Position numbers and translations under genes: made by a program. A stretch of DNA of 64,000 bases from Antedon mediterranea (Eukaryota; Echinodermata; Crinoidea; Comatulida; Antedonidae). The DNA lies in NCBI RefSeq assembly GCF_964355755.1, contig NC_092675.1, positions 997,001 through 1,061,000 of the forward strand, in the 5' to 3' direction. Each line of letters begins with the position of its first letter. The stretch's first letter is position 1. Positions 1 through 64,000 of this stretch are shown here, one piece after another. The notes beneath the pieces are model-generated. The model made no database searches. It was not told where the DNA came from and worked only from the letters and a program-made list of their open reading frames with translations.

Positions 1-1318
1 ACATTGTTATACCAATGGATTGGATCCACCAGATTTATCAATCCTACCACTGTCCTCCAGTTGTCACCACAGCTGTTGCTTACTTCACCAACTCATCCAA
101 TGGGTGGTCTTTCCTTTGGATCCACCTGATCACCAACCCTACCACTGTCCTCCAGTTGTCACCACAGCTGTTGCTTACTTCACCAACTCATCCAATGGGT
201 GGTCTTTCCTTTGGATCCACCTGATCACCAACCCTACCACTGTCCTTCAGTTGTCACCACAGCTGTTGCTTACTTCACTAATTCATCCAATGGGTGGTCT
301 TTCCTTTGGATCCACCTGATTACCAACCCTACCACTGTCCTCCAGTTGTCACCACAGCTGTTGCTTACTTCACCAACTCATCCAATGGGTGGTCTTTCCT
401 TTGGATCCACCTGATCACCAACCCTACCACTGTCCTTCAGTTGTCACCACAGCTGTTGCTTACTTCACTAATTCATCCAATGGGTGGTTTTTCCTTTGGA
501 TCCACCTGATTACCAACCCTACCACTGTCCTCCCGTTGTCACCACAGCTGTTGCTTACTTCACCAACTCTTTACTCATCCAATGGGTGGTCTTTCCTTTG
601 GATCCACCTGATCACCAACCCTACCACTGTCCTTCAGTTGTCACCACAGCTGTTGCTTACTTCACCAACTCATCCAATGGGTGGTCTTTCCTTTGGATCC
701 ACCTGATCACCAACCCTACCACTGTCCTTCAGTTGTCACCACAGCTGTTGCTTACTTCACTAATTCATCCAATGGGTGGTCTTTCCTTTGGATCCACCTG
801 ATTACCAACCCTACCACTGTCCTCCAGTTGTCACCACAGCTGTTGCTTACTTCACCAACTCATCCAATGGGTGGTCTTTCCTTTGGATCCACCTGATCAC
901 CAACCCTACCACTGTCCTTCAGTTGTCACCACAGCTGTTGCTTACTTCACTAATTCATCCAATGGGTGGTCTTTCCTTTGGATCCACCTGATTACCAACC
1001 CTACCACTGTCCTCCAGTTGTCACCACAGCTGTTGCTTACTTCACCAACTCTTTATTCATCCAATGGGTGGTCTTTCCATTGGATCCACCTGATTACCAA
1101 CCCTACCACTGTCCTTCAGTTGTCACCACAGCTGTTGCTTACTTCACCAACTAATCCAATGGACGGTCTTTCCTTTGGATCCACCTGATCACCAACCCTA
1201 CCACTGTCCTTCAGTTGTCACCACAGCTGTTGCTTACTTCACCAACTCATCCAATAGGTGGTCTTTCCTTTGGATCCACCTAATTACCAACCCTACCACT
1301 GTCCATCAGTTGTTGTGT
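1..1318. repeat. 95-bp satellite array with higher-order structure
   Basis: About 14 head-to-tail units of 95 bp, each carrying a GGATCC site and the word CATCCAATGGGTGGTC. Two units (ending near 575 and 1055) carry a 7-bp insertion (CTTTACT/CTTTATT type) and are 102 bp. Variant bases (gatcacc/gattacc, ccttcag/cctccag, accaactc/actaattc) repeat in the same order in units 2-6 and 7-11, which gives a five-unit higher-order repeat of about 482 bp. The array probably continues left of the window. Because 95 is not a multiple of 3, each unit shifts frame, so the open frames here are by-products and not genes. Confidence 0.95.
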
Positions 1319-1322
1319 AACA

Positions 1323-3207
1323 GATTTCACATATGAAGTTGGCTCCTAATACGAAGAAGAAGAAGAAGGAGATTTATAACTTTATGGAAATATTGCAAAA
1401 CTTTATTGTTGATTATCATTTTGAAAGGAATATGTTAAATTTCCATAAAATACAATTTTTACACATACCAGTATAAACCTAAAGGAAATGATAAACATCA
1501 TAAACAAATATTGTTTTATTATTTACAATATTTTTTTCCATTCTTATGTAGGCTACCATCCACAAGAATAACATACCTGCACTTCTAATCGAGTCTGCTC
1601 AGTTATCAAAGGTCAATATTAGCCTCTGATTCAGCCAATATCAAAGGTCAATATTAGCCTTTGATTCAGCTGTTAAGAAGAGAACATTTTGTTTTCAACA
1701 CCGAACAATTTGATACAAACATTTTTGGGGGAAAAGTGTGATTTCTATTTATAACTATGTAACAAATATTGTATTAATATGTAGTATTGTGTGTAACTTG
1801 TGTTAAAACATGTTTAGGTTTGAAAATTAAACCATTTAAAGATATATTATCCCATGAAATGGTTGAATAGGCCCTTTTAATGTCACATAATTTACTTGTT
1901 CACTTTGACCAAAAATTGAAAAAAATATATACTGTATATATATTTACATATTAAATGATTTGTTTTACAATACACATTAATACAAAAGCCTATTAGTGCC
2001 ATTTTGAGTGCTGTATTATGTTTTTCGAGCGTAATCCGTTCTAAATTATTAATTCATTTAAAAGGATTAAAATGGCACTAATAGGCTTTCGTACTTTTAA
2101 ACTTGTTAGTTTTCTGTCTATATCTTTAAAAAATACATCTTCCACGTTTTTTACACTTAAAACGACATTTAAGAGCAATTAATAAAAAATAAAAGAATAT
2201 GTAGATAATATAGTAATATACACATGCGTTTTCAAGTTGATTAAAAATATTTTCCAAGCCGGTAAAGCTTTATATTGTATTTATTGGGTTTATTAGTGAC
2301 AATGGAACTATTTTGACAACATTTATCAACCGTATTTATTCGAATAAACGCTCTGGTAAAGATCAAGAGAAGGAATATTCGGTACCAGAGTAATCTGAAG
2401 TACGAACAAAAAGGCGTTGTCTGGTCTTTTTATTGTTTTATTTCTTGTAATTTAAAAATGGCGAAAGAAATTAATGGAAGAAGTCTAAAGCTTTGTTCCC
2501 ACTGATGCAGCGGAAAGGACGTACGCGCAACGCAATCACGACGCGATAAAACATTGTCCAATGTGCTGTAAAGATCAAAGTACTTGCGTTAGGTCAGCCT
2601 TAAATGTTAATGACAATTTATTAAAATAACAAAACTGATAATATTCACAAGGTAATTTATTTAATGTTCGTGTTTAGAAATAACTCACCAAAGCAAAACA
2701 GTACCAGCAAAAATGTTCTCATTTCTTCATGCAATGATCCTTTATTGATGATAGTGAAGTAGGCGGTTATACACACCCACTAATACTGAAGACATGGAGC
2801 TTACCAATTGTATAACTCGACCATGTTGAAACTATAGCAAATATATTTACTGCGTGGAGCTGGAGATTCGATTTGTTATCTTCTTGGTTATATGTAGTTT
2901 ATTATTATTGAGCAACGTTTCGGTAAGAACCCGTTTCTGTTATTATTCATATTGTTAGTTTCTATGTTATATTTGTAGTGTTCTTAGCTATTGCTTTTGA
3001 CAATGACAAATACCTTACTAAATACTAACTAAATGGTTTAAACGAACTCGCTAACACTTGGTAGTGTTAGCTAGCTCACTCTGTTGTCTTTATTCGCTGT
3101 TTATTACTGTTGTTGCTACTGGGTCGCCATTTATTCGTTGTCATTTCTACAGGTACCTGTTTCTACTGGAACACACCAGCCTAATGCTTATCTAAAACGA
3201 TTACATT
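1323..3207. other. Intergenic region upstream of the SLC15-like gene
   Basis: AT-rich sequence with no coding exon that I recognise. It holds a short AAG microsatellite (about 1350-1368), a tandem duplication of about 35 bp (1604-1672, containing TCAAAGGTCAATATTAGCC twice), and the inverted repeat listed separately. The promoter and 5' UTR of the gene starting at 3208 should lie in its right part. No core element is clear enough to call. Confidence 0.6.
1981..2093. repeat. Short inverted repeat, MITE-like
   Basis: A perfect 19-bp inverted repeat has arms at 1987-2005 (AGCCTATTAGTGCCATTTT) and 2069-2087. The match extends a few imperfect bases outward to GTAC/TAC-like ends. The spacer of about 63 bp is not coding. 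The structure looks like a small non-autonomous DNA element, but I could not identify a target duplication. Confidence 0.5.
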
Positions 3208-6200
3208 ATGTTCAAAATGGCTTTGACAGAAGACGTCGAACCTGAACACATCCCACTCGTAGCTGCCGCCGACGTCACCCGAAGTGATAATGAAGGATAC
3301 GAATGGCACGACACCGTACACATGCAGTTATTGCGTTCAACAAGAGTTCTTGTGCATTTGTATTTAGTCAAACTGATTGTCAGATTAACTCTTGAGTTTA
3401 TGGAGGGAAGTCTTCCTCAATTTTCTGTTGAAGTTTGGCAGTATGAAGAGGAAGGAAAGGACGTTCTTCTCTTGAGTGTTTACGATGCCATTGCACCTTG
3501 TCTACCTTTGTTTGGGGGTATTTTGTCAGATAGCCTATTAGGAACTACACGAACAACAATTGGTGGAACAATATTTATAACAATTGGTAAATAGGCCTAT
3601 AAAGTATACGTTCCTTAAAAGTAGTACGCTTTCAATAACTTTCCTTTCTTTGTATTAAATTGAAGGGCCATCTGAAATGATATGTTTTCTTCTTAACGTT
3701 TTCCGTCTTCCGACATTACGCTTTCCACAATTTGTTTCCATTTTTGTCTGTTTATGTCAGGATGGTTTGTTATTGTGTTACAGTATGACAAAGTTTACAC
3801 TAAGAAGGCCTACCGTAATTATACTGCAAAATTCACAGATAAATAAAGCCAAAAAAATTGATTGTCACCGGGCAAATTATAATTTTTCATTTTTTTTTCC
3901 TAAAAATTGATTGTTTTTTGCAGCATGTGTGTTGTTCACATTGGATGCTCTTCCTTACGACGACCTCTTCGGTGAAGAACTGCCACTACCGGTTGCGCGC
4001 ACAATATTTATTATAGGTATCTCGTTCGTATTTATTGGTGGCGCTGGCTTTGAAGCTAACATTGATCCACTTGCTGCTAAACATAAGGAACGAAAGGGTT
4101 ACTCAGCTGTAAGAACAGTCTATCACAGGTTAGAACCGTTTTCACCGTTACAATCAAAATCTCCATAATCGGCATTGGTCATTAATGCTTTCATTAAATT
4201 TGGCATCAATGTTATCAATAGCCTCCTCATTTGGGCTTTGTTCCGACTACTCGACCTTGAATCATCGTCATCATCTAACATCATTTAACATTGTCGTCAT
4301 TTGGTGTTTTCGTATAACCATTCCGATTTGAGTTCTCAACATTGAAATCGGAAAGACAACGCTGTCACTAACTCTCAGCACGCATACGCATATGTTGTGG
4401 AAATCTTGTGTATGCAGGAAATTCTGTGCAACCAACACAACACCTCATAACTAAATCCCCTCTATCTTTTCAGTTTATTTTGGTTCGAAACTATCGGTAT
4501 CTCCGTTGCGATTGTGTTTGTTGATACACTTGAAGAAGCCTTCAATTTCGACTTATTCTATGGTATTGGTAGCATTTTGATGGTAGTAGCAATCTGTATC
4601 ATAGTTTCAGGACGTGCATTGTATATTCCAACTTCCTTGCCAGAAGGTACGTATGTACAATTTAAATGCTTCTATAAAACTTTCTACAGAAGTAGACTTT
4701 TCTAAATAACCATAGAATAACAAAAATGTATTAATTGATGTAGGCCTTATCCAATTGATCTGACAGGACAGTTAACTGCTACAGTAGGTATTGCTATTAA
4801 TCATCAGAATTTTTATATAAAAGAGTACAGGAAGATATCTTTGCCAGATTTCATCAGCTTTAGAACATTTTCAATTCATTGTATGATTTACTCTTTCAGA
4901 AAATGTGTTATATAAAACAGGTTGTTCTATCTTCCAAGCGATTTCCAGACGTATCAAAAGAAAAAAGTTAAATGTTCCTCAATCAGAAGAGATGACGTCA
5001 TTTCTCGATTATGCAAAAACACAACATGGCGGATCTTATACATCTGTATATATGGATAGTGTTAAACATTTGTTGAGTACTCTACCAGTGTTTCACACTA
5101 TCACTTTATACTCAATTGTTTATTATCAGGTGGGATAACCTATGGTTATTATAGAAGTCCTCCTCCCCTCCCAGTAGCATGATTATCCCGTCGCGTGGTT
5201 TCCACTCTAGAACGCAACGCAACGTAACGCAGCGACCTATTGACGCAAAGTGCTGTATAATCACAAGTGGGAACCGACGCCCAACAGTGCTGCAATCATT
5301 GCAGGTTTGATTTCACGCAGGTGGGGTAAAACTCAAAAGTACGCTCGGTAAACAAGGTCAAACTCTACTGCACTCTAACGTTGACGGCCAATAAGCAGGG
5401 TAGATTTCACGCAGGCGGGGCAAACACAATTATTGGAAGAGCATTTTTTACGCTACGTAGGTTGCGTTACGTTGCGTCGCTAGTGAGAACCAAGCTTTAC
5501 CAATGATATAATCGCATTTGATCAACTTCAGAAAAAGGTGTATTCATTATGAAATTATTATCATGCACATAAACATTTTCAGTTCGATTGGATTTTATCT
5601 TAATTTGGTTTTATAATACCGGTGAACCAGACTTAAAAATGTATATTACGAGAAAATTAACTGAGTTTTGTATTGTGTTTAGGTTGATACTTCCTACAGA
5701 GAGCAAACACGACGTATGAACCTAGCAGCTGGAAATATTGAATATCCTAATATAACCTTCCCGTTGATATCAGCATTCGTGATTCTAGTTACGCTGCCGT
5801 GCTTGCTTTACTTTTATCCCAAGCTAGATGGATCGGACACATTTAAATTGACGCCTTTAAGAAAAATAGGTATACTTAATTTTGGTTTTATATTATTAAG
5901 GAGACAACCTAACAGGGGTGTCTCTAAAATACGACGAAGGAACGGTCCTGCAGGAAAAAACTGGGTTTTTGTTCTTAAAGGAATTGGAATCATTTGTGCT
6001 GGGTTGTCCTTGATTTGTGCAGCAATTGTAGAGTCTAAACGTAAAGAAGTTATGGAAGATGGCGGTTATTTCATACAGACAGTGAATGAAATTACCTACA
6101 ATGCATCACAGTTAAACGTTTTGTACCAGATACCTCAATATACTTTTATTGGCATAAGTGAAGCAGTTATACGAACATCAGGTCAGAGTTCACATTGTGT

Positions 6201-7370
6201 CTTTCAAAAATCTAAACTGTTTAAAACTGTAAGATTTAGTTGCAGTATTTCTTTTCCCCTTTAAATAAAAATAATATAGTTGTTTCACTTTGTTGTTGTT
6301 GTTTAGGTTCTGAGTTGGCTTTTACACAATCTCCCGACAACATGAAGGGAATAGTAATGGGGATATACCTCCTGATGTCAGGTCTTGGCAGCTACCTTAT
6401 CAATCTTCTTATTACTTTAACAATCAATAGTATAACTTCAGGTAAGAAGTAAAGTCCGTATAACTTTACATTTGGGATTTGAAGATCTACACATATCGTA
6501 TGTATCGACTACACAACGCCAACATTGTATCAAGGAATCGGGAGTGAGGGTATATCACACAACGCCAACATTGTATCAAGGAATCGGGAGTGAGGGTATA
6601 TCACACAACGCCAACATTGTATCAAGGAATCGGGAGTGAGGGTATATCACACACATGCTCACAATGAATTGACACGACATAATCAGTTCTTCCTAACAAA
6701 TCGAAGTCTCTTTAATTTATTTTTTCAGATACCTCAAATATAAAGGTCCAAAAACTCTGTATACGCACACAATTTCCACAAATCGACTACAAAAATAAGT
6801 TGTCTATGTCTACCCAAAACTATTCCTTGTCTTGTTCTCAAAACTTTCCAAACGCTTACTATTTTAATCAACACTTTTTATCCGAAAACTATGAAACAAC
6901 TGCAAAAATAAAATATAATTGTATATATATCTCCTATCCTTTGTTCCCAATCTTTAATATTTAGTTACATTTTTCATAAAGAATGGCAACGTTAATATTA
7001 AGTTCAATAGTGGACAAATAATCCAGCATTCATTTCCATTTTTACAGGCAATGAATGGATCACAGATGAGATGAATGATGGTTGTTATGATTGTTTATTT
7101 TACATTTTGACTGGACTCCAGATATTGAATTTATTTTATTTGTATATGATATCAAGAAAATATTCATATAAACCTACGTTGTCTGTCAAAATGGTTTATC
7201 AACATGTTACTTTTAACAACGATGGTGGAGTAACAGTGTTAGATTCCGTGGAGGGAAATGCAAGTGATGTAGTGCCCAATGAGTGGGAGTATGTCGCGAT
7301 CCTTCACAGGAAAAGTCTTCCGCGGTGTAAAATGCAGTATGGTACAGAGGAAAATTCTAATGAAAGATAG
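3208..7370 (+). CDS. Proton-coupled oligopeptide/histidine transporter, SLC15 (POT/PTR2) family
   Basis: Exons: 3208-3586, 3924-4128, 4474-4646, 4900-5129, 5683-5869, 5954-6181, 6307-6441, 7048-7370. All have GT-AG borders and phases agree, giving 1860 bp and 619 aa. Start ATG 3208 is used; ATG 3217 (AAAATGG) has the better Kozak context, so the product may begin MALTEDVEP. POT landmarks in order: exon 1 GGILSDSLLGTTRTTIGG (cytosolic loop, PTR2 signature-like), exon 2 GGAGFEANIDPLAAKH (PNxxPFGADQ-type loop), exon 6 IPQYTFIGISEAV, exon 7 ending the conserved GSELAFTQSP-type helix. The family moves di/tripeptides, and in the SLC15A3/A4 branch histidine, with protons across lysosomal or plasma membranes. 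The length, and an N-terminal acidic and LL-like stretch (EHIPLV), fit the SLC15A3/A4 (PHT) branch best, but the exact orthologue is uncertain. Odd: the TM1 ExxER motif reads EFMEG, with the Arg replaced. Confidence 0.88.
3694..3752. repeat. Dispersed repeat, copy 1
   Basis: This stretch in intron 1 of the SLC15-like gene (TTAACGTTTTCCGTCTTC, then a variable base, then TTTCCACAATTTGTTTCC) recurs almost unchanged at 59464-59516. Two unlinked copies with no coding content indicate a dispersed repeat or a fragment of one. The family is unknown to me. Confidence 0.5.
5188..5497. mobile_element. MITE-like element with GC-rich terminal inverted repeats
   Basis: It lies in intron 4 of the SLC15-like gene. 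The left end (GGTTTCCACTCTAGAACGC, then AACGCAACGTAACGCAG) is the inverted counterpart of the right end (GTTGCGTTACGTTGCGTCGC, then TAGTGAGAACC). The interior (about 230 bp) is non-coding and holds a GTGGGAACC-type inner repeat. Related ends occur at 53587-53703 and possibly 2495-2580. A target duplication is not clear. Confidence 0.6.
5870..5953 (+). other. 84-bp in-frame intron of the SLC15-like gene (possible exitron)
   Basis: Donor G|GTATAC and acceptor CTGCAG|GA restore the POT reading frame between KIG and KNWVFVLKG. The intron is exactly 28 codons long, has no stop, and stays in the frame of both flanking exons. Its polypyrimidine tract is weak. It could therefore be retained, adding a basic segment (RRQPNRGVSKIRRRNG) to a loop. 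Confidence 0.55.
6510..6655. repeat. 46-bp tandem repeat, three copies
   Basis: Three nearly perfect copies of a 46-bp unit (CACAACGCCAACATTG, then GGGAGTGAGGGTATAT) lie in intron 7 of the SLC15-like gene. No coding or regulatory role is evident. Confidence 0.9.
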
Positions 7371-7677
7371 AATGAAGAACAATTTTGCTAAAAACTAATT
7401 TAATTTCTCAATTTTTTAGCTCTAGAAACTATTTAATTAGCTCTAGAAACTATTTAATAAGCGCTTCTTCTTTTTTCGATTGTCCTTTTTTCCTGTTTTT
7501 TGTAATTTTTATATGTTGCATTGTTTGTCTTTTTTGCTGTTCTTTCAAAGGACCTCATTGGAAACAAGTCCGTAGAGGACTTTTATGAGTTATCCTTGGC
7601 ATCCTTGTTTTATTTTGGTATTTTTATATTTGCCAATTTTAATTGTATGTCTGTGATATTTTATGTACTGATGCCGA

Positions 7678-7683
7678 AATAAA
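7678..7683 (+). terminator. Polyadenylation signal AATAAA
   Basis: A canonical AATAAA lies 308 bases after the TAG of the SLC15-like gene, followed by A-rich and T-rich sequence. It is the first canonical signal downstream, so it is the likely 3' end of that transcript. Its use is inferred. Confidence 0.5.
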
Positions 7684-8228
7684 TCAAATCAAATCAAACA
7701 CTCTTTATAATAATTATCAATGCAATAATCAATAATAAAATATTATATTATGTTTGGTTTCTATATCTTATTTGTGTTAAATAAACGATAGGAAAAAACA
7801 CGATAAATATGACAAAAGTAATTAGGCATTGTGTCGTCATACCTAAGAGTATAATTATGCTTAACTTTCAGAGAAACAATAATACAATTAATCTTAAAAT
7901 ATTTACACAATCATTCTTTTAGTCATCAGCCAAGAGCCAGGCTAGTTATCTGGTCCTACCCAATCAGTATTCTCAATGTAAATCCTACCCAGTCTGAACG
8001 CATGGTTAGTGATCTGAGTGAACTAACTTCCTCCCGATAATTTTAATAATACGGCTAATCGTACAAGCAAGCAACATAGTAGGCCTATATAATCTAAGAG
8101 AAATACATTGCTCATGATCTAAACGAAAATCAGTTTGGTTGACTTCCTCCATGATTTAGCTAACTAATAATTGGAAAATAGTATAGTGAATTTTTCAGTA
8201 GAGAGATATATAATGCATCAGTGATAAT
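7684..8228. other. Convergent intergenic spacer
   Basis: AT-rich DNA between the 3' ends of the SLC15-like gene (+) and gene A (-). It should contain the 3' UTR of gene A. The part next to the stop resembles sequence after the stop of gene B (33140-33348), including ATACATTGCTCAT and TTTAGCTAACTAATAATTGG, so the tandem duplication includes the 3' flank. No other gene seen. Confidence 0.6.
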
Positions 8229-11200
8229 TCAATTGGGGCTGGGATAATTTAATTTCTTTGCTGAAACATTCACATATACTTGATGTGTGTCATCCTTTAT
8301 CTGTAATTCCTGGTAAGTGGTGTCGTTATTATCTTTAGCACTGTAAGTCGCATATTCCTGTAACTAAAAATAATAAATAAAAATATATGATTGTTATTAT
8401 TTTCTAATTCTGAAATCTAAACATTGACAAATGGAAGACAATGGATTTATTTTTTTTTTATTTTATGTCTTTAGGCAATGTGGCCAAGGATTACCAATAG
8501 TGAATTAATCACTGTCCTATCAGATAGGTGGTAATCCCCCTGATACAGGGGCTATTGTGTGAACCAGTTCACCGGGGTAACCCCCTACTCTTTTTCGAAT
8601 AATGAACTGGGTTTCTTTAAAGTACACACAGGTTATAACTGTGTACACTGGACCTACGGTTTATAGTCCTTATCCGAGAAGACTTGTTCCACCACCAGAA
8701 CTAGGAGCGAGTCGGCCTCGAACCCTTGCCGATGTTGCTGTTGGCTCTTTAGGTACGGTAAACGGCGCCCCTGCCTTAACCGCTCGGCCATATGACTGGA
8801 TGATACCAATAATGATATAATGGTAACTTACTGTAAATAACATTGTAATGTTTTTGTTAAATATGATTATAATATCAATTTGTTTATTATGGGACAGAAT
8901 AAGGGCTTACACCACACCATTCAGTCAATGATGAAGAGGGTGTACAATTGTCTTACCTCTGTTTGTTTATCATCTTTTGATTTGGGTACCTTGAAAATAA
9001 AATAGAAAGATATTTACAACACTTCATTAATATACAGGTTTGTTTTTATTTGTCAAAACATTGAATCTACGTTAATCCATGATGTTTATTTACTGGTAAC
9101 ATTGTCTTACTTATTTGAGTATCTTAAAAACAATAGAAATAAAAGCACATTTACCAATAGAATAAAAGCTTTTTTTAGCATACAATTCTTTTAAATTGTC
9201 ATATTTTGAATTTATACGTTACTTGTGTATTTGATATTCGTACTTTGCTAATTACAAAACATGTGAAAAGGGTTAAGGCAATTCCAATAAGCACACCAAC
9301 AAACATCATTCCAACAACAAAGCTTGCTGGACTCTGCTTTGGAACATCTGAATAAAAAGAGGAACATTATATAAATATAATACAAATAAATAATTTCTTT
9401 GTGGAGAAAACCGTTTTAGGTATTAAAAATTCAGAACAGAAGTCTCATTTTAACAAATCCTGACAAAATAGATTTATTAGCATATTTTTTTCCCTTTCAG
9501 TGAACACATGAAAAAAATAAATGTTGTAAGAATATATCCCAAAGAGCTTAGATTCAAATAAAATAACTGATTGATGTTTGTCAAACTCGGACGTACGAAT
9601 ATTCGATCTATTTAAGAATGTCAAATGTGTTATCATCATATTCGTTTGGTAAACAAACGTAACTCCTAACCTAAACTAGTTGATATAGGAACAATTATCA
9701 TACAGTGAAATATTAGTAAAAGAATTAAACATATCAAATGCGTTTTTATTACCTTCTTCACTAGTTGTTGCATTGACAGTTGTTATTGGTCCTTCTAAGT
9801 ATTGATCATCTTTTAGCTGATGAGTAACAGCACTGATGTTGATAATATAACTTGTGTACGCCTCTAAACTAGTAATGGTATGGCTGGTTTCCGATAACCA
9901 GACAGTCGATTCATCTTCATTTTGAATTTCAGCACACAGACACTGATTTTGAAGTTTATATTTCAGTTTGTAAAAGTCGATCTTACAGTGTTCAGATTTA
10001 GGAGATTCCCACGTTATAGTAATAGAGTTCTTTCGACTTTTCATCTTGACATTTCGGACAGCATCAGGAACTGATACATATATGATATAATTGAAATGAT
10101 AAGAACAAATCTTTATTATGTCAAGTTTGAAGTAAAACTTATTAAATTATATTTTGGGGTGAATTCACAATTCCAACAATACTTTATCATAACCGTCCTC
10201 CTTTACATATATGAGAAAAGTACGGTATAAAGAAAGAGAAAGAGGGAAATAGTAAATTACTAGGTAATCTGTATTGTAACATGCACGATTTTATTCTAAA
10301 TTATAAAGTACGTCTACTACATTTTATGCCAATATATTTCAGTTACATTGTTTCAAAATGTTAACATTACAGTACAGGATTTGATTAACGTAATACGTAA
10401 TCAACATTGCAAACTATTGATAATTATTATTACTGATGTTTATTTTGATTATGAAAAAAAACCCAACTAGGCCAAAATTTACCATTTGCTGCAGTTTCTG
10501 CAGTAAATTCTTCACTCCAAGGACAAAGCTTATCATTGCCATTAGAAGTTCTCACTTGGAAAGTATAAAGAGTACATGGAGATAATGATGTGAATACAAC
10601 TGTGGAATTTGAAACGGTTTTAGAAGTTGTTCCATCAGAGTGTTTTAGTCTTGTTATATAGCCAGTTATTTCTACACAATTAGGTGGTTCCCATGAAAAT
10701 GATAGGTGAGTGTCATGAACATGCACAAGAGACATATTTATTAGTTCACCAGTTGGTTCTAGAAAAATAAGATATCAAATATACATATAAAAATTCTGTT
10801 TACTACAGTATACCAAATTATGCCTTCAAATATACATATATGTATTGTCCCTTCGACTAATTCCAAAAAAATTTGTAAAAAAATATTTCGAAAAAAAGTG
10901 GATCATTTTGAAGTATCATAATAGTTATTAACTTTCACCAAAAATTATTTAACTGAAATACAGACGTTTTTTTGTTAAAAAAATAACTTTGACTTCCAGT
11001 TAAAGTTTTCTATCAAAACATATATCATAATGCAACGCGATTGTTTGGCTACTCTGTATGCATAATCATAAAACTTCCTCGCGATCTGTTTGAAAACACC
11101 TTCTCAACCGTGACTAGTTGTAAACAATCCTAATTAGCATCATGCATAATGCATACACGTGGTTTGAAATCTTTGTTTACTTTCGCTCGCAACGATTTTC

Positions 11201-13243
11201 CAGACGAAATGTAATCAAATTAATTTACCTGTTAATTACGTAAACTTGTTGTTTTTGGCTCAAATTTTTGACGTAAAGCTTTGATATGGCCAATTTAAAT
11301 TTAGAATATTTTGACATTCATTTTTTGTGTTTCAGGGGACAATACATATTTAATTGTTCAAAACATATTCACTGGCTTCGCGAATAAACTTTGTGAATAG
11401 GCCTAAACGGAAGAGGATATTAGTAGCCCAATAAAACAAAATTGACGTACAAGCATGTTTCTGAGTTTAGTTATATAATGAATCAATTTAAATATACATA
11501 TAGAAAAATATAATGTTAAAGTTTTATCTTCAAATAATGTAAACGTAAAAATAAAATACCTAGTACTTTACCTTTAAGCATAGTTGTTGCTTCGATATTT
11601 GCACTTGCAGGCCCCTTTCCACCAACTCCTTCACCCCCTACTGTGAAAGTATATTTTGTACAAGGGGTTAAATTATCTAGCACTACATACCGCTGGTTGT
11701 GTTCGACTGAACCTTCTATGGGTTCACAGTTACCGTGCCTCAATACATAGTTGTATCTATCAATAATACCTCGTCTATGACCACAGGTAATTTCTTCCCA
11801 TGTAAAATTCAATGATCGAACACTGATTGCATCATACGTTATGTCATCTGGTGCTGCATCAGGGGCTACAATGGAAAAGAAATTTTCATTTGGTAACATT
11901 TAGTCTAATTCTCTTATTTTTACCATCAGTATTGGTTGGTAAAGAAAAATTTACTTCTTTCCTTCATAATTTTATTCCTGTCAATATAAAATGAAGAATG
12001 AATATTGCTCTATCTTTGTAGTAAAGTTTCTTACCAATTGTATCCTAATGGTGATGATTCGCTGTTTGTCTGATTTAAACACATTAAATCAAATTACATC
12101 TTACCTTCTTGTTCTGTAGTGTCAGAACCAGTCCTACCAAATCCATAAGTAATATCCCCATTACTTTGGGCTACTCCAGCCAATACAACAACATCGTAGG
12201 TGGAAAATGGTGTTAGTTCTTTTAATATAAACTTAGTCATAGAACCACCAAAACGTTCCATGGTATATTCCAGCGATTCACGTTGACATCCATCAAATAA
12301 TGTTCTTCTGTACTTTATTTGGTACTGAACTATTTGACAATAGACCACATCAGACACTGACCAAGTTACATTCAAACTTATAGATTGATGAGGTTGAACA
12401 TTTACAGATACTGTGCTTGGAGCTATAGTAAAAATTGGTTACGCTTAATGTATAAATTTAAACAAAAATATTGAATATGGTGTCAAGTAAAGTAAAACAA
12501 AAATACTGACAAAGCAAATAGCATATTTGCTGACAATTAGAAACAAGGCCAACAGCCATTAAGTCGCGTGCTACAATGCATAGTGATACCGGACAGACAG
12601 ACCGACAGACAGACCGACAGACAGACAGACCGACCGACCGACATAGTGAACTATACTGACCGAAATTACTGAACATGTTTAAAAATGTTGAAATGTTTAA
12701 AAACATTTATATTTTTTTAATTTACACGTGCGTAGCCTGTCACTTTCGACGTGCTCGTATAACGTAATTTCGAGTTGAAAAGTAAGTCAAGAAAACAGAA
12801 ATCGGGCAAAAAGAATGCGCAATAACATTTAACGCGCAGTGCGCGCGCAAAAATATGCGCACTCATGGCAATTTTGTAAACGCTTAAAATTGCCTGAAAT
12901 GTACTCTTATTTCATCGAAAATAAATTTTGAAAATTTTAAGCGCCCGTACGCATGCGTTACATGCGCTACGCATGTAATTGTATTGCCATATGATGATTT
13001 TTGCCCTGAAATTTATTAGTACCAAATTTTATATAATTGTGATTCATGGTTGTTAAGATATGATTACAAACGTGATTTCGTTAAATCGTGCGTAGACCAC
13101 GTAATTTTTTATTGCGCACCGTGAAAACATAACCACATCGATTCCTGGCCATAAGGAATATTCTGTGAAAAATTGACTTAGCTAGATTAAACTGATATCA
13201 AGATAAGGTCAGAAAGCGATAAAACGCATAGTGATACCGGACC

Positions 13244-13290
<47 letters not shown>

Positions 13291-16200
13291 CGACCAACCG
13301 ACCGACATAGTGAACTATAGAGTCGCTTCCACGCGACTAAAAATAGTGGTTCTTTTTGAAAATGTATTTAAATACAGTATACTGCGCATTTTTAATTTAA
13401 TTTTTTCCTTAGGAACTAACAAAAGTTTTAGTTTTAAACGGAATAATACTAATAAATTGAATAATGTTAATTTACTGAAAACACAAATAGACTTCTTTAC
13501 ATATAAAATTAATGTTGTTAGGCATATTCCAATTATAATGTACAAAAGTGATGTACTTACCTGCAGTATTCATAATAATATCAGGTCCACTACTAAATTC
13601 TCCACAGCCAACTGATGTGCATGCAGCTACCTGTGGTGTCACAATTTCACAGGGGTACACTCCTGTAATTGTTGCATGTTGAGCGGATGTTTCCTCTGCG
13701 CCAATTGTATTTCCATCCTCATCAACAACTTGAACAATGTAATTTATGATTTCTCCTCTCCTTTTTAGACAGGAAACCGAGCCAAAGGTGATCGTGATCG
13801 ATCCAGCAACTTCATTTGTTGCAGGAATGGAAACTTTCCCTTCTATATCTTCTGGGCCATCAATGGGCTCTGTTAAAACAAAGATTGAATATAAAATCAA
13901 CAATATATAAAATACATATACTGTATAAGAAGACTATAAATAACTATAAATAGATCGAGTGTCTTATCTTCATTTTTGCAACAACAAAAATGATACATTT
14001 ACAATTAAACTTACTAAACAAATAAAAAACAATGTGTAAAATCAATGTATTGATCATTTGAGAATGAAATGAATAAAATAGTGGTTAACGCCACAAAAGA
14101 GAAAAAAAAACAATGTGTAAAATTGTTTAATCAAGTAGTTACAGACCTTTTTCATTAGTTGTTGCATTGACAGTTATTATTGGTCCTTCTATGTGTTGAT
14201 GATGAGTGACACTGATTCTGATTTTATATCTTGAATACGGCTCAAGATTACCAATGGTGTGACTGAGTCCTGTTACAGTTTCAGTATCTACAGTATCATC
14301 TTCATTTTCACCACATAAACCCTGATTTTCAAGTTGGTATTCCAATGTGTAGTGTTCAATCTGACAGTGTTCATATTCTGGTGCTTCCCATGTTACCGAT
14401 ATGAATTGGTTTCCACTTTCAACATTGATATTTTGGACAGCATCAAGAACTAATTGAAACAGATTTATAAAGAAAATTAAAAATCATTTTATTCATTCAT
14501 TTTCTTCATTCATTTTACAAACCAGATTGATACTGATGTATACGGAGTGAATAATGTACATTACTTATAATTTCCCTTCCGTAATATAAATCAGCAACAA
14601 TATAATAAACTTCAGGATACTATCAAACTACATTTTTACAATAATTTAACAATTAACAAATGCGTTATATCCTTAATGGTTGAAAATACTAATTCAATGA
14701 ATAAACTTCTTTGCTTTGTCTATTCTTTAATATAATGTGTAGGTAGGTAGGCTTAGACAATCTCCATAGTACTGTAATAATCTTTTTCCTTTAATGTTTA
14801 AATATTTAGTATTCAGATCAGACATGTCTTCTACAACCTTAATAGTTGTGTTTTGCCATTTGGTAATATATAAAACTCATTGAATTTAGATACTGTAAGT
14901 ATTACCTTCTGAATGTGTTATTATTTGAACTGCATCAGAAAATGGTCCATCACCAGCAGAATTGGTAGCTGCAACACTGACATAGTATGTAGTACATGGG
15001 TCCAGATCACTGATACGTGCCATAGTTTCTGTTGCTGATACTGTTATTATTTGTTGTATTCTGTTGTTATTTCCATATCGCAATGTATAGTCACTAAGTG
15101 AATTACATCTCTCTGGACTAATACTTATTGGCTAAATGAGTAGAAAGAGCTGTAACGCTTGGAAATTACTTAAAGTTACAGTACAGTATACTCCACTGGC
15201 GTTAAACAAAAACAATATATTTTAATTAAAGATGTATTGTCCCCCTGAAAAAATAATTCTTAAACAAATTTTTGTTGAATATTCAATTTTAATGCAACGT
15301 AATAGTTATCCACTTAGACCAAAAATAGGATCTAAAAAAATGTATTTACCTGAAAAAATGTAATTAAAAGCACAAAATGGTCAAATTGGCTGCCAGCAAA
15401 TGGATTTTTGGTTGAATTTAACCATTTATTTTGTCATTTTACAAGTGAAAACATTATTGTTTTCCGTTTTTTTTCTACGGAAGTGATTAACTTTATATTA
15501 ACTAGAAAATGAGGTATTCAAAGTCTGATTTGATTAATCTTTATTTTTCATGTTTTTGGGGGACAATACATCTTTAAATGGTAATAGATCTTAGCTGTGA
15601 TCCACTAATACCCAATAGATATCTGAGTTTTCTATCACTGTTTTTGGCTGTTTGGTCTGAAACATACTTGGACAAAATAACACAACTTTACTACCTGCCA
15701 CTGTACTTGTATTTCATTATCAGAAACTGCAGAAACTTGAACATCGGAAGGCATCATGATAGGAGCTAAAAAAACAAACAAACAAAGGTCAATATTGTCT
15801 TTGATTTCGAAAATGAATTATTCAATCGAGAACACAATGGCAATTTATGGATAGCATTTGTACGTGTGTTCGTTTGACAATTTCTTTGTTTTTTGTTGGT
15901 TTTTATGCTATTGCACACATTAAATTGATCGAAATTGTCCTGTGGAGGTTTAATCTGCATCTGAAAAGAACACTGGAATGAAGGAAATCTCAATACATAA
16001 CATTCTTATGTTCATGCAAATGTTTTACTTACGGCGACAAGGAATAGTGAATTGTGTCAAAGGACTGATGCTACCAGTTCCTAGGTTTCCAGGCCGTACG
16101 GCTGCCACACCAAACTCATATTCTACTCCCCGTTGAAAGCCATTATTATTATCTCCATCAATATCTAAAACAATTGACCACCCTGCAACTGTATTAGAGC

Positions 16201-19200
16201 ATGATTCCCAGGTCTCGCCAGTTTGTTGATAGCAGACATGATATCCTATTACAGGGCCGTCTCCATTATCTTCTGATTTTGTCCATTCATTCCACGATAC
16301 TGCCACTGTAGCATTTGATGCTATCACGCTGGGGTTTACTGTCATTACTGGCTGATCTAAAAGTAATATTTATTGAACACAAGTATTACTGATATTTAAA
16401 TATAGTATATGCAGTAACTGGTTCTAGGACACCTACCCCCTAGACAGTTACCCCCCGGATGTTTACCACCCGGACAACTACCCCCTTAGGACATCTACCC
16501 CCCGGACAACTACCCCCGGACAACTACCCCCTTAGGACAACTACCCCCTTAGGATAACAACCCCCCGGACAACTACCCCCCGGACAACCACCCCCTTAGG
16601 ACAACTACCCCTTAGGATAACTACCCCCGGTCAACTAACCCCGGTCAACTACCCCCCGGTCAACTACCCCCCGGTCAACAAAAGTAGACAAATATATAGG
16701 ACCGGTTTCTGTAAAAATGAAATCATCTGTTTTTAACGGGTGTTTCGAAACTAGAGACCCGAGACCAGAGACCTGACACGAGACCCAATACGAAAAGGGA
16801 GACCTATATTTGGGTCTCCCTTTTCGTATATTAGGGTCTCCCTTTTCGTATAGTGTGGTCTCTCTTTTCGTATAGTGGGGTCTCCTTTTTCTTATAGTGG
16901 GGTCTCCCTTTTCTTATAGTGGGTCTCCCTTTTCGTATATTTGGGGTCTCCCATTTTGTATATTTGGGTCTCCCTTTTCGTATAATTGGGTCTCCCTTTT
17001 CGTATATTTAGGTCTCCCTTTTCGTATATTAGGGTCTCCCTTTTCGTCGTATAGTGGGGTCTCCCTTTTCGTATAGTGGGGTCTCCCTTTTCGTACGTGG
17101 GTCTCTCTTTTCGTATTGGGTCTTGGGTATCTGGTCTCGCTAGACCCTAGATGTGCTAGATTTAAAGTACCGTATTTATTGAAAAAACGGCCTAGGCTGT
17201 TTATTGTTTAGGTGGTTTTTAGGTGGACATTTATTGGAAGAAAGTTGTTTATTCAATGGGAGGGGGTTTAATCTAATGGAAATAGACGCCGATTATTCCA
17301 TATGATGTTTCATGGGAGTGACATGGTCACCGTTTATTTGAGGGAAATTTATTTAAAGATCGCCGTTTATTCGGTGAGTGAACATTGAGGTCAAATATCA
17401 AAAGTGATATTATTCTTCAAGTGTACAAAAATACATATAGTATGACAAATTTGAGACAAAAATTAATTCTTTTAAGACCAGTGGTTATCGAAGCATTGTC
17501 CTGACGCAAAAATTATTATTATTATTAGCGAACCCAGTCTTTACCGTAAATACAGGGAGTACTATATAATACGTTCGACTATCCTATGATCATGTGTGAC
17601 AATCTTCAGTTTATACCAGGCTATATTTATGTCAATCTTTTACTTTTGTTTACAATAATGAATAGTAATTCGTCAAAGTAACGAATTAAAATATAGTTAT
17701 TAATTCCTATTATACACTGTTGCAGGCGAGTCAGGTTGTTGAATGGTCTGGGTGGTAGTTGTCCGTCCGGGGGGGTAGTTGTTCTAAAGGGATAGTTTTC
17801 TGGGTGGTAGTTGTCCAGGGGTTAGTTGTCCTACGGAGGTAGTTGTCCTAAAAGATTATTTGCCCTCGGAGTATTGTCCAGGTAGGAGGTAGTTGTCCTA
17901 CGGGGAGTATTGTGTCAGAGGTAGTTGTCCGCGGGGTAATTACCCGGGGGGGGGGGGTGTTAATTCTTCGGGGGTTATTGTCAGGGGGTAATTGTTCCTA
18001 GGGGGTAATTGTCCGGGGGGTAGTTGTCCAGGGGTTAGTTGTCCTACGGAGGTAGTTGTCCTAAAAGATTATTTGCCCTCGGAGTATTGTCCAGGAAGTA
18101 GTTGTCCTACGGGGAGTATTGTGTCAGAGGTAGTTGTCCGCGGGGTAATTACCCTTGGGGGGGGGGTAATTGTCCGGAGGGTAATTGTCCGGGGGTAATT
18201 GTTCCTAGGGGGTAATTGTCCGGGGGGTAGTTGTCCAGGGGGTAGTTGTCCTAAGGGGGTTGTTGTCCGGGGGGGGGGGGTATTTGTCCGGGGGGTAGTT
18301 GTCCTAAAGGGGTAGTTGTCCTAAGGGGGTAGTGGTCCAGGTGGTGGTTGTCCGGGGGGTAGTTTTCCGGGGGGTAAATGTCCAGGGGGTGAATATCCGG
18401 ATACGGCAGTAACTACATAACATAATCAATTAATCTTTTTAAAATGTGAAATAGTGACGATTTCAAAATGAATTGATTCCCTTGTTTGTCTGCGCTCCAG
18501 TCTTATCCCTGATGCTTGCATTTTATTATATTAAAAGTGCTTTGGATCAAACTTTGCAACCAAACGAAAACAAATATGTACAACAACAACAACAACAACA
18601 AAACATTATAATTGCAAATAATAAACAAAATACTTGCCATAAATTGTTACAACTTCCTCAGTTTGTGCATTACCAAAAATACCTGACTGAACCTGACATT
18701 TAAAAACATCGCCTTCTTGAATACTAATACCCTTAAATATTACGATCTTTGTGTAGTTAAATTCTGTTACAGCACCATTCTGAAGAATGACATCACTCGC
18801 GTCCAATACTTGGATATCTTCGTCACTTGGTAGTGGATTAGCCTGGACAATACACGTGAGTGTCAATAATGCCCCTCGGTTGCAGGAAGGATCTTCTAAA
18901 GTGACTTTTGTTCTTCGATATCCATCTGGATAAAATATAAACCAAAATAGAAGAGAGTCTTGCAAAATCTTACATTTATTATTATATAGTGTAAAGCAAA
19001 CAAGGAAACAATTGCTTGAAAAATAAAGCCACATATTCAAATCGGGTAAATCATTCTTTCAGTCGTATTGTGTTATCTTAGTGTCAAAATGACTCACTTT
19101 ACTGCAGTATATACATTTCTTTACATCAATAATGCACGATTTTACTTTTTTAATTTAGACGTTTATAAGGTAGTCACTGCAATAAACAGTGTGAATAAAA

Positions 19201-22200
19201 CAAAAAGGGCTTGCCTATCAATTGCATAAACAGTTTAAAGAGTACACAAAATGAAGTACCCGCAGTAGAATAATTTTGGTCTCTTTTTAAAATACTTAAA
19301 ATCAAATATTGAACATAGAAATAGAAATGTATAGCATTTGTTTACCAAGTTGGCAATCAGATCCTATCCAAGGTTGTTTACATTTTCTATCACCACAACT
19401 TCCTGTGTTTCTGTCACATGGTCCATCATCTTCACAATGGCACTGGTATTTACATAGATCACCATACCATCCATCAGTACATTTATTAGGAACTAAAATG
19501 CAGATACAAATTAAGTTCCAAAAACACATGAATTACAAACGGTTACATAACATATTTATATATAATGACCACACCTTGACAGTTTTTTCCAGAATACGCA
19601 TCCTCACATGGTCCATCTGGACAGCCTATGCTTGGATCACAAGTCACACCAGCTGCACAGTGACATTGCTCACTACAAGTTGATCCATAATATCCTGTTG
19701 TTTCACAAGCTGTGGACAATTTTAAAACAAAATTTTTTTCGGCCGTCGTATCGTTTGAAATGTTTTTTAGAAGTGAAACCTTTGTTATGAAAACGTAAAC
19801 GTAAATTGTAAACTCTATGTTCATGATTGTTATTGATTTGATTCAGCAACTAGAACGTTTAATTTGCGTTAAAGCAATACCTAATACATACATGTAACAT
19901 AATATTAACAAGGCCATATACATGACTGAAGTCGCGTGCTCAAGTTAGTGTTTACCGACCAACCAACCGACCAACCAACCGACCGACATAGTGAGCTGTA
20001 GAGTCGCGTTGCACGCGACTAAAAATGAATTAAAATTGTTTTAGAGATCAAATTATTGTTAAAATCGTATACAATACTACGTGTTATACTAAGAAAAATC
20101 ATATTAAACCCTAAATAAAGTAGATGATATAATTTAATTACAATTAAAATAAGTACTTGACAAATTTGTCCATTTGAAGATGAACATCCTTGATTTGATT
20201 TTGAATAAGAATTAGTTTTCAACATTTAATTATTGATGAGAATAAAAGGATAAAATACGTTAATAACTAAAATAATTATATACTTTTGCTTACTTTCTTT
20301 GCAGTCAAGGTCTTTATATCCAGCCATGCAAGAGCATCCCAGTGGGTCTGGAACACATCCCATGTTACCAGAACAACCAGGATTGAGACTGCTACACAAA
20401 TTGGCACATTCCCTTCCCCACTGGTTATTTCCACAACCTAATCACCAGAAACATTAGTATACATCTTAATAATATTCTTGATCAAAATTATGATTTAAAT
20501 GATTTAAAATATAGCTATTTTTAACAATAAATTACCATAGAAATATAAAATTGTACAACTTTGTTTGGCCATCATATCAATAAACAGCTATAACAGTCTG
20601 GGGAAATACGACAGAGTTAAACAAAAATATTTTAAAGCGACATCAAAAAAGAGCTGCTCGAATTGTAACTAACAACTTCGATTATATTAATGTAAGGGGT
20701 GACGACATCATCCAGAACCTATCGTGGCAAACTCTTGAAGAGAAACGAGATTTCTCCCTAGCATGTCTAATGTATAAATGTGTTTACGGCCTTGCACCAA
20801 TTAGATTAGTAAATGAAATTGAATTGATTCGCGATATTCACACCCACTTAACACGTGGAGTAGAAAATTTGAATGTAACACAGGGCATCATTTATAAGGA
20901 GCGCCTGCGCGACCGCGCTCCTCCGCGCTCCTCAACAGGCTTCGAGGAGAGCAATTTATCGCGCTCCCTAATTTTCAAAATAGAGCCTAGCTTTTGACAG
21001 TGTTGATTTTTCTGTCAAGAGGCCTAAAAACACGTGGTTTTTTAAAAGTTAAAACCAATCTAGGCCTAGGCTAATAGTATATAAGCTAAGTTATAAAGCT
21101 ACAAGCCTAATGGCAGTCCCTCGTTTTTAAGGATCGCGAGCGCGATCGCAATCAACAACCTTCGAAAAGGAGAGCAATTCATCGCGCTCCATCTCACAGT
21201 ACAGTGCGAGGTACCAACAAAGGGGATTCCCCTGCCTGCGCGCATTCAAGGGCGAGTTTACTTCATCGCCTCATAGTGCAACCAGTACGGTGTCATAGAA
21301 ACACCTCCTTTACAGGAAGATCATGTCCCAACCAATAATTTTTCCCTTTATGTTTTTATGGAACGAGTTAATAAAATATATTTAATTTTAAAAGGAAACA
21401 TTAATATAGGAGGCCTAAATATAATGTTTATTATTTAAAAAAGCTTAGCTGCTGGTTGCTTTAATTATGTCATTTTGAAGATGGATTATTTCTTCGAAAG
21501 TTCTAACCAATTTTGGTCACTCAAATCCTCCTCAAAACACGTGCTGATGTGTGACGTCAGCATCTTCTAGAAACTCTCTCAGCCCTCCCCCTATTGTGCG
21601 TGCGCCCATGTGTGACACATGTAAACACGATCAAATATCTTTCTTAATTATTTTAAAATGACACTTTGTAACTTATTATCAATATTTTAATGGCTGTTGC
21701 ATGTTAGAATTGTATAATTTATGAATTGCAGGTAAATACTTTTCAGGTTTTCTGTCAGATTTCTAGGCCAACAAGCTAGGCTAGAAAAGCTAGGCTAACG
21801 GCATATAGTTGGCCAGGACAGGATTCTCCAGGCTCCTGAAACCCAATCTACCCAGGCAGGCCATAAAAAAAAAAATTGGCTTGAGTTTTTTGTACTGTAG
21901 AATAATACGATCCCCACGGAAAATATTGTGTGTAAAGGTGGGTGTGGGGGATTTTAGGGGAGAGGTACAGACAGTATACATTTGTTGTTCCCGGCGGGGG
22001 GGGGGGGGGGAAATGTGTACGATTTAAAATTTTTGCAAGGAGAGCGAATTGCTCTCCTCGGTGATTTGAGGAGAGCGATTTGTTGCTCTCCTGGGTTTTG
22101 CATACGTGATGCCCTGGTAACAATACCTAAATACACCCTTAGTAAAATGAATTCGTCCTTTAAAGTTGCAGGCGCAAAAATATGGAACAATTTACCAATT

Positions 22201-25200
22201 AATATTAAATCGGCACCAACAATTACGTCCTTTAAGGCTAGATACAAATCTCATTTCTTTTCATAAAAAACTGACATGTATTATATTTAATTAAGTTTCT
22301 CTTTTGTATATTTTGATTAAGACAGGACCACAATGTAAAACAGATACACTGTTATCTGATTGTTTTATCCTGTATAAATATATTATTTATTATTATTATT
22401 ATTATTATTAACAGGGCTTTTCTTTGAAACATCATTGATTAACGTAATATTTCAGTTTCAGTTTATTTTCCATTTCAATTTCTGAACATAAGATAAACAA
22501 CTTATGGATGGATAACCTATCGTTAGCCGGTCACCCGTTAGTGCAGTGACATTACAGACAACATAAAGACAAGACAAAGGTGCAATACATAACAAGACAT
22601 GTGAACACTTGTGTTTGCAACCCCTTGGATAAACTAATATATTTATATAAAGGAGAAAATTAGATATTATATTTCTTTTTGATCATAAAATGATAATTTT
22701 TAAATTACTTCTTAAGAAGGTTAACATGAAGATTACATATAGCTATTTTTGTTTTTACTAGTACATGGTAATAAAATCTGAATATCATCTGTTAGATATT
22801 TATCTGAAGAAAAAAGCACAGACTGAAAATGAAATGTTGGATAATTATTACAGTTACCTTTTATAAAATAACATTTGTATATTAAGTACACGTAGGCCTA
22901 TATAGTACACTGTATGTTTCGATATATTTGAAAAAAATTCAGAGTGAATTTTATTTTTTACAATTACATTTTTTGAAATCAAGACACGAACAGTATTTAT
23001 GTCTCTACCTTCACTACAGTCTTGTCCTTTGAATCCTGGTGGGCATACACACAGTCCAGAGACATCATCACATACACCACCATTATAACACGTAGGACAG
23101 AAGTTTTGACAATCAGCACCCCAGCGAGACGCTGAGCAACCTGGAGAAAGTACCTCAATTAAATGCATGTAATTGGTACAATCAAATCATCTCATAAGGT
23201 GATAAAAATCAGGGAAGAGTGAAATTGTAGTTTCACTCTTCCCTGATAAAATTAGTAGTCAGGAATAATATTAAGTTGTTCTCCGAATGTGCTTCCAATA
23301 AAATAAATACTTGAAAAAAAAATTGAGGCCATATGTAGTATGTGAAATCACTTTATTAATGGAAATTTGCTATAATCTTCAATTATATCAAATCTATTTA
23401 AATAACTATATACATGTTGTACGTTGTTACATTTTGATTGTGAATGATATTCAATTTAGAAATAATGTATGTCATGACTAAGGTGACTAAGTTTTTCAAA
23501 ACGTAAAGAATTAAAAAAAATTGTTCAAAAGTTTTACTTGACACTGCCAATCAAGTAAACAATTTAGACAAAGTCAAGTAGTATATTATATGTAGGCCTA
23601 TAAGTATTTTATATAATTAATCTCTTATAGTTATGTAATTCATTTATTTACCTCTTACAATAAGTCTTACAATGGCGTGTTTACTTTCCTGTCTTCTGTC
23701 ATTTAGGTAGCATTCATATATACCACCGTCGTCTTTCGTGACATATGGAATTGTGGTAGTGGTTAAACCAGACCAGCTGTCAATAACATTTCCATCACGT
23801 CGCCATCTTAGATCATCTGCATCACCTTCTGTTAACTGCATCTTTATTGTAACAGTTTCTCCAAAACTTACAGTCTGTGTTTGCTTTTTAGGTTTGATAT
23901 AAGCTTTAAAAACAATGGCTATATCTATCATTTTAATTTACTAAGCTGTATATTAAATACACTTTATAAATTTATAATTTATTCGTCGTAATCAATCAAA
24001 ACATATACGAAAAGTGTCTTCTTTGGCAGGTAATAAGATATTTAAAACACCGTTTAAAATACATTTCAAATACGGTGCTTTTAAAAGCATAAAATTATGT
24101 TTAATAAATTATATTTAAAATACTGGATTGAACGTTTCTGTTAAATTTCGAATTATAAATGTGAATTGAATTTTGAAATAAATATGGTTTTAATTATTTT
24201 GATCTTGGTGGTTAACGCTTTCTTTTCGTACTAACCTTCATTTGCTAGTATAATTAAAGGAATGTATGACGATGACATTTGGTTTCTCAAACCTGTCAAA
24301 TTACAGAAGAAAGCTCCAACTCTGTGACTGCCAGCTGATTCTGACAAAAATTGCCTGTAATAATAGCGCTTGTCTCTAAAATGTTTTCCATGTTCAGGTG
24401 TATATGATCTTTGTATGTTATCGCCACTTCCAGTATCAACTACCCGTCCAAATGTTATGCTGAGGGTTTGTGGATCTTCTACATATTCGATATAGCTACC
24501 GATAAAAGCATAGTCAGTTATGGGAGCGAGTGAGCGAAGAGGATCAACAGTTACACATGTTTGATCAGCAATGTCACCTAAAAAAAAACACGTTTGTGTG
24601 AAAATGTTTTACTCTATACAAATAAATTCTTTTTATTTCTTTTCTGTAGATGTAACCCACATTTATTAATTCTCTCTAGCACATTTCAGTAAAATCACAT
24701 AAATAATGAGATTTTAAAAGTGTTATAAAAAGATATTGGCATTATTAAACTAAAAACATTTTATAGGCTTTAAAATAATCACATAACATATCAAACAAAT
24801 TAATACAAACATATCCTCCAATTATGGTGTACGGTATGTTTATATCACAAAATAATGTTTTTTTGTTAATGTATACTATATTATTATCTTAATATTTAAG
24901 CTTTATGCTAATTGCAATTTTTAAATAAAACTAATTAAAAATGGATTAATCATGATATAGGCTTATATTTCTATTTTCCTTTATTTTGTGGTGGAAACCC
25001 TCTTCTATATATAAATTTACGTAAGGGCAAAATTCGGTAAATCGCGCCTTACTTTTAGAATTTGTACTCGATGGTACATAAAGTTGTTTCGTATTTTCGG
25101 TACTGATTTTAACCACCTGATGTAACCCTGACGATTAAAACGAATTTAGGTTCAACGATTTGCCCCAAATAGGGGTGTTTTCCAATCGTGGTATACACTG

Positions 25201-27370
25201 TCTAATGGATGTCCATCTTGAAAAATACCCGCCACAAAAATGCGAGGAGGCCTCGCATTTTCCTATCTCCTCCTACGATAATTGTTTTTAATAGCTGAAA
25301 ACCGGTTGAACAGCTAGAGTACAGCATCATAATGTTGAAGACAGGCCGATTTTCTTTAAAAAATACTATTTTGATAGATTTAATATACGTTTATACAAAT
25401 GTATTGATTTGCGATGAATGGAACATCCCAATCTCTCAGTCTGCCAGAGTTTGGTTTAACATACGGTAGGTAAATATATGGGCCCTTTGAGAATAAACTT
25501 GCAATACTTTGACAATACTGTAAATACCTATTAACTATTGTTGGTCCTCATTTGAATCGAACATAATCTAATAGTACGAACATTCACAGTAAGATTCTTA
25601 CTGTGAATGTTCGTACTGTTAGATTTAATATAAAAATATATACAAATAAACTTTATTACTGAGATTGTGGATAGGCTCTACTGTTAGATATATAAACACA
25701 TTATTATATACAAATAAACTTTATACTGACAGTTCCTTCTCAACGTTTGTATTAATTAATAATTACCAAAAATATAAACGTCGTAGTGGTGTATCGTGAC
25801 ATGTACTTTAATATATCAATCGAATATGACAGTGACAGTTTTAACAAAGTATTATTTATTAAATCACAAATGCTTTACTGTATTTAGAGGTATAGTATTC
25901 ATAGGCCTATAGTAAAATATGAAAAAATATTTCGTTACTTAGTGGATAAAGAATATATTTAAAAATTGTTCCTCTTTGTACCTATCCGCTTTCCCATCCC
26001 TAATGTTACATACAAAACACAAATTGGGTTTCTTTAAATGAGTCCAAATCAAAAATTTGGACTCATTTTGATAAGTTTCTCCTTCGGAAGTAATTCCCAG
26101 GGTGCTAATTTTAGTTGACTACATAAATCATCGTGTCTATTTATTCGTTTCTGTAAACGACAATGTATTATAGTCCTGCGGTACGTACATTTGAAATCGC
26201 CAGTTTTGCTACGCTGAAATTACTGTGTATTCGAGAACCATCTGTGGGCACGACCTAGATGGTACGCGAGGGAAGCGAGCGTACCATCTAGTTTATTTAA
26301 TTTCATTTGAGATAAAATAGTGTTTATAAAGTAATAAAATATATCTATACATATACATTCTCATAAGTTACATACACACATTAATAAATAATGCATGATT
26401 ATGGGATGACATATAATGTATTAAATTACCATGATGTATTAAACTGCAATGAAACAAAATCTATTCAGTTGAGTTTTTTGCTGTCAAAAGTGGAAGAGAG
26501 AGAGAGGGGGGGGGGGGATATATTCAAAGTAATTTTCATTTATAATTAAAAGTGTTATGTGATAAAGTATAAGCAGTGATAGCCACTTGACATTATTTAG
26601 TTGCAAGAGGGAACCAAGCAACTATTATCATTCGTTGGGCGCATTAATTGATGGTCTAGTTTGGAAAAATCTCTTTAGTAGTATTTGGTCTAGCATTTTA
26701 TAGCATCCTGGGGCTGGGCTGGAATGTATTTCTCCGCGGAAATGTCATACTAAGCATATTCTTCTCCCTATCAACAGTACAAATACAATAGAATAGGCTT
26801 AACGCTGTTCTTTTACTACAGTAATGATTGATATTATTCTTATTTTAATCAATATTTTGTACGAGAACTGCAAACCATACTATACAACCAGCACAGGAGT
26901 CACTCCTCGACCATTGCTCTGGTGGTAGAACAGGTCTTTGCGGATAAAGACTTAAAACTGAAGATCCAGTGTACACGTGTGACTCATGTAATATAATGTA
27001 CTTTAAAGGACCCAGTTCATCTTTCGGAAGAGTAGGGGGATTACCCGGCCCCGGTGTACTGGTCAGCCCCGTCGTTGTGGACAGCTCAGTTAGGCTGAAA
27101 GACACAGGTTATTCCACCACCGCATTTAATATTTATGAAATACAATCTTAAATGTCATAAGCATGTTTCTTTGATATAATCGATGTAAGTAGTAGTGATA
27201 TCGGTGGCTTCTTGAAGGTTCAACTTGTAATGTATTTTCTGGTAATTATTTTTAAACCCTCCATCCATCCTACAAAATGGTACAAGTAAATTGTAATGAA
27301 AAAAAAACTTACCATAGGAAAAACCACAAAATATTGATAACAAAACGCAGGTTTTGATTTGAAAGGTCAT
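8229..27370 (-). CDS. Kinase-less Tie-like receptor, long-stalk paralogue (gene A)
   Basis: Exons, 5' to 3': 27313-27370, 24236-24577, 23652-23903, 23009-23140, 20294-20437, 19575-19709, 19346-19492, 18638-18925, 16033-16356, 15695-15765, 14906-15131, 14147-14449, 13561-13869, 12105-12422, 11572-11865, 10483-10758, 9753-10070, 9223-9347, 8957-8989, 8229-8363 = 4230 bp, 1409 aa. Ectodomain exons are almost all phase 1-1, one module each. Order: signal peptide (KTCVLLSIFCGFSYG); Ig-like; Ig with YECYL; four EGF-like (such as CVCPPGFKGQDC); Ig (TCIVQANP...FKCQV); eight FN3 (the second split by a phase-0 intron); TM (SFVVGMMFVGVLIGIALTLF); tail LQEYATY...TTYQELQI...QVYVNVSAK, then stop. Ig-Ig-EGF-Ig-FN3-TM is the Tie1/Tie2 order, but there is no kinase. 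Inferred role: cell-surface ligand receptor signalling through SH2 proteins, or a decoy. Oddities: a GC donor after the third Ig and a decayed mini-exon at 9111-9122. Orthology to Tie is by architecture only. Confidence 0.85.
8462..8799 (-). mobile_element. tRNA-derived SINE
   Basis: On the minus strand the head contains a perfect A box, TGGCCGAGCGG (8780-8790), followed by GTTAAGGC and about 55 bases later a B-box-like GGTTCGAGGCC (8714-8724), as in a Leu/Ser-type tRNA. A tRNA-unrelated body follows, with CCAGTGTACAC, TACTTTAAAG, CCCAGTTCAT and AGAGTAGGGGG. The same body recurs on the plus strand at about 26905-27110. It sits in the last intron of gene A and is absent from the corresponding intron of gene B, so it inserted after the duplication or was lost in B. 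Confidence 0.8.
9111..9122 (-). pseudogene. Decayed cytoplasmic mini-exon of gene A
   Basis: In gene B a 33-bp phase-0 exon (35162-35194) encodes ILKSRDDKRLE. At the equivalent place in gene A the acceptor (TTTTTAAG) and a donor (GTAAGAC) survive but only 12 bases remain between them, ATACTCAAATAA, ending in an in-frame TAA. If included, the tail would stop right after the membrane with ILK. Because both flanks are phase 0, skipping keeps the frame, so I left it out of the model. Confidence 0.75.
10838..11353. mobile_element. MITE with GTATTGTCCC termini, copy 1
   Basis: About 516 bp in an intron of gene A. It starts ATATGTATTGTCCC and ends GGGGACAATACATAT, an inverted repeat of about 15 bp. 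The same termini bound the element at 15226-15577. The interior is non-coding. The flanking TTAA is clear only on the right. Confidence 0.65.
12541..13338. mobile_element. Composite repeat with GTCGCGTGC termini and two GACA/GACC microsatellites
   Basis: It starts AACAAGGCC...AAGTCGCGTGC (12541-12571) and ends AGTCGCTTCCACGCGACT (13321-13338). Near each end lies TAGTGATACCGG, a GACA/GACC microsatellite (12592-12645 and 13236-13306) and GACATAGTGAACTATA. Between them is about 550 bp of CG-rich, non-coding sequence (GCGCGCGC, CGTACGCATGCG). The same end modules, directly joined, make short elements at 19906-20020, 38110-38214 and 50081-50285. This copy looks like the longer relative of those, or two short copies around unrelated DNA. 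Confidence 0.6.
15226..15577. mobile_element. MITE with TTAA ends and GTATTGTCCCC termini, copy 2
   Basis: 352 bp bounded by TTAAAGATGTATTGTCCC on the left and its exact inverse, GGGACAATACATCTTTAA, on the right (perfect inverted repeat of at least 18 bp). If TTAA is the duplicated target, this fits a piggyBac- or Kolobok-type MITE. If only TA is, a Tc1/mariner type. It is intronic in gene A between the two half-exons of FN3 domain 2 (15131-15695). Confidence 0.75.
16420..18406. mobile_element. TU-like fold-back transposon, complete copy with 8-bp target duplication
   Basis: 1987 bp flanked by CAGTAACT on both sides (16412-16419 and 18407-18414; the match is 9 bp if the preceding G is counted). 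The left arm (about 16430-16680) is a tandem array of 15-bp units GGACAACTACCCCCC and variants. The right arm (about 17745-18395) is the inverted array, GGTAGTTGTCC. An inner array of GGGTCTCCCTTTTCGTATA units (about 16790-17125) and about 600 bp of unique non-coding DNA lie between. The left boundary GGTTCTAGGACACC is also where homology begins in the copy at 63487. Sea urchin TU elements are known for long inverted repeats whose outer part is 15-bp tandem repeats and for 8-bp duplications, so I assign it there by structure. There is no transposase. It lies in the intron between Ig3 and FN3-1 of gene A. Confidence 0.85.
18632..18637 (-). other. Non-canonical GC splice donor (gene A)
   Basis: The exon ending ...TTTATG (Ig3) is followed on the minus strand by GCAAGT rather than GTAAGT. 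The paralogous exon of gene B (36738) is followed by GTAAGT. Apart from the T-to-C change the site matches the donor consensus strongly (ATG|GCAAGT), as usual for GC-AG introns. Confidence 0.8.
19906..20020. mobile_element. Short repeat with GTCGCGTGC termini and GACC microsatellite, copy in gene A
   Basis: It has AACAAGGCCATATACATG, then AGTCGCGTGC (19930-19939), a CCAA/CCGA microsatellite, GACATAGTGAGCTGTA and a terminal hairpin AGTCGCGT-TGC-ACGCGACT ending at 20020. AGTCGCGTGC and the final GCACGCGACT are exact inverted repeats. A degraded copy sits in the same intron of gene B (38110-38214), so the insertion predates the duplication. Confidence 0.75.
20582..22411 (+). mobile_element. 5'-truncated non-LTR retrotransposon (LINE) 3' end, interrupted
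   Basis: The coding part runs from about 20600 (VWGNTTELNKNILKRHQ, RAARIVTNN, LACLMYKCVYGLAP) to 20880 and resumes at 22123 (IPKYTLSKMNSSF, GAKIWNNLP, TSFKARYKSHFFS, stop at 22264-22266). This is the conserved C-terminal region of jockey/CR1/L2-type reverse transcriptases (VWGN, KRAARI, GLAP, WN.LP). A 3' UTR and an ATT microsatellite tail (22377-22411) follow. It lies in an intron of gene A, antisense to it. An in-frame stop marks the 5' truncation near 20590. A 1236-bp transposon splits it. It cannot be autonomous. Confidence 0.85.
20881..22116. mobile_element. DNA transposon (non-autonomous) nested in the LINE
   Basis: Termini CAGGGCATCA (20881-20890) and TGATGCCCTG (22107-22116) are a perfect 10-bp inverted repeat. 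GTAACA flanks both sides (20875-20880 and 22117-22122). Removing the element and one GTAACA rejoins the LINE frame exactly (NVT then IPK), which confirms the boundaries. The interior holds several GGAGAGCGA/GCTCTCC and GGAGCGC inverted motifs, a G-run (22003-22010) and no transposase. The CAGGG start is hAT-like, though hAT usually duplicates 8 bp; superfamily unresolved. Confidence 0.85.
22412..23008. other. Intronic sequence of gene A without recognised features
   Basis: AT-rich intron between the LINE tail and the first EGF exon. I see no exon, repeat array or element here. Part near 22900-23000 resembles sequence before the matching exon of gene B. Confidence 0.5.
23208..23247. repeat. 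Perfect 17-bp hairpin
   Basis: ATCAGGGAAGAGTGAAA (23208-23224), a 6-base loop, then its exact inverse (23231-23247). It is intronic in gene A and absent from the otherwise similar intron of gene B. The stem is shorter than a microRNA precursor and no further pairing is evident, so it is probably a snapback mutation or small element. Confidence 0.75.
25013..26010. repeat. About 1-kb duplicated repeat, copy in intron 1 of gene A
   Basis: It starts AATTTACGTAAGGGCAAAAT and ends with CCTATCCGCTTTCCCATCCC and TAATGTTACATA. It is nearly identical over its length to 28459-29484, with a further partial copy at 29485-29870 and an inverted 5' fragment at about 41760-41905. It contains a hairpin GCGAGG-AGG-CCTCGC and an inverted repeat at 25573-25617. 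No long open frame is present, so it is a non-coding interspersed or segmentally duplicated repeat of unknown class. Confidence 0.8.
25573..25617. repeat. 22-bp perfect inverted repeat with one-base spacer
   Basis: Arms at 25573-25594 and 25596-25617 (AGTACGAACATTCACAGTAA...) extend further with one mismatch to TAGATT/AATCTA. The copy at 29085-29105 carries only one arm, so the palindrome formed after the 1-kb repeat duplicated. Confidence 0.8.
26036..26068. repeat. 13-bp perfect hairpin
   Basis: AAATGAGTCCAAA, loop TCAAAAA, TTTGGACTCATTT. It is just beyond the end of the 1-kb repeat copy. No function is evident. Confidence 0.7.
26255..26291. repeat. Palindromic hairpin of a dispersed repeat, copy 1
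   Basis: CTAGATGGTACGC (26255-26267), loop, GCGTACCATCTAG (26279-26291): perfect 13-bp arms. The preceding bases (TATTCGAGAACCATCTGTG) and the hairpin recur at 30785-30848, so it is part of a dispersed element. Confidence 0.7.
26905..27110 (+). mobile_element. tRNA-derived SINE, head-truncated copy
   Basis: The plus strand shares the SINE body seen inverted at 8462-8799: CTCTGGTGGTAGAACAGG, GATCCAGTGTACAC, TGTACTTTAAAG, CCCAGTTCAT, AGAGTAGGGGGATTACCC. The tRNA-like head is not recognisable here and the 3' tail differs, so it is a truncated or subfamily copy. It lies in intron 1 of gene A. Confidence 0.7.
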
Positions 27371-28458
27371 TTTTACATTGAATGCCTCTTGTGTGTCCTA
27401 CACACACTGTTGCCGATCTATTGGAAGCTAAAGATCCGCTAAAGATGCTCCGGAAATTTGGCCAAAGTAATGAATTTTGATATGTTTAAACTGGGAACCA
27501 AATAAGGAAAGCAAAAAGGCGTGGACATTCATAATCCAGTTAACATATTTGAATACAATTAATGTAAATAAAACAAAATTGAACAATATCATAACACTTG
27601 TTTTACTTTAATAAAAATGATTGAATAATTTTAATATTGAATATTTATTTTTATTGCTATGATTTCTTTTTATTTTTTTTTAATATTTATAAAGCGTCAT
27701 GTTATTGAATTTTTGCTGTTATGTTTGATGTGTTTGAAATAATAATAAATATCATTGTTTATAGCATAAATTTTGGAGGAAAGTAATAACTTTACTGAAA
27801 ATATATTATTATATTACATAGCCTTGTTCAATATTATGTACAAAGTAAGGCCTATGCAGCAATATTGCTTCCTTGTTAAACCTACATAAAGTAGGTATAA
27901 TATTTTACTAAACCGGAAAATTAAAGGGTCTGAGAGTACCCAGGTCCTTCACTTAAAAGTCTCAATGATAAGTTGCCTTACCTCGATATGTAACACGACA
28001 CACATGCACAGTTTTAAGTGGAAGAAGCCACGCAAGACCTGGACCAAAAACAAAGTATAGTGATCGTTATGTGGCTAGTCAGATGCAATAACAATAACAA
28101 ATGGTGTTCAATATTTTTTATATTGCTTAGCTGAAAGAATATTTCCTGTATTGTTTGATTTCAACTAACTTTCTGATCGCTTCTTGGATCGGAAAGTTTT
28201 TAAAAATATCTTTTATTTAAAGCATTATTGCTGGCGCATAATGTCGCATTGCATTGCACTATTGTTTACTGGCATTCGTGCTTATTTACATATCAGGTGA
28301 AGTATTGAATAGGCTGCGAGGGCGTTGTTTTAACAGAAGCATAGTTGTTGTCGAATAAGGCATGTTATCGTTTTATTTCTTTAAGATAAGATGTGAATTG
28401 TTGACGATACTATGAGTAGTTAACTTGATATAGTTCTAACAGTGATGTATTTATTACA
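27371..28458. other. Upstream region of gene A
   Basis: AT-rich sequence 5' of the signal-peptide exon on the minus strand. It should contain the promoter and 5' UTR of gene A. I see no TATA box or binding site strong enough to call, no exon and no clear transposon. Confidence 0.5.
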
Positions 28459-29870
28459 AAATTTACGTAAGGGCAAAATTCGGTAAATCGCGCCTTACTT
28501 CTAGAATTTTCACTCGATGGTATGTAAAGTTGGTTCGTACTTTCGGTACTGATTTTAACCACCTGATGTAACCCTGTTTACTAATTAAATTGAGTTAGAT
28601 AATTAGTTATTGACGATTAAAACGAATTTAGGTTCAACGATTTGCCCCAAATAGGGGTGTTTTCCGATCGTGGTATACACTGTCTAATGGATGTCCATCT
28701 TGAAAAATACCCGCCAAAAAAATGCGAGGAGGCTTCGCATTTTTCTATCTCCTCCTACGATAATTGTTTTTAATAGCTGAAAACCGGTTGAACAGCTAGA
28801 GTACACCATCATAATGTTGAAGACAGGCCGATTTTCTTTAAAAAATACTATTTTGATAGATTTAATATACGATTATACAAATGTATTGATTTGCGATGAA
28901 TGGAACATCCCAATCTCTCAGTCTGCCAGAGTTTGGTTTAACACAAGTACTGTAGGTAAATTTATGAGCCCTTGGTTTAACACATACGGTAGGTAAATAT
29001 ATGGGCCCTTTGAGAATAAACTTGCAATACTTTGACAATACTGTAAATACCTATTAACTATTTTTCATTTGAATCGAACATTTCTTACTGTGAATGTTCG
29101 TACTGTTAGATGTAATATAAAAATATATACAAATAAACTTTATTACTGAGACTGTGGATAGGCTCTACTGTTAGATATACAAATAAACTTTATACTGACA
29201 GTTCCTTCTCAACGTTTGTATTAATTAATAATTACCAAAAATATAAACGTCGTAGTGGTGTATCGTGACATGTACTTTAATATTTCAATCGATTATGACA
29301 GTGACAGTTTTAACAAAGTATTAAATCGCAAATGTTTTAGGCCTACTGTATTTAGAGGTATATTATTTATAGGCCTATAAAACATGAACAAAATATTTCG
29401 TTACTCAGTGGATAAAGAATATATTTAAAAATTGTTCCTCTTTGTACCTATCCGCTTTCCCATCCCTCAACCCTAATGTTACATAGCGAGGAGGCTTCGC
29501 ATTTTCCTATCTCCTCCTACGATAATTGTTTTTAATAGCTGAAAACCGGTTGAACAGCTAGAGTACACCATCATAATGTTGAAGACAGGCCGATTTTCTT
29601 TAAAAAATACTATTTTGATAGATTGCTAGAGTACACCATCATAATGTTGAAGACAGGCCGATTTTCTTTAAAAAAATACTATTTTGATAGATTTAATATA
29701 CGATTATACAAATGTATTGATTTGCGATGAATGGAACATCCCAATCTCTCTCAGTCTGCCAGAGTTTGGTTTAACACAAGTACTGTAGGTAAATTTATGA
29801 GCCCTTGGTTTAACACATACGGTAGGTAAATATATGGGCCCTTTGAGAATAAACTTGCAATAGGTTCGGA
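28459..29870. repeat. About 1-kb duplicated repeat, second copy plus partial third copy
   Basis: 28459-29484 repeats 25013-26010 with small indels: an extra TTAGATAATTAGTTATTG stretch, and a tandem duplication around GGTTTAACACA...GGTAGGTAAAT. From 29485 a second, shorter run begins at GCGAGGAGGCTTCGC, itself containing a tandem duplication of about 68 bp (GCTAGAGTACACCATCATAA twice) and ending near 29870. It lies between genes A and B. Confidence 0.8.
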
Positions 29871-31142
29871 AAATGTTAAAAACCAATTTCTATTATTTGA
29901 ATCGGTAAACAGTTTCCATTTATTATACATTGATAATGAAACATGAAATATTCCTATTTATGTCCCTCGAGGTTCATTACAATTTATATTTAGTAGTCCC
30001 ACGGACTTCATCTTAGCCACTCCCCCGAGTGCTAAGGCCAAATTTATGATACCCTACTTTCTATGTAAGTTTATGTGCTTATAAATTAAGACTCATGTAA
30101 ACAGCTTGATTACATCATTTTACAGACAAACGAAACTTTTTTAAACCTAGTGTTTCAATAACTGAGTATAATACTGTATACGTTTTCATAAGTAAGCGCA
30201 TATACATTTTCGTGTTTTCATTGACGAGATTGTAATAGTAACTTCAGTAACTATTACAGTACTTATTTATTATACGACACAAGACAATTGTATCTGACAG
30301 GTACGTACATTATTCTAAAAAATAAGTCTAGATAGATCCCTTAGGCGTCATAAATCACAGGCCAACAAATCAGTACTCATGACAGAAATTCGACCCAGTT
30401 TGGTTCACAAAAATGTTTACAGGAATTTCAACACCACAACCGATGATTTTTTAGGTAGACTACAGTTTAATTTTTCACTGAATAGAAGCTTGCATTTCCG
30501 ATTTCCATTTCGCAGAATGTCTAGGTCTATTTATTTAGTTTGGTTCTTATAATATATAAATACAATCAACGTTATTACTGCGGTTCCATCACCACCACCA
30601 CGTGCCGCCCAATTCCCGTACATACATTTCCATTTCTCCCTAATTTCTTTAATCCACATAAATTAATTGTCCTTTATGGAATCCAGTATTGGTTTTGTTG
30701 TCTCTATTTCTGAATACCCCAATTAGGGGGACACTTCCGTTTTTGTTTAGTGTCCCAAAAAAGTCCCCGTCCGTGGATTCTACTGTATTCGAGAACCATC
30801 TGTGAGCACCCCTAGATGGTACGCGAGCGAAGCGAGCGTGCCATCTAGTTTATTACAATGAATGAATTACTTAGTCTTTATATCGTTCATTTGTAACAAC
30901 GACTATGATAATTCAAGTTCAAGTTAAAAAAACATTTATTTATTCAATAATGGCATAATAGTATTGTACAGTAAAACATAGGTGTGTATTTAAATGAACA
31001 TGTTAATAAACTATCATTTGGGGTCTTCTCTAGAAGAAATCAAGTTTCTTGTCTTGAGAAAGACCCCAGAAACAATACACATACATATAAACTAATACAA
31101 TTTTCTCTTATTCTGCTTCTCTATGTGCCTACAAACGAAACA
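29871..31142. other. Intergenic DNA between genes A and B
   Basis: No gene recognised. It includes the hairpin at 30812-30848, preceded by a short element with GGGGGACACTTCC and GTGTCCC-type inverted words (30720-30785). The rest is AT-rich unique-looking sequence. Confidence 0.5.
30812..30848. repeat. Palindromic hairpin of a dispersed repeat, copy 2
   Basis: CTAGATGGTACGC (30812-30824) and GCGTGCCATCTAG (30836-30848), one mismatch. Same flank (TATTCGAGAACCATCTGTG) and AGCGAAGCGAGC-type loop as the copy at 26255. Confidence 0.7.
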
Positions 31143-31144
31143 TA

Positions 31145-31995
31145 TGGAACGCCGTTTACGCAACATTTCAATGATATGAATTTTATGACGCGATATGTGA
31201 ATGAAATGCATCGATATGAATTGAATGGCGCGATATATGAATGAAATGTTTTGAATTGAATGCTTTGAATTGAATGTTTTGAATGAAATGTTTTGAATGA
31301 AATGTTTTGAATGAAATGTTTTGAATAAATTGTTTTGAATGCAATGTTTTGAATGAAATGTTTTGAATGAAATGTTTTGAATTAAATGTTTTAAATGAAA
31401 TGTGTTGAATGAAATGTTTGAATTGAATTGAAAAGTCAAACTATTGGTGGCGTATGTCATTCTCGCTCGTGATTTTTTTCTCAAGCTCTTAGGCCTAAGC
31501 GTGGGTACCCTCATCTCCTTTCCACGCTGCCTTTACAGAGAATCCTAACAGACCTGGGTTCGGAAATATGTATTCCAATGTTTCAGATCTGTTAGGTTTC
31601 TCTGTAAAGGATCCATATTGATGACAGCGTGGAAAGGAGATGAGGGTACCCAGGCTTAGGCCTAAGAGGTTAAAACAAAATCGCGAGCGGGAATGACATA
31701 CGCCGCCAATAGTTTGACTTTTCAATTCAATTCAAACATTTCATTCAAAACATTTCATTCAAAACATTTCGTTCAAAACATTTCATTCAAAACATTTTAT
31801 TCAAAACATTCAATTCAAAACATTTCATTCAAAACATTTCATTCAAAACATTTCATTCAAAACATTCAATTCAAAGCTTTCAATTCAAAACATTTCATTC
31901 ATATATCGCGCCATTCAATTTCATATCGATGCATTTCATTCACATATCGCGTCATAAAATTCATATCATCAAAATGTTGCGTAAACGGCGTTCCA
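31145..31995. mobile_element. 851-bp fold-back (snapback) element with TA target duplication
   Basis: It starts TGGAACGCCGTTTACGCAAC and ends with the exact inverse, each flanked by TA (31143-31144 and 31996-31997). The two arms of about 400 bp are inverted copies almost throughout. Each has a TTTTGAATGAAATG-type minisatellite, then CTATTGGTGGCGTATGTCAT, then TTAGGCCTAAG and GGTACCCTCATCTCCTTTCC. They meet in a small loop near 31575. There is no coding content; the long frames here are the minisatellite read through. The TA duplication suggests a Tc1/mariner-type MITE or fold-back element. Confidence 0.85.
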
Positions 31996-32004
31996 TAGAA
32001 ACAT

Positions 32005-33348
32005 ACGTGTCGTTATCAATGAATTATTAAGCTCTTTGACACACAGCTTTGTCCTTGGATGACTTACCGTATTGAAGTTTAAAGTACATTGCTTGAATTT
32101 GGTGTTATGGATCTGGTATTAAACTCGTTATTTTTCTTATTAATTATAGTGAAGTGATCATATTATGGTATATTAAATCTTCTGATTGTTTTCATTGTTG
32201 TTCAATGGAATTGTCAAAATATTGAAACAATATGATACAAATTGATATTATATTGTATGCTGTTGTATTATATAGGGGGTTTTCTGCCGAGTAACAAGAG
32301 ATAAAAATAAATGTTCAGATCAGTGAGTAAACACAACCTCATCTTTGTATATCGCTCTGTTGCATGTGATATCTGTTCTCGTACACCAGCAATGGTCCAA
32401 ACCAATCAAAATATGTTGAGGGATTCCCGCCATTATCATGATCGAATTATCAAAACGTAGGTTTGCCTATGTTATGAACATTAGTCGGATGGCGTGTGTA
32501 CATTTAGGCCTATAAGGGAAACAAAAGTAGTACTTGTATTGAACAGACATTACAAGTATGAACGCCAAATTATGTAACACAATCATAAGCTCAACATAGT
32601 CTGACAAAAAATGGTATAAGTAGTGACATGTTGGCATATATGGGCATATTCACATTTGTTGTCGCATGCAGCTTTAAACGGTTGAATCAGAGGCCCTTGA
32701 TCTCATACAATTATACTACTATCTATTACGCACACGTCAAATACAAGTGTACTGTATAAAACAATATATATCTATTCATTGATTAATAATAAATTTAATT
32801 GTTATTCTTTGTTTGAAAGACTAAGTAAAAACATATCTTTAAAAAAGGAAAACGTGAAGCGCACATAATCTACTGCATTATTATGATTAAACATTATAAT
32901 ACTTGGTGATACTTTGTAGGGACCACAGATCTACTAATCATTTTGACAAACTTAAATACATTATATATTTAGCTCTACCATACGTTACCTCTTAATGATC
33001 TGACACGTTATAAGATACAATAATATGGCCATGGTATAACATTAGAGACTAAAAATAAATAGATAATTAAAATTATCCGTGTAGGCCTACTTAGTATCAA
33101 GAACAAATTACGTCAGAGTTGGGACAAATACCTGATCAACAATAATATACAGCTAATCGTACAAGCAAACAACATAGTACGGTATATAATCTAAGAGGAA
33201 TACATTGCTCATAATCAAAACAAAAACCAGTTTGCTTGATTTCCGCCATGATTTAACTAACTAATAATTGGAAAATCGTATAGTGAATTTACAGTGGAGA
33301 CTATATATTATAATGCATCATTTATAATGCAATTGGGGCTGGGATAAT
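32005..33348. other. Intergenic DNA 3' of gene B
   Basis: No gene seen. The last ~220 bases (33140-33348) match the 3' flank of gene A and probably hold the 3' UTR and polyadenylation region of gene B on the minus strand. The rest is AT-rich unique-looking sequence. Confidence 0.5.
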
Positions 33349-36300
33349 TTAATTTGTATCTTTCTTTGCTGAAACATTCACATATACTTGATGTGTGTCA
33401 TCCTTTATCTGTATTTCCTGGTAAGTATTGTCGTTGTTTTCTTCAGCATTATTGTAAGTCGCATATTCCTGTAACTAAAAATAATAAATAAAAATATATG
33501 ATTGCTATTATTTTCTAATTCTGAAATCTAAACATTGACAAAGGGATGATACAAATAATGAATGATATGCATAATCATAAGTTAATAATGGTAATTTACT
33601 GTAAATAAAATTGTAATGTTTTTGTTAAATTTGATTATTATATCAATTTGTTTATTATGGGACAGAATAAGGGCCTAAAACGCCACACCATTCAGTAAAT
33701 GATGAGGAGGGTGTACAATTGTCTTACAGAATAAGGGCCTACAACGTCACACCATTCAGTAAATGATGAAGAGGGTGTACCATTGTCTTACAGAATAAGG
33801 ACCTACAACGTCACACCATTCAGTAAATGATGAAGAGGGTGTACCATTGTCTTACAGAATAAGGACCTACAACGTCACACCATTCAGTAAATGATGAGGA
33901 GGGTGTACCATTGTCTTACAGAATAAGGGTCTACAACGTCACACCATTCAGTAAATGATGAAGAGGGTGTACCATTGTCTTACAGAATAAGGACCTACAA
34001 CGTCACACCATTCAGTAAATGATGAAGAGGGTGTACCATTGTCTTACAGAATAAGGACCTACAACGTCACACCATTCAGTAAATGATGAGGAGGGTGTAC
34101 CATTGTCTTACAGAATAAGGGCCTACAACGTCACACCATTCAGTAAATGATGAGGAGGGTGTACCATTGTCTTACAGAATAAGGACCTACAACGTCACAC
34201 CATTCAGTAAATGATGAGGAGGGTGTACCATTGTCTTACAGAATAAAGGCCTACAACGTCACACCATTCAGTAAATGATGAGGAGGGTGTACCATTGTTT
34301 TACAGAATAAGGGCCTACAACGTCACACCATTCAGTAAATGATGAGGAGGGTGTACCATTGTCTTACAGAATAAAGGCCTACAACGTCACACCATTCAGT
34401 AAATGATGAGGAGGGTGTACCATTGTTTTACAGAATAAGGGCCTACAACGTCACACCATTCAGTAAATGATGAGGAGGGTGTACCATTGTTTTGCAGAAT
34501 AAGGGCCTACAACGTCACACCATTCAGTAAATGATGAGGAGGGTGTACCATTGTCTTACAGAATAAGGGCCTACAACGTCACACCATTCAGTAAATGATG
34601 AGGAGGGTGTACCATTGTTTTACAGAATAAGGGCCTACAACGTCACACCATTCAGTAAATGATGAGGAGGGTGTACCATTGTCTTACAGAATAAAGGCCT
34701 ACAACGTCACACCATTCAGTAAATGATGAGGAGGGTGTACCATTGTTTTGCAGAATAAGGGCCTACAACGTCACACCATTCAGTAAATGATGAGGAGGGT
34801 GTACCATTGTCTTACAGAATAAAGGCCTACAACGTCACACCATTCAGTAAATGATGAGGAGGGTGTACCATTGTCTTACAGAATAAGGGCCTACAACGTC
34901 ACACCATTCAGTCAATGATGAGGAGGGTGTACCATTGTTTTGCAGAATAAGGGTCTACAACGTCACACCATTCAGTAAATGATGAGGAGAGTGTACCATT
35001 GTCTTACCTCTTGTTGTTTATCATCTTTTGATTTGGGTACCTTGAAAATAAAATAGAAAGGTATTTACAACACTTCATTAATATACAGGTTTGTTTTTAT
35101 TTGTCAAAACATTGAATGTACGTTAATCCATGATGTTTAATTACTGGTAACATTGTCTTACCTCTAGTCTTTTATCATCTCTTGATTTGAGTATCTTAAA
35201 AACAATAGAAATAAAGGAACATTTACCAATACAACAAAAGCTTTTTTTTAGCATACAATTCTTTTAAATTGTCATATTTTGAATTTATACGTTACTTGTG
35301 TATTTGATATTCGTACTTTGCTAATTACAAAACATGTGAAAAGGGTTAAGACAATTCCAATAAGCACACCAACAAACATTATTCCAACAACAAAGCTTGC
35401 TGGACTCTGCTTTGGAACATCTGAATAAAAATAGGAACATTATATAAATATAATACAAATAAATAATTTCTTTGTAGCGAAAACAATTATCATACAGTGA
35501 ATTATTAGTAAAAGAATTATACATCAAATGCGTTTTTATTACCTTCTTCACTAGTTGTTGCATTGACAGTTGTTATTGGTCCTTCTAAGTATTGATCATC
35601 TTTCAGCTGATGAGTAACAGCACTGATGTTGATAATATAACTTGTGTACGCCTCTAAACTAGTAATGGTATGGCTGGTTTCCGATAACCAGACAGTCGAT
35701 TCATCTTCATTTTGATTTTCAGCACACAGACACTGATTTTGAAGTTTATATTTCAGTTTGTAAAAGTCGATCTTGCAGTGTTCAGATTTAGGAGATGTCC
35801 ACGTAATAGTAATGGAGTTCTTTTGACTTTCCGTCTTGACATTTTGGACAGCATCAGGAACTAAAAGATGAAATAGTAACAAGCAATTCAATACATACAG
35901 TAATATAACTTTTAGCAGATAAATTTAAACAAACAGTGCGATAGGTATTCAATATTGGTTGTATTGTAAAGACTTTAAAAGGAACATTTTACCGATTGAG
36001 TTGGTTACGTCATTAACAATGTTTTTCTATGTTAATGGAATTAATGTTTCACCTAACTGGTGCGTGAAAATAAATAAACTAGTTGATTGTTATGCAACTT
36101 TAATATGGTTTTACTTACGAAGACAAGGAATAAAAAGTTGTGTCAAAGGACTCATGTTAGCATTTCCTAAGTTACCAGGTCGAACAGCTATCACCCCTAA
36201 CTCATAATCTACTCCTCGGTGAAAGCCATCTTCTCCATTAGCCTCAATATTGTAAGTGATTGATAACCCTGTAACCAATTCAGAGCATGGCTTCCATTTC

Positions 36301-39300
36301 TCTGCAGTTTGTCGATAGCAGACAGAGTATCCTATTAGAGGGCCATCTCCATTTTGACCAGTAGCTGTCCATTCATTCCATGATATTGTAACTGTAGAAT
36401 CTGAGACTATTACATTGGGTTTTGTTGTCATTACTGGAGGATCTGAAATGAACTTATAATTAATTTTCGCCAACATTTTAATGGAATTTATTGCAATGAA
36501 AACAATTTAGTTTTGTAGTCGCTTCATATCCACTAGGTAAATGCTCCTATTCGAATTAAATAAATAACAATAATTTGGGTATACAGTAGTTACTAATATA
36601 TATACTTATATACTTGTATAATAGTATATTATATAGTATGTATTATGATCAAGGCAGTATATTGAAAAACAAAACTGTGGCATTTGAGATATTCAAAAGC
36701 AACATCATATCAACAAATACAATCACAGGTCACTTACCATAAATGGTTACAGCTTCCTCCGTTTTTGTATTACCAGAAATGTCTGATTGCACTTGGCATT
36801 TAAAAACATCACCTTCTTTCATATTAATTTCGCTAAACACTATCGTGTTTGTGTAGTTCAATTCTGTAACCGTAGACACACCATTTCCAAGAACTACGTC
36901 ACCGTGTAATACTTTAATGTCTACGTCACGTGGTATTGGATTTGCCTGGATAATGCACGTGATTGTCAATAACGCACCTCGGTTGCTAGAAGGAACAACT
37001 AAATTGACATTTGTTCTTCCGTCTGGGAAACATGAAAAATTAAACCAATTACAATTTGAAATTAAAGAAGAGAGGCTTAGAAAATGTATAAATCTTCTTA
37101 AACTAACTAGAAATACGTAAATTAGGAAAAATGCCTTTATCTTCCTAAATAAATAAATGTAAAATGAATAACATCATCATTTATTTGCTTACCAAGTTGG
37201 CAATCAGATCCTATCCAAAGATGTTTACATTTTCTATCACCACAACTTCCTGTGTTTCTCTCACATGGTCCATAATCTTCACAATGGCACTGGTACTTAC
37301 ATAGATCACCATACCATCCACCAGTACATTCATTAGGAACTAAAATGTTTAACAGCAGATACGATTAAATGCCATAGGCCTAATCTTTATAATGGGATTC
37401 CAAAACAATACATGAATTACAAAGAAATACAAAGTACTAGTTTTGAAGAACAAACTAAACTATTATACCTCATAAATTTCAAGGATCATTAGTTATGAAT
37501 TACATACTTTATATTGGTGAATTAAAGTAGCCTACTTCAATCGCGATGAATATAATAATTAAAATACATTTTGAACGTTCAAAAAATGTATGTATATAAC
37601 ATTATTTTACATATTCTGTTTAGCAACAAATCATAACAGTTTCTGTATGATTTTGAAAAAAAAAATAGTAAGATTGTGTACGATCGAAATACCATAACTG
37701 ATATTAATATATAATAATAATAATATTAAATAAAACAATAATAGCAATGGCGGATCCATAAATATCTGTATATATAATGTCCAAACCTTGACAGTTTTTT
37801 CCGGAATATCCATCCTCACATGGTCCATCTGGACATCCTCTGCTTGGATCACAAGTCACACCAGCTGCACAGTGACATTGCTCGCTACAAGTTGATCCAT
37901 AATACCCTGTTGTTTCACAAGCTGTGGACAATTTAAAAAACAAACATTGTTTCGGCCGTCGTATCGTTTGAAATGTTTTTTTAGAAGTGAAACCTTTGTT
38001 ATGTAATTGTAAACTCTATGCTCATGATTGTTATTAATTTAATTCAGCAACTAGAGAACGTTTAATTTGTGTTAAAGCAATACCTAATACATACATGTAA
38101 CATAATATGAACAAGGCAATATACATGGCTGAAGTCGCGGCTCAAGTTAGTTAGTTTACCGACCAACCGACCGACCAACCAACCAACCGACATAGTGAGC
38201 GTTGCACGCGACTGAAAATTAATTAAAATTGTATTAGATACATTTATTGTATACAATACTAGTACGTGTTATACTAAAAAAAATCGTATTCAACCCTAAA
38301 ATAATTACTTGACAACTTTGTCCATTTGAAGATCAATCTTTTGATTTGATTTTTACTAACAATTAGTTTTCAATATTTAATTATTGATTAGAATAAAAGG
38401 ATAAAATACAGTAATAACCAAAATAATTATATACTTCCTTACTTCCTTTGCAGTCAAGGTCTTTATATCCAGCCATGCAAGAGCATCCTAGTGGGTCTGG
38501 AATACATCCCATTGAACCAGAACAACCAGGATTGCTACTGCTACACACATGGGTACATGTTCTTCCCCAATGGTTATTTCCACAACCTAATCACCAGAAA
38601 CATATTATACAAATAAAGATTGATTATAATTGTAATTAGTAAATTAAAGATTTTAACAATAAATTTCCAAAGAAAAATACAGTTAGTAGTGATAGGAAGA
38701 CATCGATGTGCGATAGCATAGAACAAAATAGAAATTAAAGTAAAACATTATTATTGAATAACTACCTACTTGACTTTCTGAACATAGGTATCTACAATAT
38801 CAGGTATAACTGAAGGAAACATGAAATATGGTGCTTTTATTTCTCTGACCGAAATGTACGAATACGATACAATAGTATTTTTTTTCATAAGCAATGTTAT
38901 AAATGAAATTGTGAAATGTTTGACCATTCTGTATAAAATATAAGTGTATGTAGGCCTACGTGTAAAGTTTGAATATGTTTCAAAGGAAGAATGTTTATTA
39001 ACATTAACATTTCACTTAAAATACCTTCACTACAGTCTTCTCCTTTGAATCCTGGTGGACATACACACAGTCCAGATACATCATCACATATACCACCATT
39101 ATAACAAGTAGGACAGAGGTTCTGGCAATCAGTACCCCAACGAGAGGCTGAGCAACCTGCAATATGAATGATGATGTTTGAATGAACGTTTCACAATTCT
39201 TAAATAATTAAAGCAGTTCATTTTAAAGTATAATCTTTGATAAATAAGAGAAATATGCTATAATCTTCAATTATATCAAATCTATTTAAATAACTATATA

Positions 39301-42107
39301 CATGTTGTACGTTGTTACATTTTGATGGTGAATGATATTCAATTTAGAAATAATGTACCAGTATGTGACTAAGGTGAATAAGTTTTTAAAACGCGAAGAA
39401 TTAAAAAAAAATTGTTCAAAAGTTTTACTTGACACTGCCAATCAAGTAAACAATTTAGACAAAGTCAAGTAGTATATTATATGTATAAGTATTTTATATA
39501 ATTGATTAATCTCTTATAGTTATGTAATTCATTTATTTACCTCTTACAATAAGTCTTACAATGGCGTGTCTACCCTCATGTCTGCTTCCATTTAGATAGC
39601 ATTCATATATACCACCGTCGTCTTTTGTGACATACGGAATTGTGATATTGCTGGAACCAGACCAGCTGTCAATAACATTTCCATCACGTCGCCATCTTAG
39701 ATCATCTAGATCACCTTCCTTCAAATGCATCTTTATTGTAACAGTTTCTCCAAAACTTACAGTTTGTGTTTGCCTTTCCGGTTTGACATATGCTGTAAAA
39801 ACATTACAATAAGAAGTTTTAATACAGTACATCTATTTACGATTATTACATAAACCACTGAAAAGAAAAACAAGCTGTATGTTTGGTCATTTAAGTATGT
39901 GTTGCCCAACAATGTTTAACCAGGAAAAAGGTTAATCGATGTTTTATTAGACATGTGTACATCTTTTTCCTTTGCACTTTAATGTTGCCAACAACATTCA
40001 GTTCATACAGATGTTTAATGAAAATTCAAATATGAAGCTTAATTCATAGAAATAATTTTAAAAGACTAACCTTCCTTTGCTAGTATAATTAAAGGAATGT
40101 ATGACGGTGACGTTTGGTTTCTCAAACCAGTTACATTACAGAAGAAAGCTCCAACTCTGTGACTGCCATCCCATTCTGACAAATATTGCCTGTAATAATA
40201 GCGCTTGTCTCTAAAATGTTTTCCATGTTCAGGTGTATATGATCTTAATTGTATGTTATTACCACTTCCAGTATCAACTACCCGTCCAAATGTTATGCTG
40301 AGTGTTTGTGGATCTTCTATATATTCGATAAAGCTACCGATAAAAGCAGCGTCATATATGGGATCAAGTGAGCGAAGAGGGTCAGCAGTTAAACATGTTT
40401 GATCAGCAATGTCACCTTAAAAAGAAAATAGATATTAAAATGTAAAGTGCAAAGTGAGTTAAATTATCGTGTGTTGAACCCACATTGAAACAGTGTCCAC
40501 CACACGATCAGGAGAGAATGATCCAGTGATTTGTAATAGCCGAAGGCTGGATAGCAATCTTTAGTGCTGTAGCAGTTCAAGAAGTGATTCTCCATGGAGA
40601 GGGAACCAACAAGATGGCGGCTGCAGTTGACCAATCGAATATGCCCTACGCAGTACGCACTACTACGCCTGTGTTGAGCCTATATATGCGTGAGAACGAT
40701 ACGCAACGCAGCGCGTTTAAGCGTATAAAAACGATTCTATATGATCCTCGTATACAAAAAATGCTAGATATACCAAGAAATTATTAATTCCATTGCGATT
40801 AACAATATATTTAATTTTATAAAAACTTCACTGTGCTTTGGCAAGAAAATGTGTTGTAATTTATGTGGTCTTAATGTATTATATTAGATTATTATTTTTT
40901 ACGGCCGATCTTGTTGGTTCCCCCTCCTGTTGGAATCCCTTTCAGTCTGGAGTACGCCCTCTAGCCTTCGGCTTACAGCTCACTGGAATGAACATGCATC
41001 AATGTATACCGTTGTCTATGTTTTGTCGAAAAACAAACTTGGGGAACATGACAGTTCAGATTAGCCCAAGATGATAAAGGCAAGATGCTTGTAAACAAAA
41101 ATCAATAGTAAACATGCAAACATTGATTGATGCAACTTGGGGCTGAGGTACTATAATTATTATTGTCATGCCAAACAACGTTCTTATAGTCCCTCTCAAA
41201 CAGCTCCCGGATGTATGGTGTACTTGGCCCTTTTAGAATAATACTCTTCGTCCCTTCAAGCATGTTCACAATATTAGTAGTAATGATGGCGTATGCAATA
41301 CAAATACACTTTAAGGTTATTTACTTCAACTGCCTATGCAGTTTTTTGTCCATCAATACGCCCTAACCATGCATAGCCTAACTATTTAATAACACAATAG
41401 TACAAACTTACCATAGACAAAAACACAGAAAGTAATAAAATAAGGCAAATCAATCATATAACAGATCATTTGTATAATATATATGCAATCACCTTGTCAT
41501 GTGTTTAGTAGTAGGCCTATGTTTAAAGAACAATAGCTCCTAAATATGTATTGTACGAATTACAACCTTTGAAATTCAGTAAATATATTCAAAACCAAAG
41601 AAAACCATTAAGGAAATAATCTTATCTTTAATCCGGAGATTTATATCCATGGAGTAGTAATATAGAATTGTGTACAAAAATATAAATAATACAATAATTT
41701 ATTCCGAGTTTAGATGATGGGATAGCATTATTAGGCCTATAGTCGTATTCAATAACTAAGTGTTATACCGAATGTCCGAAATGGGATGTTACATCAGGTG
41801 GTTAAAATCAGTACCGAAAGTACGAATCAACTTGATATACCATCGAGTAAAAATTTTAGAAATAACCCGCGATTTACCGAATTTTGCACTTACGTAAATT
41901 TATATATAGATGATGGCGACGTTAATACAATATAATGTTATTTCCTGATACAGTAACCGATGGGCCTAATCGCAGTTTGATATCCCTCCATACTCATATA
42001 ATTTAATTACATAATATTTAATAACTAAACAATAGTACAAACTTACCGTAGACAAAAACACTGAATATCGATAACAAAAGACAAATCTTCATCATATAAC
42101 TGATCAT
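33349..42107 (-). CDS. Kinase-less Tie-like receptor, short-stalk paralogue (gene B)
   Basis: Exons, 5' to 3': 42047-42107, 40071-40415, 39541-39792, 39025-39156, 38443-38586, 37787-37921, 37193-37339, 36738-37022, 36119-36442, 35543-35860, 35296-35420, 35162-35194, 35008-35040, 33349-33474 = 2460 bp, 819 aa, frame closed throughout. Order: signal peptide (MKICLLLSIFSVFVYG), Ig-like, Ig (YECYL), four EGF-like, Ig, two FN3, TM (SFVVGIMFVGVLIGIVLTLF), tail ILKSRDDKRLE, VPKSKDDKQQE, LQEYATY...NTYQEIQI...QVYVNVSAKKDTN, stop. Compared with gene A, FN3 domains 2-7 are missing: only a 258-bp intron separates the equivalents of FN3-1 and FN3-8. Both 33-bp tail mini-exons are intact. The second Ig lacks the usual first cysteine (IKMHL) in both copies. 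Introns are also similar between A and B, indicating a fairly recent tandem duplication or gene conversion. Function is inferred as for gene A. Confidence 0.85.
33655..35000. repeat. 64-bp minisatellite beside a splice donor in gene B
   Basis: About 20 tandem copies of a 64-bp unit (CAGAATAAGGRCCTACAACG, TCACACCATTCAGTAAATGA, TGARGAGGGTGTACCATTGT, CTTA). The right end abuts the donor of mini-exon 35008-35040 (minus strand GAG|GTAAGAC). Because the unit includes CTTACAGA, each copy presents TCTGTAAGACAATGG on the transcribed strand, a partial donor look-alike. Gene A has a single unit at the same place (8893-8956), so the array expanded in B after duplication. Sub-variants (gaccta, gggccta, aaaggcct; tgtctta versus tgtttta) recur in blocks. 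Confidence 0.95.
38110..38214. mobile_element. Degraded GTCGCG-terminus repeat in gene B
   Basis: Paralogous to 19906-20020 and in the same intron: AACAAGGCAATATACATGGC, GAAGTCGCGGCTC, CCGA/CCAA microsatellite, GACATAGTGAGC-GTTGCACGCGACT. The left arm has lost bases and the terminal hairpin has lost one arm (about 11 bp). Confidence 0.7.
40510..41005. mobile_element. MITE-like element with about 95-bp imperfect inverted repeats
   Basis: In intron 1 of gene B. The left arm has CCAGTGATTTGTAATAGCCG, AAGGCT ... GGAGAGGGAACCAACAAGAT (to 40614). The right arm has ATCTTGTTGGTTCCCCCTCC (from 40907) ... AGCCTTCGGCTTACAGCTCA, the inverse order and sequence with mismatches. The centre is non-coding and CG-rich. 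Gene A has no such insertion at its intron 1. Confidence 0.65.
41412..41469 (-). CDS. Alternative or duplicated signal-peptide exon of gene B (exon 1b)
   Basis: ATG at 41469, 58 bases, donor TATG|GTAAGT, ending in phase 1 exactly like exon 1a (42047-42107) and gene A exon 1. It encodes MICYMIDLPYFITFCVFVY-G, a weaker signal peptide because of an internal Asp/Pro. The flanks match those of exon 1a (AATAGTACAAACTTACC on the 3' side), so it arose by local duplication. Either exon can join exon 2 in frame. It could be an alternative promoter/first exon or a decaying copy. Confidence 0.6.
41760..41905. repeat. Inverted fragment of the 1-kb repeat
   Basis: The minus strand matches the first ~130 bases of the repeats at 25013 and 28459 (AATTTACGTAAGTGCAAAAT, CGGTAAATCGCG, CATCAGG-side TGATGTAAC). 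It sits between the two candidate first exons of gene B. Confidence 0.75.
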
Positions 42108-44910
42108 TTTTTATAATAAATGTGCAATACTTTGTTGCGTATGTTGTGTTTTCTACGCGCTTGGCTACCGTATCAAATAACTTCCGGAAAGCAGCTCCGG
42201 AACAACTTAGTCGGTTACAAATCAGTACATAATATTTAAACCAGAGAAGAAAACCAATAAGAAAAGCGGAAACCATGAAAATAATAATTTTTTTAAAAAC
42301 GGAAAACAACATGAATAATCTCGGCACATAACGACGGCTTTAATTGGAATTTCATCTTGTCTTCAATTGGGAGAATTTACATCCATAGAGTAAAAATACA
42401 AATACATATTTATGCCTATAAATAGTATGCAAAAAAAAACACAAGTTCAGTCCAGATTTAGAGATGAACTATATATATGCATGCAATATAAGATTATTAA
42501 AGATCGACACAAGTTTATAATATGTGTATAGGCATGCAACAGGGATGCAAATACGCTATGCATGCGGCTCATTCAATAACTGAATGTGTTGTTTAATCCC
42601 ATACGGCCGGCCCAGCTGAATTAATATTTTCTGTATTGTCTGATTTCAACTGAATTTTCTGGAATTTCAAATATAAACTCCGTGGCCGAATTATCACAAT
42701 CTGGTATCGTATATAGTAGGTCTATGAAATTAAACTACATTAACAATTTAAATTTGCCGTTGCATATTTTTAAACCGAATTAAATCAATTAATCTGTTGA
42801 CAGATGCGAATCTTAATTTTGAACTAAAATTATGCAAAAGATTATTTAGGATGCGAAATCAAAAGGTGGTGCTGTAGGCTATATTGCGAATTTAAATCCC
42901 ATCTGAAACAAGGACAAATATAGGTACCTATATTTTTCTTACAAATAAGCAAAATGGCGCTTCATTATACATTGTTTGCGTTCACATTTAATGAGGGTCA
43001 ATTAATAATATAATTCATTTCAGATTCTAAAATTATACCGGAAAACATAAGTTAATGCCAGATTTGGTACCGGATCCAGAAATAAGCAACACGGCTGAAT
43101 GAAGGGAAACATTACCGTATTATATCAAAACGGAAAATTACCTCAAAACTATCCGAAATTCTTCAATCCTTTTGAAATTATGAATTAGAAATCAGAATAA
43201 AAGTTTGTGGCCGAACTTAACTTTCTAGAATCTATTATATGAATGAATGAATGAACAAAAACACGCATTCTACAGTTCTTTCCAAATTCTATAGCATTTT
43301 ATTTCTTTGGATAAATCTATTAACCCAATGTAAACTAAAGCCTAAGTTTGCATTGCTGATACCCCTACTGTACACTAGTTTAGGAATATTTTAATACTCA
43401 ATTGTATATATACACATATATCATTTCACATTGAGTTTTACTCATGATGATCTAATAAATATAATATATATAATATGAAATATACAATACACATAAAAGG
43501 CACTACATACTGCCCGACTGATAAGGTCACTTTATAAACTATTGCAATTAAATAACATAATCATTCATACTAAATATTACTCTATATAAAAATGAAATAA
43601 ATTACAAAAAAAAATGTTTATTTCTGTTTGCAATAAGGGAAGAATCAAGTAGAATTAACTCTCCTTGGTTATTGTTAGCAGATTTAACCAAATCAATTAT
43701 TATTTACCATAATGCCACAAACTGTAGAATATTAAAACCAATATCGATCTATCTATTGCTATCGATTTCTGATAATTATTAGGAATAATATTACAAACAG
43801 AATTTAACTTATCTATATACAGTATATGTATCCAATTCATTGTTATGACTGAAAAATGCTTTTCGGAAGATGATATGGTAATGGTTGATACCTTAATTGT
43901 GACATAACATTTGACACTGTTGCGTTACCAAGGAAATTAGAAACGCACACTCCTGCATAGTTAAACAAATCGACACTCAGCTTTGGAAATTAAATAATAT
44001 AACTACGGTACTGTTATTGTTACCTATTTACATTTATAATTTTAGTATTTTAAATAAATAATTATTTTGTTGCTTCAATTTTTTTCATTACAAAAGGTAA
44101 TACTTTACAAATACTGACAGTGACAATTTCACAGACACGGGTTTCGTGGTCGGAGTGGGTTTGTAGGTTATGGCGTGTGATATGAAAAGCATGTGCAAAC
44201 GTGTGTTAAAACATGGAGCAACAATTGCTCCAATCTTAAAACTTTTTTTTTTTTCACAATCCCTTTTGTTTCGGATTATACAGTTTATCGCATTACTTAT
44301 GCATTCGATATTTATTGTTAAGGGTTGGTTGTTTGTTTAAACCGGTTCAACGATGACTTCATCAATTTGGTTACTACTAAAATTATGATACTCTACCTCA
44401 TAAGCAATGGAATGGATAACAATGGAACATTCAAGATTTGAGAAACCACATAGAGTAGAACCCCTTTAATAGGGGTTGTCCCTTTAATAAGCTTGTAGGC
44501 CTACCCTTAATAGGTTTGTCCCCTTAATAGTGGTGTCCCCTTAATTGGAGTGTTCCAAAAGGCGTAGTTCTACTGTAGTGATATACCGTCGACTACGGCT
44601 TTTTAAAAGTAAAAATTGTTTCAAGAACATGAAACGTATAAAATAATACATATTATATTGTATTCACATTGTAGAAAATTACTTTGACAACTACATTGTG
44701 CGGCACTGTATTTTGGCATGTATACAATCTTGAATTGAATAATTCATAACAAAAAGTAGGATAATAAATGAATAATGATAGTAAAAAAACAGTAATACAT
44801 TAACAATAGTATTAATAGTAATAATCTTATTATAACAACAATAAATATGAACAACAACAAAAAGAAAAGGAAAAGATTAACAACAACAAAAAGGAAATGA
44901 CACATTCTAT
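42108..44910. other. Intergenic region between gene B and the SLC16-like gene
   Basis: Upstream of gene B (minus strand) and downstream of the SLC16-like gene. Mostly AT-rich with no recognisable exon. A short element with inverted ends TAGAAC/GTTCTA and CCCCTTAATAG words lies at about 44454-44577. A gene B promoter is expected just right of 42107, but no site is clear. Confidence 0.5.
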
Positions 44911-47900
44911 CTATGGCGACAACTCTCGTTCCTTTTCGTTTTTCACTGATGTTTTTTTTCCTTCAATCAATTGTTGAATACATGGCTTACACACAATCAT
45001 CAAAACAGACATGAACTGCACCATTCCTACCACAATGAACGGCTTGTAATAGCTACCATAGTAATCATGAAGAACACCTGCAACATAATAACACAAATGC
45101 ATTATTACACGGTAGGCCTACTATTAGCAAACATGGACAAAACCTACTCTTTATAAAGGCTAATCCTTAAAATCATGATATCGGAGAGAGAGTAACAATT
45201 GAATCGTCTGTGCACACCATCAGTTCTATGCCTTTCATAGATAATCATAGATTATATTAACATCAGTAGTGGTACTTGTTCACAATGTCAAATTATTGTT
45301 ATCGTGGCATTCGTTCACACACAGCGAGCTTGTAATTTCCAGAATTTGAAAAACAGCACAATACACAGTTTACGTGTGGAGATGACCAAATCAATAATGT
45401 AATATTTATAACAAGACCAAGACTTACTGGCCGTCTGAATATAACGTACAAATGAATGGGTATACTTACCAGTTATTGAGCCACCAAGTAAAGCCCCAGT
45501 TCCACGAACAAGGTTAAACCAACCAAGAGCAGCAGGTAATTTATTCATACCAACGTAATCGCGAACGAGAACAGGTCCAAGTGGCATCATGATGCCAGTG
45601 GCTATACCATATATTATAGAAAAAGTTAACAATCCAGTAAAATTTTGAAAAAGTGGGTCCATCATTAACGACAGCCAAGCAATAACAGTGCCAAATGCCA
45701 ACAGACTGTAAGATGAAATAATGTTCCAATGCAAGATGCCAATCTGCGCAAGACGGCCAGTTATAGCGCCAACACCAGTGGACGAAAGAAGAATGGCTGA
45801 CATTGTAGCAGAAATTTGCAACTCTTCTGCTTGTGGCGCAACGTATATTAACCACGCTTCATAAGCAAATCCACTTAATAGTATAACTGGCAACAAGATC
45901 ACAAACATTGCATTTTCACAAAATAATCTTAATTCTAAATGTCTGACAAAGCTTCTTATAATGCTTCGTAAACGTTTGCTTCTTGTTGGCTGTGTTTTAT
46001 GTTTTTTATTGCCATTATTGGTGAATTGTTCGTCGGCTATATGCGAATCATCGTTTTCGTGAAGATCTACTTCTCTAAAGTCTCTGGAAAGATGAACTGG
46101 TCTCATTAGCGCTCCTCCAACAGCAATGTGCAGAGTGACACCTGATAATATTAATGCAGCTCCTCTCCAGTCATACAGTTGCAAAAATAACTACCAAAAA
46201 AAAAGGTTGTAACCGTATAAAAATAATCTAGTTTGTGTGACATGCAAGAATTATGTAATTCGTCGATTCATAACGAAGTAAAAAGGTTTGTAAAGATTGA
46301 ATACTGTAAATTATTTAATATTTATTGTTTGTTTTGGTTTTCTAGTCTGCAAGATTAAAGCAGGTGTGTTGCAATCAGTCCTGAAGTTTAATTTAGAGCA
46401 TAGAGCGAACAAATACATCCTTTATTCTGATGGTATATTTCCAGGCGTGTTTATGTGTGGCCTACTTCATCTTATAGTAAAAAATACCATAATCAGGCGT
46501 TTTAAATAAATAGGGTTTGAAGAACAAAAGACCTCAATCCTAAGTGTCTTGGCTAAACCGGATATTTGTATGAAAGACATAGGTAATTACCTGTGCTATA
46601 GGAGGTATTGATAGATAACCGATTGGTCCACCGAGGTAGATTATGCCATTGGCTAAAATAAATAGATTCTCGAAATACCGACTGACAATGACGACACTTG
46701 CTGTTGAAGCTAATCCAAATCCTAGACCTGAAATATCATCAACAATCAAATAAAAAATGTGTTCGTTTTTAGAAATTATACAATGAAATTGCGATTCATA
46801 AGGAATGTCACAAGACAGAATGCCTCAATGGGTCCTAGGCATGCTGCTCTTTCTTCTAATAGTGAGTTTATGTTTAGGCCTACTTCATCAACCCTTACCA
46901 TTTACAGAGTGGAACAACAACAACATACTACTTTATAATGCATGAATAATATCATACTGTAATACGTTGACATAGATAAATGTGATATTCGACAACTTTT
47001 TACAAAAGGAAGAAAAAAAATTAATTAATAATTAAAACAAAAACATCAATAGATGAGTCAATTTTAGATACATTTCAATAAATATTGAGAAACATATTGC
47101 AGGCCTAATGATAACACGAGGTGACATCCCTTTCATGTGGTGATATTGAGAAAGATATTGCAGGCCTTTATGATCACACGAGGTGACATTCCTTTCATGT
47201 GGTGATATTGAGAAAGATATTGCAGGCCTAATGATCACACGAGGTGACATTCTTTTCATATGGTGATGCATTATCATGTTAGTTATCAGTCGAATAATCA
47301 ACTTAATTTTTACCTGGAAGAATACCTAGACCAATTGCCAAACAGAATACGTTGGTGGCGCTGTATGCAATTAGGAGTCCACTACCTGCTAACACACCTC
47401 CTACAATTCCAATTATTCTACAACCATACTTCTTGCATAGTGCACCTGCAATAGGACCTAGAATACAGACAAAATAGATACCTTAATATTAATGCCGTAA
47501 GATAGAGCTTTAAATGCCCCCACGAAAGTCGTATTGTTTCATCTGAAATTGATTTGATCATTCTGCAATATAGTGAATGTATTTAGCACCATTTATATCT
47601 TACCAGTAGTTAACAGGAGAGTCATTGGCATTGAAACAATCCATCCAATTGTCCCAGTGTTGCTCTCAAAATTATCAACAAGTGGTGTTACAAATATGCC
47701 TAATGTTCTTGGTATTCCAAATGATATATACATGCACATAAACGATCCAACGACAACTATCCATCCCCAACCCCCATCAGGGGGATGATGTAGGTACCGA
47801 GGACGCCTTTCACTCTTATGTAACTCTACTCTAAATTCATCTTCCTCGATTAGAGGCTGAAGAGCTGCTAATCTGTAGTGGAATATAAACATTATTTATG

Positions 47901-50900
47901 TTCATTATTGTTTATAATATTATTCCGAACAAAATTATAAAGGTGAACTCATACTTTAGAGACGGTTACTCAGTAAATTCCAAATTTTCTATAACTATAA
48001 ACTATCAAAAACGAAATTGGAAAAGTTAGTTTTTCATTGATTCACAGACATTTAATACCCAGACAAACACTCTTAAAATGGATGCCAGAGCCAAATAAAA
48101 ATGACATCAGATTTGCAGCCTTCAACACACTGTGTTTTGCAGCCTTCAACACACTGTGTTTTGCAGCCTTCAACACACTGTGTTTTGCAGCTTTCAACAC
48201 ACTGTGTTTTGCAGCTTTCAACACACTGTGTTTTGCAGCCTTCAACACACTGTGTTTTGCAGCCTTCAACACACTGTGTTTTGCAGCCTTTAACACACTG
48301 TGTTTGGCAGCCTTCAACACACTGTGTTTTGTAATTTGCAAATACTATAATTTCTTACTTTCAAATAAAAAAATAGTAAATAAAAAAAAAAATCAACTTT
48401 ACAGACAAATTATTTGCTTTGAAATTTAAACTTAAACTAACTGGTTACAACAATTTTAGATTAATTGTTTTCTGATTAGATTCATTTTAGATCAAAATAA
48501 AAATTGATTGATCTTTATTGAAATACTAATTTCAGTGAAAAGTAAAATTGTTTCCTTACAACCTACGTTTGGTGACATGACATTTTCATTTTATTTTAAA
48601 CCTAACTTTGAAACCTTAGAACTAGGCCCCTATACCATACCAAATCATCGAAAATATTTTACCTCATGTGTGGTTGTGATCCTTCAAAGTACGAACTCAT
48701 TCCTTACAGAATAATGATGTTTGTCTTATGAAGCTCCAACGAGTGAGTCAGTCAGTAATTACTGCTACCAGCATCAGGACACCAAAGTCTCAATATTACC
48801 TGTACAAAAAGATGAGTGGTGACACGTGGTGATGTTGTGTTAATTAGTAACTAATAATTAAGGATACCTATCCTGAAGCTTATGCTACGATATTTTATTG
48901 TTGCATGCTTAAATCATTTTAATTGTATTTGGGGTTTGCAAAGACGGATGATGACAATGACATGCTTCAATGTGAATTACTAAAACGTTCCTAAAATTCT
49001 GTACACCTACTACTAGACGTTAGCTATTTCAGATCGATTGGATACTAAAATAATTAAGCTTGTTATTTAAACTAAATTTAAGTGATATTTACAAAAGCAT
49101 TAAACGCCAGTCTTGTTCTTTTGTTTATTCCACACTGTAGAAATATTTTACATAATCCGAAATCACAAAGATGACCTCTGAGTTTAGATCCAGGCATCAG
49201 GTTTTTCCAACAACTGCGCGTTGCAGTAGTTTGCGCAGACGCGTAGCAAGTGGACCGGAACCAAGCTTAAATTACTTGCATTCATCATCCGCATTTTATA
49301 TTGTCTGCAACGTCATACCAATAAATTATTCACGCAATCAAAATTATTGAAGATAAATAAAGAAGCGCATCGTCAACAACCTGACATTATCAATTTGTTT
49401 AAATATGATATAGTCTATGCATGGAGGTATAAATGGTCTATGTACACACGTATACTATTATACACAAACAGAAGTATAAACATTTACAATATTATATTCT
49501 TATATGAAATCAATATATAATATTATCCGGGTGTGTTGCAGGCTTTTCTTCTGTAAAGCGGTTGTGAAGTAAAACACACCCTATTTTGGGTCTGATTGTG
49601 TTTCCGATCCTATACTGCTGTTTAATCGATGATAGAACAGAATTCAATTTCCTTATGTTAGTGACAGCAGATGAAGAAACATCAGATAAAAGCGGTTCGG
49701 TAACATATATGCTGGTTTATGAATAGGCAGCACAATAGGATTCAAAACTAAATCGTCTCGTAATGTTAAATTTGAAATAAATATCTTTATTTCAATTTAT
49801 TATCTATTTTATTTTTATGTTTTTTTCTTTGCTATGTTATGACTCGAATCATATTTCCATTTAACACACCGTCGTTTATAATATGGCAAACTACTACTTC
49901 GACACTTTTGCAAGGAGAAATCGAGGACTCGAAGACCTGATTTCTAAAGTCAGTCATGGTTTGACCGCTGTGCTTTAGGCATGGCAGTGAAAACTCAAAA
50001 ACGGGATTTCCAAAATTAGAATAGAATGCCCACGTATATAAGATTTCCTTACCGAATGAGAATAAGAGTTTGGACAGGCCTACGAGGTAACAAGGCCATA
50101 TACCTGGCCGGCTGACAGGCCTACGAGGTTAACAAGGCCATATACCTGGCCGGCTGACAGGCCTACGAGGTTAACAAGGCCATATACCTGGCCGGCTGGC
50201 TGCAGTCGCGTGCTCAAATTTGAGTGTTTACCGACCGACCAACCGACCAACCGACCGACCGACATAGTGAGCTGTAGAGCCGCGTTTGCAAAAAAAAAAA
50301 GAATACAACTTAGGCATAGGCGGCCTAAAGGCTTTACACGTACTGTAAATAAGTTTCGTTCATCTAAAGGTAGGCCTACACACACATTCGAGAGACAATT
50401 AACCATTCATTTTAGTAAGCCTCCTCCGTAGACCTATTAATAAATTGCACAATTTTATCACATACAAATTGTCTCCAAAGACTGGGAATGTATCTTTACT
50501 GAAATGGAAGGCGTGATATTTGTCAACACATTTGCTAGTGAGTAAACATCACACAGCCAATACACACAGAAATAGTTCAACTGTTACACATTAAAACAAG
50601 TCATAACCCAATTCGCGTCCCTAGCAGAACATTTACATTTTCATTTTAAAATAAATACAGTAAGCAAACACAATGTACAGTTATAATTTGTTATTCCATA
50701 TTTAAATATTCAATATTTAATTGAAAACAGATTCATATTGCCAAAACAAAATTGTATCTGACTTCCAATTTATATTATGCATACTGACATCCTCTCCCAG
50801 TTGGGAAAACGAATAATATAAATATACACTATATAATCTAAAGCTGGAAATATAACGTATAAAGTTCTTTCTACACTATCAAACTAGTTTGAAAAAGTGT

Positions 50901-52361
50901 GATATGCCCAAATATGGTAGTGATATGCCCAAATAAAGTATATATTTTGTTGTCACATAAAGTTTGATAGTGTAGACAGAGCTTAAGAATAATCAATCAT
51001 CGTTGTTAATAATGAAAAGTAAAATAAAATGGTATAACTTGTTTTCCAAATGTTTTTTTTTTTCAAACGTTCGGCACAACCCTGTAAAAAGACAATTGAT
51101 GTAAGCGGAACTTGACACCACCAAGAACAAAAGTAAAGTAGGCCGCTCATCTTCATTTTGTCATATGCCTACAATATAATATACCGGTACTAACTGATAA
51201 TATCTTTGTATGGTTCTACCTATTCTGGACGTACGGCGTTCAATGTCATAGCGAAACCCTGGAAACACTTATAATAACATATTGAACATTACGTAAACAT
51301 AAACAGCAATATTTTTAATCCAAAAAACACGACGTGTTTAAAATGTCACTGAACTAAACATTTTACGTCACTCGATTTGCTTTACCGACTGTCGTTAATA
51401 TTGTCCCTCGACTCTCTGTTAGCTAATTCGTAGCCAAACCATTACATTATTAATCGTATTTCAACACAGAATAGTTTATGTCAACACGCAATGGACCTAT
51501 TTTTCCCATAACGTATACTTAATTGCACTATCATTTAATATAATTTCACTTGGAACAGTATTTTAAATTCATGGATTGTAAGTTTATTGAATAGCGCTAA
51601 ATTGGTTAACATTAATCATTAGATTGTGCGTTGTAAGTCCTCATCTCTAAAACAGTTCATTCCATAGAAAACTGAGGCAGCATTTTATAAAAAAAAAATA
51701 TACATAGTTTTTCTTTCAATAAAAATCTCTCCACTATTAAAACTATCGAGTGCTCCTATTGTTAACTATTTGTTTCACACTCATTCATGGTATCTTCCAA
51801 AGCTAAGATCAAAACACAAACACAAACATTACATAATCGATCACCTGTATTTTGACACTTGCTCACATACATAAGATGGCTGTAATTCCAAACATACCTG
51901 ACTTAGGCCTACGATAGAGAAGACATTTATTTATAAGAATTATATAGGCCCCGGTAATATATCCATAAGTCTAATTCAATAGATACTCATCGTTCTTCTC
52001 AGCATATACAAGGCCTACAAGGCCTACAAGGCCTATTACTCCTTTCAACCTTTGAAAGGAAATCAACAAGCGTCCTTTATGACATGGACCAGGATACAGA
52101 CACAAATACTTGTATAGATTATTGGTTATTTCGAGAAAAATATATCTGAACACCGCAAGTGCATTCTGTATAGGTATAAGCCTACCTCCATGAACTACGA
52201 TATGAATATGTCAATTAGTAAATGTATGAATGAATGAATGTAGTAGAGGTAGTAGCGTAGTGTTTTAGACTAGTGAATGAGACATATTAAAACAGACTTA
52301 TTTGAATATTTTCGCTGAAAATAACACCCTATAAAATAAGATATACTTACCTATATTTCAT
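44911..52361 (-). CDS. Monocarboxylate transporter-like protein, SLC16 (MCT) family
   Basis: Exons, 5' to 3': 52351-52361, 47604-47872, 47314-47457, 46591-46727, 45470-46190, 44911-45077 = 1449 bp, 482 aa. The first coding exon is only 11 bases (ATGAAATATAG); it completes Arg with the next exon (MKYR-LAALQPLIEEDEF) and both splice sites are good. The TM1 signature PDGGWGWIVVVGSF is the MCT hallmark. GPIAGALCKKYGCR (the TM2-3 loop), GLGFGLASTASVVIVSRYF (TM4-5), a long hydrophilic TM6-7 loop (HENDDSHIADEQFTNN to SKRLRSIIRSF), GAITGRLAQIGIL and a final GGSITG-VLHDYYGSYYKPF helix follow. Twelve TM helices are expected. The family carries lactate, pyruvate, thyroid hormone, aromatic amino acids or other substrates across the plasma membrane. 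Nothing here fixes the substrate; it resembles the non-MCT1-4 branch. Confidence 0.9.
47084..47270. repeat. 62-bp tandem repeat, three copies
   Basis: Three copies of a unit with GATATTGAGAAAGATATTGC, AGGCCT, GATCACACGAGGTGACATTC and TTTCATGTGG in an intron of the SLC16-like gene. Frames read through it are not genes. Confidence 0.85.
48112..48332. repeat. 24-bp tandem repeat, about nine copies
   Basis: Unit TTTTGCAGCCTTCAACACAC+TGTG, in the long first intron of the SLC16-like gene. Length 24 keeps every frame open, which explains the repetitive open frames on both strands. On the plus strand each unit contains TTTTGCAG, but the gene is on the other strand. Confidence 0.95.
48333..50077. other. 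Intron 1 of the SLC16-like gene, left part
   Basis: No exon or element recognised with confidence. Near 49205-49265 a CG-rich patch (GCGCAGACGCGTAGC) may be a remnant of the MITE family at 5188. Confidence 0.4.
50078..50285. mobile_element. GTCGCGTGC-terminus repeat with tandemly amplified left flank
   Basis: The left flank, AACAAGGCCATATACCTGGC plus CGGCTGACAGGCCTACGAGG, occurs as about three units of 43 bp (50078-50197). Then come GCAGTCGCGTGCTCAAATT, a CCGA/CCAA microsatellite (50231-50262) and GACATAGTGAGCTGTAGAGC. The 3' hairpin is truncated. It is the fourth copy of the family in this window, in intron 1 of the SLC16-like gene. Confidence 0.7.
50286..52350. other. Intron 1 of the SLC16-like gene, right part
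   Basis: Mostly AT-rich with no exon apart from the 11-base coding exon at its right end. It contains the MITE at 50861-50987 and a short GGCCTACAA triplication at 52011-52034. Confidence 0.5.
50861..50987. mobile_element. MITE with TGTCTACACTATCAAA termini
   Basis: About 127 bp. The left end has TTTCTACACTATCAAACTAG and the right end has AGTTTGATAGTGTAGACAGA followed by GCTTAAG, an inverted repeat of about 24 bp. The interior holds TGATATGCCCAAATATGG twice. Related pieces lie at 53730-53845 (GTGCCCAAATATGGTAGTG) and 54908-54975 (AGCTCTGTCTACACTATC). Confidence 0.75.
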
Positions 52362-54449
52362 GATGATTGATTATATCGTGGAAGCTTATGTAAACAAGTA
52401 ATTGCATGTCGACTTATTATGATTACTACGTAGCCATTGATAATATCCAAACGTATATTAGCTTTCTCTTCCTTAAACTACTGAAGCCATATGGAGGAGT
52501 GTGCTACAGTTACATACACAATGCAGCTGTACTTGTCTTCCTATTCATTTGCATTGCTTCGCTGCCGTAAGTATGCTTGCTGCGTTAATAACCTATCCAC
52601 CTATCAGTATTAGCCGTCGTAATATTAAATACACACAACTACGTAAATACTAAACGATTTAACTGGATTTAACACTGAAGACATGCGTACGAGTAAAGTA
52701 CAGCAGTTCGATTCAAATGTATTTGCACTATATTTATTATAAAACAATACGCATTTTGATAATAAATAAAAACTCAGTGCATGAAATACACATTTTATGA
52801 AATTAAGCGCATGAAATCCGAATAAATTTAAAACTTGAATTGATACTAATTTACTGCAGGTCTGTAGGTTTATTTAAATGTACATTTCCATACATTTCTT
52901 TAAAAAAAATTAACCTTTGTATTTTAACTTTTTGTATTTTGTCTTGTTAAGATTTTTCATCTGCACATTGAATTATTTTGATGAGTTGATTACTAAAAGG
53001 ACGACCGGGCTAATTTCAACCTCGTTGTTGCCTAGGTTTTAACAAGCTCTTGAATCGGCTCGTAGGGCTACATGTTGCTAATGCGGCGAATTTAGTTCAA
53101 ACAATATTAAGCCGGGCTAAATAAACTTCAAAGTGAATCTATGTGTAAAAATATGATGAGGAACTAATAAAAGTAGGCCTACCTGGGTACTACGATATCA
53201 AGGTTGGTTTATAACCTAGCATCTTCTCATTTATTTCTATTCTGTATACTGATACGATGCATCGAAGCACGTCGCAGAATGTATAGGCCCTACTTATTGT
53301 ATATTGATGCAGCTTGCATTTCTTATTGATTATTCAACTTATTAGTCATTGAGATGTACTATTGGTTGGATTATGAAGGTAATTGCATGTAATCAAGGAC
53401 ACACGCAATCCATTGATGTGCATTGAATACGAAACACACAACAAATACAACTTGCGGTAAAACACACGCGTAAATAACGAACTATAAAGTATAAAAATAA
53501 GTAAGAGTAATTTTTTATTCAAATTTTATTTCTGAAGCGAATAAAACAAGTGATGTACAAACACGGCTCTAATTCTATCACGTATGTCTACTTGGTTCCC
53601 ACTAAAGACACAAGGCAAGTACGTAAGCGCAACGTCGCTTGTCATTGGTCAAGTTCGTTCACGTGTTCTTGCATTGCGTCTCTCTAAGTGGTAGCGCTTA
53701 TTTACCTTCTTATTCCTACAGTAAACAAACAAAAGATCTAAAACTCTGTGCCCAAATATGGTAGTGATATACCCAAACATGGTAGTGATATGACATCATC
53801 ATGTTCATATATGGGCACATCACATTTTGTTGTCACATATAGAGTTTTACATTAGTCATTTTTATAAGGAACTTCATAACACAATTGAATTCAGGATTTT
53901 AAAAAACCTGTTCCCATCAATGATTATTATTGAAACAACATACCAAAACACTTTTTTTCCACAAAAAGGGGAAAAAATTGTAATGAGCATCATTTTTCTC
54001 TAGGTTGAAAAGGACACTTCAGAAAAAGTAGGCCCCACCACCCCTTGCTACAGGCTTTAGACTATTTATAGACTTTAGACATTAATTATCTCAATTACAC
54101 TGGAACAAATATAGATACATCTAGAATGAATCTCATCTCGATGTACTGATCTGTGTACTACAAGTCTGGCCATCTGAATATAATATTATGTTCTCTTGTA
54201 TGTTTATCATACAGTCTATACCAAAATTATAAATCACTTTTGGAGTAAATGTACTTTATATATACATGTAGTAAAAACTGGATATTGAAAATGAAGATCT
54301 CTCAGAATTGAAGAAATAAACAATTTAAATAAATCAGAGAGACATGAGTTACTCAGAGCTTCATGCTCAGTACATTCTACAGTGACCTTTACAGTCCAGT
54401 CTTTTTCAAACTTTTGCAAATCTAACAGTTTTTGTTGTGTACATTAATC
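52362..54449. other. Intergenic region between the SLC16-like gene and POLR2E
   Basis: Promoter side of the SLC16-like gene (left) and 3' side of POLR2E (right). It holds a MITE-like inverted repeat at 53587-53703 and a MITE relic at 53730-53845 (GTGCCCAAATATGG family). No exon recognised. Confidence 0.5.
53587..53703. mobile_element. Short MITE-like inverted repeat
   Basis: The left end, TTGGTTCCCACTAAAGACAC then AAGGCAAG, is imperfectly inverted at the right end, CTTGCATTGCGTCTCTCTAA then GTGGTAGCG. The TTGGTTCCCACT end resembles the TIR of the element at 5188-5497. Confidence 0.5.
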
Positions 54450-57400
54450 TCATTGTACCAGTCTGTAGGAGATATAGCGGCCAGCCGTCTCACTTGGTCG
54501 AATGATCTTCACAACCTGCAACAAATTATTCAAATATTAAAGTTTGCTACTAATGTAACCTACCATAATATTAAGAAACATAAAACAATAATTTAAGAAA
54601 TAATACCTGTCCTCTCTTGAGACCAAAGTATCTTGCAACTGGGTCACCCACTTGTATTCTTGGTAATTGATGTTCCTTTAATTTACTATGGTGCATTAAT
54701 TAAGGTTGTCATTTATTTTAAAAAAAAACATCAATGACATTCTACTGCAGGATTGTATGTTTTAAAACCATGTGTGTATTTAGTATCATTTAGTAGCATT
54801 GCAGAGGTCACAATTTGGAAAAGTGAAATTTATGAAAGCATAGCCAAACAAGTGAGGGTGCTATAAAATTGAAAAAATATAATTTATCAAACTATCGACG
54901 GCGCTATTAAAAACAATCTTAAGCTCTGTCTACACTATCAAATTTTATGTGACAAAAAAATGTGATGTTCCCATATTTGTCCATAATTTTCACGAGACTT
55001 TGCCTAAGATGATGATGCTTTAACTTGTAGCATTACAAAAATGAGTAGCTTTATCGGATTAATGCAGTTATGCAGGCAACCAACCAACCAACTAAATTAA
55101 TATACGCCACACACTTTATATGCAGGGATATTTGATAGTTCATAGCAATGTCCAATATCATAATATCAATATCAATTATTTTTCATATTTACTGCTATAG
55201 ACCATAACAACCATTCATGATAGTATAGAAGGATAATTTACCAAAGATTATATAGCGCCTCTACGCAGCGCAACATAGATAACTGTTGCCAAGCTCCTAT
55301 CTTATAATACTACGCACCCTATAAATCCATAGACGCCATTTGGGCGGACAAAATACCTGGATGAACATAGGTTATAGCGCCTTCTATTTTGATTTAAAAT
55401 GTAAATGTTTTAAATATTGCGTTCCGCCTCGAAAAGGGAAGAAATTATGTAAACAAAATAAAATAAAAGTTTCTTTCCAATATGGACACTTTACGATTAA
55501 TTCTGTATGTTTACATTGACTTGGTTAGACAACTTCATTCTTTGACCAAAATATTGTACGATAACGACTTATTCCGGTTTAAATTCGTCCGCCGGAATGG
55601 CGTCCATGGCAGTTATCTATCTTGCGCCGCATAGTGGCGCTATACAATTTTTGTTATTTTACTATCATCAGCTACAGTAATCAAAGGATACTATCTAGCC
55701 AACAGCTCAGCTTTCTCCTCAGTTGTCATGACAACATGCTCAGGCACAAACTAGGAAAAAAAATGTATTTATTTTATTAGCCTACTTTTTTTATGTTTAT
55801 ATCATACATGCCAACACTCACATTTTTGCTGGGAGACTCACATATTTTAGAACATAGACTAAATTTATCAGTATAATCAGTATGGCAGGATACTTAGGAA
55901 TGCTAAGAAGCAAAGTGAAATATATGGCAATACTAAAAGATTCAACAACTCATGTTTCCCAGCACTGTGTAGACTAATTAATAAACCAAAATAAACACAA
56001 CAATAATAATAATAATAAGTAATAAGTACTTTCATCAGTTTCTTCCATGTGTAATATCTCCTTTTTAAAAACTTTTTAACTTTTTAATGTTGTAAATTTT
56101 GATGTTTGAAAGCTTGTACCAATTTTATATGTAAATCTCTCGCAATTCAGTTTTATTTTATATATACTGCAAAGAGAAATATTGAATAAAAGCATAAAAA
56201 AAAAAAAAAAAAAAAATATTTTCAATATTAAACCAATTCCGACTAGACACATTAAACTTGTTGGACTACAGTACATTGTATAAAATAAAAATATTGAGGT
56301 GGGAATTGGCATCTGTTATTTAAAATCATTTGTTTCACTTACTTCATGTTCAGTAATGTTGATTAGAAGTTCAGGTTCCAAAAATTGTTCTAGAATGTAT
56401 TTAGGAGCCATGTCACCTAAAGACTGAATGAAAGGAACACAACAAAACCATTATCAGTAATCAATTACCAGTGTTTCTATCATTTATTGCCTTCTGAACA
56501 ACAAGTTGTGGTGAGCAAAGCATGTAGCTAGAATGTTTAACATGGACACAAATCAACCTGAGATAGGCTAGGTAGTACTTAGCCTACTTATCATCATTTC
56601 TGTTGCTGGTATCTCAAATCAGTCATTTCTTTATAATGCAAACAGTTTTTCAAAGGATTTACAAAATCAGACTATGTACATACTTTTATGCAAAATACTT
56701 TGTGGGTGTTGGTTAAAATGTTGGTCCTACCATGGAGGTATACCTCCTACAGTACTGATAACATGCATGCTCTAAGGTACAAACATGAAGTAAAATACTA
56801 TTTTACCTGTTTTGCAGATGGTGTCATACCCATCTGAACCACTATGATTGCTCGACTAATGTTCTCTTCCTGCATTCTTTTGCAGTACCTAAATAAATAA
56901 TAAAAATGAATTAAAGAAGGTTTTTGTTTGTACTTAGTAAAATGCTGCAATAAAACTGTAAAACTTTGAATTCGAGGATTCTAACACTATAGCATATTCA
57001 CACATAAAAAGTAAAAGTATGGGATATCTACTACTACTAGTTCCACTGGATTTCGAAGTTTGGCTTTTTGACATTGAATTTATAAAGCTCTGATGAGAAG
57101 AAAATGTTCACACAATATTTATAATTTATAACACAATATGTGTAAATACATACAATTTAATTGTTTTTATTCCAACTTTTGGCTCATCTGGAAAAAAGAC
57201 AAACATCTGGTCTGTGGGATCATCGTTATGGGCAACAAGTATGGTAAGGTCTTGCCTTCGTGGCCGTTCTTCACTGTTGGAATATAATATTACAAACAAG
57301 AATAATGTTCTGACTTTTTCTAAACTTTTTCAAGCAATTTTGATATGTATTACTGTATTGGAAACTCATATTTATTATTATTGATTTCTTAATGTTGACC

Positions 57401-58168
57401 AAGGTTACTCTCGCTTTCCAGATATTAAAAATTAGCTGCATTCAAAACAGCTTAATAACACAGTGTACATTAAAGAGGATACATTGCTTTATTTATAAAA
57501 AATCCTCTACCTTGGTTTGTCACCAAACTGTGTTTTAAAATCATCTAGAGTTTGATCCAATTCATCCTGGGTTACCAAATACCCTCTATCATGGCAGAGC
57601 TGCAAAAAAGTGTACTGTTATTAATATAAAATAATAAATAGGCCTATCCAAATAAATAAATTATTATTAAAATTAAAATAGGCTCATAATAGGCCTAGGC
57701 CCTAGCTAGTAGGAATAAAACTACTAACTAGGGAAGAGTTAATTCTTCCCTACTACTTACTAGGCCTAACTAAACTAAGGCCTTATAAAGTGCCTGACTG
57801 ACCATACTCCATGGACTGACTGATGTCACTGATGAGGCCTGGACTACTATTTATTAATATTAATTATGTTGGATAGGCATAGCCTAGACTAGAGGCCAGC
57901 CAGGCTTCCCATTGAATCTAAATTTAGCTAGGCATAGCTAGGCCTATTATTATTATATAGGCTATAACTAGCTAGGCCTCAGATAGCTATATAGGTCCGG
58001 CTAGGCTAGGCCTAACAAATAACCAACAAGCAAGGGCCCAGACAGCAGACAGGCAGGGACCAGGTGGTAAGGACCAGGTGTTTAATGAATGTGTAAACAA
58101 AATATTTTTACCTGCATGATTGTTTTCCGAATACGCCATAACTTCCATGTTTCCGATTCATCATCCAT
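54450..58168 (-). CDS. POLR2E: DNA-directed RNA polymerases I, II and III subunit RPABC1 (RPB5)
   Basis: Exons, 5' to 3': 58112-58168, 57511-57599, 57154-57273, 56807-56888, 56343-56423, 55692-55750, 54607-54685, 54450-54515 = 633 bp, 210 aa, the usual length of animal RPB5. It starts [19 protein letters not shown] and ends [10 protein letters not shown]. Conserved stretches: [18 protein letters not shown] (N-terminal jaw domain), [56 protein letters not shown] and [18 protein letters not shown] (C-terminal assembly domain). The protein is a shared subunit of all three nuclear RNA polymerases and forms the lower jaw contacting downstream DNA. The intron before RYKLKE is U12-type (separate entry); all others are ordinary GT-AG. 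Confidence 0.97.
54686..55691 (-). other. U12-type intron in POLR2E
   Basis: On the minus strand the donor is AGATA|GTATCCTTT, matching the U12 5' splice site consensus without error. The 3' end has CCTTAATTAATGCACCATAG|T: a CCTTAA branch-site core about 15 bases before the AG and no polypyrimidine tract. Splicing here joins TA|T to keep Tyr in ARYKLKE. A minor-spliceosome intron in POLR2E is known from vertebrates, so its presence here suggests conservation. Confidence 0.92.
54908..54975. mobile_element. MITE relic inside the U12-type intron
   Basis: CTTAAGCTCTGTCTACACTA, then TCAAATTTTATGTGACAAAA and GTGATGTTCCCATATTTG, matches one end of the element at 50861-50987. Only one terminus is present. 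Confidence 0.6.
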
Positions 58169-58498
58169 TGTCTAAATATTCAATTACAATGCTTATTAAT
58201 TGAAGTTATGTTGACACTGTTTTAGGCCAAATGGTTCGCCTCTCGATACACAATAATGATCTCTCCAACCTCCCGAAGGCGTTGTTATGTGGTGGACTCG
58301 ACTCGCATAGTCGATTGATCCTCATCCACGCTGTTTTGATCTCTGAAACCAATGAAGCGTAACACTAGCTTAAATAGCGCCACCAAAAAAAAAATACACA
58401 TTTTTTTTTTTTTTTTGATTTTACAAATTATTTAACCCGATTTTAAACTGAAAAAAGTTAATTGGAATTGTATTCCACTGTGTTTGAGAAACCAACAA

Positions 58499-58836
58499 CT
58501 GTTGCTGTAGATTTATTATGTATCTATAAATTATATCGTATTATTTTACATATCATGTTTTATTTTACATCTCATTCTCATGTAATATTTAATACATGTT
58601 TGTTTTTTTTCTCAACAGCTGAATCAAGTTATATAGCCTCTACAAATAACAAGAAAAAAACTAGATTGGCTGCTGTAGTTTTATTATGTGTCTGTAAATT
58701 ATATCGTGTTTATATTATTATATTATTTTACATATCATGTTTTATTTTACATCTCATGTAATATTAAATGTTTGGTTTTTTTTCCAACAGCTGAATCAAG
58801 TTATATATAGCCTTACAAATAACAAGAAAAAAAAGT
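58499..58836. repeat. About 170-bp tandem duplication
   Basis: Two copies (58499-58668 and 58669-58836) sharing GCTGTAG..TTATTATGT, AAATTATATCGT, CATATCATGTTTTATTTTAC and CAACAGCTGAATCAAGTTAT, with small indels and substitutions. Non-coding. Confidence 0.85.
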
Positions 58837-59463
58837 ACATTCAAACTTTATTCAGAATAATGAGAAAACATATACAACTTATTTAATTTATGTTTTAATT
58901 TAGGCCTATATAAATACATCCATGTTAGTTCATCAACAGTTGATGTTGTACACTTAAAGGCATAAGAAAAACATACAGTGTGAAAGTTAATGTAGGACTA
59001 CAGGTTTTACTTCATCCGGCCCAGTTTTTGTTATTTAGTAGTGTCATGTTTGGTTCAACTTATTTCAATGAGTTAGCAATATGTTTGTGAGGTTTAAAAC
59101 TTTGAGGTTCAATTTAGAGCCCTGTCAGTAAAAATGAAAAATCTCCATAACAGAATTTTGTCCAGAGGTACACCAGATAAGTATTAAAGTGGTAACAATT
59201 GCATATGGGCGAATAAATGTTGCCTAGGTCAAAGGTCACTGTAAATATAACGTTTTTTGCCCATTTTCAGTTTGTAACCAACTTTAAAGTCATGCCAGAC
59301 ACAGTTGAAAAGACTAAATGGTCTCATATTTCATTGAGGCAACCACAAGTGCCTCAGCAATATGTGTACAATATAAAGGTTTTGTGATTGTTCTTACTTA
59401 CCATTAAGGTGGTCTAAAAATGAAAATTGATCGACCGGTAAAATAAATTGGGGTTTTCATTTT

Positions 59464-59516
59464 TTAACGTTTTCCGTCTTCTGATATTACGCTTTCCACA
59501 ATTCGTTTCCATTTTG
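59464..59516. repeat. Dispersed repeat, copy 2
   Basis: Nearly identical to 3694-3752 in the SLC15-like gene (TTAACGTTTTCCGTCTTC, ATTACGCTTTCCACAATT, GTTTCCATTTT). Confidence 0.5.
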
Positions 59517-60637
59517 GGGGTTTTCAGTAATAATTAAATAGAAAAGTATATGAGATACACTAGATACCAATTTACAGCTTTGTACTGTATCTTAATTTGA
59601 AAGTGTCATACATCACATTACAAAATGCAAAATATTCAATTACTCAAATTATGTGAAATCTGACGATCATACTTCAATAGGCCATATTTTCAAAACAACT
59701 TGAGTTAAGCGCTACAACTTTGCATCATATATTATATATATTGAGGTACCCTTATTAATATTTTTATTTCAAACAACTTTTTTGTACAAAACAAAACCAA
59801 AACGAATTTTAAAGAGTGCATAGACATTGGGTTCTTTTATTCTCATATGCTTTTGTACTGAAAACAAATTTGGTCCTCATATATAGGCCTGCTGCTTACA
59901 ATAGGAAATTCACGATTATAACTGTACATTTCGAAAAACAAGGTAATCGTACAGTACATACCATTAAAAATCTGAAATTATTATTTATCAAAATATATAT
60001 AAAGAAATAAAACATTGTAGAAAACATATATCAAAATAAAGAATTTTTTAAAACCATAATACAATTTAAATCCAACAAACTAGCTGTAAAATAATTGGTA
60101 AAATATTTGATCTTATGGCTTTGTTACTGCAGTCTACACTATTTAACTCATTAAATGACATATGACATATGACAAAGCATAGAATTTACTATTCGAGCCT
60201 ATAATATTTAAATAATAAAAAAAAGAATGTGTAATAATCATCCTGGCCTATATAGATTGTTTTTTTAAAAATGTCATTAATTAAAAAAACCTGCATTTGC
60301 AATCAAATGAAAATTATCATTTAAGACACATAATTAGTAATTTGTCACTTTTGCAAAACTATGAAATATCTATTAAGTCTTTATCGCTTGATATTCTTAA
60401 CTAAATCCCAATGACTATACGCCAATGATAAACAGGTAGAATATATACAGAAATTTAAAGCATTTTCTACACTTAATAATACCCAACATTAAAAAATAAA
60501 ATCACCAATAACATAAATTTTCCCTTTTTTGCACTTACTCAAGAACTACCATAACAAATTTGAAAGAAAAAAAAATTACTGCCCAGGTATCACATCATTT
60601 TACGTGAACAACACGCAAATGTATAGATAACACAGTG

Positions 60638-60762
60638 TACTCAGGTGTACAGCAGTTAGTAGCTTGCAATGTACAAACATTACTCTGGTGTACATCAGTT
60701 AGTAGCTTGCAATGTACAAACATTACTCTGGTGTACATCAGTTAGTAGCTTGCAATGTAAAA
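60638..60762. repeat. 43-bp tandem repeat, three copies
   Basis: Unit with GGTGTACATCAGTTAGTAGC, TTGCAATGTACAAACATTAC and TCT. The first copy differs slightly (CAGGTGTACAGCAG). It may lie in the 3' UTR of the LASP1-like gene. Confidence 0.85.
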
Positions 60763-61636
60763 TGGGAATACACACTAACATAATAATAATATATATATTG
60801 CTAGTAAAATACAGTAAACAAGCAAATTATCAATGATGATGATGTGAATTGTATAAAAATAGATTTAGAAATAGCAAATTATACATATAAAAGCTTAAAA
60901 TACCACCAGTGAAAATTTAAGGGAAAACTACAGATCTTCATGGTAAGTTTTGATTTTTTTAGTGCCTTTAATTAAACTAAAATCCAGTGACTTGGGGTGT
61001 TTTAAACATTCAATTTTAGTCATGTATATTGTCCAGTTGTGTTTAGGCTAGTTGGTATTCAGTTGTTTTGTTGTAAATAAGGGGATGTTTGGGTACATCT
61101 AGCCTATTACCATACCTATTATCTATAACAGGGCAAGTAATAATTTGCACATATGGCAGGCATACTGAACCACAGTGAAATTAATGAAACACAAAGTGAC
61201 TGAATGCTAGACACTCGCCAACTTACTATGGTAATGATGACAAACTAGTATTGCCTTAAATTCGTAAACTAGTTTTCTTAAACAGTTTTTATAATTACAA
61301 AAATTTGACTGAAACGAGTAAAATGATGGCAAAATGTATCTATAATCATCATTACATTTACATAATTTCAAAAAAGTAAATTTTGTAAATGTCCTATTTT
61401 ACATACCTTCACAAGTACTGTACATTAAGTGGACAAAGCTATACACTATGAGCTGATATCAATATTGAGAATATTATGCCAAAGCTATGTATTGAATAAT
61501 GAGATTAATTACTATTGAAAATGAATTAAGTTACACCTTCCAATTAATTATCATCCAACCTTAGTTTAAACTATAAAATAGTCTATCCATTGTTCACTGT
61601 TATTACAAAATAGAAGAAACATTTTAAAAATACGGC

Positions 61637-62397
61637 TTAGACCTTCTCCACGTAATTAGACGGTAGCATGCCATACTGTCCACTTTGCTGTACTCTACCC
61701 TCCATCCAACCATCATCGATAACAGTCACGTCAATGATAAAGTCTCCCTCGTTAAATGACACCTCATCATCATCTGCTGCAGAATAGTCATATAAAGCTT
61801 GGTATCGTGCTCCCTATGGAGAATAATAGAATCAATTTGATTTTATATAACACCTAAATAGAATCTGTCATTTGGTTGGCCAATTATGGGTCACATGATA
61901 AAAAGAAAGTGTCTTATAAATTGCTCAACATAGAGTGATGTATTCCTTCCAAGGCCATGCAATGCAACTACTTAACAACGGCATAACAACAATGCTTTGC
62001 GCATGCTTCAGCATGTTGTTCCTGGCTATATGAAAGTTGGCATACCTCATACCTAAAACAACTGAACTTGTTCCATACCAACGGAGCAGTGGGTACTGCT
62101 TTAACCTTTCATAAAGGCTCCATTTCTCATAAACAAAGTTTAAGTAACAAACCTGAGGTTCTGCTTGAGTTGGCACTGGCGGGAGCGGCTGTTGTACAAT
62201 AGAAGGTAGTGGCTGCTGCGGTGGTGGCTGGTATGGAGCTGGTTCTGCTTTTCTTGGAGGTGGGTTGCTGCTGTGATAACTCATTGGAGGTGGGTTGCTT
62301 TGATAACCGGCATTCATTGGAGGTGGGTTGCTTTGATAACCGGTATTCATTGGAGGAGGATCATATGTATCTCTGGCACTGGTTACTGCATTTGGAT
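61637..62397 (-). CDS. LIM and SH3 domain protein, LASP1/nebulette-like, C-terminal part
   Basis: The last two coding exons are 62153-62397 and 61637-61813, joined in phase 0 ([17 protein letters not shown]). The gene is partial: its LIM domain and nebulin-like repeats lie beyond the right edge, and no further exon is seen in 62398-64000. The first exon is a Pro-rich linker with three YQSNPPPMN-type repeats, then [20 protein letters not shown]. The second is a complete C-terminal SH3 domain: [19 protein letters not shown] (RT loop), DDGWMEGRV (the ligand-binding Trp) and [11 protein letters not shown]-stop. GMLPxNYVE at the very C-terminus and the DDGWM core are typical of LASP1, LASP2 and nebulette. 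Such proteins bind actin and link it to focal adhesions through SH3 partners such as zyxin and palladin. Confidence 0.88.
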
Positions 62398-62454
62398 CTG
62401 TTATTATTAATTAGACATCAATAATATCAACAAATAGACTCATAATTATTATAT

Positions 62455-62520
62455 GGGTGTCTAGAAAACTCAGATATATCTGAGATCTGACTTTTCTAAA
62501 TCTGAGTTTTCTAGACACCC
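62455..62520. mobile_element. 66-bp palindromic element with perfect 21-bp arms
   Basis: Arms 62455-62475 and 62500-62520 (GGGTGTCTAGAAAACTCAGA + T) are exact inverses around a 24-base centre that itself contains AGATATATCT. It could be a minimal MITE. A target duplication is not evident. Confidence 0.7.
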
Positions 62521-62580
62521 TTACCATATAGGTGCATATTCAAAAATAGTGCATAAGAATTTTGTTTTGTTGGTTAATGA

Positions 62581-63221
62581 GAGAATACTAACTGAATTAT
62601 TCTCAGTGTGTGAGTAGGTTGATATCAAATGTAGAATGAGACTGAGGGAATATTAACTGAATTATTCTCAGTGTGCGAGTAGGTTGATATCAAATGTAGA
62701 ATGAGACTGAGGGAATATTAACTGAATTATTCTCAGTGTGTGAGTAGGTTGATATCAAATGTAGAATGAGACTGAGGGAATATTAACTGAATTATTCTCA
62801 GTGTGCGAGTAGGTTGATATCAAATGTAGAATGAGACTGAGAGAATACTAACTGAATTATTCTCAGTGTGCGAGTAGGTTGATATCAAATGTAGAATGAG
62901 ACTGAGAGAATACTAACTGAATTATTCTCAGTGTGTGAGTAGGTTGATATCAAATGTAGAATGAGACTGAGGGAATACTAACTGAATTATTCTCAGTGTG
63001 CGAGTAGGTTGATATCAAATGTAGAATGAGACTGAGGGAATATTAACTGAATTATTCTCAGTGTGTGAGTAGGTTGATATCAAATGTAGAATGAGACTGA
63101 GAGAATACTAACTGAATTATTCTCAGTGTGCGAGTAGGTTGATATCAAATGTAGAATGAGACTGAGGGAATATTAACTAAATTATTCTCAGTGTGTGAGT
63201 AGGTGGATATCAAATGTAGAA
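62581..63221. repeat. 65-bp tandem repeat, about ten copies
   Basis: Unit ACTGAATTATTCTCAGTGTG, YGAGTAGGTTGATATCAAAT, GTAGAATGAGACTGAGRGAA, TAYTA. Copies alternate between GTGTGTGAG and GTGTGCGAG and between GAGGGAATATTA and GAGAGAATACTA, suggesting dimer-level amplification. ACTGAGAGAATA and TATTCTCAGT pair as a small hairpin in each unit. Confidence 0.95.
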
Positions 63222-63486
63222 TAAACATATACTGTAAATTACACGTTCAATTACACTACAGCAGGTTTGTATACAATAGGGTTTCAAAAAGAACAAAAAA
63301 CAAGAGGCAATACAAAGTAATGACAATTGATGATTTGGACAACCTCAGAAGAGTCATTAATTGTGTTTTTTCCTGAAAATTCTTGAATTGCATCGTGGGT
63401 GTAAGCCAATTAATAGGGATTTCACACAGTAATGTTACAAACAATATGAATACAAAATTTAAAGTGTATTCTTAAATATAAATGAC

Positions 63487-64000
63487 GGTTCTAGGACACC
63501 TACCCCCTAGACAGTTACCCCCCGGATGTTTACCACCCGGACAACTACCCCCTTAGGACAACTACCCCCCGGACAACTACCCCCCGGACAACTACCCCCT
63601 TAGGACAACTACCCCCTTAGGATAACAACCCCCCGGACAACTACCCCCCGGACAACCACCCCCTTAGGACAACTACCCCCTTAGGATAACTACCCCCCGG
63701 TCAACTACCCCCCGGTCAACTACCCCCCGGTCAACTACCCCCCGGTCAACTACCCCCCGGTCAACTACCCCCCCCCCCCCCATCCAAAAGTAGACAAATA
63801 TATAGGACCGGTTTCTGTAAAAATGAAATCATCTGTTTTTAACGGGTGTTTCGAAACTAGAGATCCGAGACCAGAGACCTGAAACGAGACCCAATACGAA
63901 AAGGGAGACCTATATTTGGGTCTCCCTTTTCGTATATTATTAGGGTCTCCCTTTTCGTATAGTGTGGTCTCTCTTTTCGTATAGTGGGGTCTCCCTTTTC
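63487..64000. mobile_element. TU-like fold-back transposon, second copy, cut by the window edge
   Basis: It begins GGTTCTAGGACACCTACC exactly where homology to the element at 16420 begins. It has a longer array of 15-bp GGACAACTACCCCCC-type units (63530-63775), a C-run, then the same inner domain (AAAGTAGACAAATATATAGG, ACGGGTGTTTCGAAACTAGA) and the start of the GGGTCTCCCTTTTCGTATA array. The right half is outside the window, so a target duplication cannot be tested. Confidence 0.88.

Follow-up and report, generated by a model that had tools for sequence, protein, structure and literature searches.

Two tandem crinoid genes that probably join a Tie-like ectodomain of receptor tyrosine phosphatase type to the membrane and tail exons of an immune-type Ig-receptor array

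Tie receptors have already been recorded in an invertebrate deuterostome, the sea urchin, as SpTie1/2 (Stevens 2010, cited in PMC12113024 and PMC6494969), and two further invertebrate systems provide points of comparison. The oyster CgIgIT2 is a precedent among invertebrates for an Ig receptor whose tail is tyrosine-based (PMC11999971), and the amphioxus FrLRR is an exon-shuffled phagocytic receptor, predicted to be GPI-anchored, that acts through Grb2 (PMC10199209). A search of the literature covering open-access papers returned no account of receptor tyrosine phosphatases (RPTPs) with Tie-like ectodomains or of a chimera of the type described below.

The stretch of DNA analysed here (64 kb, hereafter the window) corresponds to C6:997001-1061000 of a 354-Mb genome and contains two neighbouring genes on the minus strand, gene A (42095-33349) and gene B (27370-8229), both of which were rebuilt exon by exon to full length with predicted splicing. 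A preliminary description of the pair had placed it at 8229-42107, correct to within a few bases, and had considered both genes complete, which is borne out by open models, consistent splice phases, and the lack of any premature stop in the modelled reading frame of either gene. Gene A encodes 797-815 aa, depending on the choice of TM-exon donor and the use of a cassette exon (JM1), with the module order SP-Ig1-Ig2-EGF1-4-Ig3-FN3-1-FN3-8-TM-JM-CYT-stop. Gene B encodes 1402-1409 aa and has the same modules, except that FN3-1 to FN3-8 are all present (eight compared to two), with the counterparts of FN3-2 to FN3-7 missing in gene A. The order of signal peptide, two Ig domains, four EGFs, Ig, a variable number of FN3s and TM proposed previously is thus confirmed, with two FN3s in A and eight in B.

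Gene A starts with a signal-peptide exon (42047..42095; start codon at 42095; MMKICLLLSIFSVFVYG, donor GTAAGT, phase 1), followed in the spliced model by the exons for Ig1 (40071-40415) and Ig2 (39541-39792, with Ig Pfam matches), both of which have homologous exons in gene B and in an RPTP gene of the same genome (P1, see below). The four EGF exons of the model (39025-39156, 38443-38586, 37787-37921, and 37193-37339) include the three that, together with Ig2, match Tie2, and are followed by Ig3 (36738..37022; 70% identity with the P1 Ig3), FN3-1 (36119..36442; spliced model and Pfam), and the last FN3, FN3-8 (35543..35860), in which 99 of 105 residues are the same as in FN3-8 of gene B. The TM exon (35296..35420) is homologous to the TM exons of an array of two-Ig receptors on C8, and in both A and B the donor of this exon was set after ...VRISNTQ based on a comparison with that array. 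Downstream are a possible 33-nt cassette exon, JM1 (ILKSRDDKRLE; 35162..35194; AG/GTAAGA borders, phase 0), which in gene B is interrupted by TAA, the 33-nt microexon JM2 (VPKSKDDKQQE; 35008..35040), homologous to the array microexon APTSKNANQSE, and a cytoplasmic exon bearing four tyrosines and the stop (33349..33474), which the C8 array also has. In gene A, the JM2-CYT intron is filled by a 64-bp minisatellite of ~21 copies (33662-35007), the units of which contain donor-like GTAAGA and acceptor-like TTGTAG words; gene B holds a single related unit.

In gene B, the signal-peptide exon (27313..27370; start codon at 27370; MTFQIKTCVLLSIFCGFSYG, donor GTAAGT) precedes Ig1 (24236-24577) and Ig2 (23652-23903), both recovered in the spliced model and by Pfam, four EGF exons (spliced model; 23009-23140, 20294-20437, 19575-19709, and 19346-19492) and an Ig3 exon with a GC donor (spliced model; 18638..18925). 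The FN3 domains, all modelled and matched by Pfam, consist of FN3-1 (16033-16356), FN3-2, which is split over two exons (15695-15765 and 14906-15131), FN3-3 to FN3-6 (14147-14449, 13561-13869, 12105-12422, and 11572-11865), which are collinear with P1, FN3-7 (10483-10758), and FN3-8 (9753-10070). The TM exon (9223..9347), the 33-nt JM2 microexon (VPKSKDDKQTE; 8957..8989), and the cytoplasmic exon with four tyrosines and the stop (8229..8363) were assigned by homology to the array, the last also from the gene model. The introns of both genes are GT-AG throughout, apart from one GC-AG intron after Ig3 of gene B; those of the ectodomain are in phase 1, with the phase-0 intron within FN3-2 of gene B as the sole exception, and those 3' of the TM exon are in phase 0. 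Pfam models for fn3 and Ig domains exceed their cut-offs in both genes, and the EGF models fall below theirs. The tail after the TM measures ~60-75 residues, such that the short tail and stop noted earlier are retained and the length of 75-85 residues given for it is not.

Several other elements of the window lie around or within the pair. The flanks carry exons that by eye resemble transporters of the SLC15 (peptide) and SLC16 types, at 3196-7600 on the plus strand and 45315-47895 on the minus strand, and positions 20-1313 are occupied by tandem 95-bp units with a higher-order period of 482 bp. The final intron of gene B contains a tRNA-Leu-like repeat (~8670-8850) that recurs at other loci in the genome and is probably a SINE; ARAGORN called no tRNA in the 64-kb window.

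The ectodomain of the pair had been described as Tie-like, and this holds: for Ig2-EGF1-3 of gene A the best solved structure is Tie2 (2gy5; E 7e-41). The reported absence of a kinase downstream of the genes or in the spacer between them was reproduced, as tblastn of the 64-kb window with the genome's own Tie-kinase and PTP exons detected neither type of exon (best E 0.13). As a positive control, these queries correctly retrieved the loci from which they were taken, elsewhere in the genome. Genome-wide scans with PF07714 and PF00102 likewise placed nothing in the window among the best candidates scored. The Pfam model Ig_Tie2_1 (PF10430) reached its cut-off nowhere in the genome, with two weak matches pointing to a true Tie kinase gene and to an RPTP. 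This kinase-bearing Tie, which the preliminary description had suggested looking for, is a separate gene at C6:15.0718-15.1103 Mb, with Ig1, Ig2, three EGFs, Ig3, FN3 domains, TM, kinase exons, and the tail TYVNVENNEGFTYVDI. Its kinase matches Tie2 at 4e-102 (344 bits, compared to 204 bits for FGFR) and its Ig2-EGF3 region matches Tie2 at 2e-51. The complete single-exon kinases on C6 (L009 and L010) are distinct from the Tie gene and by eye are ROR- and MuSK-like.

Searching the genome with gene A revealed many Tie-like ectodomains, of which that of P1, a two-domain RPTP at C6:8.298-8.352 Mb, is closest to A and B. After its EGF/Ig part, P1 has FN3s collinear with gene B, additional FN3s, a PTPRU-type membrane-proximal domain, a TM, and PTP D1 and D2 exons. 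Across Ig2-EGF1-EGF2, the identity of gene A is 83% with P1, 67% with a further paralogue, P2, 40% with the Tie kinase of this genome, and 36% with human Tie2, and gene B retains the order of the P1 FN3s with identities of 73% (FN3-3), 80% (FN3-4), 62% (FN3-5), and 65% (FN3-6). In a tree based on one alignment of 10 sequences, A, B, P1, P2, and other paralogues are set apart from the Tie kinases, with moderate support for the group of A, B, P1, and P2 (88/88). A clade of A and B with the Tie kinases was rejected (p-AU 0.0075), a value computed after the tree had been seen, for a grouping that was the preliminary description's own hypothesis.

That A and B are paralogues of the Tie receptor tyrosine kinase that lost the kinase, as originally proposed, is compatible with the shared order of Ig, EGF, Ig, and FN3 modules and with the Tie2 match at E 7e-41, but a non-Tie family provides the better match (P1), there are four EGFs as opposed to three, the genome retains its Tie kinase as a separate gene, and the identities and the rejected clade noted above count against it, leaving an origin by kinase loss highly improbable. 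The identities and the tree instead place A and B, as far as their ectodomain is concerned, in a family of RPTPs with a Tie-like ectodomain. A second such RPTP, with five EGFs, is present at C6:7.24 Mb, and PTP exons occur ~6-14 kb downstream of Tie-like ectodomains, on the same strand, at C5:7.77, C5:7.84, C5:8.05, and C6:30.45 Mb, where the pairing was read from coordinates and the genes are known as co-located parts. A TM and an RPTP-like membrane-proximal region are present in P2 (C6:19.606 Mb); no PTP exon was found in the 17 kb downstream, and P2 may likewise lack a catalytic domain. The FN3 exons at the P2 locus (C6:19588200-19616199) form a long series of near-repeats, and by eye a paralogue with a Tie-like ectodomain at C8:15794000-15803999 has C-type lectin-like sequence after its FN3 exons.

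The 3' ends of the two genes have different relatives. A search with the TM and tail matched A, B, and 56 places at C8:1.117-1.629 Mb, all on one strand, and nothing else; 47 of the tail matches in the C8 array have E<0.01 (best 9e-7). The array was sampled in three stretches and in 18 short tail regions. In the three stretches, its genes are compact, with two Ig exons (Ig_3 and V-set in Pfam), a TM exon, a 33-nt microexon, and a tail exon, and because some copies are broken the figure of ~50 members counts tail exons, not working genes. The TM exons of A and B share 73-77% DNA identity with the array across ~119 bp, and there is likewise a DNA-level match to the array for the microexon and the tail exon, with equal intron phases, while by eye the TM of P1 is unlike that of gene A. 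Where the array ectodomain consists of two Ig domains, that of A and B is Ig-Ig-EGFx4-Ig-FN3. Four tail tyrosines are invariant in 19 of 19 tails (A, B, and 17 from the array), in the contexts YxTY, YQx(L/I), and Y(V/L)N(V/I).

As the genome has a separate Tie kinase, the closest relative of the pair is an RPTP, and the 3' exons are homologous to the C8 array, A and B are best interpreted as fusions, and it is likely that they represent tandem copies of a gene joining an RPTP-type, Tie-like ectodomain to the TM and tail of an immune-type Ig receptor. The phosphatase half would have been replaced by three exons of the two-Ig array type, namely TM, the 33-nt microexon, and a cytoplasmic exon carrying the tyrosines, with the putative junction at the phase-1 intron 5' of the TM exon and FN3-8 presumably spliced to TM as modelled. 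The presence of broken members in the two-Ig array allows for an alternative in which A and B are degenerate RPTP copies, truncated ectodomain genes located by chance 5' of independent TM and tail remnants of two-Ig genes, with no joined protein produced, and the differences between A and B in the 3' module are few for judging constraint. Both genes, however, have kept the order FN3-8-TM-JM2-CYT with matching phases and frames free of premature stops, and the FN3-8-TM intron of gene A is just 122 bp with no Ig exon within it, making such remnants an unlikely explanation.

The relationship between the two copies varies along their length, with 59-66% identity in Ig3 and FN3-1 (36119-37022 in A; 16033-18925 in B) and 94-95% in FN3-8 and TM, a difference that suggests a mosaic history or gene conversion. 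Overall dN/dS between A and B is 0.50; that of the 3' module, 0.78 and derived from very few changes, does not demonstrate constraint in this module and counts against the fusion interpretation.

The tails of A and B contain NTYQEI or TTYQEL and QVYVNV with an ITAM-like spacing (9). These tails fit neither the strict ITIM ([ILVS]xYxx[ILV]) nor the strict ITAM (YxxL/I-x(6-12)-YxxL/I), with V at position +3 of the second motif and N, T, or Q at -2, a mismatch that likewise counts against the proposed interpretation. YVNV is a Grb2-type SH2 site. Upon binding of a ligand, a Src-family kinase could phosphorylate YQE(L/I) and YVNV, and the phosphorylated sites could then recruit SH2 proteins, through which ligand recognition by an RPTP-type module would lead to the output of an immune receptor in place of a phosphatase output. 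Of the roles suggested for the pair previously, signaling through SH2 proteins is supported as far as motifs suited to such recruitment are concerned, with the recruitment itself predicted from them, and between a decoy and an immune-type receptor it is the immune-type option that gains support, from the tail held in common with the C8 two-Ig array. A decoy or adhesion receptor, in which the joined protein would compete with full RPTPs for ligand and the tail would have no signaling role, is in keeping with the absence of a catalytic domain and with EGF modules near-identical to those of P1 (EGF3 88-93%, EGF4 82%), but a pure decoy would not need a conserved tyrosine tail common to ~50 other receptors (as tail exons), and we consider this role very unlikely. 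The 0.5-Mb C8 array itself is a candidate innate immune receptor repertoire, an immune role being suggested by its form alone. The loop of Tie2 that touches angiopoietin aligns to a gap in gene A, and thus binding of angiopoietin by A is not predicted.

A broader proposal, considered somewhat more likely than not, is that one Tie-like ectodomain module has come to serve three outputs in one genome (kinase, phosphatase, and immune-type tyrosine tail), the output having been changed more than once through domain swapping and once with an expanded immune-type Ig-receptor array. If A and B are spliced as modelled, the same recognition module would be wired to a kinase, a phosphatase, and an immune-receptor tail in a single genome, which bears on the origin of Tie receptors and provides a natural way to test what is recognised by the ectodomain they share.

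Compared with known systems, CgIgIT2 and FrLRR differ from A and B in having no RPTP or Tie-like ectodomain. Tie1/Tie2 (TEK) and SpTie1/2 share with the pair the order of Ig, Ig, EGFs, Ig, and FN3s and a recognisably homologous Ig2-EGF3 region, whereas A and B have no kinase, four EGFs rather than three, and another number of FN3s, and are nearer to an RPTP. The RPTPs with a Tie-like ectodomain (P1 and the gene at C6:7.24 Mb) are closer, with the 83% identity of gene A over Ig2-EGF2, the EGF count of P1, and the collinear FN3-3 to FN3-6 of gene B, but A and B are without the PTPRU-type membrane-proximal domain and both PTP domains and have a different TM and tail. The C8 two-Ig array, although its ectodomain of two Ig domains is without EGF or FN3, shares with A and B the TM exon, 33-nt microexon, and cytoplasmic exon, with all four tyrosines and the intron phases.
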